From Undaria pinnatifida (lineage: Eukaryota; Sar; Phaeophyceae; Laminariales; Alariaceae), in NCBI GenBank assembly GCA_012845835.1, contig JABAKD010000029.1:1742970-1806969 (forward strand): a DNA stretch of 64,000 nt. Direction: 5' to 3'. A program made the translations under genes and the position numbers. The first letter of the stretch is position 1. Every line of letters starts with the position of its first letter. Below are positions 1 through 64,000 of this stretch, piece after piece. The notes under the pieces were generated by a model that had not been told where the DNA came from, did no database searches, and saw only the letters and a program-made list of their open reading frames with translations.

Positions 1-68
1 TACAACGAGTGGTAGGATCTGCTTTGTTTTCGTTGAGTTCAATGGGGGGAGCGCGAAAGCGACAGTAA

Positions 69-478
69 GGCCATTTCTTACACAGTCGGATTTGTCAGTC
101 GAAAACGGCCTTTTCCGACTGAAGCCCAGATGGGGCTTTCTTACACAGTCGAAAAAGGGCTGGCTTTTTCGACTCAATTTTTTTCGACTGGGTTTTCCAA
201 CTGGGGGATCCAGTCGAAAAGCTTGACTTTTTCGGCTGGATCTGCCAGTCGAACAGCTCAGTCGAAAAAGTTTTACACCTGATTTTTGAACCCATCGCAT
301 CGCTCATCCCACCACAAAGCACACACCCACACGCCCGCACACTCATACCAGGTACCGTTACAGCAGTATAATACGCAGCGCCTACGCTGCCTTGGCTATC
401 ACTACTACCTGTTGCTTCTCGCCGCAAGTCAGCGTGGCGCACTCCTAGCTCCGCTCGCCAGCAGCGTGTATCACCCGA
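69..478 (+). mobile_element. Harbinger-type MITE, 3'-shortened copy
   Basis: It begins GGCCATTTCTTACACAGTCG after a TAA, matching the left end of the 784-787-bp copies. CAGTCGAAAA motifs occur in both orientations. The right inverted end is missing and the sequence passes at about 478 into the element that also occurs intact at 29640. Confidence 0.8.
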
Positions 479-943
479 TGACTTGCTGTCATTGTTAATT
501 TTTTTGCTGTTTTTCTTTTTGTGTGCTCCCTTATTTCCCTCCCCACCGGCCTTATTGTTCCTTATTATGCCTTATGCCGGTGTCTTCTTCCTCTCCTTCG
601 TGTTGTTTTTGTCCGTGCAACAGGTATCTGTTCCTCTTCAGCACGTACGTTGTGCTTCTTGCAGCCTTTCCTTTCCTTTCCGATCTTCTAGCATCTCATT
701 CTTCAGAACACCTGTCGTTTGTTTTGCTTTGTTTGTTTGTTTCTTTTTTTTCTTTTTCTTTTCTTGTTTTTTTGTTGTCTTTTTTGTTTTCTTCTTTTTT
801 TTTAGTCTGGCTTGTTTTGTTGTGTTCTCGTACCCCGTACGCTAGCATATCACATATCAATTACTTTACCTTGATGAATTGCGACTGTTTGTGGTTCACT
901 CTGTTTCACAGCAGTAGTCTGTGACCACAGAAGTTGTATTCTC
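479..943 (+). repeat. Pyrimidine-rich segment of a dispersed element
   Basis: It matches 29710-30060 in order (GCCTTATGCCGGTGTCTTCT, TTCTTGCAGCCTTTC, TGTTCTCGTACCC). Long T-rich stretches give spurious Phe/Leu open frames. No gene was recognised. Confidence 0.7.
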
Positions 944-1317
944 TAGTGTGTGTGTGTGTGTTCTTCACATTAAACCGTTCTTCTACTCGTCGACATCCAG
1001 CACACCCAGTGTCCGTACTGATTCTTCACCCTAGAAATATCAGCTCTGTGGTCACAAGCTACGACACAGAGATAATGCATCGTATTGCATTCGACAACGC
1101 AATGTCATGCCCTAGTACTGGGTACGACAGGCACAACATACATACGTCAGCAACAGAAATACATTGGAAGAGAGAAATACGAAATAAACAAAAACAAAAA
1201 CAAAAAACAAAAACAAAATAATAATAAGAAAACAAACAAAAACAAAGATAAAAATAAAACAAAACATGAAACAAACAAAATGAAGGGGAAATCGAAGAAA
1301 CAACCCAACCGGAAAGG
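944..1317 (+). repeat. 375-bp segment nearly identical to 28334-28713
   Basis: It begins in TGTGTG, contains TTCTTCACATTAAACCG and an AAACAAAAACAAAA tract, and ends near CAACCCAACCG. The 3' half is A-rich like a retroposed tail, but I saw no target duplication. Confidence 0.88.
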
Positions 1318-1705
1318 ACTAGTAGAATGAATCAGCACGCACTCTGGGTGTACTAATGTCGTTGGGCAGAAAGAACGGTTTAATATGAAGACAACACACA
1401 GCTGGAATGTATTTTTATTTGTATCATATCTTATTGATAGTACTGGCTCTCTGATCAGAAAAGCGATATTATCATGGTTTTAGTCTACGAGATACACTTG
1501 TTTGAGAAAACGTGTGTCCTCCACTAACTTCAGTATCATAAAGAGCTGTCCAATTTCTTATTTCCTCGCTTTTTTTGGGCTACGTTTCTTCTGCAGCTCT
1601 TCCTTATTTGGAGACCGGCCGTGCAAGGTTGTGGACAGTGGACCAGGCCACTATCCACGGGAAGCTAGAACAAGGCGGTTCTGCTGTTGCAACTGCCTTT
1701 GTCAA
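1318..1705 (+). other. Unassigned
   Basis: 1330-1400 is a reversed TGTCCGTGCTGATTC-family piece (GGGCAGAAAGAACGGTTTAA). Nothing is recognised in the remainder. Confidence 0.4.
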
Positions 1706-2878
1706 GTTGTTAGTGGGGTATTAGTCCGTTTAACTACTTGCAAAAGGTTAACCAATAGCTTACCCAAACTATTAATAAGCCCTATGACACTCTCCCTCCC
1801 CGAAACGGCGGGATAGCAGGTCGGCCGGACATACGGGCGGACCTGTCATTATCCAAGCGGTTTCATTTCTTGGGGGTACCGGGGAGAGTATTTTTCAAGT
1901 TCGACATGGCGAAAGTCTGAGGCCATATCTCACACAGTCAGATTTGTCAGTCGAAAACGTTTTCGACTGAAGCCCAAATCGAGCTTTCTTACACAGTCGA
2001 GAAAGGGCTTTTTCAACTCATTTTTTTTCGACTGAGTTTTCCGACTGGGGGATCCAGTCGAAAAACTTGACTTTTTCGACTGGATCTGTCAGTCGAAAAA
2101 CTCAGTCGAAAAAGTTTTTCACCTGTTTTTTTAACCGATCGCATCGCTCATCCCACCACAAAACACACACCCACACGCCCACACATCCATACCAGGTACC
2201 ACACAGCAGTATCATACAACAGCGCCGACGCTGCCTCGGCTATCACTGCTGTTCCTTCTCTCCGCAAGTCAGCGTGGTGTACTCCTAGCTCCGCTCGCCA
2301 GCAGCGTGTATCACACGACAGCAGTAGCGCGCGTTATCGATGCCATTTTGCCAACAACGGCTGCGCCTGCTGTAGCTTCGGCGGCTCTCGGCTGAGTGCA
2401 ACGCCACGAACGTAGCCTTGGCGGCTTTCGGCTAAGCCCAACGCCACCAACCCGCTTGGACGAAGGTTCGTCGCGCGTGAAGCACGCGTTGCTCGCGAAG
2501 AACGCGCGAAGCACAGAGCTGCCAACCGATTTTCGAGTGCCGTACAGCAGTACTCCCTCACACCAACCGCCTCTAGGAAGAGCACAAAAACTATAAAATC
2601 GACTTGACTGACGATAAGAAGGACCAGGAGAATCCAGTGGAGAAAAAGTCCAGTCGAAAAGGGCCGGTTTCGACTGGCGGAATCCGACTGTATAAGAAAT
2701 GGCCTGAAAATGTTTATTATTTTTGTGGATGGTGGGATTCAAACCCACAACCCAAAAAAACATGAGTCTGTCGACGACGCCATTTGTTGAAGAATTAGTG
2801 GGGCATTAGTCCGTTTGACCGCTTACAAAAGGTTAACCAATTGCTTACCCAAACTGAGCCTTATAACACCTGCCACTC
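1706..2878 (-). mobile_element. Miniature LTR element interrupted by a MITE
   Basis: On the minus strand the terminal repeat at about 2785-2878, the primer site (complement of GTCTGTCGACGACGCCA at about 2766-2782), GTGGGTTTGAATCCCACC and internal sequence run to 2705, resume at 1920, and end in the second terminal repeat at 1706-1795. Removing 1921-2704 plus one TGA restores the order seen in the intact 12872-13244 copy. Confidence 0.85.
1921..2704 (+). mobile_element. Harbinger-type MITE nested in the miniature LTR element
   Basis: It is 784 bp. The left end is GGCCATATCTCACACAGTCA and the right end is the inverse of GGCCATTTCTTATACAGTCG, with TGA at both flanks (1918-1920 and 2705-2707). 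A 3-bp target duplication with GG-CC ends is the pattern of PIF/Harbinger elements. Dozens of CAGTCGAAAA motifs lie inward of both ends. There is no transposase, so it is non-autonomous. Confidence 0.87.
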
Positions 2879-4330
2879 TGCGACTGCTGCTATGTTGCTG
2901 CGATTCTGCTGCTGCAGCTGCTTTGTTTGGGTTTGCGGCTTATGTCTTGCGATCATTACATATGATATCATAGCTCCACGTACTGTATTATGTATGATTT
3001 CATGCTGCGCTGTCCTACCAGCTCTAACATAGTGTTGCTTATAAACATAATTACCCTTATCTCGGTCGCGGTCGGTCGTTAAACTTTTGTTTTTTGGACT
3101 TTTGGGCTGTACAGACTTCCAAAGCTGCACCTGCTGCTGGACTCTTCGAACAGCTTCCACAGCTGCTGGGCCATTCGAACGGCTGTCCCAGAACGTCAAA
3201 ACGTCAGCTATGTTTTGTAATTTCAATGCTGGTGGTGGTGATTAAGGCTGCAAATATTGCATCAGCTGCTGCTGCCGTTCGTTTCCCCCCCCCTATCCGC
3301 TGCTGCTCACAACGTCAGCAGTTTCCGTGTCGTACTTGGTGCTGATTTTTTACCGCTGCACCACAGCGCTGTCGCCAAAGCTTCCAGCGCCACCGCCAGC
3401 CCCCCCGCGCCGCCGCGGCAGCCGCTGCTGCTGCTGCTGCTACTGCTGTTGGTGTCTATACTACGTAAGTTGTTGAAGGTAAAAAATCGGCTGTCTGTGG
3501 TCATGACCTCGCCTAGCCTATCTTCCTTGCTACATACTCGTTCCATGGCGGAGTGTCTATGCGTGGGGAGCATGGGAGGGAGGGAGCTGACTGTGATAAT
3601 GGTACTAATGCTGTCTGTGATTGGGCTCCTTAGGGGAAGGCGCTCAAGTGCTGGCTGCGGAGGTCGCCGTTGCTGCAGCAACGTGTTTCGCGAACTCTCA
3701 TCGTTTGTTTCGGATCGCCCAACACAGCTGCAGCTTCGAGTATTTATTTACACCAAGACAGCAGTCAAATCGCACATACATCTAAAGTACCCGCAAATTG
3801 TTGCACATGGCCGGTCACTCATGGACCAGTCAGTGTATTTTCCTAGAAGATCTGGAAATACCTGGTAGGCTACAACAGCATCAGATCACCATAATTTATC
3901 TGGGCCGTCCTTACAGCAGTAGTATCACAAATACAAACCTTCCTTATTTCCGATACTACATCCGGATCAATTCCATTGCAGCACGGGGGTGCAAAATGCA
4001 AAAAAAGCATCCGCCTCTTGCGTCACCCTTCCTCTGAAGGGGAACCTTCTTAGTGTATGTACCGTGAGGGGATTTTTTTTTTCTTCTTTCCGTGCGCAGC
4101 CTTTCTACCGTTGAAGCGTTTTTTTTTTTTTTTATTTGGTAGTGATGGGAAATCTGAACTCTTACAATTTCGAATGGTATTCATTTTCATGTTCCCAAGT
4201 TACCAGGGGCTAGTGGTTTCCCCCGAATCTATACGTACGTAGTAGAATTGGTTCTGAGGTTTGAATCTCACGTGGTTATGAGTTTTGAGGTTAAAAAAAG
4301 CAAAAATCAAAGGGATCACCTGCTCAGAGT
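2879..4330. other. Unassigned, CTG/CAG-rich stretch
   Basis: Minus-strand open frames at 2861-3226 and 3307-3681 are not similar to anything I recognise. The second has a Ser run from a CAG/CTG microsatellite (3423-3449). Their mixed composition leaves open a decayed gene fragment, but splice signals joining them are not evident. Confidence 0.3.
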
Positions 4331-4440
4331 CCTTAGCAGCGTGGGTAGGCGCAATTCGATGAGAGTCGATGAGGAGAAAAGGCTGAAGTCTTCTCGCGGT
4401 AAAAGTGCAAGCACATACGGGGTAGTGCGGAGGGGGTGGA
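4330..4440 (+). repeat. Fragment of SINE-like family F
   Basis: GTGGGTAGGCGCAATTCGAT and GAGGAGAAAAGGCTGAAGTC are the complement of the body found at 13950-14130. Truncated. Confidence 0.6.
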
Positions 4441-4640
4441 AGAGCCTGCTTTTTTTCTTTTTTTTTCACACACTTCTACTTTCCAGCTTTTGGACAAGCC
4501 GTGGTCACAGGTGTCGTCCCTTCTTCCCCACGGTTCTTGCCTTCAAGTTGTATCGCGCTTAGGGTTCAGCAATCCCACTGCTCGTCGGTTTTTGATCGAG
4601 TGTTGCTGAATCACGCTCTCGCTCACGTAACCTTGGAAAG
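4441..4640 (-). mobile_element. tRNA-derived SINE (family D), truncated 3' part
   Basis: The T-run followed by CACTTCTACTTTCCAGC-like sequence, CCGTGGTCACAGGTGTC and CGCTTAGGGTTCAGCAATCC is the complement of the family D body. The tRNA-like head is missing. Confidence 0.7.
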
Positions 4641-5040
4641 TTACGTGTAGGGAGGGAGAAAAGGAAATAAAAAGTGAGTGGGAAGACAGCACATGGGATG
4701 AAAAAAGTCTGAAAAAAATGCAAACAGGTACGAAAGGAAGGGTGAAATGAAAGACACGCACGCAACATTGAACAATATGTGCGTTCTTCACAATAAAGCG
4801 TTATTTCGTAAATTCTACCGACGTTTTGTTGTTTTCGTTTTTCTCGTGCCGTCTCTATTTCCTGTTTCACTCTTTGAAACAGTTGTTTCCTTTCTTTGTT
4901 TTTCTTCTTTCATAACATTTTTTCTCTACTATTATTTTTTTGCTTCAAATAATAGTGATAGTGTAATGATGTTGTGATGTTAAAAAATGTGGTGTGCTTC
5001 GAAGCTTACATGTATCATATGTTTTGCTCTTGTGTTCATT

Positions 5041-5044
5041 GCGG

Positions 5045-5091
<47 letters not shown>

Positions 5092-5114
5092 CTTGCTGTT
5101 GTTCTTGCTGTTGC

Positions 5115-5166
<52 letters not shown>
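5041..5166. repeat. (GTT)n microsatellite
   Basis: About 120 bp of TTG repeats with two short CTTGCTG interruptions. Every frame is open on both strands (Val, Leu, Cys, Gln, Thr or Asn runs), none of which is a gene. Confidence 0.97.
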
Positions 5167-5167
<1 letters not shown>

Positions 5168-5169
5168 GC

Positions 5170-5325
5170 TCATCCCATTTAATACCTTCGCACGTTTTTC
5201 TTCTCCTTCTTCCCCCTTCCAACTACGGTATGCGCCTTCATTATTTATCGCGAGCAGATTTAGGCCCTTTCTTCCCTCGTCGACTCGCATCGAATTGCCC
5301 CTACCCACATGATGGGTGCTCTCAG
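5170..5325 (-). repeat. SINE-like family F fragment
   Basis: CATCCCATTTAATACCTTCG, ACTACGGTATGCGCCTTCAT and CTCGTCGACTCGCATCGAAT match the 13920-14110 body in the same orientation. The tRNA-like part is absent. Confidence 0.7.
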
Positions 5326-7110
5326 CATTGATTTCTTTGATTTGTCATTTTTTCAAATTAACTCAAAAGTCCGGCATTGCATGGCCAAATGCCAAATCAC
5401 CTTTCAAGCGCAGAAAGGTGATTTATAACACGGTTGAATACGTAGCTAACAATGATACGTTCAGACAAACAGCCGGCGTATCAGCAGTGCAATGACCACA
5501 AAACAGCTGCAACCTAATGGGCAATGACACAGGACAGCCTTCATGGCCAGCTGGTTATGGCCCATAATAGGCTGCAAGGTGCAACCCCTTTTTTTTCACA
5601 AACTTGCTTGGAATTAGAATGGAAAAAAAAACGACTGCAAATATTTCAGGAGAGGGCAGTTTTGGCCTGCGACGGACGACCGTCTAGACTCGATATACTA
5701 GGTTTAGTGTAGGATCTCCTATAGTTGTGACGAACGCCGCCGAAAACTGCTGATTCCTCCAATGATGTCACTATATAGTGCTTGTATGTGCCAGCCGACA
5801 GTACCGGCAGTATATAGGACACCGGCACCATTGGGTATAGTACAATATACTGTGTTTTTAGTCGTGCCAAGCGATTTCACCGGCATTGTGAAGGAAGTAG
5901 GCGCTGTTCAACAGGCATTGTAGGGAGACCCCCACTTAGTAGTGTCGCCATGGCGATGCAGCGACCAACCAGCTTCAACGTTTCCCGCTGTCCGCTGCTG
6001 GGCGAAGTAAGGATGGTTGTACGAGCCAATGACGGATCAATCCAGACAAAAGATCCGAGATCCGGAGCTGACCCACGATCTTAGCTTTTTTTTTGCCGGT
6101 AAGGGGATCGGGGGGACGGTTAGAGTGGTTCGGGCTTGGCGTGATTCTGTCCATCCCTCCTTGTGCAGCACAGCAGCACAGCGAGCCACCCGAGAAGCAT
6201 CGAAGCCTTGGTGTTGTCCTCTGGCCTGGCTTTTACCGTGCCTCCTGTGCTGCTGCTGTGTCCTGTGCACGAGGGAGGGAGCTATCATCGAGGTGTTGTT
6301 CGGGCCTCCTCAGCTACAAAGAACGAGGGAGAGGTTTGAGGGAGTTGGGAGAAAAAGAGGAGGAGATCGAGCTCTATCTGTGATCCTACTGTGGACTTAA
6401 ATTCAAGGACCGTTTGGTATTCATGTTTGTACAAAAAAGTTCGTTATATTTTCGCCCGACTTGGTATGCTATGGTACTAGTTTGAGCGGATATATAAGGA
6501 CAGTGTAATATTCATGTTTATGCACAAACGGTCCTTATATTTGTGCCCGTAGTGGATCATGTGACTGCTTGATAGCGGGTGGGCATGTCTTGCAGCTAGC
6601 AAGCCGGTGGATGGCTGTCGATCACGACGACGGTGGCATGCGTTCGTGCTTAGCGAGGGCAGTGGTATGCGCGTGCGTCCTCGTGATGAGATGGGCCCTC
6701 GCGCCCTTTTGAGGTGAGATGCAAGGTGCAAGTAAACTGAGAGTGCTTTTCGCGCGATGAACGAAAAAGTTGCTGTTATCAGATTGTTTGTTTTGGTAAG
6801 TGTTTTGTTGGCCTGCTGTAGTTTTAGGCGGGTTATTTGTTATTCACCCTGTTTTTGGTCTGCACACGGATTTTGCCTGTGTTTTTATAGACCTCTTTTT
6901 GTTGCTAATAAATATGGTGGTGTTGATGTTGTGGTTGTTGTTGATGTTGTCGCGATCTTTGCTGCTGGTGCTGGTGCTCCTGCTGCTGCTGCGGCCGTGA
7001 GCCGTTGGCTGCCGCTGCCGCTGCCGCGCCTATTTGTGCTTCACGCGGATCGAATCGAGACAGGTCAAGGTTTTTCTTCGACAGTGAGTAGTGAAGCTTT
7101 GATGCATTAA
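5326..7110. other. Unassigned intergenic sequence
   Basis: 5380-5420 has a short family B piece (CATGGCCAAATGCCAAATCA). 6402-6560 has two related AAGGACCGTTTGGTATTCATG-like ends in inverted order, resembling 15617-15680 and 15990-16020. A CTGCTG stretch lies at 6960-7025. No gene was recognised. Confidence 0.4.
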
Positions 7111-8164
7111 GCGCTGCCTATCGTGCGCCGCGCCGCTCCTCAAAAATAAAAACGTTTTGTGGATTATTCGATAGCTCCATTGTTGCAGCGCGTCGTTTCG
7201 CTAATTTGTGATGGGTAGGCTGTGGGCTGCTGTGTCTCTCTACCTCTGGCTGTTTGACCGCAATTGGTGGTAACAGCAGTTGTATGATGCACATGTAAGT
7301 AAAACACGTGTGATAGGCTAACGTCTCGGGAGGCAGAACTTTCGCCCTGTTGACAGACAGCAAATGGGTAGTAACTAGCCTTGACTGACGCCAAACTCGT
7401 AGGTTTTCCTGAGTAGTCTGCACCCTTGACACGTGAAAGCGCACGCTTTGCCCTCTTTGACATGTCTCTTGACATCCCAGCAGTGGTATATACCAGATAT
7501 AATGCTTAGCCGTATGTGTTTCCTCGTACATTCGACGCATGTGTTGTCTTCACATTAAACCATTCTTTCTACCCGACGACATCAGTAGACCCAGTGTCCG
7601 TGCTGATTCTTCCTCCTGCTGCGTAGAGAGTTACATGTTTACCAGGTGTTCGTTATGCACGAGTTGCGTGGTCACGAAACTACGGAAAAAAAAAAAAAAA
7701 CGAAATAACAGAACGTAGTCTATAACTTGTAAATTTTGAAAATATCAAAATGTGGGTCGCATGTTGTGAGGCTCGCGTATTGCTGAGACTGGAGATACTG
7801 CTGTAGTAGCTACTGCTGCTGTATACCTGGTATATGAAACTGGAGACTAGGCTGAGGAGCCTTATCTTATTCGCAGTTGAGCAACTTGAAATATACTATT
7901 AATAGTATTTACAGAAGAAACGGAAATCACACTTCAGCTGTGAGATCGAAACAAGATACTTCGAAGTATCTTGTGCCAAATTAGTACCAGTATAAACCAC
8001 CAAAACAAAAACAAAAATGACAAAAATCCACAAAACTGGACCGGATACGAGTGCTAACAAGCATACCAGTACTGCCGTACATATAGCCTCGAGATAACAA
8101 GATACCACGTTTTCTTCTTGCTTTCGTTTTCTTTTTTCCTTTCTTCCCCGTATTGTTGCGAACA
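7111..8164. other. Unassigned intergenic sequence with a family B fragment
   Basis: 7536-7680 contains TCTTCACATTAAACCATTCT, CCAGTGTCCGTGCTGATTCT and GTGGTCACGAAACTACG, a diverged family B unit. Open frames on the minus strand at 7118-7540 have no recognisable motif. Confidence 0.45.
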
Positions 8165-9010
8165 GTGTGCTCGCTTGCATCTTTATTTTGCCCGCGTGTT
8201 CATTGCGGTTTATTGCATGGCCAAATCACAAATCACCTTGCTGTATTTCCAATGTGTAACTCTGTCTCGTAGTTTGTGACCACAGAGCTCGTCTCTCTAC
8301 GTACGAGCTACGAGGCATCGATACGGACACTGGTTGTGCTGGATGCAGATGGGTGGAATATCTGTGAAATGTGAAGCACACGCACACACCCTTGGGGCGA
8401 AACTCGAAGTTCACGGCGATTGTATGGACAACGGGAGAGTGTAAAGTGCATATTGTGAACACGTGAACACTGCTGTTCGTTTTATTAGCATTAAACAGAC
8501 GTTCCCACCCATCTGCATCCAGCACAGCCAGTGTCCGTGCTGATGCCTCATAGAGAGACTTTTTTTCCCCCTTTTGTTGCGAGTAGTCTGGTGTGCTGGC
8601 TTGCATCTTTTTGTTGCCCGCGTGTTCATTGCGGTTCATTGCATGGCCAAATCACAAGTCACCTTGCTGTAGTTCCAATGTGTAACTCTGTCTCGTAGTT
8701 TGTGACCACAGAGCTCGTCTCTTCACGTACGAGCTACGAGGCATCGATACGGACACTGGTTGTGCTGGATGCAGATGGGTGGAATATCTGTTAAATGTGA
8801 AGCGCACGCACACAACCTTGGGGCGAAACTCGAAGTTCACGGCGATTGTATGGACAACGGGAGAGTGTAAAGTGTAAAGTGTGAAGACGTGAACACGGCT
8901 GTTCGTTTTATTAGCATTAAACTGACATTTCCACCCATCTGCATCCAGCACAGCCAGTGTCCGTGCTGATGCCTCATAGAGAGACGAACTCTCTGGTCAC
9001 AAACTTGGAT
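8165..9010. repeat. Family B in tandem, 426-bp period
   Basis: CCGCGTGTTCATTGCGGTTY, CATGGCCAAATCACAARTCA, TTTGTGACCACAGAGCTCGT and CACCCATCTGCATCCAGCAC occur in the same order in two adjacent units (from about 8176 and 8602) that differ at few sites. Inverted AGCTCGT/ACGAGCT and TCTGCATCCAGCACAGCCAG/CTGGTTGTGCTGGATGCAGA give each unit hairpin potential. Confidence 0.85.
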
Positions 9011-9127
9011 GTAGATGGGTGGAGATATCAGTTTCACGGGAAGAACTAGCACATGGTCGAATCTGAAGGTGTTAAACCCTTGGCAACTTCAGACACAAGA
9101 ATTGACGAAAAATGGAAAATGTTGTTA

Positions 9128-9914
9128 GGCCATTTCTTATACAGTCGCATTTGTCAGTCGAAAACTGCCTTTTTGGACTGAAGCCCAAATTGGGCTTTCT
9201 TACACAGTCGTAAAAGGGCTTTTCCGACTCAACTTTTCTCGACTGAGAATTCCGACTGGCGGATCCAATCGAAAACGTCGAATTTTTCGACTGAATCCTC
9301 CGGTCCAAAAACTCAGTCGAAGAAGTTTTATACGTGTTTTTTGAACCGATTGCATCGCTTATCCCACCACCAAACACACACTCACACGGCCACACGGCCA
9401 TACACCCATACGAGGTACCACACAGCAGTATCATCCAAGCGCTGACGCTGGCTTGGCTATCAATCCTGTTTGGTGCTTCTCGCAGCAAGTCAGCGTGGCG
9501 CATTCCTAGTTCCGCTCGCCAGCAGCGTGTATCGCACGACGGCAGCAGCGCGCGGTATCGATCCCATGCTGCCAACAACGGCTGCGCCTGCTGTAGCTTT
9601 GGCGGCTCTCGACTGAGTGCAACTCCGCGAAAGTAGCTTTGACGGCTTTCGGCTAAGCCCAAAGCCGCCAACCCGCTGGGACGAGGGTTCGTCGAGCCGT
9701 TGCTCGCGGAGAAAGCGCGAAGCACAGAGCAGCCAACCGATTTCGACTGCAGTAAAGCAGTACTCCCTCACAACAACCGCCTCTAGGAAGACAAAAACTA
9801 TAAAATCGACTCGACTGACGATAAGAAGAAGGACCAGAAGAATCCAGTCGAAAAAAAGTCCAGTCGAAAAGGGCCGTTTTCGACTGGCGGAATCCGATTG
9901 TGTAAGCAATGGCC
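9128..9914 (+). mobile_element. Harbinger-type MITE, full copy
   Basis: It is 787 bp with TTA duplicated at both sides (9125-9127 and 9915-9917). Inverted ends of about 40 bp start GGCCATTTCTTATACAGTCG and end with the inverse of GGCCATTGCTTACACAATCG. Internal open frames on both strands arise from the mosaic of GGCGGCTYTCGGCT repeats and are not genes. Confidence 0.9.
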
Positions 9915-9917
9915 TTA

Positions 9918-10185
9918 GAGGTCGGGAACCGAATCAAGAATATTCTGGCTTTCGTTGCGAGATAAAATTTTGGAGGCGTTTTGGTTCATAGCCCTGTGGT
10001 TGAAGAATTGGCATGGACTCCACCAGCATCGCAGTTTCGGTTGATCGCGTCAGTAGGTATACCAAGTGGATACAGCACGAGACGGTCCTGGCAGACTGGT
10101 AAAACTCGCGTGCAGACAGTAGTGCTGTTGCTTGTGGCTGGCCGGCAGCTGCTTGGCCAGGTATTCGTGAAATTGACGAAAAAAC
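9918..10185. other. Unassigned intergenic sequence
   Basis: No recognisable gene or repeat was seen, apart from its junction to the repeat at 10190. Confidence 0.4.
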
Positions 10186-10189
10186 TGCC

Positions 10190-10390
10190 GATTACAGCAT
10201 CGGCCACATGCATCGGCCACATGAAGCAATACATCTAAGCTGCTGGTGTAGTAGTAGATGTGTTCAACCTGCAACGCAGGAAGCTGTGAGGCGACCGTGA
10301 GGCATGGCGATATACGCTCGGATTGCCTCAAAGCTTTTCATAGCCGCTTGATTAGATCGCTCGCGCTCGCCGCTTTTTGGTCTCTATGAC
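10190..10390 (+). repeat. Dispersed repeat shared with 18058-18255
   Basis: ACAGCATCGGCCACATG, GCTGCTGGTGTAGTAG, GATTAGATCGCTCGCGCTCG and CGCTTTTTGGTCT occur in the same order in both places at roughly 80% similarity. Confidence 0.75.
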
Positions 10391-10399
10391 GCAAGGTAC

Positions 10400-10650
10400 G
10401 ATAGAAGTGTACCTTTTTTTGGCTATTTTGTTTTCTGAATGACGGGCCGCTCCTCAACCCAAAATCGTCCGAATTAGGAAAAAAAAAATTGGGACGATTT
10501 TCGTTTTATACCTAGGCCGTAGGATGTTTTTGTCCGGTACGTACCAGTTTTGTTTTTCTCCAAATCGGTTTTTAGGAGAGGTCTTAAGCTCCCCAATTAA
10601 GGAGTAGTATTAGAAAAAAATTGGTGCACCTCTATCGTAGCACGCGTCCT
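10400..10650 (+). repeat. Dispersed repeat shared with 21590-21865 and 62850-63125
   Basis: The ordered modules are TTTTCTGAATGACGGGYC, CAARATCGTCSGAA, TTTTTGTCCGGTACGTACCA, GGAGAGGTCTTAAGCTCC and GGTGCACCTCTATCGTAGCA. There is no reading frame. Confidence 0.75.
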
Positions 10651-10772
10651 GTACTATAATCGAGATATAATAGTCCCAAAGGGTTGATTCGATCCCTGTC
10701 GTAGGCCGTCACGACTGTCCAAACATGCCCTTCTACACCCAAGCTAACACGAATTAGTCTCGAAACCCCTCT

Positions 10773-12053
10773 GTTATGGTACCGCCTTGGATTGGCCGTA
10801 ATTACTCCAACTCCAATGGGTAATTTGACGTTTTTGTATTGATAGGACGGCGTTTTGTATTGGGATAGTTAGGAGATAAAAGGTACGCGCCTCTCGGCTC
10901 AGTTCGCCATCACGATCCTAAGGAATAGTACTAAGCTGCTTCTCTTCCGCTTTTGAGCTATTTAGTAAGTAACACCGATGCCATGCTTACTTGGTCGACG
11001 TGCAGGGGTTCTCGTTGTCCCACCCCAACCACTCAATAAATGGCGTCGTGGGCAGGACTAAAAAATAGGGAAAAAAATGGCTTCCGATGACGAAACGGGT
11101 TGCTCGTGAATGGACACGAAATACCGACAGTCCTGTGCCTCAAATAGCGACCTGCCACCTGATTACCCAGATCCTGGCCCAATGTCTTACGGTAACGAAA
11201 CTGGTTACTCGGTCCGGTTGCGTTCGTCTGCACGCCCCCACCACGACGACGACGACACTGGTAGTGCACGCTCGCGATCCGCGATCCGCAAGCGTGCACT
11301 TTCAGTGTCATTGCCTTTGTCGCAGGGGCGCGCAGAAGACCGCAACCTGCCCGAGTATCCAGTTTCGCCACCGGAAGACATTGGGCCAGCGCCTGGGTGA
11401 TCAGATCGCTATTTGAGGGGCACAAGACTGTCGGTTATTCGTGTTCGTTCACTTTTCGCCCTGCCGACGCCCTCCTCAGCCCCGAGCCGGCGGGCGACCA
11501 GGGTACCCGGTCCATTCATAACGTGGCACAGGACTGTTATTTTTTTGTGTGTCATGCTTGTTCTACTTTCTGCTAGACACTTGTCGCCCTCGCGGGGCTG
11601 TAGGTAAGTGTCACCGTCCGTTTCGTGCACTTGTCGTTAACTAATCTTCTCCCTCGCCATGCCGGTGGTCCTCGGGAGGTTTTTGACTTGGTTTACTTTG
11701 TCATAGCGCAGCGCGTTTTTCCTTTTATTGCAGTTATTGGCGTTTTCCCCGGCTGCAGAGCCTATCCGTTCAGAGGTGTGGGAGTGGATTTTGAATGGGT
11801 GATGAGCCGTAGCTTCGACTCATGCTCTAGTTTGTAGAACCGGAGTTTCTCCGAATTTTCATATTTTCTGCATATACGGCTCGTCAGGGTGGGCTAGTGT
11901 TATGGTACGTCCTTGGTGTAATTACTCCAACTCCAATGGGTATTTTCCCGTTTTTGTATTGATAGGATGGCGTTTTGTATTCGGGATAGTCAGGAGATGA
12001 AGAGGCGCGTGAAGAGGCGCGCGCGCCTCTTATCTCAGTTCGCCATCATGATC
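10773..12053 (+). mobile_element. Non-autonomous LTR-type element with internal palindrome
   Basis: The terminal repeat TGTTATGGTACCGCCTTGGA (about 10773-11034) recurs from 11898 (TGTTATGGTACGTCCTTGG) to 12053, where the second copy is cut off. Just inside the first repeat is TGGCGTCGTGGGCAGGAC, a primer-site-like sequence shared with the miniature LTR elements. The 0.86-kb interior has no gag or pol and is mostly an inverted repeat. Related terminal repeats lie at 55238-55500 and 58605-58860. Confidence 0.7.
11089..11463. repeat. Imperfect palindrome, two ~185-bp arms
   Basis: The arm 11089-11277 (GACACGAAATACCGACAGTC, ATAGCGACCTGCCACCTGAT, GGCCCAATGTCTTACGG) is matched by the reverse complement of 11280-11463 (AAGACATTGGGCCAGC, GATCAGATCGCTATTTGAGG, GACTGTCGGTTATTCGTG) almost without spacer. 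The similar peptides readable on both strands are a consequence of this symmetry, so I reject them as genes. Confidence 0.88.
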
Positions 12054-12871
12054 CTGTACTAAATCCAGGCAATTTCTCTGCGAAAATGTTTTTCCAGTTA
12101 CAAAGGCGTTTGCCTTTCCATTTTAGTACTGGAACCACGTTTTTAGGGTCATGCCATTTTTTCCTATACTAATTCCAATTAATTAGTATCCAAAAACGGT
12201 TTTCTATTTGTGAAGGCGTTAACCCAACCCTTTTAGCCCGGGAACCACGTTTTGGGGGACATCATACTTGGAATTAGTGTTGGACCATTTTTTTCGTACT
12301 GCAAAGGCAAAGAAGCCAACCCAACCCCTGTAGGCAGAACTGGAGCACGTTTTTGGCTATGCTTTACTTGGGATTAGTGTGGGATCAGATTTTCAGTGCT
12401 GTGCAGGTCGGCAAGAAACTTGCTGCAGGTCGTGTTGGGGTTGGTTTTATTTTTGCACCCCGGCCCAGGCTATGGCCTCATCCCACGCTAGGGGTGCAGC
12501 AGAAGGTTCTAAAAATGTTCTCATCCCACGCTAGGAGTGCAGCAGAAGGTTCTAAGAATTTTCTGAGTTCATTACGTGAGGAGCTAGCTCAATATCAACA
12601 TCAACAGCCCCCGAAACATGACTTCGAAGGCATCCAATCACGCAACCCACCCGGCCAACTTTTCTTTGCGCTACTTAGTCCTACGGCAAACTTTACTCGT
12701 AAGATGACCATACTAACCAATTGTTCCAAGCTCCCTCCGCGTTTGAGGAGGTCAATCAATCAGAATGTCAGAAACGTTTTGGTTAGAACCCCAAAACTGC
12801 AAAACCCTACCGTGGGATGACTCTATCCCGACCCCCGGCCTTATACCGAGCTCTTGACCCGAAGGGTTTAG
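12054..12871. other. Modular repeat region, no gene recognised
   Basis: 12060-12400 repeats TACTTGGRATTAGTGT and its inverse, GGAACCACGTTTT and AAAGGCGTTTGCC-type modules in alternating order. 12470-12560 has a 55-bp tandem duplication (CTCATCCCACGCTAGGRGTG). The + frame across 12353-12820 is short and unrecognised. Confidence 0.5.
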
Positions 12872-13244
12872 TGTTATAAGGCTTAGTTTGGGTAAGCTAT
12901 TGGTTAACCTTTTGCAAGTGGTCAAACGGACTAATACCCCACTAATTCCTTAACAAATGGCGTCGTCGACAGACATGGGTTTTTTGGGGTCGTGGGTTCG
13001 ATCCCCACCATCCACAATAATAAACTTTTCAGACTTTCCCCATGTCGAACTTGAAAAATACTCTCACTGGTATCCCCAGGAAATGAAACGGCTTGGATGT
13101 ATTGACAGGTCCGCCGGTATGTCCGGCCGACCTGGTATCCCGCCGTTTCAGCGGGGGAGAGTGTTATAAGGCTTAGTTTGGGTAAGCAATTGGTTAACCT
13201 GTGCAAGTGGTCAAAAGGACTAATACCCCACTAATTACTTCACA
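12872..13244 (+). mobile_element. Miniature LTR (TRIM-like) element, intact
   Basis: It is 373 bp. The direct terminal repeats are 12872-12955 (84 bp, TGTTATAAGGC to CCTTAACA) and 13162-13244. Two bases inside the first is TGGCGTCGTCGACAGAC, a primer-site candidate. The interior holds GTGGGTTCGATCCCCACC, a tRNA T-arm-like sequence. A purine tract (GCGGGGGAGAG) abuts the second repeat. No coding capacity. This is the TRIM architecture. Confidence 0.88.
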
Positions 13245-13405
13245 TTATGGGGACGAACGCCACGAAGGGTAAAATATTAAAAAAATAAAATAAGGCTTAG
13301 TTTGGGTAAGCTATTGGTCAACCTTTTGCAAGTGGTCAAAAGGACTCATACCCCACTAATTACTTGACATTATGGGGACGAACGCCACGAAGGGTAAAAT
13401 ATTGA
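13190..13405 (+). repeat. Tandem duplication of the TRIM 3' repeat with flank
   Basis: The terminal repeat plus ATTATGGGGACGAACGCCAC and GAAGGGTAAAATATT occurs twice in direct order with a period of about 125 bp, joined by an AT-rich linker. Confidence 0.85.
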
Positions 13406-13899
13406 ATAGTAGCATGTGAAAAAGTATCTACACCCATGACAGGGGAGAACACTAAAAAGAGAAAACGGAGCCACACTCCTGAAAAGGTCTTGAAAACGAA
13501 AAAAAAATCGGAGCGTCGTGATGTCTGTGCAAATCGAGAGAAAGACGCTTTTTACTTACAATTTTTTTTTTACTTGGTTTTAGTAAACCCCCCCTCTGTC
13601 TGTCTGGCCTTCTTGGAAAAAAAAGTGTGGGCATGATAACCGGTTTTTTTTTCGTGCTCTCCTGCCCCTAAGGGTATGTATGAGCCATGCACCCCTAGCC
13701 AAAGTGTTGGTCTTAAATATACACACCCTGCTGCTACCCCCTGTGATACATATTGGGGCTAGGTTAGGGCTTAGGCTTCCGGTTGGGTTGGGACCTGGTA
13801 TCCGGTATGTCGGTATACTACTATCTATTTAAATAGTATAAGAATAGGGGTGCATGACGTATTTGAAATAGTAATATAATAATAGGGGTGCATGGCTTG
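13406..13899. other. Unassigned intergenic sequence
   Basis: A-rich and T-rich tracts, with GGGGTGCATGRC direct repeats at about 13850 and 13885 next to ATTTAAATAGTAT-like sequence. No gene was recognised. Confidence 0.4.
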
Positions 13900-14266
13900 T
13901 TGATTTTTTTTTTTTTTTTCTTCATCCCATTTGTTATCCTCGCGCTACTCTCGCCCTCCCTCCCTCCCTCCCAGTAGTAACTTAGATCCGGGGTCACATA
14001 GCGGGCCCTCCTCTCCTCTCCCCACTACGGTGCGCGCCTTCATTTCCACCACGTTTATCGCGAGAAGAACTCAGCATTTTCTTTCCTCGTCGACTCGCGT
14101 CGAATTGTACCTACCCACGCTGCTAGGCGCTACTCAGCAGCTGATCCTTTTTTTGCATATTTGCAAATACAGTCAGCATCTCACCACGGTGGGAATCGAA
14201 CTCAAGAACCAACGCTAGCAGTATTCGCGGGTAACCACTAGACCACCGGGGCGACCGGATGCCGTA
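13900..14266 (-). mobile_element. tRNA-derived SINE, family F
   Basis: On the minus strand the 5' end reads CCGGTCGCCCCGGTGGTCTA, A-box-like TGGTCTAGTGGTTA, then B-box-like GAGTTCGATTCCCACC about 35 bp later. The body follows (GATTCGACGCGAGTCGACGA-type, GGGCCCGCTATGTGACCCC) and ends GATGGGATGAAGAAAAAA. The tRNA part cannot close a full acceptor stem, so it is not scored as a tRNA gene. Fragments occur at 4330, 5170, 27300, 43990 and 54290. Confidence 0.75.
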
Positions 14267-14459
14267 CACACACCCCTAGGGGTGCATATAGTGTATACTG
14301 CTATTAATAGTAGTTTGTAGAATACAACATAAGGGTGTATGGCTTATGTACACCGCTAGTATGGCATATATTTATATTGAGTACCACGTGCTTTGTTCTG
14401 AGGCTGTTCGCTTGAGGATGTCTGTATCATACACGCTTCTCGCCTGGACGCTGACTTTA

Positions 14460-14690
14460 CCAGTAGAGTTTACCGACTTGTTCGATGAGATGGTTGAGGC
14501 ACACTGGGTACGAGACTAGTTAAGCTACCTCTAAAACAGTAGAGTTTATCACTTATTCGATAAGATGGTTGAGACACACTGTGTACGAGACTAGCATAGC
14601 TAGCCCTAACAACGTAGAGTTTACCACTTATTTCGAGAAAATGGTTGAGGCACATTGTGTACGAGCTGGGCCAGCCATGATCAGCTTTTT
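14460..14690 (+). repeat. ~70-bp repeat, three units (family of TAGAGTTTACC)
   Basis: Three units of AGTAGAGTTTACCACTTATT, GATGGTTGAGACACACTGTG and TACGAGACTAGCATAGCTAG are present. Single units recur at 16745, 16868, 17108, 17210, and in reverse at 18365 and 60120. Confidence 0.85.
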
Positions 14691-14707
14691 AGTCCGTCCG
14701 TTCATTA

Positions 14708-14883
14708 GCGCACCGTTTTTTCGAATCTTGAGCTGAAATTTTACACGCGCTTCATTAGACTGCACTACTTATTATTATTATTATTTTTTCGTGAGTTAAG
14801 ACCAAAACCAATTTGAACCCCTCGGGGAGACTACAATGAAGCGCGTGTGAAGTTTCAGTTCAACATTCGGAAAAACGGTGCGC
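14708..14883. mobile_element. 176-bp MITE with ~50-bp inverted ends and TA flanks
   Basis: The left end GCGCACCGTTTTTTCGAATC, GAGCTGAAATTTTACACGCG, CTTCATT is matched in inverse at the right end (AATGAAGCGCGTGTGAAGTT, CAACATTCGGAAAAACGGTG, CGC). TA flanks both sides (706-707, 884-885 in the 14 kb block), consistent with a Tc1/mariner-type target. Short AT-rich centre and no coding. Confidence 0.8.
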
Positions 14884-14889
14884 TAATCC

Positions 14890-15616
14890 CACATTTTCGA
14901 TCCTTCCCGAAACTGGGGGGGAAACCGCGAGGGTAAACACGGTAGATGGGAGGAGCGCGAACTTGCTGCTTACGAGATTGGCGTCAGTGAGCAGAGTGAC
15001 AACCAGATTTGACGACTCGGCCACTTGGAGGCCCGCGACGAGATCGTGGTTAGCAGCAATGATCCCCTGAAGCTCGTAGATCCAGTGGCTGAGATAGCGG
15101 CGACGCTGTATAGAGTTGGCCTTAAGCTTCGCGGTCCTCCCGCGCAGACCACGCACAGCAGGACGCGTCTGTCGAGCAGACATGCACGTTGCCACCATGA
15201 ATCCTGCGCGGGTCATGGGCCAGCCGCACGTGCGCTGACGTTTGTACTGCTTCGCTTGGGCGCAGTTCAAGTAGCCGACTCGTCGAGGCTGTTGACATAT
15301 TTCGTTGGGTAGGGGGTCGCGGGCGGATGCAAGGGGGCAGGGAGGTTGTGTGAGATCTCCATGCAAATACGAAAGCAAACGGGGGCGCAGGTAGCACAGT
15401 ACCCGCAGTACGCGTACTCGTACGAGTACATACGAAAAGACTAAAACGCGTGCAGCTACGTAGGCGCGTTGCGGTTGAAGGCGCACGTACGCGCTGGTGA
15501 CCGACGAGCATACAAGAAGAGCGACTGCTGTGTTGTTCGTACGTGCTTGCACCAACTTGTACGCCAAAGAGAGTATGATAGGTTCGCACACATAGGTACC
15601 ACACCGGTGGTAAATG
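14890..15616 (-). other. Unassigned segment with a 258-codon minus-strand open frame
   Basis: The minus frame 14860-15636 is open for 258 codons and the opposite strand is also partly open. The sequence is GC-rich and not low-complexity, but I recognise no domain, and the frame runs into the inverted end of the 14708 MITE. A decayed gene fragment is possible. Confidence 0.3.
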
Positions 15617-16050
15617 TAAGGACGTTTGGTATTCATTGTGATACCGTTTGGTTTTCATTATGATACAAAATGGTATTTATATTCCAGCTCGATTAGAACT
15701 ACGTACATACGAACAGTACTGCGAGCGCACAAGAAACGTATCCAGCATGTCAAGATTACACAACAGCCTACACAAAGAAGAGACATCAGAACGCGCACAA
15801 CCCAACGCACGTGCACACATCAGCACGACCACTGCTGTACGAGTAGTCTATATACGAGCACCACTAACATTTCAAACGACTTGTACGAGAAAAAACTAAG
15901 AGATTATGCTCGTACGTGAGTTCGCGTGCAGCCGTACATGGGTACCAATATGGGCGGAATTATAATGATCGTGTTGATTTCACTGCATACACAAACGATC
16001 CTTGTATTCCGCGCCATACTGGTCCACTACTCGTACATACCGTACGACAA
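15617..16050. other. Possible MITE remnant with inverted AAGGACG ends
   Basis: GTAAGGACGTTTGGTATTCA near 15617 and TGCATACACAAACGATCCTT near 15990 are imperfect inverse matches. The same ends appear closer together at 6402-6540. The interior has CGTACGAG-type short motifs. Boundaries are uncertain. Confidence 0.4.
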
Positions 16051-16084
16051 AAAAACACAGCATAAAATTCAAAAATATGGCGAT

Positions 16085-16500
16085 TCAAAATTTGATGTCT
16101 GCGAACACGTAAAGCTTGCCGAACTTGCCTGGTGGAAGCACTGCAATCTCCTCTGCTGGTGTCGACCCTAGCAAGCTATAGACTGTGTCAGCACTGGCGA
16201 CTTTGCCTCTCACGCTGTATTGCCAGCTGGCCCTAAACGCATCGCTAGCCGCGAGAGCCTCCTCACGGGTGTCAAACCGAGCACAAGTCTTCCTAACCGA
16301 TCGATGCCCTGTCCTTGAGGTGAAGTTGAGCCAGAGTTTGTTCTTTAATAGTGGACGTCGGACGTTTTCGTCCAGGGGCTGCTTGTGCTCGTACCCGCAG
16401 GCGAGCTGGACGCCATATTTCTCGCGCTCGTGTGGGTGCTGGAGTGTGATTGTCGCACGAGATGCGATGTGGGATGGGTTGCTTTTTTTCCAGTTTTTTT
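16085..16500 (-). CDS. Unidentified protein fragment
   Basis: The minus-strand frame ends at the stop at 16085 and reads back through GKFGKLYVFADIKF, RFDTREEALAASDAFRASWQ, KTCARFDT and EKYGVQLACGYEHKQPLDEN. The balanced composition and lack of repeats suggest it was once protein-coding. RFDTREEALAASDAF is loosely like the C-terminal half of AP2/integrase DNA-binding domains, but I cannot confirm this. The upstream end runs into an A-rich tract and no initiator can be chosen. It is probably an exon or a mobile-element remnant. Confidence 0.35.
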
Positions 16501-16639
16501 TTATTTTTATTCCGCCGCTTACAAAAACGGTTACAAAATGCTTTTTCCCGCTGAAAAAGCTCAAAAAACAACTAAAAAAAACAGTACATTGTGCGAACGT
16601 GCCCAATGAGCATACAACATAGACGTGCATGACCGCTTT

Positions 16640-18057
16640 GATTAGCTGATCAAGAGAGTATGCTCAGCTCCGGCTACTTCGTCGTCGTTCATGAGATATG
16701 AACAGACGAACCAACAAGAGCTGATTATGGCTGGCCCAGCTCGTACGAGACTAGTATAACTAGCCCTAAAAAACCAGCGATGCACATCATTGTTGCGTTT
16801 TTTCAACCATTTCACCCCAGCGACACCATTTGGGGGCATGTCGACGGGTATTTCCCATGGGTCAGCAGCAGTAGAGCTTACCACTTTTTCGAGACGATGG
16901 TTGACGCACACTGTGTAGGAGACGAACGGGGTTTCACCCTACATTGGTTGGTTGATTGCGTTTCATTGGGTTACACTAGGGGTAGGGTTCGGGTACATAC
17001 AAGTTAAAGAGTATGTCAACCATTTTCTCTGAAAAAGCGGTAAGGTACCCTGGGTTAGGGTTAGTTTCAACCATGGTGAAAAACACAATTAACGTAGGAC
17101 ACGTCCTACAACGATAGAGTTTACCGCCTGTTGGACAATATGATGGTTGAGGCACACTGTGTATGAGACTGTCAATGATATACAACTGCTGTAGCTCTAA
17201 AACAGGAGTAGAGTTTACCAACTTCTTCGAGAAAATGGTTGAGGCACACCGTGGGCGAGACTAATATACAATAACTAGCCTTGAACGAGGGTCGATTGTT
17301 TTTTTCCAAGGGTGAGGGATAGGGATAAGGTCTTACTTAGTTCAAAGTGTACGTCAACCATTTTATCGGGTACACTACCCGAACCTCAACCCCTTTGGAG
17401 CTTCAAAGGGAAGACTTGAAGATATATTGTGGCGATTTTTTTGCATCGGTCGGTGCTGGTTGGCGACGATTAAACTGGTGTCCGAACGAAAACAATGCTA
17501 AGACCCGTACAGGACGGGACGGCATGATCCTCCTACTCGTACTGCTCCGCGCTCACGCTCCTCGTAGACGCTTGCAACTATCGCATTCAATCGTCATATT
17601 TTTTTTTGTTGCTGTACACGGGCCCAAAATGGTGATAATAACCCCAACCAATGTTTCTAAAAGGATACAGTAGTGGGCCCCCCGATTTCTGAGCGCCCCG
17701 TGGTAAAAAGGCCAAAACTAGCGCGCTTAATTAGACATTGCTCTTATTTCTGTATTGGGAAATATATACGACAGCTTCTCTAGTGTAGGCGGGGCATGCC
17801 GATTTGACCGCTCTTTTAAGTCTCGAATGTTCTTGCCCTGGGCGCTCTTAAATCGGTGTGTCCACTGCTGCAGGGTCATACTTAGTTCAAAGTGTACGTC
17901 AACCATTTCCTCGATTATGTGATCCCCGAACCTTAACCCCTTTGGGATTTAACGCCTGTACCACTGAAAAGCCTTGTGGGGGACAATTTTACTTGAAGTT
18001 AGTACAGGGAGGGATTTTGGGCTGGAAAGGAGTCAAGACGGAAAACGTGACGAGCAA
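16640..18057. repeat. TAGAGTTTACC repeat cluster
   Basis: Single and paired copies of the 70-bp repeat lie at 16738-16920, 17108-17165 and 17210-17275. TACGTCAACCATTT appears at 17350 and 17890 with CCCGAACCTYAACCCCTTTG. 16870-17000 matches the reverse of 60000-60150, including GGTTGGTTGATTGCGTTTCA. Confidence 0.65.
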
Positions 18058-18255
18058 AACTGCCGATAACAGCATCGATCGGCCACATGAAGCAAGCAAT
18101 CCGAGCTGCTGGTGTAGGGGATGTGTTGGGACTGCAACACAGGAGGCTGTGCGGCAAGCGTGAGGCATTTGCCGACACTCGGGTTGTTGCCTCAAGCTTT
18201 TTCTAGACGCTTTTGATTAGATCGCTCGCGCTCGTCGTCGCTTTTTGGTCTGTAT
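18058..18255 (+). repeat. Dispersed repeat shared with 10190-10390
   Basis: It shows the same ordered modules (GCCACATGAAGCAA, GCTGCTGGTGTAGG, GATTAGATCGCTCGCGCTCG). Confidence 0.75.
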
Positions 18256-18486
18256 ACTATAAATCGAGATATAATCAAGTCCCCAAAGGGTTAGACGTTA
18301 ACCCCATCCCAACAACCAACCAATGTTTCCAACCTTAGCCCCCACCCAATCAACCGATGTTTAGGGCTATCCTCTTTGTCTCATACACAGCATGCGTCAA
18401 CCGTAGTGTCGAACAATTGGTAAGCTCTGCTGCATGTTTGTCGTGCATCACGTATACTACTGTACACCGAGATGGTACAAATGGTA

Positions 18487-18756
18487 GGGCTGGGCGCTGG
18501 TCCAGTATGTACTGCCAGTACTGCTGTACTGGCTGAGGGGGCTGCCAGCGTGCGAGTACTTTACTATTTACGTACCATCTACAAAAACGCCTCATTAAAC
18601 AGCGGCAACCCATCAAATTCACCGCGTAAGAGCATAAGAGCAGAGAGCGCACACAGAACAGCTAGAGAAGGGATGGAGACCGTGAGCACAATGGACGAAG
18701 TCGCATTCGAGCAATCTTCACATACTGTACTTGCTAGAGCTACCAGAGCCCAGCCC
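18487..18756. mobile_element. 270-bp TA-flanked MITE candidate
   Basis: The left end GGGCTGGGCGCTGGT and the right end ACCAGAGCCCAGCCC are inverse matches with one or two changes. TA sits on both sides (18485-18486, 18757-18758). The + open frame inside (18472-18759) is a by-product. The inverted ends are only about 15 bp, so this is less certain than the 14708 element. Confidence 0.5.
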
Positions 18757-18769
18757 TAACAGATGGGCA

Positions 18770-19178
18770 TTTTCTTGTTTTTGTCCTCCGGCAGCTGGGG
18801 AAACATAAAACTCAAGCTCACCACACTTTCAAGTATTTTGATTGAATGTCTTGCCAATTTTACACAAATGTCAACATGATCAGCGCCATCGTGAGCAGCA
18901 GCATTGTGGGCGTGCGCGTGAAGCCGGGATAGGTTCAAAACGAGGGAACCGTGTGCTCCAACAGTCCAGAAAACAGGGCTCAGCGGGAATCAAGTGGGCA
19001 AGACTACCCGTATACATACCTGGTACATGCTAAAAATTTAGGACACCCCCCCGCTCCGCCCGTGCCCCCCTCCTTTGTTGGAACCAGCCTACTCGTGTAC
19101 CTGGTACCTTGTATACGCGATATAATTGACCCCCCCCCCCCCCCCGCCTTCATCGCCTGTTTCGTCTGTTTATTTTCG
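18770..19178 (+). other. Region upstream of the first recognised exon
   Basis: 18775-18845 is part of the dispersed repeat also at 20900 and 60944 (GGAAACATAAAACTCAAGCT, CACCACACTTTCAAGTATTT). TACCTGGTAC motifs lie at 19018 and 19098, then a 16-C run at 19131-19146. No TATA-like promoter can be argued for. Confidence 0.45.
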
Positions 19179-20432
19179 ATGCATCAGGCTGTTGATCTTG
19201 TCCTCTCAGCCGTAGCAATTGCCTCATCATCGCCATCGCCATCATCACCGCTCCCTACCCCCGGCCTCAAGAACGCCGCCCGAGCCAAGAAACGGGGAGA
19301 GGAGGACGATTTTCAAGGAGAGACGGAAGGCCCAACTACTACTTCTAACGTTAGCAGCGATGGGGGGGGGGACAGCGGTCTTGGCAGCTCCTGGGGAAGT
19401 TTCTCCAGTGTGGTCGGACCCGATGAAGCTACGCGAAACCCTTTACAAGAGGAGGGAGAAGAGGACGACGACGATGAGACCGTTAGAAGGGGGATTTGGT
19501 TTCCCCCTCCTTTTGTGCCTCCGTCCCCACCTCCGGCACCGCCTTCTGAGGCAAGAGGAACTCCTTTTCTCGGGGCGGACCTCGCTGCTGCACCCCCCCG
19601 ACCTGCCCCCGCGTACTCTTACTTTGACGACGATGGCCTAGCCGTTCACGGAGGAGCCGCGACAGCGTCTGCTCGGAGAGGTGGAAGTGCGCGGAGCCAA
19701 CATCGAGGCCGGAGCGGCGGGGAGGACGGCGGGAGAGGGAGTCAGGGTGGGGGTGGAGGTGTCGGCGGTGGCGACGGAGAGCGGCGGTTATTGCAGCAGC
19801 AGCAGGAGGGGGGTGGGGGAGATCGGCGGGCCGGTGCAGGTGCAGGTGACGGTCATGGTTCACGAGATAGCGACTGCGTTAACGGTATCGATCTCGGCTG
19901 TCGCGCTGATGCTAGCCGTGGTAGCGCTAGCGTTGGCGGTGGCGGTGTCGTCAGTGGCAACGTTTGTCGTGGCATGAGCGATCGTGTTAGCGGTAGCGGT
20001 GACGGTAGTGTTGGCGGTAACATTACCTATGGCGTTGGTGATAACGTTAGCCGTGGTGCTGACGCTAGCGATAGCGTTGGCGGTGGCGCAGTTGGTAGTG
20101 GGAACGGTAGCGACCGGGGAGCGAACGCGAGGCGTCGACGACGACAGCAACAACATCCACAACAACGCCACCAGCACCAACAGCGGCAGCGGCGGGTTGG
20201 GCATGAGTCGAGCGACGGGGAGGGGGGGGGGGAGTTCGTGATGCTGGTAAGCAGGGAGGCGACTGTGAGGGAGCTGGCGGCAAGAGTCGGGGGGTTCCCG
20301 CAGGAGTGGCTGGAGGAAGCGTTTGGTGCTGTGGTGAGGAGGCAGGTGGAGAGAGCGGTTTACGACGCAAGGGCGCGGGCGGCGGTGAAGCGAGCTGTGA
20401 GGCTGCTGGATGGACGGGTTTCTTGGAAGCAG
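19179..20432 (+). CDS. TMCO4-like gene exon 1 (or first detectable exon)
   Basis: This exon encodes a disordered N-terminus rich in Ser, Gly, Glu and Pro, a Gln/His/Arg run, and then a structured tail with [27 protein letters not shown] and GRVSWKQ. The tail matches the helical region that precedes the membrane segments in DUF726 proteins. The donor is cag|gtgggc, phase 0. The Met at 19179 (MHQAVDL) was chosen because the sequence upstream is a C-run and repeat-like. The frame stays open back to a Met at 18951, and a good acceptor (ctctcag, ending at 19209) would instead make this an internal exon. Codons at 19862-20100 are built from GTTAGCG/GATAGCG-like repeats. Confidence 0.75.
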
Positions 20433-23400
20433 GTGGGCATTTTTTGGACGTTTTTTGCTGTTTTTCATTTTCCCGGATTATTGGTGAGGAGGCGGGAAAT
20501 GAGGGAAGGCGGGACGGAGGATCTAGGGAGGGGGGAGAGAGGATCTAGGGAGGGGGGAGGCAGGAGGAGAGTAATAGATGGGAGGGAGCAAGGGAGACGA
20601 ACGGGGGGGGGGAGGGGGCGGGAGGCGTTCCTTTCTTGTTTGATCTTGTTTTCTTCTCCTGAAAGGACATTAGTAAACGGAGAGGAGCGGGGAGGACCGA
20701 AGGGAAGGGAGGGTTTCTTGGAAGCAGGTGGGCGCCTTTTTGTTCCCGCTTCTTCTTTCTGGAGACGAAGATTGCAACGGGTGTGTACTGCAGGATGTAT
20801 ACTCTGGGTGTACCCGGGTACATACCCGAGTACAACCCAAACAAATGGGCTTGGGTACCTGGATACCTTGGTACACCCAAGGTACCCGAGTTTTTTTTTA
20901 TTTTTTTTATCCTCCATCGGATGGGGAAAAATCAAGCTTTAGCTCACCACACTTCCACGTATTTTCATAAGCGTCGTGTGTCGATTTAACTCAGTTGCTT
21001 TCGCAGCCCAACGCTAGCTGGCGCACCCTTCGGGTCCCATTGTAGGTATAGCGTAAGCTGTCCCTATCAGTGGTCTTCGTTACAACCCCGGCAGCGCAAG
21101 CTGCCGTTGTATGCGGATGCGTGTGTATGTCGACCCGGCCTGTCCCCTGAGGGTCAGTTTCGGTGGAGATAGCCACCCGGAATGTCATATTTCCGGGTAG
21201 TGTGGGACTTGCGAGAGATTACTGGGGGTACCCGGGTACATACCCGAGCATATAAAAAAAAAACACAACGCTGGAAGATTGGTAAGGAGAGGGGAAGAGA
21301 GCAGGGGAGGGAGACACGGAGGATGACGGGAGGATTTATTGGAAGCTGGTTGGCGTCGTTTTAGTCTTGTTTTTCTCCTCAGGAAGAAGAGGGGGAGGAG
21401 AGGAGAAGGGAGGAACGTTTCTTGGAAGCTGGTGAACCTTTTTTTTTTGTGTTGTTTTTCCCCCGGAAGAAGATTGGCAGGGAGAGGGAGAGGGGGGGGG
21501 GGGGGGGGGGAGGGAGGGAGGAACGGAGAGGGGAAGGATAGGATGGAGGAAGGGTAAGGGTTAGGATTAGGGTTAGAGGGGCGCGTGCTAAGAAGGAGGT
21601 ATACCTTTTTTTGCTTTTTTGTTTTGTTTTCTGAATGACGGGTCTTCTTGACCCAAGATCGTCGGAAATTCGATTTTTTTTCTTGTTGGAATAATTCTTC
21701 TTGAAAACCTATAATCCATAGCACCTTCCCCCCTCCCGTCCCCCCCCCCCGAAAAAAGAAAAAAACATGTTGTTGTGAGGTAGTAATGGCACAAAGCTCC
21801 TCTTAGGAGGAGCCTTATAAGGTAAATATTATTGATGCGCCTCTATCGTAGCATGCTTCGAGGGAAGAATGCTGGGAAGAGGGAGAGCGAGGGGGGAATG
21901 AGAGGGGGAGCTAGGGAGGGGTGAAAGGAGAGGGAGGGAAGGAGGGAAGGAGGGGGGGGGGGGCGATACTGTATTTGGAGAGAAAAAAGAAGTGAGAGCT
22001 CAATCCCATGGGTCTAGGTATACAAGGAAAACTATCGAATATCACGGTAAAGGGGCTCCATGATAAGTATTTCCCTTCTGAGGGCCCTAACTTAAAAAAG
22101 ATCCTCGCATACCTCGCCCGAGAAACTTGGTTGGGAGAAAAATAGTAGTGTTGTATACCGGATGTACAGTCCCATGACCTGCTGTAGGTGTACACACAAA
22201 AATATATTGCAACTACATTGCAAAAAACAAACTCGAAATTTCGACGTTTTTGGGTTAAACGCCTTGGCAACTGGAAAGCCGCTTCGGAGATAAATTACTT
22301 GAAATTGATATGGGGAGAAGTTTTGGGGCTCTAACGGAAGTTAAGGAGCCCCGTCATTTTGCAAAAGTATTTTTCGCCCAAAGTGCTACGAACCTCTTAT
22401 CACAGCGCGCGTCTAAAATGATATGTCGCTGGGATTGGGTAGAGCTCATCGGTTGGAGAACCCAGTCCATCATAAATGTTTCAGCCCGAAACAATGCAGG
22501 CCGTCGTTTCTTTCACGGGCCAGATGAGTTTTCGCGGGTCGGGTCGGAGTCGAGTCGGGGTTACTGTCACCCCGACCGGTGAGAGTGGGAAACCTTCTGA
22601 CCCGACAGGATCCGAGCCGTGAGTTGATCATTCCAACACTCCCTGTGACCCAGCCCGACTCGACTCTCGAGGTTTGCAAGCCTCCTAATAGTACAAGTAT
22701 GACCCTCGGGAAGGACGGTGACCACCACTGAAAAGCCCTAATAACAAATGCTACGCCCATCGTAGATTGCTCTTATCGCCATTGCTAGCTTGTCGCTGGC
22801 TTGTCGCCGACTATCGCTGGCTTGTCGCTGACCAATGCTGGCTGCCGCTGTGTGTGTCTTCACTGGCTGTGATGGGCATATGTTAGGTGGCGTTGACGGA
22901 GCAGGAGCTGGCGTCTCTGGCCCTCGATCAGGATGGCAGGATTCCAGACGGGGACCAGGTGAATGAATCGATAGCGACGGGGAGAGGGATAGCGATAGTG
23001 ACAGTGTTAGTGTAAGCGATAGCGAAGAACATACTTAGGAGTCATATGAACTCAAAAGGATAATACATCCGCAAAACAAGCGGCCGGTGTATTACGCTGC
23101 TTGCAAAGATGAGTATCGACCCTAAATTTATCGAACTATCGAACTCACAGCTTAAGTGTATAAAATATTTTTCTGAACAAGTGTTAGTGTCAGCGGTATG
23201 ATGGCGGTAGCGATAGCGGTAGCGGTAGCGGTAACGGTAGCGATAGCGATAGCGGTAGCGATAGCGATAGCGATAGCGGTAGCGATAGCGATAGCGATAG
23301 CGGTAGCGATAGCGATAGTGATAGCGGTAGCGATAGCGATAGCGGTAGTGGTAGCGATAGCGATAGCGATAGCAATAGCGATAGCGATAGCGGTAGCGGT

Positions 23401-26400
23401 AGCGATAGCGGTGGCGGTAGCGGTAGCGGTAGCGATAGCGTTAGCGATAGCGGTAGCGGTAGCGGTAGCGATAGCGGTAGCGGTAGCGGTAGCGATAGCG
23501 GTAGCGATAGCGGTAGCGATAGCGGTGTGGTGGTGGTAGCGTTAGCGATAGCGCTATTGGTAGTGGTAGCGTTAGCGATAGCGGTATTGGTAGTGGTAGC
23601 GTTAGCGATAGCGGTATTGGTAGTGGTAGCGTTAGCGATAGCGACATCGTTCGCGTTAGCGATAGCGATATCCTTCGCGTTAGCGATAGCGATATCCTTC
23701 GCGTTAGCGATAGCGATATCCTTCGCGTTAGCGATAGCGATATCCTTCGCGTTAGCGATAGCGATATCGTTCGCGTTGGCGATAGCGATATCGTTCGCGT
23801 TAGCGATAGCGGCGTCCTTCGCGGTAGCGATAGCGAGATCGTTCGCGTTAGCGATAGCGATATCGTTCGCGTTGGCGATAGCGATATCGTTCGCGTTAGC
23901 GATAGCGATATCGTTCGCGTTAGCGATATCGATATCGATTAACGATATCGTTCGCGTTAGCGATATCGATATCGATTAGCGATAGCGATATCGATTAGCC
24001 ATATCGTCAGCGATAGCGATGTCGATTAGCGATATCGTTAGCGATAGCGATAGCGATTAGCGATACGTAGCGATTAGCGATACGTAGCGATTAGCGATAT
24101 CGATTAGCGATATCGTTAGCGGTAGCGATAGCGATTAGCGATATCGTTAGCGGTAGCGATATCGATTAACGATATCATTAGCGATAGCGATATCGATGGG
24201 CGATATCGTTGGTGATATTGATATCGATATTGTTATCGATACCGATAGCGTTAGCGGTAGAGCAAGGCTTCGGTCTTGTAGTATCATACCCCGTTTTTTC
24301 ACCACCAGGTTTGGGCCACTCGCGCGAGTGACTCTTTATCTCACGGACGGTTAAGGCGTTGGGCGATTTTTTTGGTTGCAGCGTAGCTTACCCTTCATTG
24401 CAGATTCGTGTCGCAAAATTAAGGCAGCACGACCGCAAAGGAACAGAGTGGGCGTTCGCGCGCCTGATCCTGAACCACTAAAAACCGAAAATTAAGGTGG
24501 CCCCCCTACCGTAGCCTGGGAAGGCATCGATATCGATAGCGATAGCGAAAGCGATAGCGAAAGCGATAGCGACATATAGCCCCAGTACATACTATATAAT
24601 ATCAAATTAGCCTTACCCTTGCCCCCTCTCGCCCTATTTCCAGAAAGTAGACCGACGTGTTGGTGCGGATTCTACTCCGCGCCCGCCCCCACTCTCCCCC
24701 ATCCCCCCTCCCCCCCGCCCCCCTCTCGCTTCTGTGTTGTGTCTTGTTGTGCCCAACACCGCCCCCCCTCCCCCCCCCCCGCTCTTCGGTAACGCCTGCT
24801 TGTGTGTGGTGTGGTGTGCCAAACAGAACAAGGAGGTGTCGGTGTCCGGGAGATATTGGAAGGTAAGAGGCAATTTTATACTTACGGTATTAGAAGTAGA
24901 CTTACGCATTACAAGGTATATTTGTAGCGCTACGTTGAGCAGGAAGAGATCTACTTGTAGGAATATGAATGCGAGTAGCATTACATGTAGATTTATATAT
25001 GTATATATAGGAATGTGTAGGAATACGTGTAGGAGTTGTAGGAGTTGTATGAACACGTGTGTGTCCGAAGGACTAGTAGGAATATGTGTGCTGAGTGTAA
25101 GAAGCCGTGCAGGAACACGTGTACACCAATTTTCCTGCAGTTTTCCTTGGTTTGTTGCCATGGACTTATGAAACACCTGATGTAGATGCCTTGTTGCGAC
25201 GTGTTAATAATTAGTATTAATAGCCGTGACCACGAGCTGGTTTCATTGTTGAAAAACTTAATGTCACGTGTTATCGGTTGCCAGGTACCAGGCATTTTTT
25301 TCAACTATCGGGTACTTCGACCTACACGCTCTATGGATGTTGTCTTCGCTTTCTCGATATATCTTAGGGACGGACCTTAGGCACGGACCGTTACTGGTCC
25401 GTTAGTCTTTTCCGTGTTTTTCTTGTTCGTGTTTTCAAGTATGTGTAGGTTTTACCCTCAGGTATGTGTAGGTTTTACTCTCGGGTATGTGAAGGTTTTA
25501 CCCTCGGGTATGTGTAGGTTTTACCCTCGGGTATGTGTAGGTTTTACCCTCGGGTATGTGTAGGTTTTACTCTCGGGTATGTGTAGATTTTATCCTCGGC
25601 TATGTGTAGGTTTTACCCCCGGGTACGTGTAGGTTTTACCCTCGGGTATGCGTAGGTTTTACCCTCGGGTATGTGTAGGTTTTACCCTCGGGTACGTGCA
25701 GGTTTTACCCTCGGGTATGTGTAGGTTTTACCCTCGGGTATGCGTGTTTCGTCCTCGGCTATAATGCACCCCCCGTATGGATTACCCTCGGATATATGCA
25801 TGTTGTACCCTCAGGTGTATCCTCGGGTAGTTATGTTTGTTTTACCCTTAAGGGTATATGCGTGTTTGTTTTTCCCTCAGGTATACATACCCTCGAGTAT
25901 ACGCATGTTTTACCGTTGGGTACACGTGTGTGTTTTCGGGTACAGTATATGATATGATCCTGCTATTTTTCTGTTTTTCTATTTTTCTCTGTACCATGTT
26001 GTGCGCTCGCGCCCGGCGCGTCTTGCTCTGCTGTTTGTTTTCGCTTTTCTTTGTTATGTATATCGTACTATGTTTTGTCCTGCAGGTAGGATGCTTTCGT
26101 ATTTTTCCTCAGTATTGTATGTACCAAGATATGTACCATGCTCATGTCTGGCGCGTCGTTTCATTATGTTTGTCTTTGTTTCGTTTTTGTTGTGTCCCCT
26201 TCCTATCAGGTCGGAATGGCGGCGGCCGGAGGAGGCGTGTTGCTGTTCCTGAGTGGAGGAGTGGCGGCGCCGTCCGTAACGGCTTCTCTGTCGGCCGTGG
26301 GGTACGTTCATGAACAACTTTTTTTTTTGTCTACTTTTTTTACGACTCTGTCGTACATACCTGGTAGCCGATGCCACCAAGCCCATACATATTTTTAGTT

Positions 26401-29400
26401 TTATCTGGTACCAGGTGGTATATTTTTTGTCGTCTTCTTTTTTTTAATTTTGTCTGGTATGCTCTGCCTTGTTCTTGTTTGTTTGTTTTGTTTGTTTGTT
26501 TCATCGTGTCATCCCATTTATTGTTTTCGCACAGATTGATTAACATCACCCTGTTGACCCTGGTACAAGCTACACTGCTGCTGTACGTAGTTCTAAGGGG
26601 AGTCGCCGACCTACATACTTACACACAGTAATGCTTAATGAGGACGCACCGAGTAATACGCGCGATCGGAGTATCACGCACAGCTTGCAAAGATGAGTTT
26701 CGACGAAATCTTCGATCTCACAGCTGGAGTGTATTTTTATTTTTTATAATGATGTATATACTCTCTTTGTACTGTTTTTTAAAAAACCTCCCCCCCCCCC
26801 CACCCCCACCCCCACCCCCACCCCCTCGAACGCTATGCCCTCTCCTCACTGGTTGTACGACTTACAGGATAGGATTTATAGTTTCCACGCACAGATTGAG
26901 CTGCTCCGCCCCTCCCCGCCCCTCCCCGCCCCCCCTTCCCTATTGATCAAACCTAGGCCCCCACGTCCTCGAAAACTCCGCCCTCCCCTCACCAGTTATT
27001 CAACGAACAGGATTCGCTTGATAAACTGATCCATTTCCTTCCACGACTGTCAGATTTTGTTCCCCTCAAAAACGGGTTTTACGTATAGTTTCCGAGCACA
27101 AGACTTACTAACATCACCCTGTTGACCCTGATAGCAATTCTGTAGTTGCAAGGGGAGTCGCCGACCTATATCCTTAATGAGGACACACAACTCGTAATGC
27201 GCGCGATCGGAGTATCACGCACAGCTTCCAAAGATGAGTTTCGACAAAATCTTCGATCTCACAGCTGGAGTGGATTCTCATTTTCATAATATGCTCTCGC
27301 ACTCCCTCCCAGTAGTATGTCAGATACGGGGTCACATAGCGGGCCCTCCTCCCCCCTCCCCTCTACGGTCCTCTATCATACTACGAGAACAATTTTTGCA
27401 GGAATTTTGTTGTACTTACACTCGTCACTGATCGCCAGGCGTCCCCTGTCCCCTGTGAAGTAGTAGGCGAATATCGTCCCTATTATTAGTAAGTGAAAAT
27501 TGTGGGTTCAAAATCCTCCCAAGTGCATACTCACTCGCTCGTGCTCATAGCGCTCCAGCACCCTTGTGTGACCACGGACTCTAGATTTTTGACAAGAGTT
27601 GATGTGAGACAACGACAACAACAGGGATTTTTCTCGCGGAAAAAAAGGTCGAGCGGAAAAAGCGCATAGAGCGTGAGTTTGCGAAAAATCGATGAAAATC
27701 GACGAGCATGGGCTGAAAAGTGGGAATGCTGAACCCTACGTATGCGCGATAAAAATGAAGGCATGTACCGCCGTGGCAGGGGGGTAGGGAAAGAAACCTG
27801 TGACCGCGGCACGGCTTGTCCAGAATGTCGCTGCGGGTACGAGCTCTTGTCATGCGAGTTGAGCTGGAGGGTAGAAGTGACGATTTAAATAGGAAAAGCA
27901 AAGACAAGAACAAAAAACAAAAAAAGCGACGAAACAAACCAAAATATCATACCTGGTACTCGTACCTGTTACCTGTATCGATATTAAATATATACGACGA
28001 TAGCGATGAAGACCGCGATGACCTCACGATGATGATGATGATGATGATGATGGTCACCATGGGTGACTTCGGCGACTTTTCAACGTCATAACCTTGCTCC
28101 CAGACCCTTCAGCCCACATTTTTATTTCTCAGATAGCGACCATGCGGATGGTGAATGACAATATGGGAATATGTTTGGGGCGCAGACATCGGTTCCAATT
28201 TCAATACACCTACATAGTTTTTTAGACACCGTATACCGACAACATACCTGGTAGGTTTGTACTTAAATAGGCATGTATGTTTAAGGCTAAGAAGTTGCGT
28301 CCTCGAGGGTTGTGCTTATATAGGGTTCCTGTTAATGTGTGTGTGTGTGTTCTTCACATTAAACCGTTCTTCTACTCGTCGACATCCAGCACACCCAGTG
28401 TCCGTACTGATTCTTTACCCTAGAAAGATCAGCTCTGTGGTCACAAGCCACGACACAGAGATAATGCATCGTAATGCATTCGACAACGCAATGTCATGCC
28501 CTAGTACTGGGTACGACAGGCACAACATACATACGTCAGCAACAGAAATACATTGGAAGAGAGAAATACGAAATAAACAAAAACAAAAACAAAAACAAAA
28601 ACAAAAAACAAGAAACAAAATAAGAAAACAAATAAAAACAAAGATAAAAATAAAACAAAAAATGAAACAAACAAAATGAAGGGGAAATCGAAGAAACAAC
28701 CCAACCGCAAAGGAGAGCCAAAGCTCGAAAAAAAAAACATAATAAAATGAAATAAAATAAAGTAAAGTAAAACCAAAATAAGATAATCCGAACACGAGCC
28801 AAAAACCTGGACACGCAAGGAGGGAACAAAGGGGAAAAAAATACCCCAGAGAAAGACGAAAAGTGCTATGTACCTACTAGTCGGCCTGGTACCTTGCTAC
28901 CCTGCCTGCCATCTCCTTCCTGCCTTCGTCCACCGCGGTCTCCCTTCTATTCCTCCTGTTGCCCCCCCTGCCCCCATTCCCTTGGACGGCTTTCCTTCTA
29001 CTCCTCCTGTTTCCCCCCCTCCCCCCTTTGTGTTCTTCTCATTAAACCAAAATACCTTGTAAAAGAGAGAAACAACGAAAGAAACCAAGACAAAATAAAT
29101 AAATAAATAAATAAAAAGGGGAGCCAAAGCACGGGAGATAGAAACATACCCCGAGCATGAGCCAAAATGGACATGCAAGGGGGAAAGGAAGGGAAAAAAA
29201 AATACCCCGGAAAGAAACAAGTAGAAGAAGGAAGGCTGGGAGGGCCAAATAAAAGAGGCTCGTCACCTACCCACCATGCAAGACTCCCTTCATAAGGATA
29301 AGAAGGGGAAAGAAAAAAAGAAAAATAAAATAAAATAAATAAATTCACGGAAAAATCAAAGTACCAAGACATCACATTCCGAGCAGCCGCAGCAGTTGGC

Positions 29401-32400
29401 GGTACGAGTGGCATAGATAGAAAGGTTCCACCTACTAGTCGGCCTGGTACCTTGCTACCCTGTCTGCGGTCTCCTTCCTACTTTCATCTACCGCGGTTTC
29501 CCTTCTACTCCTCCTGTCCCCCCCCCTGCCCCCATACCCTTGGGCGGTGTTCCTTCTACCCCTCCTGCTGAATGGTATACGATAATTCCGAGTTGTTGCG
29601 ACGTATCTGGTACCATTTTTTTTTCTTTTTTCCCTTTCTTTGTTTGTTACGCTTACGAAGTTCATTCGGGGGGGGCGGAGCGCAAAAGCGGCAGTAGTGA
29701 CCCTTGTTGTCTTGCCTGATTGTTTAATGTTTTATTTTATTTTTTGCGTCGTTTCTCTCTTCGTTCCCTTGTTTGCCCCCCCCGCCAGCCTTATAATGCC
29801 GGTATCTTCTTCCTCTTCTTCGGCTTGTTTCGTCCGTGCATCAGCGGTGCAGTACTGGTAGTAGTTATCTGCTCCCCTTCGGCACGTATGCTGTCCTTCT
29901 TGCAGCCTTTCTGATCTTGCATCACATTCTTCAGAAGAAGTCGCGTCGTTTTTTTTGTCCCTTTTTTCCTTCTTTTTTTTTCTTATTTGATGGTCTGGCT
30001 TCTTTTGCTGTGTTCTCGTACCCGGTACTCTAGCGTATGACGTAACTTGATTTACCTTGATTAACGCTTTGACAGCTGGAATGCCTTTTATTTTTACAAA
30101 TTTACTTGAAGTTAGTATAGGGGGGATTTTGGGGCTCTAAAGGAGTTATTGGCGATTGTTTTTGGTTTACTCCGTCTCACGGAGCGAGTCTGTGACCACC
30201 GAACTAAGTTGCATCTCTCTAGGATGAAGAATCAGCACGGACACTACTAGATGTACTGATGTCTTTGGGTAGAAAGAAGCGGGTTAATGTGAAGGCAACA
30301 CGCACTGCAAAATAGTCTGGTGTGCTGTCTTGCATTTTTTTTCTTGTTTTACCCGCGTGCTCGTTGCGGGTGGCATCGCATGGCCAAATCACCCTTGCTG
30401 TATTTTGCAATGCGTGTTTCTGTCTCGTACTTTGTGACCACAGAGCTCGTCTCTGTGCTCTATGAGGCATCAGCACGGAAACTGGTTGTGCTGGATGCAT
30501 TTGGGTGCAAGTATCCGTTTAACCCTTTCGAGGCCCATGTCCAGCGATATTGTAGAACTATAAACGCGTTGCCATCATGGTGCTAGCATGCAGCACACGG
30601 TGGTGCAAGTTGTGCGCGTGTCTTACAGGTACTCGCTTTTTTTCGGGAGAGGGTGTTGTCTTCACATCAAACCGTCCTTTCTACCCAACGACATCAGTAC
30701 ACCCAGAGTCCGTGCTGATCCTTCATCCTGGAGAAATACAAATTCTGTGGTCACAGACTGCTGTGAGACGTAGTAAACCGGAGGTGGACATGGACAGTAT
30801 TAAGCCGGTCGCCCCGGTGGCGTATCAGGTTATCCTCGAGCCTGGTATAGGTCAGTTTCGTGAGTTCGAATCCCCCCGAGTGCATACTCGTGTAAATTCG
30901 TGGGAGCTTTTTCTTGCGCACAAATTGACTTGCGGAAAGCGCGAGAGCGTGAGTTCGCAACACTCGATGAAAAATCGGCGAGCAGTGGGATTGCTGAACC
31001 CTATGCGCGATAAAAATTGAAGGCAAGAACCGGGGGGAGAAGGGTAGACACCTGTGACCACGGCTTGTCCAGAAGCTGGAAAGTAGAAGTGTGCGAAAAA
31101 ACAGAAGAAAAGAAAAGTTAACATCTTCGTCGCCTAATCTAGCAGCCCGGGTTCCCTCGTGTGAAGGATGCTGCGCTCGTTAGTTGTGTTCCGTCATTTT
31201 TTCCCTCTGAAGCCTCGAACGGGTTAACATGCGGAACGTACTCAGGTAGAGGTTTTTTGCCACCAAGGTGTTGTGATTTGTGATCTGTCCATGCTATGCT
31301 AGAGCCTTGCCGACGAGGTGTTGCGATTTTTGCTTCGACCTAGTACCAAGCCCACCAACCACGCATCAGGTTTGGTAGGCTAGACCTCGATGGGTGGAGA
31401 ACACAACATGCACCACCTTGCGTGCGTGTTGTTCACGTTGAACTGTTATTTCCACCCTTATACAACACAACATACACCACCTTACGTGCGTGTTGTTCAC
31501 GTTAAACTGTTATTTCCAACCTTGTACCTGGTAGATCGAACGCGCCCGGTGTCCGTGCCGAAGTCTTTTTACCCTAGAGACCGACAAGCTCTGTGGTGAC
31601 AGACTACGAAACTCAGACATTGACGGTACATCGCTAATCCAAGCAGTAGAGCATTCGGGGACTAGGATTTGGCCATGCATATAGTGCTTGCGAATACGAT
31701 AGATACCTGGTATAGCAGGGGTCCCTATATAAGATGGTCTGAGTAAGCCGGAATTCCGATACAAGGCTGTCCAAATCGCTTGATGCGACTGTGGAGTAAG
31801 GCGGATCCCGATATAAGGCGGTCAAACTCGCTTGATGCGACTGGGGGATTGCACTAATAACCTCCAATTAACAAGGTGAATAAGGCGGCTTCACCCAATA
31901 ACGCGGTGTAGGCGGTTATACTGCTTGCTATTGATGGTGCTATTGGTATATCGTACAGAGATGTAGAATGTGGAAGACCGCGATTTCAAGCGCGATTTGG
32001 CCCTTTGACGCAAAGACCGGTCTCCTACGATTCCTACATACGTATTTACAACTGGTGTACCGGTACTTGTGGGTATGTGCTGCATCTTTCGCCGGTGCCC
32101 GTTGGCGGATAATAATTTGCTTGCCTCTTTTTTTTTTTTTCAATTTCGCGTATTTTTGTATTTCCAGAGTTTAGGTTATCCGTATTTACGATGACGTCAT
32201 ATTCTATGTACATCTGGAGTTTGGAAATGTTCTTTGCCAGGTCGACCAGGTATGTACATATTACAGCCGGTCGCCCCGGTGGCGTATCAGGTTATCCTCG
32301 ACCCTGGTATAGGTCAATTTCGTGAGTTCGAGTCCCCCGGACTGCGTCCTCGTCTAAATTCGTGGGAACTTTTTCTTGTGCACAAATTGACTCGCGGAAA

Positions 32401-35400
32401 GCGCGAGAGCGTGAGTTAGCAACACTCGATGAAAAATCGACGAGCAGTGGGACTGTTCAAACCCTATGCGCGATAAAAATTGAAGGCAAGAACCGGGGGA
32501 GAGACGGGACAACACCTGTGACCACGGCTTGTCCAGAAGCTGGAAAGTAGAAGTGTAAAAATATATACAAGTAGTATATATACTCCGGAGTATATAATAA
32601 CAAATGAGAAAACACTCCAGCTGTGAGATCGAAGATTTCGTCGAAACTCATCTTTGCAAGCTGTGTGTGATACTCCGATCGCGCGTATTACGGGTTGTGT
32701 CCTCATTAAGGATATAGATCGGCGACTCTCCTTACAACTACAGTGTAGCAATCAGGGTCAACAGGGTGATGTTAGTCGGTCTGTGTGCGGAAACTATAAA
32801 ACCCGTTTCTGAGGGGGGCCAAATCTGACAGCTGTGGAGGGAAATGTATTCGTTTATCAAGTGAGTCCTGTAGGTCGAATAACCGGTGAGGGGGGGGCGG
32901 AGTTTTGAAGGACGTGGGGGCCTGCTTTTGATCAAAAGCGAGCGGGGTTGGAGGGGGGGGGGGCGGACGGGCGGGCAATTTGTGCGTGTAAGCTATAAAT
33001 CCTTTCAAGGGGATATATATATAATGAAAAGTTCAAATACACTCCAGCTGTGAGATCGAAGATTTCTTTGACACTCATTTTTGCAAGCGACTGCTGTGTG
33101 TGTTTCTCCAGTTTTTTTTTTTTTTTTCTCACACTTTTACTTTCCAGCTTCTGGTCAAGCCGTGGTCACAGGTGTCATCCCTTCTCCCCCCCGGTTCTTG
33201 CCTTCGATTTTTATCGCGCATAGGGTTTGAACAGTCCGACTGCTCGTCGATTTTTCATCGAGTGTTGCTAACTCACGCTCTCGCGCTTTCCGCAAGTCAA
33301 TTTGTGCACAAGAAAAAGTCCCAACGAATTTATACGAGTACGCACTCGGCGGGGCTCGAACTCACGAAACTGACCTGTACCAGGCTCGAGGATAACCTGA
33401 TGCGCCACCGGGGCGACCGGCTATATCCATATAACGCAGCTTCTTGCAAAGATGAGTTTTGATCAAAATCATTTTTGGTCGATCTCACTCGCAGCTGCTG
33501 CAGGTGAAATGTATTTATTTTATTTCATTGTTGTTATTTTGTTTTGACATAGTCATCCTCGTGTTGACTGACGGGGATGACGCGGACGGGACTGAGCTAC
33601 CTACTTTGAGGCTGCTGGCCTCGGATGGAGGCATTTGTATTCTGCGGGTGAGAGTAGACAACGGGTCAGCTATGTTGCTGTTAATAGTGAGTCCTTAATT
33701 ATTTTGAACGAACTGCTAGATAGGTCTTTGACTGAAGGACTCACCAGCAACATAGCAACATAGCTGACCTCTAGTCTACCCTCGCGGACAGAATACAGTT
33801 CCTCCGTCCGAGGCCAGCAGCCTCAAAGTAGGTGGCTCGGTCCCGTCCGCGTCATCCCCGTCAGTAAACACCACGATGCTAATTGTGGGGCGGTAGTCCC
33901 TTCGCAGGTTGATCTCTCCCGTATATTGAGGTGTGGAGACACACCAAGCTGGGTTATGGGCGTAACCCGCGCTCGAGGGTCAGCGATGAGGGAACACCTC
34001 TTACCCGGATCCCCAGGAGGATCTAAAAAAAAAGAAGAAAAAAAAAAAATCAGAGTGCCCTCGAGGAGCCCAGGATGGTCTTGAAGGATTATAGTGATAA
34101 CGAGGCGGTACGATCTAAGGAGTAGGGCCTAGTATCCACATTATTTTCATTATTTTATGTATACAATCCAGTTTACCGGGTATGTTTTTGGGACTTCGTA
34201 TGGGATTCGGTAGAGCTGTGGGTTGGCTGACTATACTAGTTGTAAGTCGCCCACTAGAAAATAAGTTGGGTAGTTAAGCATACTTTCAGCAGTTACTACT
34301 GCTGTAGGCTGCGTTTGGTAGGTCAACCATTTTAGAACGCAGAGATACACCTTGCAAATATATTATAAAATTGAAGATACACTCCAGCTGTGAGATCGAA
34401 GATTTTGTCGAAACTCATCTTCGCAAGCTGTGTGTGATACTCCGATCGCACGTATTACGGGTTGTGTGTACTCATTTAGGATATAGGTCGGCGGTTCCCC
34501 TTGCAACTACAGTGTAGCTATCAGGATCAACAGGGTGATGTTGGTCAGCCTGTGCGCGGAAACCATAAAACCCGTTTTTGAGGGGGACAAAATCTGACCG
34601 CTGTGGAAGGAAATGCATCAGTTTATCAAGCGAATCCTGTCAGTCGAATAACCGGTGAGGGAAGGGCGGAGTTTTTAAGGACGTGGGGGCCTGGGTTTGA
34701 TCAAGAGGGGGGGGGGACGGGCGGAGCAGCTCAATCTGTGCGTGGAAACTATAAACCCTACCCTGTAAGTCGTACAACCAGTGAGGAGAGGGCATAGCGT
34801 TCGACGGGGTGGAGGGGGTACAGAAAGGGTTTTTTCAACATCTTTATCTTTGGGTCGCATAGATGCAGGGGTTTGCTATACGCGTGGTACTAGGTCTAGG
34901 CGATGGTGCGGGCGGTGGGAAAGGAGGGGGCGTTGGGGGGGGGCGGATGAATGAAAGCTACGTCATGGATGGCTAGAAAGATAATGACGTGATATCAATT
35001 GCGAAGAATTGTTTATTACTCTGGCCGATTTCGATTCTAGGTGGGGCGTTTGAACAAAAGGGCGGGGGAAAAATAAAAGAGGGGGATGAATTGGAGCTAC
35101 GGCATTGATGGCTAGAAAGATAATGAGGTGATATCAGCTGGCTGGTAGTGTTTACTACTCTCAGGCAGGTTTTGATTTTAGGTGGGGCGTTTGAACAAGA
35201 GGGACCAGGGGGGAAAGTGCAGCATGTGATATAAATTCCGAGTATTAAAAGTGTGTCTCCAAAACCTGGGTGGGGTTCTGCCGCTTCCAAAATGATTCCG
35301 CACTAATTCATAACACTAATAGTTAATACGTAGCGTGTTTTAATGGTCAAATAACTTGAAGCACAACAAATGAGTACCCCGCCCCCCGCCCCCCCTCCCT

Positions 35401-38400
35401 TTCCCCCTCCAAAAAATTCCAGGTATGCAGCTGCCAACTCTGTGTCTTATGTAGCACCGACCTTGGGGGCGTGGTTGGGTTACACGTCTACTACCTCTGC
35501 TGCGGCTGCTGCTGCTGCTGCCACCGCTGCGGCTGCGACGGCGGCATCAACGAGCGCGGCGGCGGGAGCAGGAACCGTCGGCGCATTTAGTGCCGTTTCG
35601 GGGGCGGCCGGCGCAGGCGTCGCCGGATACAAGATGACAAGAAGGACCGCGGGGGTGAGGGTTTCGTGGTTTTATTTGGTTGCTTTTGTCGTTGGTTTGT
35701 TGATTGTTGTGGCCGTTTCAGGATGATAATTTACTTGGTTTTCTCCTTTTTTCATGTGCGCAGGTCCAGGAGTTTCACTTCCTCCCCCTGCATTCGAAGT
35801 GGCCGCTTGACGCCCCCGAGTCGATGTTCGAAGGGGCTTCGGAGCCGGGACTTCCTGTGTTCATCTGCATTCCAGGTTGGCACGAGCCGGGCCACGATCC
35901 AAGGTGAGCTGGGGGGGGGGCTCGATTCTCGCAAGATTTATCTTCTCGGACAGATGACGATCTATAGGCCATATAGATCATAAGAGATCATATAGAATAT
36001 ATATATATGATATAGACCATGTAGCTCGTACAGATCATCTAGATCATTTAGATCGTCTATCCTCTATCTGCGGTTATGATATGCTGTGCAAGATCTGTAT
36101 ATATAGAGTGCAGATCCAACCCTGGAAACATGTTGCTAGATCGTGCAGATGGTACGGGTTCCAACCGTTAACATGAGCTAGGACCATACAGATCTTTCCC
36201 TGAAATATCGAGGTCATCAGGTGGGGATCGGTGTTGATCTGTGGATGATCTATCCGATGTGTGTGACAGGTGCCTGATGTGCAACAGACGCTCCAAAAAA
36301 AAAAAAAACTTCGGAGACTTTTCGTTTGATGACGATCTAGACCATATAGATCATACAGATCTAAGTCGGCATGACGATCTAGACCATATAGATCATATAG
36401 ATCTATATCGGCAGTCTATGTCGGCGGCTAGCAATGTTGCGGTCCAGGTGCTCAAGTGCTATGTTTCGGTGCCGAGAGTTGTTGCGGTCTCGGTTCTGTT
36501 GGTGTCGTGATTTATCTGCCCTCGTTATGGCGATCTCGGTTCTGTAGGAATCGTGATCTCGCCTCATGTCGTTGTGGCGGCCCCGTTTTTCTATTGGTGA
36601 TGCGACCGCCGGGCCCGTTGTGGTGGCCACGCAAGCCGGGCGCTTGTCGCCTCGTGTCCATGGTTTGTGAGGGAGCTGGCTTCGATAACGATGAAAGTTC
36701 GACACGATGGACACTATCATGGGCTACGTATTGAAGAAATGAATTGAAAATACGGAATTCCGGTATTTCTGGGTTGAGGTAAGGCGTCCTGAACTTAAGG
36801 GAAAAAAAATGTTTTAGCCGAAAATCGATACTGCTGTACCTCTATCCTCTATCATAGCAGGCGTGTGTTTTGAGGTGTTTTGAGGGACTCCGTTGCTTGG
36901 CCGATGCCGTACACGAATTTTTAGATTCAGTTTCCCCCCCCCCGTCTTAAGTGCCAAAGGAGTTGAATTAAACCCGAATCACAGGCGTAGCGTTGGTTTC
37001 TTGTTCCGCATTTTCGTGTAGATAGACCGCGCCACAAAAAAAAACGTTACAGCGTTATTTTGTCTACGCATATAGACATACTTACAAATTTGACCAAAAA
37101 CAACGTGGTGTATATGTTGATAGGCACGTCTGGGGGGGGGTTGGCTATGCGAGCGCAGCTACCGCCTCTGAAGGAACCGCTGGAAACCCTACGGATGAGG
37201 TTGCCGGCGTTGCAACGGCAGCAGCGGTAGCGGCGACGGAGGTGGCGGCGGCGCGTTTAGGGACGGAAGCAGGGAGAGGAGGAGAGCGGGGAGGAGGAGT
37301 AGGAGGGGGAAAGGAAGGAGGGGGAGAGGGGAGAGAAGAGAGGCTAGGAGGAGGAGGAAAGAGAGCGGGGGGGGCAAGAGGGGAAGGAGGAGGAGGAGGA
37401 GGAGAGGGAGGAGGAGGAGGAGGAGGAGGAGAGGGAGGAAGAGGAGGAGAGGGAGGAGGAGGAGGAGGAGGAGGAGAGGAAGGAAGAGGAGGAGAGGGAG
37501 GAGGAGGAGTAGGGGAAGCGACGGCAGCGATGGATGCCGGGATGGGCCGCTGGTATTCCGGAGAAGGGGTCGAGGTGAGCGGCGCGATGTCCCGCTGGTT
37601 TTCGGCCGCTCGCGGAACGCTCCCGACCGTTTCTGGCGGCGACTGGACTGTCAGCAACGGGACTGTGAGTAACAGGACTGTCAGCAACGGAACCGTCAGT
37701 AACGGGACTGTCAACAACGGAACCGTCAGTAGCGGGACTGTCAGCACCGGGACTGTCGACAACGAGACTGGCAGGAACGGAACTGTCAACAACGGTCCTG
37801 TCGGTAATGGGACCGTCAGAAACGGAACTGTCAGCAGCGGAAATGTCAGCATCGGCTCGCGCAGTGGTTCGCAGAACGATGCGAATGCACCGGTTCTGGC
37901 TGCCGCTTCGGCTCCGACGATGGCGTGTTCTTTTGTTGACCTCGGGGCCGGCGTGCAGTGTCGCGGTGCTAACAGCAGCCGCAGCAGCAACACCAGCGGG
38001 AGCGGGAGAAGTAGCCGAAGCAGCAGCCGTAGCAGCAGCAGCAAAGGCAGCACCAGTAACTCCAGCAGCTGCAACAGTAGCCGCGGCAGCAGCTGCAGCA
38101 GCGGGAGCGGCAGGGGTTGCAAGGGGGGTGGACGGGGCGTGAGGGGAGGGGGTGGGGGTGGCCACCGTGGTGGAGGCAGTTTTGGTGGGAGACATGGAGG
38201 CGGTGCTGCTGGCGGGGGTACGGCAGCCGCGGTGGTGGCGGCGGCGGCGGCGGCAGCGGCTGGGAGTAACGGCGAGGCTGGAGGATTTGGGGAAGCGGAG
38301 GGGGGAAGGAAAGGAGCTGAAATGGAAGGAAGCTGGGAGGTGAGCGTGCAGGTTTTGTCCCTTGGGCCGTGGAGGGCTTCCATTAGTGCCGGTTGTATAA

Positions 38401-41400
38401 TGCAACTGCTCTCTGTAGTGCCGGTTGAATAGTGCAACGTCTCTCTAAAGTGTCGGTTGAAAAGTAGAATTCTCTCTGTAATGTCGGTTGAATAGTGCAA
38501 CTGCTCTCGATAGTGCGGGTTGAGTGGTGAAGCTGCTCTCTATAGTGCCGGTTGGATAGTGCAACTGCTGTCTAATAGTGCCGGTTAAATAGTGCATCTG
38601 CTCTATAGTGCCGCTTGAATAGTGAAACTGCTCTCAGTAGTACCGGTGCATTCGCTTGGCACAACCTAGAACTCTCTCGTTTAGTAAAACCTATGTCCAA
38701 TGCTGTCCGCCCTGAATAGTGCCGGTGAATTGGGCTGGCACATACCGGCACTGTTCGGGAGTCGCCCCCCTTGCATTTGGAAAGTCTGCGGTAATTTTTG
38801 GCGTCGCCTGTCCCTTAAAAATATTGCCTCCAATTCAGTGCAAACCCAACCCAAATCGTTTTTGTCTTTTTTCCAAGTGGGAAAAGGGTTAGGGTTTCGT
38901 AGTACAGGCGAAAAACCCTGAATCATTTCTTTCGCCGGAAGGAGAGGGGCTTTTGCGAGGGAAAAGTGGCGAGATGGGTTTGAGAGGGACAAGTGGGTTG
39001 GGGTTTGAGATGGGAAAGTGACGAGGCGGGTTCGAGAGGGGAAAGTGAAACGCGACGTGTTTGGGATGGATATTGCTTAAGGGATTTTCACGGGTCGGGT
39101 CACTTTCTGCGGCCCGGGTCGGGTCAGGGTGATCCGACCCGACCCGTGAGAATAGAAAACGTCTTGACCTGACCCGAGCCGGCCCGTCAGGTTTCGAACA
39201 CCTCCTGACTTGATCCGACTCGCCCCGTGAAATATTGGAAAGCTCCCGACCCGACCCGACCCGACCCGACCCAACCCAACAACGTTTTTTGGGTGGAAAC
39301 GTCACCCTACCCAAGAGAAATGATTTTGCTAAAAACAAAACTGCAACCCGATTAAAAATGCCATGGCCTAGTAGGTATACCATGAAAAACCATGTCGAAA
39401 AACAAGAACGAAATTAGATTATTTGGGTCAAGGAGCTCCGCCATTCAGATCAGATCAGATCAGATCAGATCATATTTTGGCCCAAAGGTTCTCTAACTGT
39501 GTACCCCTGTACATCTTGCCACGCGTGGTGGTTTGGGAGGGAAAACGTGACGGGATGGGTGTGAGAGGTAGGGGTGGGAGGTGGCTGGACTTGCCGACTA
39601 TTAGTAGTTTTTGCTTAGTGGTCGGCGGAGTAAAAGCCAACTAACGGACTTTTTTTACTCTAGGGTTAGGGTTAGGGTTGACGGCTAAATAGTTATTGCT
39701 TGGTGGTTAGCGGAGTACTAACCGACCTTTAGTTTTTGAACGGCTAGGATTAGGGTTGGACTTAAAATAGATAGCTAGTAACTATAGTATTTATTTATAG
39801 GTGTATCTATATATCACGTTGAGCCACTAACAACAGCAGTGGCAGTCAGAGGCGAAGGCCCAGGCGCCCGCAGCGCCGGTCGCCCCGGTGGCGCATCAGG
39901 TTATCCTCGAGCCTGGTGTAGGTCTTTTTCGTGAGTTCGAATCCCCCCGAGTGCATACTCGTATAAATTCATAGGGACTTTCTCTGCGCACAAATGGACT
40001 TGCGGAAAGCGCGAGAGCGGGAGTTAGCTACACTCGATGAACAATCGACTAGCAGGGGGATTTTGCTCAACCCTATGCGCAATGATAAAAATTGAAGGCA
40101 AGAACCGGGGGAAAGAAGGGACGACTCCTGTGACCACGCTTGTACAGAAGCTGGAAAGTAGAAGTGTGCGAAAAAGAAGAAATGAGAAAAAAAAAATGAC
40201 CGCTCGCAACTAGCCGTAGACGCATGCTGCGAAAGAAGTGTTGAAGTACATACCGCTTTTTGGCTTTTTTTTTCCGAGCTACGGAGCTCCTGAACCCATA
40301 TAAACGTCCGAATGCCTTCAATGCCTTCTTTTTCCTGTTTTCAACCAAAACTGTTTTTTACGCCTCAAGGCCGCAGGTTTTGTTCATCGCGTCACACTTT
40401 CAGTTTTACCTCTAAAACGTTGTTCGGTGGGGTATCGAGCTCATCCGGTGATCAGCAAACCTCGCAAAAAGTCCAGGGCTTTTCACGGGTCAGGGTTTGT
40501 CAGGATAAAACCCGTCCCGACCCGCGAGATTTGAATACCTCCTGACCCGACCCGACCCGACCCGACCCGACCCGACCCGACCCGACCCGACCCGACCCGA
40601 CCCGACCCGACCCGACCCGACCCGACCCGACCCGACTCGTCCTGTCCCGTGATATTTCAAACACCTCCTGACCCGACCCCACTCGACCCGCGAGATGTAG
40701 AGAACCTTCTAATATGATCTGATCCGCGGGTCGGGTCATGACCCTTGAAAAGAAAGCCGTGGTAAAAACATCGTTGCTCCCCTTCCGTATGACGGCGTGG
40801 TAGCGTTCTTGATAGCGATCGTGATAGCGTTCGTGTCTTTACGTTACACTGCTCTACTTGCACTGCTGGAGGACACATTCATACCTACCTACGGCGGTAG
40901 CCAATTACCGGTACCGGGTATCAATAGTATCTCCTCAAAATAGTAGCAGCTCATATTATAAGAATACGTTTACTGGCCAGACGTAAGTCGCCCCGGTGGC
41001 GTATCAGGGTATCCTCGAGCCTGGTATAGGTCAGTTTCGTGAGGTCGAGCCCCGCCGAGTGCATACTCGTATAAATTCGTTGGGACTTTTTCTTGCGCAC
41101 AAATTGACTTGCGGAAAGCGCGAGAGCGTGTAGCAACACTCGATGAAAAATCGACGAGCAGGGGGATTGCTGAACCCTATGCGCGATAAATATTGAAGGG
41201 AAGAACCGTGGGGGAGAAGGGTAGACACCTGTGTCCACGGCTTGTCCAGAAGCTGGAAAGTACAAGTGTGAGAAAAAAAAAAAAAAAGTCGGCGACTGGC
41301 TAGTAAACGTATTGTTATAATATGAGATAGTCGGCGACTGGCTAGTAAACGTATTGTTATAATATGAGATAGTCGGCGACTGGCTAGTAAACGTTTTGTT

Positions 41401-44400
41401 ATAAAATGAGTTGCCACCATTTTTGAGGAGGACCGTGTTAATAATGGTAGAGTCAGGACCTACGAAAAACGCCCAAAAAAAACGATTCCCTCGTTTTCTT
41501 GAACCATACGTAGTCCTGATTACTGCTGCAAGTTCGTTAATATTGGTATTGTACCTGGTTATGAGTTATCATACTACCAGGTACTGTTTTCACGGAGGAC
41601 CATAGTAGTCAGGACCCACAAAAAACACCAAAAAAACTATGTATTCCCCCATACTGGTATTTCTTAATCATATGTGGTCCTGATATGTTGATTAATATTG
41701 GTATAACATTTGTTCTTACTACTTTTAATACCCTGGTATATACTATATATAACAGTATACTAAGTAGTCAGATAGTCAGATAACTTACAGGTTTAGCGGG
41801 GACGGTCAGTGGCGGGATTTTTTGTTTTTATTGGGATAATTGCGACGGGGAATGGTTTAAGAGGGGAAAACGGTGCCGGGATGGGTTTGAACAGATCTAG
41901 TTAGAGGGGGAAAGTGGCGGGAATTGTTTGAGAGGGATGAGCGATGGGGATGGGTTTCGTGGGCTGGAAAAGATGACGGGATGGGTTTGCACAGCTCTAG
42001 CGAGAGGAGGAATGTGGCGCGATTTTTGTTTGAGAGGCATACAATGCAAGTGCAGGTGGGACCACGGCTATTACAGTACGGGGGGTGCCCCATTTTTTAA
42101 ATGGACTCAAACCTCTTTCGTCGGCGAAGCGTCACAAAATGTTCCATGACGACGGCGGCGCATATCGAAGAAACAAAACCGCAAGAGGCACTTACTGTAG
42201 GTAAAGCCACTCGCGCATTCGGGCTCGGAGCCGGTGAAAAACGTGACCAGTAAGCTGTCTGACCGCCCGCGTATCGTAGCCTCGGTCATGGGTTTGAAGA
42301 GGAAAAGCGACGCGATGGGTTTTATGGACGCTTGTCGGGGGCTTGAGAGGGACCCCCCCCCCCCCCCCCCGACAATTACTAGCGTCGTTCACACTGGATG
42401 TATCATAGATGGGTAGAAATATGCGTGGGTTTTCACGGGTCGGATAAGGCTTTTTGGTGCGAGTCGGTTCGGGTCGGGTCATGGTCCCTGACCGGACCCG
42501 ACCCGACCCGACCCGACCCGACCCGACCCGACCCGTGATACTTGGAGCGTCCCCGTGAGATTTCGACTACTTGCTGGCCGGACCCCCCGGCACGACCCAC
42601 GAGATTTTGAAAACCTTCTGCCGCGACCCGCGGGTCCAGTGGTGACCCGTGACCAGCTCTGGAAAAACAGTTGAACGTGAAGAACAAACACTAACACACG
42701 TTCATGAAGCAATGCGGGCTGCTGGAGTAGGTGTTTGAAGAGGATTTTTATGGTCGAGCTCCGATGCAAGTAGCTGTAAGATACGCGCGTTGATAGCGTG
42801 TGCGCTGCCGTATGCTGCAGGCTCGCGCCATGGTAGAAAGACCGCGCTTACACTTTGTTTTATGGCTATACTATAATCAACTATCGAGGGGCATGAAAAA
42901 AAGCTGAAAAAAAGTGGGAATACTGAAAAACAGAAATGAGCCCTACGCGCAATAAAAATGGAGGCGTGTACCGGGGGGGAGACGGGGAGAAAGCCGTCAC
43001 CACATGCTGCGGGAGAGGTGCACCACGTTAGGAGCTCTATCCCCCCCCCCCCCCCCCCACCCAACGACCTGGATTTTCGATCAGAATGAGAGTACAACCC
43101 CGATAAAAACGAAATTGACCCCCCCCCACACACACACACACAATGCACAAGGCAGTGGCATGGGTATCATTGCAGAACACAATATGGCATAGGTCAACTA
43201 ACACTAAAATGGCGTACGCCAGCTAATAATTTTTTTTTGGAACTCCTTAATTCGGGAGCCTCGTCGGTCGGATTTTTTTTAGCTAACTCCGAGGTTTTGG
43301 GAACCAACTACTAACACTTGATGTTTGTGTGGGATTTTTGCCGTAAAATGATTGGCCCCACAGGGTTTGCCCATCATAGCAGGCGTTGTTGTGCGTGCGT
43401 GCACGCAAGGTTGTTCGGGAACCAACTAAGTTGAGGGCCGTTCCTAACGAACGTAAAAATTGATGTCAGGATTACCTGACTAAAATAGAACAAGGCGATT
43501 TTTTTTTTGAAGCGCGTGACATTTTCGTCAGCATTCGCGATTTTTTAATTTTTTTTTTTGCGTTCGTTAGCAACAACCCTAATACCTGATATTTGCGTGG
43601 GAGCTGTTTTGCAGTAAAATTATTTTGCCTGCAGAGTTAACACTTTTTTTTCAATACCAAGTACGAGTGTGTCTTAACGCCTTCCATGTCTGCATGAAAC
43701 CGGGAACAGGCATTGCCATCGCACGCCTGGTGGAGAGACTTCGTGAGCGGGGGCGAGGAACACGTGTTGGTGTGGGAGAGCGGGCCCCTGGCAGAGCTGT
43801 ACGCGGCGATGCGAAACCTGGCGTGGAAATCGGCGTCCCGACGGTAAGAGATCCCACGTAACGAAAGCTACCCTCCCTTTTTTTGTCAGCAATGAAGATG
43901 TAAGGATGTGGATTAATGCTGAAGATGCACAATAGTGATAACTTTGGTGTGCCCACCTTGGTGTTTGGGCATGTCCTTCCCGTATGTTGTCTGCGTTTCG
44001 CACGCGACTAGCGCGATGCGGGTCGACGAGGGAAGAAAGGGCTTCACGTCTTCTCGCGATGAAAACGAAGGCGCGTACCGTAAGGGAAGAGCTTTCTTTT
44101 TGATCCCCGGGTTTTAGTCACGACTAGTAGAGAGGGCGAAGGAGAAAGAAGAAGTGCGAAGATAACAGATGGGATGAGAAAAAGCAAAAACAAAAACAAA
44201 AATGTAGTGTTTGCTGTGGTGTGCAGTAGTACACTGTTCGCTAGCAAACAAGTCGAACCTAGAAGCATCCACAAGGCATGTATAAGTAGTATCCCAGGTA
44301 CACGGGGATAACGGTGCGTTCCCCTCCCGTATAGTTTTTGCTGACACTGGTTATTTCCCTTCGCCATACTTGTTTTCCCCGCTCATGGCTGTAAACGAAG

Positions 44401-47400
44401 CCTTGAGTTGAAGCACGCTTGTTCAAGCAATGAAACCCCCCCCATCCCCCCTCGTTATGAATTTCATCCGCTTGTTGCTGTGTGTGCGCCTGCACCTTGT
44501 TTTTTTATTCCACTCTGGACTGTATACGAGGCGTTGAAGCACGCCGTGTAAGCAACGGCACCCCCCCCCCCCTCAATCCCGACGCATCGTTTCGGCGCTT
44601 GCTGTCGTGTGCATACCTTCACCGTGTTTTTTCCCTGCTTAGAACAGTAAACGACGCCCTGAAACACGCCGTGCAAGCAATGGAACCCCCCCCCCCCCCA
44701 ACTGCCCTCACTCTCTACTCACCCTCTTGACGCGTGTTGCTGTGTGTGCGCTGCACCGTGCTTGCTTAAATGAGACCCTGAATGAAGCACGCCGTACAAG
44801 CAATAGAACACCCCTCCCCTACCCCCCCCCCCCCGCTATGCATTTGTCCTCTTGATGCTTGTTACTGATGTGTGTGCCCTTGCAACGTGTTTTTTTACCC
44901 CAGTCAGAGCTGTGAACGACTCCCTAAAAATCGCCGTACAATCAACGGAACTCCCTTACCCTGTTCCCAGTCACTCTCTGCGCACTCTGTTGTGTCCTTG
45001 CATCGTGTTTGTTTACCCCGCTCCGTAAACGAGGCCTTAAAGCAGGCCGTGCAAGCAATGAAAACCCTCTCACTCCCTATGCCCCGTTCGTGTATGCTTG
45101 CGCCGTGGTTTTTGTTTACCCTGATAAGGGCTGTGAACGAGGCCCTTAAGCGATCGGCCTTGGCACCAGTAGTGGCGGCGGCGGCGCTCCCGCTGGCTCT
45201 CCTTGAAGCGGCATCTGGCCTGGTGAGCTGTCATTTCCCGGTGTCTATTGTAATGGTGATCCCTCTATACCCTATAGTGCCAGCGTGCGCCAGCCGAAAA
45301 ATAATGCCGGCACTCTGTCGGCAGCCGACACTAGTCAGCACTCTCCCAGGTCTGGTTGTTCCCACGTCGGCGTCAAGTGATTTTACAGGCAGTGTAGCGG
45401 GCAACCGGCACTACCCAACCTGCACTATAGAGAGACAACTGCTGCTGGTATCCATGAATGTTTTTTCACCTTGAGCAGTGTGCCCACGTTTTTGCGGTCA
45501 CTTTACTTGAAAAAAAAATAGTACCTGGTAGTGCTTATTAATATCCTGCCGCGCGAATTTCTATATAGCCACAGCTGTACCTGGTATGTATTTTGTCTCA
45601 TTGTTTTATGGTCCAAACGACGTGTTCAGAAGAGTTTTGACGAAAAAAACGTCAGCTGTGAGTTCGATCAATTGTAAGGGTCGATACTCATATTTTTGCA
45701 AGCTGCGTGATATACCCCGGTCCCGCGTTTGTATCTTCTCAAACCTCTCGACAACAATGACACGCTGTGTTGAATCAGGACGACCCATGGGGCGTGGCAA
45801 GGAACCGAGCATCGGAAGCGGGCAGGCTTCTGGCGGCCGTTTTGTTGTCGAGAGAAGCCGGCTCGAGGCCGGTAACGCTTTTGGGGTTTTCCATGGGGGC
45901 CAAGGTAAGTAGGGGGGGGCGGGGACGAGGGGGATTTTGACGATATGTCCATTATTTTGCTGGCATAGGATTGGGCATAATTGGGCATTTTTTGGTATGA
46001 GCATGGAGGAGCACGATTGGGCTCCAGGCCAGTTACGCTATTGGGTTTTCTATTGGGTCGGGACATGAAAGTCCCGAAATTGCGCAATTCGAAGTGTAAT
46101 GCGAAGCAGACGTGAAAAATCCGAACATACCGGTACGTGCAAGCCAACGGAACGCGTGCGTCGCGAATCGCAGACACCAGAAGTCTGAGCATGTTTACCG
46201 GTACGTGAGGGCCAATGGAACGCGTACAAGGCGAATTACTGTAGACACCAAGAGTTTGGATATGCTGGTACGTGAAAGCCAAAAGACCAAGCTGTAGAAT
46301 CACCGGAAAGCTGACAACGAGTATCTATACTTGGGGGAGCGGCATCGCTCACGTCGCTCGTGTAACCATTAAACAGCAACAAGATGAGCTACGACTAGTC
46401 AGGTGAAGAGGGGATACCATATCATACACCTGCCCACCATGTACGAAATATTGTCGAGAAGGCTAACGAGCTCACGTCTTTAGTCTATACGGCGTAGGCG
46501 CTGCAAGTTGGGAGATTGGTACACCTGCCCACCATGTGTGACTAATGCTTCCGCTGTAGGGGGATGACTTAAAGGGTCTTTTGTTTTCAGTGGCTAGGGT
46601 CATTCGCGCGAGTGACCCCTCACGTCCCTCTGGCGGTTTGAAGCTCTCGTGCCGTTTGAAGTTGTGCGACATGAATGTGCAATGGAACGGTAAGATACGC
46701 TGCGCCAAGAAAAAACTCTTGTCGTCTTTCGTTCGTTATTGACGTACCGGTAATGGAATTGGGGGTACCCCCCCCCCCTCCCCCCCCCCGCCTATGGTAA
46801 CCTTGGTCGTGTATGCAATTTTGTCGAGAGAAGGTTAACCAGCTCACGTGGTAGGTCCGGACAGTGGTAAAGCTGTTGTACGTATGGTTCGGCGGCGTTA
46901 TCAAGGGGGTGGGTGGTAGACCCGCCTACGTAGGCGCTGTCAAATCGAGAGATTGGTTAGAACCTGCCGCCGTATGATAACCCTGCCTACGACGTAACAA
47001 CGCATTGGGGAGTGAAAAGCCTGCCTTCGTATGTGGGCAAAAAAAGCTGGACCTAGGGCTAGGACAACGGGGGGGGGTACCTCTTTTTTTCACAACCGGG
47101 TTGGAGTCACTCGCCCGAAAGACCTATGCACCTCACCGAAAAAAAATACTTGCGACGATTTTGTTTGGCGCAGCGTAGCTACGAACCATTCCGTTGCGGT
47201 TGCGTATCGCGAGGAAGCAAAAGTCAGCACGAAATCCTGGTAGAGGAAAGGGTCACTCGCGCGAGTGACCCCGAGCCGCTGCGAAAGAAAAGCCTCCAAA
47301 ACAACGAAACCCCCCTTCGTACCGCTTTTTTTATTCGTTTTTTTTGGGGGGCGGTCAACATGAGGGTTGTCGAGTTAGGTCATAGTGTGCTGGGTGGAGA

Positions 47401-50400
47401 ACCCTAACTCCGCACAAGGGGAATGATCGCATCGCATAGTGCGAATATGGTAAGGCACCCACGAGGCAGTTACATAGTAATACCCGTTGTTGTCTCTAGA
47501 ATGGCCACACCAGAAAAAAAAGTAAGTCATTGGCGCTGTCATCCGTAAGCAAGGAAGTAGGCACAAGGTGCAGAAGTCCATCTTACGAGCGGTTGTTGGA
47601 AGGATGCAGTTCACCTTTCATTAGACTCGCCGCCGAACACCTCACGGCGCTTCGCGCTTGGTGCAAGCAATGTCTGCCTGGTTGGTGAAAACCCGACGTG
47701 CTCCGTCCCGGCATAGTAGGGATGCGAGGGTCTATGGTCATACGACTACGGCCAAGCACAAACTGAGTACACCTCCGCCCTACCGTATAGCCTTGGCCTT
47801 GAGAGAGTTATAGTAGGGATGCGAGGGTCTATGGTCATACCACTACGGCCAAGCACAAACTGAGTACACCTCCGCCCTACCGTATAGCCTTGGCCTTGAG
47901 AGAGTGCTGATCCTGTTTTTTTTAGGCGTTGTGTTAAGGGAAGAGGTAAATCTGCCTCTTGTGTGCGTTACAAGCGTCCTTTAGTTCTCTCCCCCCGCCC
48001 CCGCGCCTACCGTCGGTCGCCCATTCTCTTTTTATCGTGCAGGTGGTTTTCAACTGTTTGGAGGCGTTGGCGGCTGCCCCCGGAGACCGCGGCCTTGGTA
48101 TCGTGGAGAACGCCGTCATGTTGGGAACTCCTGTGGGCACGAAGCGGGGGAGGTGCGTGCGTGCGTGCGTGCGTTGTTCACCTTGGCCGCGTTTTTTTTT
48201 TTTTCTTGTATCGATCAACCCTTTTACTGTCGCCAAAACCAACCCCACGCTAGTAGCCCAATGGCCTTATTCGTATACTTCGCAGCAATAGTCAATGGCC
48301 TTATTCGTATACTTCGCAGCAATAGTCTGTCCCTAACAGCATGGGCGTGGTTCATGTTTTATTATTGAACCCATGCTCGTCTTAGATGGAGCTCCCTTCA
48401 ACGGCAGCCCCTATTGCACCCGAGACGTAGGGTCGCACGTACCACAGTAGGGGTTTTGCTGTTTTTGGGACAAACGTTTGTGATGGGTTGAGATCCTCAA
48501 GCGGGGGACTACAATGGGACTATCGGTCTGCATGTTAGCACTAGAGTTTCACAGGTACATTTGTTGTATCATAGGACTATTATTAGTAGTGGTATTATTA
48601 TTTATTTATTTATTTATTATACTAGTATTAATAGGACTACTTGTGTAGCGCATAGAAATGATGGTCGGGTTGCGCTAAAGAATGCCTTCGAAGTCATGTT
48701 TCGGTTGATGTTGATGTTGATGTTGATGATGTTGATATTGAGCTAGCTCCTCATGTCGGGAGCTCGGAGCATTCTTAGAACCTTCTGCTGCACGGGTACC
48801 CTGCCGTGGGATAACTCCTAAGGTTCACTTTGGCGCTATCCCCTTAGTAACCCCACATTCCTTTGTGGGGGACTAGTTACTTGGAAATAGAGTGGGGTCG
48901 TTTCTTCAGTCGGAAAAAAAGGTTGAATTAACAACCCGTGCTTGTCTTGAGATGAACTTTCTTAAACCGTCACAGACCCCTTTAGGTTGAGTTGAAAACC
49001 CGTGCTTATACCGTAGCCCACATTAGGTTGAATTAAAACCTGTGCGTGCCTTAAAATGAGCTTTCTTAAACCCGTGTTTGTCTTAAAATGAGCTTTGTTA
49101 CACCGTAGTCCCCATTAGGTTGGATGAAAACCCGTGCTTGTCTTCAACACGAGCTCTCTTAAACCGTAGCCCCCCATTAGTTTGGATTAAAACCCGTGCT
49201 TGTCTTCAAATGCGCTTTCTTAAACCGTAGCCCCCATTAGGTTGATATAACCCCCGTGCATGTCGTCAATATGAGCTTTTTAAAACCGTCGCCCCCGATA
49301 GGTTGAGTTAAAACCCGTGCTTGTCTTATAATGAGCTTTACACCAAAGCCCCTATTTCGCGTAATTAATTTGACAGCTGGAAGCGGGCGAGGAGCCCGGT
49401 TGCGGGGAGATAAATGACACGGTTCCAGCTCCAGGGATTGGTTGTTGGCGCTGGTGTCTCGGACACAAAAAGCTTGGAAGGGTTCGCGCTTAAAGTGATG
49501 CCACGAAATTATCGCGCCATATATATGCTTCGCGTGCACCTAGATGGTTCGCTCGCCACTCCCGCCCCTTAAACACACCTGGTAAATATATACCTGGTAT
49601 TCACACTCCTATTCATACCATAGGTGGTAGCCGGCGAGAAGCGCGGTTGCGGGGAGGTGATTTTGTGTTTTTCGTTGTTGACCTTGATTTTTTTTTTCCT
49701 GCCCCTCTCTCGCCCTCTAATGTACCCCCAACCCCCGTAAAATCATGCCTGTTGCCTGGTGTACAAACTCCAAACGTGATATATATATGATAGGTGGAAG
49801 CGGGCGAGGAGCGCGGTTGCGGGGAGATTCATTAACGGTTTCAGCTCAAGGGATTGGTTGTTGGCGCTGGTGTATCGGACCAAATCTTGGAGCGTTGGCG
49901 TCGCCGGCACGTCAAGAGTGGAGGGCTGTGGCGTGGAAAACCTTGACCTTAGGTGAGAGTGATGTTGGAGGCGTGCTTTTTTTGTTGTTCTATGTATATT
50001 AATTCGTGTTGTTTGTGCTGCCTTTTGTACGTTGGTTTTTGTTTGTCGATTTTTGTACCTGTAGTTTTTGTATTGTGGGAAGGAGAAAAGGCGGGGGGAG
50101 GGGGGAGGGGGATTACTCGTTTCATGCATCGCCGTAGTCTTAAGACCATAGATCTTGGCATCCCTACAATACCGGAACGAAGCACGTCAGGGGGGTTGCT
50201 GCTTTTTGTACGTGCTTTTTTGTTGTGTTGGAGTGAAGCGAGGAGGGCGGGGGGGTGAAGTAGTCGACACGTTGAGAGTTGACAACTACGGCGTGGAAAA
50301 CCCTGACTTCAGGTGAGACCGCTGCTGGAGGCGTTTTTGTGGGGGGAGTTGTACTGCGCTTTGTTTCGTGTAGTGTTGGTAATGGTGGAGGGGGGGCGGG

Positions 50401-50767
50401 GGGCGGGGGGGGGTTACGATGAGCGAGCGAACAGCATCACCGGTAGACTACGGGTAGACAACCCCGTACAAGCATGTACAAAAATACAGTACCTGGTACA
50501 CAGTACCACAGCACCAGAGCATGCGCGAGCATCACGCTGCTTGCAAAGACAAGTTTCGTCGAAGTTATCGGTCTCCTAGCTCAAGCGTCTTTTGTACTTT
50601 TTTTTAAAGCTCAATTGTCTTCCTGCCTTCCCCTGCTTTTCCGCTGTCTACCCCGGCCCGTCCCTGTTTTTGCGAAATTTATCCTTGTCAGCGGTTTGGT
50701 CACGTGGCACCTGAGCTACTCGCGCATCTTGCCAACCGTCATGGCCATGTTGCGGTTGGAAGAGTGA
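19179..50767 (+). CDS. DUF726/TMCO4-like alpha/beta hydrolase, 13-exon gene
   Basis: The exons are 19179-20432, 22887-22958, 24827-24862, 26210-26301, 35423-35654, 35764-35903, 37124-38339, 43710-43843, 45129-45222, 45779-45904, 48043-48152, 49794-49952 and 50692-50767. They sum to 3,741 nt (1,246 aa plus stop) with no frame conflict. Seen: [12 protein letters not shown] near residue 390, hydrophobic Gly/Ala segments near 455-555, GYKMTRR, FHFLPL and CIPGW, then SWEALP, VLVWES, DDPWGVA, GFSMG (Ser about 1128), GTPVG, SRDW (Asp about 1189), VENLDL and TWHLSY (His about 1228). Known: this order is that of DUF726 proteins such as animal TMCO4, which are membrane-associated and carry a Ser-Asp-His type hydrolase fold; the substrate is not established. 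Inferred: a functional membrane-associated hydrolase. Odd points are the roughly 405-residue low-complexity insert in exon 7 and a gene span of 31.6 kb. The N-terminus and any upstream exon are uncertain. Confidence 0.88.
20706..21445 (+). pseudogene. Decayed tandem copies of the exon 1 donor region
   Basis: The last bases of exon 1 and the first of intron 1 (tttcttggaagcaggtggg at about 20420) recur almost exactly at 20708, and with changes at about 21330 (ttattggaagctggttggc) and 21415 (tttcttggaagctggtgaa). Each copy is followed by a T-rich stretch and by gga/agg-rich sequence, as after the real donor. None can extend the protein usefully. These look like tandem duplications of the exon-intron boundary. 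Confidence 0.7.
20900..21190 (+). repeat. Dispersed repeat shared with 60944-61100
   Basis: The ordered modules are ATCCTCC-GG, TAGCTCACCACACTTCCACG, TATTTTCATA, CGTCGTGTGTCGATTTAAC, AGTTGCTTTCGCA and CTGGCGCACCCTTCGG. Confidence 0.8.
21590..21865 (+). repeat. Dispersed repeat (see 10400-10650)
   Basis: TTTGTTTTCTGAATGACGGG, AAGATCGTCGGAAATTCGA and GCGCCTCTATCGTAGCATG occur in the same order as at 10430-10650, with an insertion in the middle. Confidence 0.65.
22887..22958 (+). CDS. TMCO4-like gene exon 2
   Basis: This exon has 24 codons beginning [15 protein letters not shown]. It is flanked by acceptor atatgttag| and donor cag|gtgaat, both phase 0. Joined to exon 1 it reads [18 protein letters not shown], which resembles the Trp-containing helix followed by an acidic helix in DUF726 proteins. 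It sits alone between a GC-rich intron and the hexamer satellite. Confidence 0.78.
22968..24575. repeat. GATAGC/GGTAGC hexanucleotide satellite, intron 2
   Basis: A near-continuous array of GATAGC, GGTAGC, GTTAGC and GATATC hexamers fills most of 23181-24255, with outlying patches at 22968-23026 and 24528-24575. A sub-block at 23640-23930 has a higher-order unit of about 30 bp ending in TCSTTCGCG. The array has no stop codons in some frames, so it produces long Ala/Ile/Val or Leu/Ser open frames that are not genes. Confidence 0.95.
24299..24410 (+). repeat. Dispersed repeat with CACTCGCGCGAGTG palindrome
   Basis: The segment interrupts the satellite and resembles 47089-47185: cac-cagg-ttgg, a CGCGAGTGA palindrome or its remnant, a GTTGGGCGATTTTTTTGG-like stretch, then gcagcgtagct. 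A third related palindrome is at 46597-46618. Confidence 0.5.
24827..24862 (+). CDS. TMCO4-like gene exon 3 (36-nt microexon)
   Basis: This exon has 12 codons, [12 protein letters not shown], between acceptor ccaaacag| and donor aag|gtaaga, phase 0 on both sides. It supplies the basic-aromatic lead-in to the first hydrophobic segment ([13 protein letters not shown]), as in DUF726 relatives. A 36-nt exon could be missed by automated prediction. Skipping it would keep the frame. Confidence 0.75.
24863..26209 (+). other. Intron 3 (1.35 kb)
   Basis: This phase-0 intron is an AGGAATRYGTGTAGGA-like low-complexity stretch (24890-25130) followed by the minisatellite at 25437-25745 and T-rich sequence before the exon 4 acceptor. 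No coding potential was recognised. Confidence 0.65.
25437..25945 (+). repeat. 23-bp minisatellite (GTGTAGGTTTTACCCTCGGGTAT) decaying downstream
   Basis: About 13 units of 22-23 bp with core GGTTTTACCCTCGGGTAT lie at 25437-25745, followed by degenerate units to 25945. The core contains a CCCTCGGGTA half of the GGTACCCGGGTA-type palindromes seen elsewhere (20810, 21230, 52090, 53680). Confidence 0.9.
26210..26301 (+). CDS. TMCO4-like gene exon 4, first hydrophobic segment
   Basis: This exon encodes [23 protein letters not shown], the Gly-rich hydrophobic segment ending in the GGVAAP motif typical of the DUF726 membrane region. The acceptor is ttcctatcag| (phase 0) and the donor is gg|gtacgt (phase 2). 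The split Gly codon is completed by the first base of exon 5. Confidence 0.87.
26525..27290 (+). repeat. Dispersed 460-bp element, forward copy (family E)
   Basis: The sequence runs from CCCTCCCCTCACC through an AACATCACCCTGTTGACC block, GGAGTCGCCGACCTAT, CTTAATGAGGAC, CGATCGGAGTATCACGCACAG and CGATCTCACAGCTGGAGTG. A partial and a nearly full unit lie in tandem. Inverse copies are at 32598-32990 and 34370-34800, and a further forward copy is at 60785-61640. No ORF or obvious terminal repeat was found, so its class is unknown. Confidence 0.75.
27291..28333 (+). other. Degenerate repeat fragments
   Basis: 27300-27370 resembles the 13900-14040 SINE body (CCCTCCCAGTAGTA and GGTCACATAGCGGGCCCTCC). 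27500-27845 is a degraded tRNA-like SINE (TGGGTTCAAAATCC, then GTGCATACTC). A GATGAT run is at 28028-28050. The rest is unassigned. Confidence 0.5.
28334..28713 (+). repeat. 375-bp segment nearly identical to 944-1317
   Basis: Both start in a TGTGTGTG run followed by TTCTTCACATTAAACCG and continue through CGTCGACATCCAGCACACCC and a long AAACAAAAACAAAA tract to GAAACAACCCAACCG. Only scattered differences and A-tract length changes are seen over the whole stretch, which points to recent copying. Confidence 0.9.
28868..29600 (+). repeat. Direct duplication of a pyrimidine-rich segment
   Basis: CTACTAGTCGGCCTGGTACC and about 150 bp after it occur at 28871-29040 and again at 29428-29575, with CCGCGGTYTCCCTTCTA in both. 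The purine-rich stretch between them carries ATAAATAAATAA. Confidence 0.8.
29640..30310 (+). repeat. Second copy of the 1-900 element (uninterrupted)
   Basis: GTTCATTCGGGG-GGAGCGCAAAAGCGGCAG matches 37-67. The sequence from about 29710 (TTTAATGTTTTATTTT, then CTTATAATGCCGGT, TTCTTGCAGCCTTTC) matches 490-900. The MITE present at 69-478 is absent here. It continues into a reverse copy of the TGTCCGTGCTGATTC repeat. Confidence 0.75.
30320..30790 (+). repeat. Family B repeat copies
   Basis: The CATGGCCAAATCACC, TTTGTGACCACAGAGCTCGT and GTGTTGTCTTCACAT-AAACCG modules seen at 8170-9010 recur here in two partial units. No protein-coding potential was recognised. Confidence 0.65.
30803..31105 (+). 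mobile_element. tRNA-derived SINE, about 300 bp (family D)
   Basis: The 5' head is CCGGTCGCCCCGGTGGCGTA with an A-box-like TGGCGTATCAGG and a B-box-like GAGTTCGAATCC about 45 bp apart, as in a tRNA promoter. The unrelated body follows (CTTGCGGAAAGCGCGAGAGC, CCTATGCGCGATAAA), ending near GAAGTGTGCGAAAAAA. It lies in intron 4 on the sense strand. Confidence 0.8.
31130..32261 (+). other. Intron 4 segment, mostly unassigned
   Basis: 31400-31625 holds two TGCACCACCTTGCGTGCGTG-like repeats with a family B module (CGTGCCGAAGTC, TGGTGACAGACTACGAAAC). 31730-31860 has two direct repeats of AAGGCGGTC-like sequence with ACTCGCTTGATGCGACTG. Nothing coding was recognised. Confidence 0.5.
32262..32555 (+). 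mobile_element. tRNA-derived SINE copy (family D)
   Basis: It has the same head, B-box-like GAGTTCGAGTCC, body and GAAGTGTAAAAA tail as the 30803 copy. It abuts a reverse family E element at its 3' end. Confidence 0.8.
32598..33080 (-). repeat. Family E element, reverse copy
   Basis: It starts CACTCCAGCTGTGAGATCGA on the + strand and runs through the complement of the family E modules to CAAGTGAGTCCTGTAGGTCG and the GACGTGGGGGCCTG block, followed by a second CACTCCAGCTGTGAGATCGA at about 33040. Confidence 0.75.
33118..33425 (-). mobile_element. tRNA-derived SINE copy (family D), reverse
   Basis: On the minus strand the head reads GTCGCCCCGGTGGCGCATCA with B-box-like GAGTTCGAGCCC. The poly(A) tail appears on the + strand as a T run at about 33112-33127. 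The flanks belong to family E sequence on both sides, so it is nested. Confidence 0.8.
33553..33884. repeat. Large inverted repeat (two ~140-bp arms, ~45-bp spacer)
   Basis: The arm at 33553-33695 (TGACGGGGATGACGCGGACG, CTTTGAGGCTGCTGGCCTCG, GTCAGCTATGTTGCTG) is matched in reverse complement at 33743-33884 with about 10-15% differences. The arms are GC-rich and could encode [19 protein letters not shown], so they may be a gene fragment copied and inverted. The transcript of the host gene would fold here into a long hairpin. Confidence 0.85.
34370..34800 (-). repeat. Family E element, second reverse copy
   Basis: It has the same module order as 32598-32990, from CACTCCAGCTGTGAGATCGA through TCAACAGGGTGATGTTGGTC to AAGGACGTGGGGGCCTGGG, then AACTATAAACCC and GTACAACCAGTGAGGAG. 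Confidence 0.75.
34840..35422 (+). other. End of intron 4
   Basis: This stretch contains two degenerate direct repeats of GGCTAGAAAGATAATGACGTGATATCA with GGTGGGGCGTTTGAACAA, at 34970-35070 and 35108-35200, then a C-rich tract before the exon 5 acceptor. Confidence 0.5.
35423..35654 (+). CDS. TMCO4-like gene exon 5, Ala/Gly membrane region
   Basis: The exon starts after attccag| with one base that completes a Gly codon. It continues [17 protein letters not shown], a long Ala-rich stretch, [12 protein letters not shown] and TRRTAG. The small-residue hydrophobic helix followed by GYKM and two Arg is a DUF726 hallmark and probably lies in or on a membrane. Donor ggg|gtgagg, phase 0. Intron 5 is only 109 bp, the shortest in the gene. 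Confidence 0.9.
35764..35903 (+). CDS. TMCO4-like gene exon 6, start of hydrolase fold
   Basis: This exon encodes [29 protein letters not shown] and HDP. These correspond to the first strands of the DUF726 hydrolase domain, where relatives have EEFEFLPL and then a strand ending in a GW turn. The acceptor is tgcgcag| (phase 0) and the donor is ag|gtgagc (phase 2). Confidence 0.9.
35904..37123 (+). other. Intron 6 (1.2 kb) with GATC-rich palindromic repeats
   Basis: This phase-2 intron carries ATAGATCATATAGATC-type short palindromes at 35970-36060 and two direct copies of GACGATCTAGACCATATAGATC at 36330-36410. It has no recognised exon. The TTGATAG acceptor resembles that of exon 12. Confidence 0.7.
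37124..38339 (+). CDS. TMCO4-like gene exon 7, long low-complexity insert
   Basis: The acceptor is gttgatag|; the first base completes an Arg codon and the exon then reads [12 protein letters not shown]. It continues through Gly/Glu-rich sequence (37260-37510), about 14 five-residue TVSNG-like repeats (37651-37850), a Ser/Gly-rich stretch and an Ala run, and ends EMEGSWE at donor gag|gtgagc, phase 0. SWE joins exon 8 to give SWEALP, matching PW-AL of relatives. The two ends are conserved domain sequence and the middle is an insert of roughly 390 residues. Part of it could be an unrecognised intron. The equally long open frame on the opposite strand is a by-product of the composition. Confidence 0.72.
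38395..38660 (+). repeat. ~38-bp minisatellite, TAGTGCCGGTTGAATAGTGC
   Basis: There are about seven or eight degenerate units of TAGTGCCGGTTGAATAGTGC plus AACTGCTCTC. The motif also makes up the ends of the short element at 45270-45435. Confidence 0.85.
38661..39080 (+). other. Unassigned intron 7 segment with GAGAGGGGAAAGTG modules
   Basis: From 38940 onward several imperfect copies of GAGAGGGGAAAGTGRCGRGATGGGTTTGA occur. Similar modules recur at 41840-42050 and 42285-42345. Confidence 0.5.
39080..39295. repeat. CCCGA/TCGGG array
   Basis: Runs of CCCGACCCGACCC in both orientations alternate with short unique linkers (GTGAGAATAGAAAAC, AATATTGGAAAGC). The same composition recurs at 22520, 40500, 42430, 51190 and 57830. 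Confidence 0.85.
39430..39475. repeat. GATCA pentamer run
   Basis: Five or six tandem AGATC units (CAGATCAGATCAGATCAGAT) lie in intron 7. Confidence 0.85.
39659..39730 (+). repeat. Short telomere-like TTAGGG patch
   Basis: CTAGGGTTAGGGTTAGGGTT gives three units in the middle of an intron. A related TAGGATTAGGGTTGG is at about 39745 and another patch is at 21550. They are too short to indicate a chromosome end. Confidence 0.7.
39872..40170 (+). mobile_element. tRNA-derived SINE copy (family D)
   Basis: The head is CCGGTCGCCCCGGTGGCGCA, the B-box-like sequence is GAGTTCGAATCC, and the full body and AAAAAGAAGAAATGAGAAAA tail are present. Confidence 0.8.
40480..40745. repeat. CCCGA pentamer array
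   Basis: About 17 uninterrupted CCCGA units lie at 40548-40635, flanked by degenerate CCCGACCC segments and GAGATTTGAATACCTCCTGA-like linkers. Minus-strand reading gives Arg-Val-Gly-Ser-Gly repeats, which are not a gene. Confidence 0.92.
40985..41280 (+). mobile_element. tRNA-derived SINE copy (family D)
   Basis: It has the full head, box-like motifs and body, ending in a 14-15 A run at about 41272-41286. The 42-bp tandem repeat follows immediately. Confidence 0.8.
41287..41412 (+). repeat. 42-bp tandem repeat, three units
   Basis: AGTCGGCGACTGGCTAGTAA plus ACGTATTGTTATAATATGAGAT is repeated three times with only a few changes in the last unit. Confidence 0.92.
41413..42430 (+). other. Unassigned intron 7 segment
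   Basis: Two related stretches (41430-41520 and 41590-41690) share GTCAGGACCYACRAAAAACRCC and TATGTGGTCCTGAT-like ends. GAGAGGGGAAAGTGGC modules follow at 41840-42050 and a C-run is at 42353. No coding sequence was seen. Confidence 0.5.
42430..42625. repeat. CCCGA array
   Basis: About eight tandem CCCGA units lie at 42490-42535 with flanking CACGGGTCGG and GAGATTTTGAAAACCTTCTG linkers, the same architecture as 40480-40745. Confidence 0.88.
42626..43709 (+). other. Rest of intron 7
   Basis: 42885-43010 resembles the 3' body of the family D SINE (GGGAATACTGAA, CCTACGCGCAATAAAAATGG). C-runs and CACACA lie at 43040-43145. 43200-43620 is T-rich with ACTAACACTTGATRTTTGYGTGGGA repeated twice. No coding sequence was seen. 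Confidence 0.5.
43710..43843 (+). CDS. TMCO4-like gene exon 8
   Basis: This exon encodes [30 protein letters not shown] and then [14 protein letters not shown]. The string VLVWES followed by a helix corresponds to the second strand and helix of the DUF726 hydrolase (YxLRWES in relatives). The acceptor gggaacag| has a poor pyrimidine tract, but an in-frame stop lies just upstream (TGA at 43695) and the phase-0 match to exon 7 is exact. Donor cg|gtaaga, phase 2. Confidence 0.85.
43844..45128 (+). other. Intron 8 (1.3 kb)
   Basis: This phase-2 intron contains 43990-44170, a sense copy of the SINE-like body found on the minus strand at 13900-14140 (CGACGAGGGAAGAAAGGGCT, GATGGGATGAGAAAA). The array of exon 9 pseudo-copies follows from 44389. 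Confidence 0.7.
44389..45070 (+). pseudogene. Tandem array of six decayed exon 9 start copies
   Basis: Units near 44390, 44519, 44646, 44770, 44910 and 45023 repeat, with changes, the start of exon 9 (GCTGTGAACGAGGCCCTTAA) followed by GCACGCCGTGCAAGCAATGG and a C-run. They are preceded by the GTGTGTGCGCYTGCACCGTG-TTTTT intron end. Spacing is about 110-140 bp. Several read [13 protein letters not shown]. Most carry early stops or no donor, so I score them as pseudoexons. Confidence 0.82.
45129..45222 (+). CDS. TMCO4-like gene exon 9
   Basis: One base completes an Arg codon, then [15 protein letters not shown] and the hydrophobic [16 protein letters not shown]. This is the helix equivalent to QEALKYTxLSGLxAALxWPxxLL in relatives. 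The acceptor is tgataag| and the donor is ctg|gtgagc, phase 0. Six decayed copies of its 5' part lie upstream in intron 8. Confidence 0.88.
45270..45435. mobile_element. Short element with CTATAGTGCC terminal inverted repeats
   Basis: It starts CCCTATAGTGCCAGCGTGCG and ends GGCACTACCCAACCTGCACTATAG, with several internal inverted GCCGGCAC motifs. It lies wholly in intron 9. It is related to the 38395 minisatellite unit and to 5760-5880. Confidence 0.55.
45779..45904 (+). CDS. TMCO4-like gene exon 10, nucleophile elbow
   Basis: This exon encodes [40 protein letters not shown] and [12 protein letters not shown] are the most diagnostic DUF726 motifs. The Ser in GFSMG is the expected catalytic nucleophile. 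The acceptor is gaatcag| and the donor is aag|gtaagt, phase 0 at both ends. Confidence 0.93.
46018..46066 (+). pseudogene. Partial copy of the exon 10 3' end
   Basis: GGCTCCAGGCCAGTTACGCT plus ATTGGGTTTTCTATTGGG parallels the exon 10 end (GGCTCGAGGCCGGTAACGCT plus TTTGGGGTTTTCCATGGGG) about 155 bp downstream of it. It has lost the GFSMG reading. Confidence 0.65.
47251..47272. repeat. Perfect 22-bp CpG-rich palindrome
   Basis: GGGTCACTCGCGCGAGTGAC followed by CC is a perfect inverted palindrome. Imperfect or shorter versions lie at 46597-46618 and 24317-24330, each beside related repeat sequence. Confidence 0.85.
47700..47905 (+). repeat. Tandem duplication, ~107-bp unit
   Basis: TAGTAGGGATGCGAGGGTCT through CCTTGGCCTTGAGAGAGT occurs twice in direct order (47706-47802 and 47811-47905) with almost no differences. 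A third, diverged copy with its upstream part (CACGGCGCTTCGC, GCCTGCCTGGT) is at 51780-51935. Confidence 0.9.
48043..48152 (+). CDS. TMCO4-like gene exon 11
   Basis: This exon encodes [19 protein letters not shown] and [17 protein letters not shown]. It corresponds to the helix after the nucleophile and the next strand ending in G-PV, which follow directly in relatives. The acceptor has a good pyrimidine tract (tttttatcgtgcag|). The donor is ag|gtgcgt, phase 2. The intron starts with a GTGC tetranucleotide run. Confidence 0.9.
48930..49345 (+). repeat. ~60-bp tandem array (AAAACCCGTGCTTGTCTT)
   Basis: About seven degenerate units of AAAACCCGTGCTTGTCTTMAAATGAGCTTTCTTAAACCGTAGCCCCCATTAGGTTGR are present, diverged enough to be old. 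The array leads directly into the first decayed exon 12 copy. Confidence 0.88.
49378..49476 (+). pseudogene. Decayed exon 12 copy A
   Basis: GGAAGCGGGCGAGGAGCSCG, GTTGCGGGGAGAT and GGGATTGGTTGTTGGCGCTG parallel exon 12 bases 49797-49885. A TAA falls in the exon frame after the AGAT, and the 3' half is lost. Confidence 0.85.
49619..49660 (+). pseudogene. Decayed exon 12 copy B (5' end only)
   Basis: ATAGGTGGTAGCCGGCGAGA plus AGCGCGGTTGCGGGGAG keeps the acceptor AG and about 37 bases of exon 12, then runs into a T-rich, unrelated stretch with GGTGATTTTG. Confidence 0.85.
49794..49952 (+). CDS. TMCO4-like gene exon 12, catalytic acid region
   Basis: This exon encodes [38 protein letters not shown] and GVENLDL. 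The SRDW Asp is in the position of the conserved acid (N-Y--xDWxL in relatives), and VENLDL precedes the C-terminal His. The acceptor is tatgatag| (phase 2) and the donor is ag|gtgaga (phase 2). Three incomplete copies flank it on both sides; this is the only copy that is open end to end. Confidence 0.9.
49953..50691 (+). other. Intron 12 (739 bp)
   Basis: This phase-2 intron contains exon 12 copy C, G-rich runs at 50090-50110 and 50385-50412, and a family E fragment (CATCACGCTGCTTGCAAAGA) at about 50530. The acceptor ccttgtcag| is clear. Confidence 0.7.
50260..50345 (+). pseudogene. Decayed exon 12 copy C (3' end and donor)
   Basis: ACGTTGAGAGTTGACAACTA then GGCGTGGAAAACCCTGACTT, CAGGTGAGA and GCTGGAGGCG parallel exon 12 from about 49903 through its donor into intron 12. 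It keeps a usable donor but lacks the rest of the exon. Confidence 0.85.
50692..50767 (+). CDS. TMCO4-like gene exon 13, C-terminus
   Basis: One base completes a Ser codon, then [20 protein letters not shown] and RLEE, then TGA. TWHLSY matches the SGHLDY motif bearing the catalytic His in relatives. The protein ends about where other DUF726 proteins end. The stop codon lies in the first unit of a minisatellite formed from the end of the exon. I saw no clear polyadenylation signal. Confidence 0.88.
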
Positions 50768-50945
50768 GACGGTTATGGCCATGTTGCGGTTGGGAAGAGA
50801 CTGAAAGTGGTGGCAATGTTGCGGTTGAAAGAGTCAAACGGTTACGGCCATGTTGCGGTTGGAAGGGATGAAACGGGTGGCCATGTTGCGGTTGGTACGA
50901 GAGTGAAACGGGTGGCCATGTTACGGTTGGAAGAGTGTAACCGAT
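50735..50945 (+). repeat. Minisatellite derived from the gene's last coding bases
   Basis: Six units of 33-37 bp with core GGCCATGTTGCGGTTGGAAG are present. The first unit is the real C-terminus and stop of the hydrolase gene; the other five are 3' untranslated or downstream copies with small changes. Confidence 0.92.
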
Positions 50946-51190
50946 GAAATTTGCCGCGACCTCAGATAGAACACATTCGCCCTGGATGCTCCCTCTCATC
51001 TCTCTGTTTTTCGAGTATACTTCTTTGTTTTGAGGGCAAGGCAGGGGGTGGGGTGCCGGTACCGCGCCTCGGAAACCCAACGCGCGCGCTGTTTCTGTTT
51101 TTTCTTGCATGATGTTTTCAGTTGGGTGTGTTGTACGAGGTACGAGGGCATTTCGGGATGGGCCCACTCCTGAAAACCATTTTTTTTCAA
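50946..51190. other. Downstream flank of the hydrolase gene
   Basis: Nothing recognised. The minus-strand frame across 50739-51167 comes from the minisatellite and is not a gene. Confidence 0.4.
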
Positions 51191-51365
51191 CGGGTCATGA
51201 TCCGGCTCGGGGATCGGGTCTGAAGGTATTTAAAAAATCCGCGGGTCGAGTCGGGCCAGGTCAGGAGGTGTTGAAAATCTCACGCGTCGGGTCGGGCCGG
51301 GTCTCACCCTGGCTCGATCGGATCCGACCCGCCAGAAGAGGTCCAACCCGAGAAAAGCCCTGTCG
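51190..51365. repeat. Degenerate GACCC/GGGTC block
   Basis: GGGTCGAGTCGGGCCAGGTC, CGGGTCGGGCCGGGTC and GATCCGACCCGCC are present with GAAAATCTCACGCG-like linkers. Confidence 0.8.
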
Positions 51366-53039
51366 AAAACAAAAAAATGTTCGGCGTGCTTTGTGCGCCG
51401 TGTCGTGTTGTGTTTTTTTTTCCCACTTGTTTGACCTTTGGATGTGGCCACGTGTGGAAGCGTTGTGGGCTTTTTCTTTTTTTGCTGTTGTTGCGGTTCT
51501 GTGCTATACGGTATGCTGGCCTAGCAGCGCAACGGCTTGCCACAGCACTTTTTTGGGGGGGGTAGCTGTTTTCGTGGTGTATAATACTTGTGAGTGTTTT
51601 TTTTTTGTAAGCGGTATGCGTTTCTAATGGTAGGCAATCTCCTTCACCTTGAGTCCCACCCTCCCACCCCTCACCCTAATGCCCGCACGCAGTACAGTAC
51701 GCACACGCAGCACAGCAGCAGTGTGCCAAAACTCCGCCTCATGAGCGGTTCTTAGTATCATAGCATCCCGCTTGCCCTTCGTGCGATTCGCCGAACGCCT
51801 CACGGCGCTTCGCCGCTTGATGCACGCAATGCCTGCCTGGTCGGTGAAACCCCGACGTGCACCGTCCCGGCATTTATTGTGGGGGTGCGAGGGTCTATGG
51901 TCTCGCGACTATGACCGTGCATAAAATGAGTACACCCCCCCCCTCCCCCCCCCCCAAACACCGCCGAAATTAGTGCAATGCCGGAAACGGTAGTGCTGGT
52001 TTCTGCTACCGTCTGACGGTATCCTATACGCGGTATAAAATAGTACTCTCAGGTACTGTACCTGGGTATCATTTGGGGGGGGGGGGCAGGTGTTATACCC
52101 GGGTATACCAGGTTGCTTTCAGAGTATGTACCCTCGTACTCTACACGAGTATGAACAAACGCCACCCTTTGTGACAGTCAAGAAAAAAAGGTTATGCGAT
52201 ATGCTTGGTATAGTGTAGCCGCGGGGCAAATTGTTTCTTGGGTTGGCGTTCCCGATATGGGTGTGACGTCATGCAAAGGAATTTTTGTGTTATACCGGCC
52301 TGTGCGCCTGATCCCGTTGATCTCGTGGGTCAATCAGTTAAAGCTGTTCGGTGATTGGGCATGTTTCGGTTGAGTTTTGCGCACTACTATTGATTATTAA
52401 TGTTAATACTACCATGATGGGTTGCCTTTTTTCGGACCCTTTTGACCAGCTGCTTTTATTTTTAGCCCCTTTAAGAGTTTTGCCCACGTTTTTTGGGGGC
52501 CTTACTTGTATTTAGTGTGGGCTTTTTTGTTGTGGCAGTGGTGACAGTGACCACGGCCACAAGTTCCTACTCTAATTCCATGTAATTTCCCCAAAAAATT
52601 GTTTTTGTTGCAGTTCTTGAGCCTCTTAGCGCTGCACTCCCCAAATGGGGACAAAACACTTGGAATTAGACTAGGAAAAGCCATCGGGTTGGAAAACGGC
52701 TAAGGGGTTTTGTAGTCGCTTGCCGGGTCAGGTGTGTATATCATACTCGTACCAGTCTCGCGTTTTTTTTCCCCTCCCACGGGGTTATTTTTTGTTTTGT
52801 TTTGCCGTTTCCCCCCCCCCCCGCCCCGTTATTTTTCCTTGATTGTTTCGCGCTTTGGCTTTTGCTTCGCTCTCTGCTCTATATGTGCGTTGCGCTTCGC
52901 TGCTCTTCGTTGCGTATGAGCAGGGTTGTATTGAAGGAGTAGCAGCAGTAGTAGTCGTAGTTGTCGCCGTATTTGATCATGCATACGCGTACACTTCCTT
53001 TGTATTATTTGATGACACGCTATGGTATTAATATCGTAA
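51366..53039. other. Repeat-rich flank without recognised genes
   Basis: 51780-51935 is the diverged copy of the 47620-47905 repeat. 52040-52145 is rich in GGTATACC/GGGTATACCAGG palindromes. 52500-52690 has inverted ACTTGGAATTAGACTAGG / CTACTCTAATTCCATGTAAT modules, a MITE-like pattern also at 12170-12380, 54960-55160 and 55570-55730. Confidence 0.5.
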
Positions 53040-53310
53040 TACATCGTAGTATTTCAAGGGTGTGTTTGGGTATATATATACGCTGAAGATACCCGGGTGT
53101 CGCGGGTTTGGTATCGTTACCTGCTAGACAAACCCTTGTGAGTGGTTGATGACACGCTATTAATACCTGGTACTAGTATTTGATTGCACGCGACGTAGTA
53201 TCGCACAATATTTGTTGACACTCCGGCAGTATTTGATGACACGCTGCTATGTAGTAGTATTTGATGGGCACGCTACGGGCAGTAGTACTTGATTAACACG
53301 CTTTGCTGCC
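52950..53310 (+). repeat. Degenerate TTTGATGACACGCTA repeat
   Basis: About six irregular copies of TATTTGATGACACGCT with GTAGTA linkers occur at spacings of 30-110 bp. Confidence 0.7.
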
Positions 53311-54185
53311 GTGTGAGAAGGCGTAACGTGTACCGTGTGCTAACTCTGTGGCACTGCTTTAAAGTGTGGACGAAGTTGTAGTTGCGCTTTGATTGTATTG
53401 GTGGTGTGAATTTGTATTACATCTGTAGTATAACGTTTTCGGTGGTGGTTGCGGTGGTGGTGGCGGTGGCATATTATTTTGATTTGACAAGGAGGCATTC
53501 CCGAAACAACCATCACGGGTGGCCTTTTTTCTGTTTATTATTGTTGTGATTTGCCTGCTGCCTGAACAACGCCTGCTATCTATACGAAAGCAGCTGCAGT
53601 GTAGGAGTCTGGCGGTCTAAAAGTAGTCTTTCACACGAGTATTTCTATGGAGGGTGCTTTTGTAGGGTATACATTGTTCGGGTACCCGGGTACATTCCTG
53701 AGTATCCCCAAGTGGAGTAGGGTATACATTATGCGGGTAACCGGGTATCATTCCTGAGTACCGACTGAGTGTCACCAAAAACTCAGTAAGATGTGGTATC
53801 CGGGTAATCCCCAAGTGTAAATTCCCTACACATGCCAGTTTGGTTATAACTCCCATAGTTTGTGTATTATGGGCAGTTTAGGTGGTGTTGGGGGAGTCGT
53901 TATTGATTTTTATTTGGGTCTCGTGCTTTTTGCGTGGTGTTGGTGGTGTCATTCTTTTTTTGCCTTAGCCCCAACGTTGCCGTGCGAATCGGCCACGGTG
54001 GGCTCGGGGGGAGGCTGGAACGTGAGAGTTGCCGTTAAAGAATATTTTCCCCATTCCGTTTTGTTATCGTTTCCGCATTTTCTCCAGGGACCTGTCTTTT
54101 CGGAACTCAGATGTGGCATCACATAATATAATATTATAGCAGGCATTCCTCCACCCGATTCTTACTAGTGCGCTGGGCTGGGAGG
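53311..54185. other. Unassigned; palindromic GGGTACCCGGGTACATTCC repeats
   Basis: GTAGGGTATACATTRTKCGG, GTACCCGGGTACATTCCTGA occurs twice (53665-53710 and 53728-53765). 53930-54120 is a GC-balanced stretch with no recognised protein. Confidence 0.45.
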
Positions 54186-54189
54186 GTGC

Positions 54190-54290
54190 ATGCATGCCTT
54201 CGTTTTCAAACAAAAAAACAACGACAACGACAAAACCACAACGACGACAACGACAACGACAACGACAACAACGCAAGAGTATCGACCATT
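54190..54290. repeat. CAACGA microsatellite
   Basis: ACAACGACAACGACAAAACC and CGACAACGACAACGACAACG give Thr/Asn-type open frames only. It is followed by a family F fragment (CGCGAGTAGACGAGGAGGGA). Confidence 0.9.
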
Positions 54291-54619
54291 CAACGCGAGT
54301 AGACGAGGAGGGAAGAAAAATGTTTCCTGCAGTAAAAAAAGTAGATATTTTCGGCGCTCAACGGACACTCGAATCAATCGACCAAAGACATTCGAATCGT
54401 CCTATTATAGAGGACGGGGCGACTTTCTTGTGAAGGAAAAACACCAAACTAGAGAGAGAGCTGGCGAGATATACCGCCGTACTGACCGTCTCAAAAAGAA
54501 AGAGTCCCCGCAGGGAACTTAGCCTAATATTGCTTGGGTGGACAAAAAGGAGTTGGACAGCTGTCACTCTGACGTTAGTGTACGACACACCCAATTTCAA
54601 ACAAGAAACCTAGCCTGAG

Positions 54620-54805
54620 CCTATCATCACAGAGTATGCGACACCAGTTAATAATCTCTTATTTCTGGCCAGACAGGACTTACTTGCTAATAGCATGGTG
54701 TGCGACAGCAGTTAGTAGTATCTTATTTCTGGGCAGGCTGGACTTGTTATTAGTTTTGTATGCGACACCAGTTGAGAATCTCTTTTTTTTTTCTGGCCAG
54801 GTAGC
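54620..54805 (+). repeat. ~63-bp tandem repeat, three units
   Basis: TATGCGACACCAGTTAATAA, TCTCTTATTTCTGGCCAGAC and AGGACTTACTTGCTAATAG repeat in direct order with moderate divergence. Confidence 0.88.
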
Positions 54806-55237
54806 TGGAATTCTTATGTAAGGCAGGGTGTGCCCTACACTATTTGCGGTACAAAAGAGGACACGTGCTTATTTTCGACGTAAACGTGCTTATTTTCGAC
54901 GTAAACTCGAGCGTGAAATGGTTAATTGCCAAATTCTTAATCCACCTTTACAACTGGAACCCCGTATTTACGGGGAAATTACTTGGAACTAGTATAGGAA
55001 TGGGTCAAGTGCTGTGGCGTACTATTAATACTACTGTAACTCGGTTGTTATCAGAGAGCCGGTATACTGAAACATATACCATAGCAGCTGGCTACCATAA
55101 ACGTGTACGACTACTACTGCAATTACGCCCAACTCTAATCCCAAGTAATTTTTTCCCATCCATCAACTAACGTGGGTGGATTTCTAGTAGATGGAGGGTT
55201 AATTAATGCCACCGCCGTACGTAGCCATTTTTTTTTG
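54806..55237. other. MITE-like ACTTGGAACTAGTATAGG ends
   Basis: A direct duplication of GTGCTTATTTTCGACGTAAA is at 54866. TTACTTGGAACTAGTATAGG at 54969 and its inverse CCAACTCTAATCCCAAGTAA at 55129 bracket about 180 bp. No coding. Confidence 0.5.
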
Positions 55238-55502
55238 TTCTACGGCCTCGAAAGGCCTGTAATTATCCGAATTGAAATCATTTGGATGGGTTTTGTATGA
55301 TGAGGTTGGCGTTTTATATTCAGGATGGCCAGGAAATAGATCGGAGGCACGTGCCTCCGACCTCAGAAGCCATCCGGGGCTCTGGTGGAATCGAATAAAG
55401 CTACGTTTCTGCGAAGGCTAAGAAGGTGAGTACTCACCGAGGATCCGCTCAATTGGCAGACCTGCAGGGGACGCTCTGTGTCCCCGCCCAATACTCCTAC
55501 AA
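55238..55502 (+). mobile_element. LTR-like solo repeat followed by primer-site remnant
   Basis: GGCCTCGAAAGGCCTGTAAT, a GGAGGCACGTGCCTCC hairpin, GAATAAAG and GTGAGTACTCACCGAGGATC are shared with 58605-58860 and, at the 5' part, with the 10773 terminal repeat. It ends CCTACA, followed by ATATGGCGTCGTCGGCA, the start of the primer-site sequence. Confidence 0.6.
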
Positions 55503-55833
55503 TATGGCGTCGTCGGCATCACAGTAGTAGGTGACCTCTTGTAACCCCTGTAGAGCCCCAACCCCCCTCCCTATGCTATTTCCAAGTAATTTGTCCCGCA
55601 AAACGGGTTTCCAATTGTAGAGGCGTTAAGGGACCGCAGTGCGTGGGGGTGGCATGGCCCCTTGTAACGCGGACGTCCCTTAACCCATTTCCAATTCCTA
55701 AATTTATTCTTGTCTAACTCCAAGTGTTTTGTCCCCATGTTGGGAGTGCGGTGCTAAAAGGGTTAACAAATGCGCCCCTGTTAAGGCCCCTACGTGGAAG
55801 CCTACGATGTAATATTGTAATATTGTGTCGTTA
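55503..55833. other. Remnants between LTR-like elements
   Basis: 55540-55740 repeats CCTATGCTATTTCCAAGTAA and TAACTCCAAGTGTTTTGTCC type MITE-end modules. No gene. Confidence 0.45.
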
Positions 55834-56214
55834 TGTTATAAGTCTTAGTTTGGGTAAGCTATTGGTTAACCTTTTGCAAGTGGTCAAACGGACTCATACC
55901 CCGCTAATACCGTGACAAATGGCGTCGTCGACAGACCATGGGTTTTTGGGTCGTGGTTTCGATTCCCACCATCCACAAGAACAAACTTTTTGAGACGTTC
56001 CTCACGTCGAACTTGATAAATACTCTCCCCGGTATCCCCAAGAAGTGAAACCGCTTGGATATTGACAGGTCCGCCCGTATATCCGGCCGAACTGCTATTC
56101 CGCGGTTCAGGGGGAGAGGGTGTTATAAAAGGCTTAGTTTGGGTAAGCTATTGGTTAACTTTTTGCAAGTGGTCAAACGGACTAATACCCCGCTAATACC
56201 CCACTCTTTTAACA
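55834..56214 (+). mobile_element. Miniature LTR (TRIM-like) element, intact
   Basis: The terminal repeats are 55834-55917 and 56121-56214. The primer site at 55920 reads TGGCGTCGTCGACAGAC. The interior has CGTGGTTTCGATTCCCACCA and the purine tract GGGGGAGAGGG before the 3' repeat. The 4-bp GTTA occurs on both sides (55830-55833, 56215-56218), a possible target duplication. Confidence 0.87.
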
Positions 56215-56309
56215 GTTATGCATAACCAACCGCGTTTGCCCGCAACAAGAAAAACTGAGATTTTTCCCCTTGATGAGCAAAGTTAAAATATCGTACAGTA
56301 CATAGAAGG

Positions 56310-56310
<1 letters not shown>

Positions 56311-56353
<43 letters not shown>
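56311..56353. repeat. (TTG)n microsatellite
   Basis: About 14 GTT units. It encodes Asn or Thr runs on the minus strand, which are not a gene. Confidence 0.95.
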
Positions 56354-57830
56354 CTCACATTGACTCGCATAATCAAGTCCGTGGTCACAGGACAGGCTCC
56401 AGTCACTCTGCTCTGGAGCTGAGGAACACCCCAGGGAAGAAACACAAACACACCAAAGGTGGTACACGCATATATCACAGCTGACACAATCCATGCCTCC
56501 ACCAGAAACATATAAAAAGTGAAATCGGGAGTCAGCCTTAGATGTGCCAGGTCCATACTGGTGCATACGTCTCACTACTCGCGCCTGGAAAAACCGACTA
56601 CAGTATACCGCTTGCCCCCCAAGAAAGACTACCACCGTATATATTGCACGTAGCGCCTATCGCTACGCATACGCACGACAGACGCAAGTCAACTGGAAAA
56701 AAGAAACAACGAAAAGAAAAGAAAATAAAGGATAAAAAGACAAGAAAGCGAAAAACGAAAAAGGAAAGAAAAGAAAAGACAAGACAAGAAGAGGAAGCAA
56801 GGAAAGGAAAAAAGAAAACATGTCGTACTAGCAGAGCCTAGGAACTGACTAAAGACAGCATTGGGCTCATAGGGGGTATCAAGTGCATCATCAATGCCAC
56901 TGGGGAGAGAACGCAACATGGCGAAGAAGTCAGGGCGGTCTTACGCTATCTTGTGACGGCCATTGGAAGGCCCACAAATTTCAAGACGATGATAGCCACA
57001 CCCAGACTTCAGTCTCTTGGGCAGAACGCCCCCCCTTCTCCACCCCTCCCCCCTCCCCCTCCCCCCCTCCCCCGTCCCCCCCTCCCCCCTCCCCCCCCTC
57101 CCCCCTCCCCCCCTCCCCCCCTTCCCCCTCCCCCCTTCCCCCCTCCCCCCCCTCCCCCCTCCCTCCTCCCTCCGGCCGCTTAGAGATGCCGACTGTGGAT
57201 GGCGCTGCCGCAGTCTTTGCGCGTCGCTCTGCAGCTTTGCGCCTCTCCGTCTCATGCCATTTCCGCATGACCAACTCGGCTCCCTCCTCTACTCGTCGAA
57301 CCCAAATGCCGGCCTTCTGAGCAGACTTTCGCCGCCCTTCGCATTTCATTCCATAAGACCGACATATTAGGAGGTACAAGGTACCAGGTAGGTGTGGTTC
57401 AAGTCCCCATGAGTATATAAATTAGATGAAAAAAAAACAGCACTGCTGCATGCAGTATATTCTATGTGTCAGGAAGGCAGAAAAGAGAGGCAGCGCCAGG
57501 GAGACATTTAGTCCCTGCTCAGCTGCTCACGCGTAAACTTGCTGGCAAGTGGATCGGTGACTAACATAACCTCGTTGGGCAGCTGCAGAAAGACGGGGGG
57601 GGGGGGGGGGTCTACGCACTGCGGAAAGTACGAAAAATGACGATTATATCGTAGCATCAGCCGATCGAAGCTGCTTGGTTCGGGGATAATATTATATATT
57701 TTTATATGCTGCTGTTGTTCGATCACAACGGACGCGAGCTACAGTACTACAGGCCAATGTAGGAAGATCGCCTCGATTCTTCATCCTATTAATAGAGAGA
57801 TATCACAATTTCTGGGCGTTGCGCCGGTTA
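56354..57830. other. Unassigned flank with a C-rich tract
   Basis: 57028-57180 is CCCCCCTCCCCC low-complexity. A minus-strand frame (56981-57379) reads SYGMKCEGRRKSAQKAG, GAELVMRKWHETERRKAAER before entering that tract. It is not low-complexity and could be a gene fragment, but I recognise no family. Confidence 0.35.
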
Positions 57831-58490
57831 AAACCCGACCTGCGGGTCGGATCACGTGATTTTCAAATCCTCGCGGGTCCAACCCGGTCGAGCCAGGAGG
57901 TGGTTTGATATCTCACGGGTCGGATTGGACCACCCTGACCCGTCCCGTCCCAACCCGACCCGCGAGAACTGACCCCACCCGTGAATAGCAACCTCGCGGG
58001 CCAAACCCGGTCGAGTCAGTAGGCGCTTTGATATCTCACGGGTCGGGTCAGGATTTTTTCAAATTTCACGGGTCGGGTTGGACCACCCTGACCCGTCCCG
58101 TCCCGACCCGACCCGCGAGAACTGACCCGACCCGTGAATAGCAACCTCGCGGGTCAAATTCGGTCGGTTCAGAAGGTGGTATGATATCTCACGGGTCGGG
58201 TCAGGACTTTTTCAACCTTCACGAGTCGGATCGGATCACCCTGACCCGTCCCGTCCCGACCCGACCCGCGAGAACTGACCCGACCCGTGAATAGCAACCT
58301 CGCGGGTCAAATCCGGTCGGGTCAGGAGGTGCTATGATATCTCACGGGTCGGATTGGATCTCCCCGACCCGTCCCGTCCCGACCCGACCCGCGAGAACTG
58401 ACCCGACCCGTGAATAGCAACCTCGCGGGTCAGATCCGGTCGGGTTAGAAGGTGGTTTGATATCTCACGGGTCGGGTCAGGTAGTTTTCG
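57830..58490. repeat. Higher-order GACCC array, ~125-bp unit
   Basis: Five units of CACGGGTCGGRTYGGAYCAC, CCTGACCCGTCCCGTCCCGA, CCCGCGAGAACTGACCCGAC, CCGTGAATAGCAACCTCGCG and GGTCAGGAGGTGKTWTGATA are present. The units are better conserved here than in the intron arrays, suggesting recent homogenisation. Confidence 0.92.
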
Positions 58491-58604
58491 AACAAGAAAA
58501 ATAAGAAACTGCATCCGAAACAAGCAAAAGGAAACCCACTATGCCCAAAGTCAGCCGAACTCCCTTCTATGCCTACTTCCCGCTTAAACTGTATCTACTA
58601 CTAA

Positions 58605-58860
58605 GGTACGGCCTTGAACGGCCTGCAACTACCTGATTTGATTGGTAATTGACCGTTTTCGTATGATATGTTGGCGTTATCTGTTTGGGGTAGTCAGGAA
58701 ACGAAACCGAGGCATGCGCCTCGGTTCTCAGTTGCTATCCGGGGCTCTGTGGAAATAATAAAGCTGGTTCTCCACTACGGCTAAGAAAGTGAGTACTCAA
58801 CGAGGACCTGATCAATAGGCACACCTGCAGGGGACACTCTGTGTCCCCACCCCAATGACT
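58605..58860 (+). mobile_element. LTR-like repeat (second copy)
   Basis: It shares GGCCTTGAACGGCCTGCAAC, GAGGCATGCGCCTCGG, ATCCGGGGCTCTG and GTGAGTACTCAACGAGGACC with 55238-55502, and the ACCTGCAGGGGACRCTCTGT 3' part. It joins a TRIM remnant directly at about 58862. Confidence 0.65.
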
Positions 58861-58861
58861 T

Positions 58862-58996
58862 GAGACCGACTTGGTACCCCGCCGTTTCAGGGGGGGAGAG
58901 TGTTGTCAGTTCTATAAGGCTTAGTTTGGGTAAGCTATCATCGGTTAACCTTTTGCAAGTGGTCAAACGGAGTATTACCCCACTAATTCCTTGACC
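58862..58996 (+). mobile_element. TRIM-like remnant (3' end)
   Basis: CCCCGCCGTTTCAGGGGGGG and AGAGTGTTG lead into the terminal repeat (GCTTAGTTTGGGTAAGCTAT, GGTCAAACGGAGTATTACCC). The 5' half is absent. Confidence 0.8.
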
Positions 58997-60240
58997 TTAT
59001 TATTAGCATAGCCACGCGGAGCGACGCAGCACGCTGAAGGTAGAGAGAGATGAACCAGCTTTTTTTTTTTTTTTTTCCCGGAACCTCTCCCAGGGGAGCA
59101 CAAGAAAAAAAAAAAAAATCTTGCCCACACTTACCCATTTCCAACACCTTCAAAATGTTCCCAGTCTAAATCCAAGTGTTTTGTCCCCATGTCGGGAGTG
59201 CGGTGCCAAAAAAAAGGGTTACCAAAAAAGGGGGGGTTACTATAACCAAGTAAAAAAATAGGAAACGTAAAAAAAAAAAAATGTCATTTTTTTCTCGATT
59301 CGCACATAGATCTGAAGAACGCTCAGATTTTTTTTTTTTGGCCCTTTCTCTGTAGGAGTGAGTGTGACTCCGTTTTCTCTTTTTTTTGTGTGCTCCCCTC
59401 TGCCTCTCCCAACATTTTTTCGGGGGAGGGGGGGGATAAGTAAAAATGCTACCAATAACGTGATACACGATGAACAAGAAAACATCCCATGGCCCACTAT
59501 ATTTCGAAGAATACAACCAAAAAAACTACCAAAAAAAAAAATATATATATATGGAAATTCCGACGACCTTCTTTGGGTTAATTGGAAAAAAAAAAATGGC
59601 AAAATACGCTTCATTCAGCTGTGAGATCGACCAAAAAGGGTGTACTTTTCATCAAAACTCAGCTTTGCAAGCTGCGTGTTATACTACTGGGTTGTTATGT
59701 TTAACAAGGTTGATTATAAGGAGCCACGTCATTCACCAAAAAAGTGCCAGTCAAAAGTGCTGCTGCTGCCGCTGCCTTTATTTATCAGCGTAGCATGCGG
59801 CAAGCAGCCCACGCTGACGGGACATGGAAGGGCGTGGCCGAAGTGCAATGCGAGGGAACTGCTGTGTAGTAGTAATAGTACCCCTCGGGCGCATCGTGGT
59901 GACGTGGTGACATTTCGTACCGCTGCACGCCCTCTCAGTTAATGAGGGTACCTTACCGCTTTTTCGACAACATGGTTGACATAATCTTTAAAAATGATAT
60001 ATATATTGATATATCCTTCGTAACCCTATCCCTAACCCTCTCGTAGCCCAATGAAACGCAACCAACCAACCATTATATGTACGGGGAAACCCCCTTCGTC
60101 TCGTACACAGTGTGCGTCAACCATGTTGTCGAAAAAAGTGGTAAGCTCTACTGGAGGCAATTAATGGTCGCGTGATAACGTTGCAACCATCGTTTTTCCG
60201 ACCGCCGTGGTCATGGGTGTTATGGTCTAAAGGAAGCAGT
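58997..60240. other. Unassigned flank with poly(A/T) tracts
   Basis: 59600-59690 is a family E fragment (CAGCTGTGAGATCGACC, AAACTCAGCTTTGCAAGCTG). 59940-60150 is a reverse copy of the TAGAGTTTACC repeat with its flank. Nothing coding was recognised. Confidence 0.45.
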
Positions 60241-60246
60241 GCGCTA

Positions 60247-60251
60247 CTATT

Positions 60252-60303
<52 letters not shown>

Positions 60304-60304
60304 G

Positions 60305-60344
<40 letters not shown>

Positions 60345-60358
60345 CACTACTTCTACTT

Positions 60359-60405
<47 letters not shown>

Positions 60406-60406
60406 G

Positions 60407-60455
<49 letters not shown>

Positions 60456-60466
60456 TACTACTACTT

Positions 60467-60540
<74 letters not shown>

Positions 60541-60556
60541 GCTACTACTACTTACT
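60247..60556. repeat. (CTA)n microsatellite, ~310 bp
   Basis: About 100 CTA units with scattered TTCTAC, CCACTA and GCTACT variants. It is open in all frames (Thr, Leu or Tyr runs; Val on the minus strand), none of which is a gene. Confidence 0.97.
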
Positions 60557-60784
60557 ACGACTACTGCTGCTGTACAGCACTCAATTAAGAATTACGCAGG
60601 CAGTTTAAGAATTTCAAGCTCGATGCTCAGATGGAAAATAAGAACATGGCCTCTTTTGTACCGAAAATACTGGAAGACACACCTTGCCTTACTCGAGAAT
60701 TCCAGGCTGGCCAGAAATATGAGGCGTCGCATACTACTGCTGTAGTAATAACGACTTCCTCCCTAGACCTACTACGATATACTG
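60557..60784. other. Unassigned short stretch
   Basis: No feature was recognised between the CTA run and the family E copy. Confidence 0.4.
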
Positions 60785-61640
60785 GTACCCGGCCCCCACG
60801 CCCTTAAATCTCCGCCCTCCCCTCACCCGCTATACGACTTACAGGATACACTTGATAAACTGATGCATTTCCTTCCACAGCTGTCACTTTTTGTCCCCCT
60901 CAAAAACGGGTTTTATATACAGTATATATACTTCGTATATATTTTATCCTCCGGCAGAAAAGGGAAAAAATAAAGCTTAAGCTCACCACACTTCCACGTA
61001 TTTTCATAGACAAACTGCACGTCGTGTGTCGATTTAACCTTAGTTGCTTTCGCAATCCAGCTGGTTTTCTGGCGCACCCTTCGGATCTTCTATAGTTTCC
61101 GCGCACAGACTAATTAACAACATCACCCTGCTGACCCTGGTACAAGCTACATTGTAATTCCAAGGGGAGTCGCCGACCTATATATATCCGGTCGCCCCTG
61201 TGGCGTATCAGGTTAACCTCGAGCCTGGTATAGGTCAGTTTCGTGAGTTCGAGCCCCGCCGAGTGCATACTCGTACAACTTCGTTGGGACTTTTTCTTGT
61301 GCACAAATTGACTTGCGGAAAGCGCGAGAGCGGGAGTTAGCAACACTCTATGAAAAATCGACGAGCAGGGGGATTGCTGAACCCTATGCGCGATAAAAAT
61401 TGAAGGCAAGAACCGGGGGGGAGAAGGGAGGATTCCTGTGACCACGGCTTGTCCAGAAGCTGGAAAGTAGAAGTGTGCGAAAAAAAAAAATATATATATA
61501 TATCCTTAGTGAGGACACACACCCGGTAATACGCGCGATCGGAGTATCACACACAGCTTGCAAAGAAAGATGAGTTTCGACGAAATCTCTTCGGTCTCAC
61601 AGCTGGAGCTTGGCTGGAGTGTATTTTTATTTTTATGATA
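60785..61640 (+). repeat. Family E element, forward copy, interrupted by a SINE
   Basis: CCCCCACGCCCTTAAATCTC, CGCACAGACTAATTAACAAC, CACCCTGCTGACCCTGGTAC and AAGGGGAGTCGCCGACCTAT run to 61187 and resume with CCTTAGTGAGGACACAC at about 61502. The 20900-type repeat is also inserted at 60944-61100. Confidence 0.8.
61188..61490 (+). mobile_element. tRNA-derived SINE nested in family E, with target duplication
   Basis: The head is CCGGTCGCCCCTGTGGCGTA, the B-box-like sequence is GAGTTCGAGCCC, and the body and a 10-A tail are present. TATATATAT stands on both sides. The empty version of the site exists at about 27168 (GACCTATATCCTTAATGAGG). A target duplication plus an A tail is what target-primed retroposition leaves. 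Confidence 0.85.
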
Positions 61641-61845
61641 TACTGGTACCAGGTAGTTCAGAGTTTTTTATTGTTCAAGTCTACCTGGTATAGCGTGTAC
61701 GCGTCGTAGTCCATTTACGGCGAGACTCGTGTGATGAGCAAGTAAGGCAAGTTGCATGCGCTACCAGCAACAAAAGCGGCAACGGCAAAAACAAAACAAA
61801 CAATTAAATGTTGTCGGCAGCACAACAGTAAGCAGCAGCAGCAGC

Positions 61846-61899
<54 letters not shown>

Positions 61900-62510
61900 G
61901 CGGCGAGTTGGGGCACTGAGCGAGTCTTGTAACGGGAAAACAAAACAAACAAGCACGCGCGCATTTGGTTTTGGTCGCTGTACATAGCTGTAATATAGAT
62001 TTGTTACTGTAATATTATTGTATAATTTTATTAGACTTCAGTATTATTATAGTATTAAAAGTCCCACACGGGTTAACAGCTAACAGTGTTACTATATTGT
62101 GTTATTATAGTGTTATTATGTTATTATAGTATTAAGTTTCTCCCCTTCGGAATGTGGTCGTCAAAAGCCCCGGGGGGTGTCTGTCTTAAGCTAAAAAAAC
62201 GGGGACAAAACTCTAGAAAAAACTAAAGAAAAAACAATTACAGTAATAGCCGCGCGGCACAAGTTTCCCGGCAAGCAACATCGACCAGAGCCCGACACGA
62301 ACGAGTTTAAAGCTCGGTCCACACGCACACGAGTGTAACTGCCGTACAGCATGCCAGAGAAAACGCACACACAACAACCCTTCGGCTGAAGTCCGAAGAA
62401 GAAGCCGCTTTTTTTTTCTTCTCGACCACGGGAAAATAACATCTATCAGCCATAAATACCGAGCAAAAGACGCTTTTGGCACAGCAGGCGGCAACAAAAC
62501 AGTTTGGGAG
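61641..62510. other. Unassigned flank with CAG run and ATTATAGT repeats
   Basis: A (CAG)n run lies at 61831-61896. TTATTATAGTGTTATTATAG-type repeats lie at 62030-62135. 62190-62500 has minus-strand open frames without a recognised motif. Confidence 0.45.
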
Positions 62511-62516
62511 AGAGGT

Positions 62517-62652
62517 GTTAAGGTATCAATGGGGGAGAAAAACCCATGGTCCTGCCGACGACGCCATTTTTTGAGGTATTATTAGTTCGTTTGACCACTG
62601 AAAGGTTAACCAATAGCTTACCCAAACTAAGCCTTATTATAACAGGGGTGCA
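62517..62652 (-). mobile_element. TRIM-like remnant, reverse
   Basis: Minus-strand order: terminal repeat 62575-62652, then the primer site whose + strand complement is GTCCTGCCGACGACGCCA at 62554-62571. The rest of the element is gone. Confidence 0.8.
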
Positions 62653-62849
62653 TCGTGACCCAGTCATTTTTTTTTTTTTTCCCGCTGGGTTCTGGGGTTG
62701 AGGGTCTCCGCTGTGATTCACCCACGAACTGCTTTTTTGAGAAGAAGAAAAAAAAAAAGGCGCGTTCTTCGATAATAGAGGTACCGTACCAAGCAGATTT
62801 CATGTGAAAAAAAATTGTGTAGAAATGCCGCGGCTCCTTAACCCCTTTA

Positions 62850-63125
62850 GAGCCCCCAAATCCCTCCCTATACTAAATTCAAGTAAAATTTAATTAACCC
62901 ACAATCGTCGGAAATTTCACCTTTTTTTTTTTGGCCTGCCTGCTGGTTCTCTCGTCGTGTACCCAAGGGCATGGGGGCGTCTTTGTCCGGTGTACTCGTA
63001 CGTAGCAGTTAGTTGTACTTTTCTCCCAATCAACAGTTTCTGGGAGGAGAGGTCTTGAGCTCCACAACTAACTGAGGAACTTGCACAAAAAAAGTGGTGC
63101 ACCCTCTCTCTCTATCGTAGCGCCC
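62850..63125 (+). repeat. Dispersed repeat (see 10400-10650)
   Basis: CCACAATCGTCGGAAATTTC, TTTGTCCGGTGTACTCGTAC, GGGAGGAGAGGTCTTGAGCT and CTCTCTATCGTAGCG keep the order of the 10400 copy. Confidence 0.75.
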
Positions 63126-63164
63126 GGCAGGGGGCAACCCGACCAACAAGATCCCATGGTGCGC

Positions 63165-63549
63165 TACAACAAGGCTTACCTAGTATTTTGGGTAAGCTAT
63201 TGTTGTAGGTTAGCCTTTTTTTGCAAGTAGCGGTGAAACGGACTAATATCCCAGCTGCTAATAATACCTGAACAAATGGCGTCGTCGGCAGGACATTTTT
63301 TTTTTTTTTTGCGAGATCGTGGGTTCAAAATCCCGCTATCCACGACAATAAACTTTTTCAGACTTTTCCCGATTCGATGTCGAACTTGAAAAAAACTGCT
63401 TGGATATTGGCACGTCCGCCCGCATGTATGTCCGGCCGACCTGCTATCCCGCCGTTTCAGGGGGGGAGCGTGTTGTAAGGCTTAGTTTGGATAAGCTATT
63501 ATTGGTTAAACTTTTGCAAGTGGTCAAACGGACTATTACCACCCCACTA
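63165..63549 (+). mobile_element. TRIM-like element, diverged full copy
   Basis: The 5' repeat is about 63165-63272 (with insertions) and the 3' repeat is 63473-63549. The primer site is TGGCGTCGTCGGCAGGAC at 63278. The interior has CGTGGGTTCAAAATCCCGCT and the purine tract GGGGGGGAGCG. This copy preserves the longest match between the primer site and a tRNA 3' end. Confidence 0.83.
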
Positions 63550-64000
63550 AATTTTAATACCCACACAATCAATATTTTCACTGCAAAAAACAAGAACGAT
63601 GACGAAAATTCCAACGAATTTGGGATAATAAGAAGAGCGCCTCGTCGCCCGGAAAAAAAAAACGCCGAAAAGGTGCTATGTATGATGCACAGCACTATTA
63701 TATATGATCTCACGGCTGGACCAGGAGTGTATTTTTTTTTTTATAATAATAATAATAATAATACCTCTGTTATCGGAGCTAGTAGACGTGTCGCGTCTAC
63801 GACGGAAATATCTCGAGATCGTTCCAAAGAACCGACTCTGTTTTCTGTTTTCGACCGGTCCTACCTACTACGACGACAGAGGTGCTGTAACAGAGTACCA
63901 CTTGTTGGCTAAAGTAACCTTTTCTAATGGCTAATGGCGGTGGCTCCTTAGCCCAAAATCCTCGGAAACTGTTACTACTACTACTGTTCATATTCTTGTA
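63550..64000. other. Unassigned end of window
   Basis: 63700-63730 holds a family E-like CTCACGGCTGGACCAGGAGT and a T-run, then AATAATAATAATAATAAT. No gene was recognised. Confidence 0.4.

Follow-up and report, generated by a model that had tools for sequence, protein, structure and literature searches.

The window analysed here is a stretch of 64,000 nucleotides from the brown alga Undaria pinnatifida (C36:1742970-1806969), and the genome in which its sequences were searched comprises 511,146,479 bases on 68 contigs. The window contains a DUF726 (PF05277) gene, presumably TMCO4-like, with ten exons over positions 19179-50767 that are phase-consistent inside two blocks (Table 1). The C-terminal block of joined exons matches positions 120-342 of the PF05277 profile with 217.3 bits (E 3.5e-64), and the N-terminal block matches positions 19-97 with 37.4 bits, the curated cut-off being 22.6 in both cases. 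The predicted product carries the sequence GFSMG, a candidate for the nucleophile-elbow motif of an alpha/beta hydrolase; a PDB sequence search gave no match. A second DUF726 gene is located on contig C32, where three exons match the gene in the window (tblastx), and the exon 1 junction resembles WRSVKIGAAMIGGG of this paralog in an alignment made by eye. The total of 13 exons given in an earlier note on this DNA could not be reproduced: ten are supported by phase and DUF726 homology and at least one more is expected between 35903 and 43710, where a search by phase and splice signals returned many low-complexity candidates, none of them convincing.

Table 1. Exons of the DUF726 gene and the partial copies beside them (positions in the window)
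Feature	Positions	Strand	Remarks
Exon 1	19179-20432	+	Start codon inferred; donor GCAG|GTGGGC; open frame, in phase with 26210
Copy of exon 1 donor	20703-20740	+	84% identity, still open
Copy of exon 1 donor	21321-21376	+	72% identity, exon part with indels
Copy of exon 1 donor	21417-21460	+	78% identity
Exon, ends ...SLSAV	26210-26301	+	Phase-joined to exon 1; edges without local copy
Exon	35423-35654	+	tblastx match to C32 paralog; without local copy
Exon, begins VQEFHFLPL...	35764-35903	+	Without local copy
Exon	43710-43843	+	Without local copy
Array of diverged units of about 125 bp, like the beginning of exon 45129 with its acceptor and tract	44389-45100	+	Partly by eye
Exon (exon 9 of the earlier note)	45129-45222	+	Acceptor 45128
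Exon (exon 10 of the earlier note), predicted to encode GFSMG	45779-45904	+	PF05277 match
Short weak copy of the end of exon 45779-45904	46026-46057	+	82% identity, 29.7 bits
Exon	48043-48152	+	Without local copy
Decayed upstream copy of exon 49794-49952	49368-49488	+	85% identity, stop and indels
Decayed copy of exon 49794-49952, acceptor and start	49593-49656	+	75% identity, stop
Exon (exon 12 of the earlier note)	49794-49952	+	PF05277 match, paralog match
Copy of exon 49794-49952, donor end	50275-50334	+	78% identity, donor GT kept; longer alignment from 50249
Last exon	50692-50767	+	TGA at 50765-50767
Minisatellite, 33-35 bp, about 6 units	50741-50941	+	First unit formed by the 3' end of the coding sequence

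Same-strand partial copies at a distance of up to 1.5 kb accompany six of the 19 edges tested in the ten-exon model, i.e., five of the 18 splice edges and the stop. The copied edges are donor 20432, acceptor 45128, donor 45904 (weak), the acceptor and the donor of exon 49794-49952, and the stop at 50767. The search was based on queries centred on each edge and on 60-base tiles at the edges; it took 26303 as the end of exon 26210, for which the final model has 26301. At the control rate of 0.026 per 60-base tile, the probability of obtaining at least six copied edges among 19 is about 7e-6, and it amounts to 0.009 with a generous rate of 0.1, so that chance is overall a poor explanation. The earlier note had reported copies beside five exons, and they are indeed present at those places in about the numbers claimed. 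The three extra copies at the exon 1 donor and the three copies of its exon 12 were all recovered, the five extra copies at the stop of its exon 13 correspond to the minisatellite, and its six extra copies at the start of exon 9 can be made out by eye as units of the array, three of which align at 24 bits or more. The single copy at the end of its exon 10 was found as well, but it is weak, and equal scores occur elsewhere: 318 kb of other DNA hold three matches to donor 45904 with 28.3-29.7 bits, two of them at overlapping loci.

For five of the six edges the copies appear to be local, not dispersed. The 318 kb consist of 71 partly overlapping stretches of this genome outside the gene, and a sensitive search of both strands revealed no match of at least 28 bits for any edge other than donor 45904. 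When exon 49794-49952 plus flank was searched against the whole genome, three matches were returned, namely, the query itself and two within 1 kb of it. In the genome-wide DNA search, which is insensitive to short units, the regions of the stop and of the exon 1 donor found only themselves; even the local copies already known for this donor went undetected, so that the search says little about units of this length. The direction of copying is suggested by the match of the exons to DUF726: the exons probably served as the template from which the copies arose. An origin of the copies from dispersed repeats or transposons, partly exonised, is the alternative, and dispersed repeats are present in the introns of the gene (e.g., at about 45272-45453 and at 47371-47785, the latter resembling sequence in the neighbourhood of the C32 paralog). 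The poor sensitivity of the genome-wide search to short copies also speaks in their favour. Against them stand the five edges without a match in 318 kb, the exclusively local matches of exon 49794-49952 and the DUF726 similarity of the exon parts, and an origin from dispersed elements is thus extremely improbable.

The comparison with other genes is based on HMM matches to kinesins and ABC transporters. Three of the 130 kinesin matches were dropped as a duplicated gene copy, six of the 18 ABC matches (contigs C45, C49 and C50) as probably bacterial, and L060 because it probably duplicates L059, leaving 40 loci (11 ABC and 29 kinesin). A narrower set of 37 regions omits L053, whose copy may be a second domain, L055, which is of low complexity, and L054, for which there is no reason of its own. 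It comprises 69 exon entries (66 unique; eight ABC and 61 kinesin) and hence consists mostly of kinesin genes. At a threshold of 28 bits, a partial copy adjoins 14 of the 66 exons in their own flanks, compared with five of 198 when the flanks were swapped for those of other regions; at 36 bits the proportions are 11/66 and 0/198. Among the kinesin and ABC examples are copies that combine an acceptor with the beginning of its exon and others that combine the end of an exon with its donor. The C32 paralog has similar copies at three places, and a duplication of about 404 bp in this paralog starts within the last ~35 bases of an exon with a putative donor. The notion that the pattern is special to one gene is therefore not supported.

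The extent of local copying varies considerably. From exon 1 to the last exon of the gene in the window, a proportion of 0.265 of the tiles has a local copy within 1 kb, and the mean for its intron tiles is about 33% within 1.5 kb. The corresponding rate is 0.19 for the C32 paralog and ranges from 0.025 to 0.158 among eight kinesin regions; higher values than in this gene were obtained for three of seven short loci (0.29-0.36), all seven of which had been chosen for holding a dispersed repeat. Local copying is accordingly not confined to one gene; it runs high in the DUF726 gene, which is not the richest locus. These data also bear on an assembly artefact, in which noisy long reads would have produced false tandem copies. 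The published assembly of Undaria pinnatifida is described as one of PacBio long reads in the available part of its report (PMC7058681). The recurrence of the pattern in other loci argues against this source, and most of the edge copies differ by about 10-30%, which is too much for misassembled duplicates; we attach next to no weight to it.

The copies of this gene are predominantly direct, with 75 direct versus 16 inverted ones at 100-300 bp and 61 versus 14 at 300-600 bp. In the 40 loci of other genes the corresponding numbers are 121 versus 9 and 59 versus 4, and copies thin out with distance in both data sets. The left flank of the window shows a direct excess at 300-600 bp (23 versus 8), but direct and inverted copies are about equally frequent below 300 bp (16 versus 13, then 20 versus 21), which argues against uniformity of the process. 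With this exception, both the gene and the 40 loci exhibit the direct orientation and short distance that characterise local tandem duplication.

Decay was documented by comparing the copies with the exons. Among the 11 aligned copies of the gene's exons, the real frame is interrupted by a stop in two (49368 and 49593), and the exon part of four, again including 49368, contains indels. Six are open without indels, in conflict with the view that the reading survives in the real copy alone; most of the six span merely 5-20 codons and one is a low-complexity, glycine-rich match. The short copies are too short for an open or closed frame to be judged. A larger set of 24 exon copies (nine from this gene and 15 from other genes; E of at most 0.002, at least 20 exon bases, L053 and L055 left out), not all of which are independent, exhibits 66/420, 76/421 and 107/422 mismatches at the first, second and third codon positions (P=0.0012). 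The divergence is hence 16-18% at first and second positions and 25% at third positions, and dropping one low-complexity match results in 62/402, 74/403 and 98/404. Indels in the exon part occur in 12 of the 24 copies, including three of the nine from this gene. Between two functional copies a much greater part of the mismatches would fall on third positions, and between two neutral copies there would be no such excess, so that the codon pattern fits a neutral copy facing a constrained exon that changes mainly at third positions. Together with the mostly direct and distance-limited arrangement of the copies, this bears out the tandem duplication and later decay proposed in the earlier note.

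The same data can be read in terms of function, with the copies as alternative, poison or decoy exons under selection. Several copies retain AG or GT at the splice position (as judged by eye), the six open copies are uninterrupted across their short length, and the higher divergence of third codon positions points in the same direction. However, the copies are partial and half of the 24 have indels, both upstream copies of exon 49794 contain stops, and the difference between codon positions is unlike that of two coding copies. Moreover, the placement of the copies is the same as that of the intron background, and a functional role is very unlikely.

The central question is whether exon edges act as centres or seeds of the duplications, as the earlier note had suggested, and the comparison of near-exon sequence with the remaining introns, named there as a possible refutation, argues against such a role. 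Points placed every 50 bases in the introns of this gene, at least 150 bases away from any of the ten exons, have a local copy in 36-41% of 531 cases, in contrast to 32% of the edges (6/19). Local copies are thus no rarer at intron points than at edges, and under the intron rate the probability of at least six copied edges among 19 is 0.73-0.86. The other genes gave the same result. Per edge, 19 of 138 have a local copy versus 343 of 2422 flank points (Fisher P=1.0), the edges being the approximate ends of HMM matches rather than proven splice sites and the intron category comprising any flank, possibly including unmatched exons. The proportion of 60-base tiles with a local copy of at least 28 bits is 0.111 at edges (95% CI 0.067-0.166) and 0.10-0.11 in flanks at a distance of 100-1500 bp, whereas exon interiors have 0.024. 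Exon edges are not special: copying appears to be edge-blind, and exon interiors are spared.

Stricter thresholds place the edges slightly above the neighbouring bins, with 0.080 versus 0.036-0.075 at 35 bits in the 40 loci and 0.095 versus 0.059-0.088 at 32 bits in the 69 exon entries, and a modest edge excess over the intron background may therefore exist. This small difference is one of three observations that favour a seeding of duplications at the edges, where pyrimidine tracts or GT-rich donors, for example, would promote slippage and introns would grow outward from their ends. The other two are that most edge copies straddle the splice site and that the ~404-bp duplication of the C32 paralog begins in the last ~35 exon bases. 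Yet the edge rate does not surpass the intron rate in this gene and is not above it in the 69 other exon entries, and the stop-codon minisatellite is not located at any intron boundary. We consider seeding at exon edges to be rather improbable. The observation in the earlier note was hence largely true and its general process right; its focus was wrong.

The copies are probably explained by edge-blind local tandem duplication, which acts across the genome and runs high in this gene. Short tandem duplications in the same orientation, of tens to several hundred bases, would be locally frequent, and some of them would be iterated to form arrays. The duplicated stretches would cross exon edges at about the intron rate, the exons not being recognised as such. 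Whenever a duplication crosses an edge, one copy of the exon would be kept by selection; the other would become part of the intron or the 3' flanking DNA, where substitutions and often indels would turn it into a decayed exon edge. The molecular step may be slippage during replication or a switch of template, and the arrays may have been enlarged by unequal exchange. These three give no distinguishable signal in the present data and cannot be told apart.

Minisatellites and short local tandem duplications are familiar constituents of introns. The Undaria copies share with them that they are direct, local, in part iterated and decaying, with little regard to genes; they differ in that their units can be traced to exon edges and the stop codon, and in that the edge rate was measured against introns. 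Introns can also be gained when an exon segment holding AGGT is duplicated in tandem, a process that likewise involves exon and splice-site sequence, but a new intron was not seen in the Undaria gene, where existing introns or the 3' flank appear lengthened instead. Introners and transposon-derived introns are dispersed in many genes, and a corresponding distribution was not found, given the local matches of exon 49794-49952 and the sensitive search of 318 kb. Mutually exclusive exon copies are mostly whole and spliceable, whereas those of Undaria are fragments. Whole, open copies with both splice sites, as expected for tandem alternative exons, were not detected either: the copies are partial, 12/24 have indels, and some of the short ones are open. 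For brown algae, work on the LRR exons of ROCO genes has reportedly been presented by Zambounis et al. in 2012, as mentioned in a citing paper.

The accessible part of one study (PMC5740500) deals with mutually exclusive exons and exon-duplication relics. Exon copies in adjacent introns are an arrangement that such cases share with Undaria. Duplication and shuffling of LRR exons in brown-algal ROCO genes is reported in the text section of PMC11378527 that was available. This resembles the present case in that exon units were multiplied within a gene of a brown alga; as far as this section goes, the ROCO repeats are coding LRR exons, while the Undaria copies are partial and mostly decayed. The brown alga Ectocarpus has long introns, and its tandem repeats are spread relatively evenly over the genome according to the available part of PMC12477816; within this scope, the even spread agrees with edge-blind duplication. 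Among the matches listed in our literature search, which scarcely covered subscription papers, there was none for decayed exon-edge copies as a genome-wide pattern of brown algae and none for recurrent exon-edge duplication or decayed exon copies.

The seemingly edge-blind distribution of the copies turns a one-gene curiosity into a measurable genome process: it can be asked how often tandem duplications cross an exon edge, and the exon interiors provide a built-in record of selection. The interest thus lies in the genome-wide rate rather than in this gene. Local duplication within introns, which affects about 11% of the 60-bp tiles in the sampled genes and about 27-33% here, would add a source of intron growth beside transposons and would also supply cryptic splice sites. 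It is conceivable, though doubtful at present, that edge-blind local tandem duplication is a main engine of intron lengthening in kelps and leaves decayed shadow exons, many of them with splice-site dinucleotides, beside about one fifth of the exons. These would then provide a supply of cryptic splice sites and, where they are intact, occasionally new exons, and the shuffling of the ROCO LRR exons may represent one selected outcome of this process.

The second DUF726 gene of the Undaria pinnatifida genome, the paralog on contig C32, carries a duplication of ~404 bp with 63% identity (positions 3058–3696 of its region), which begins within the final ~35 bases of an exon with a predicted donor. 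The region of this paralog resembles window positions 47371–47785 in translation, in short pieces of ~46–91%, and this segment is apparently a dispersed element common to both DUF726 loci.

On three other contigs of the assembly (C45, C49 and C50), the ABC-transporter matches are located in long unbroken frames, which suggests that the assembly includes some bacterial contigs.

The introns of the DUF726 gene in the window contain a hexamer array and a dispersed repeat, the latter between 45222 and 45779 (see table). Among the additional matches listed by the genome search, the majority fall on this repeat. The stretch of ~325 bp at 33554–33878 is 80% identical to its own reverse complement and is possibly a foldback element.

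Repeats in the introns of the DUF726 gene
Feature	Window position	Length	Remarks
Hexamer array (GATAGC)	23200–24260	~1 kb	First intron
Dispersed repeat	45272–45453	~140–175 bp	At least 47 further matches to the 45000–46000 query

Repeats of another kind, TVSNG and glycine-rich, make up the low complexity of an open stretch of 468 codons at 37026–38432, which may represent all or part of the exon that is expected between 35903 and 43710.
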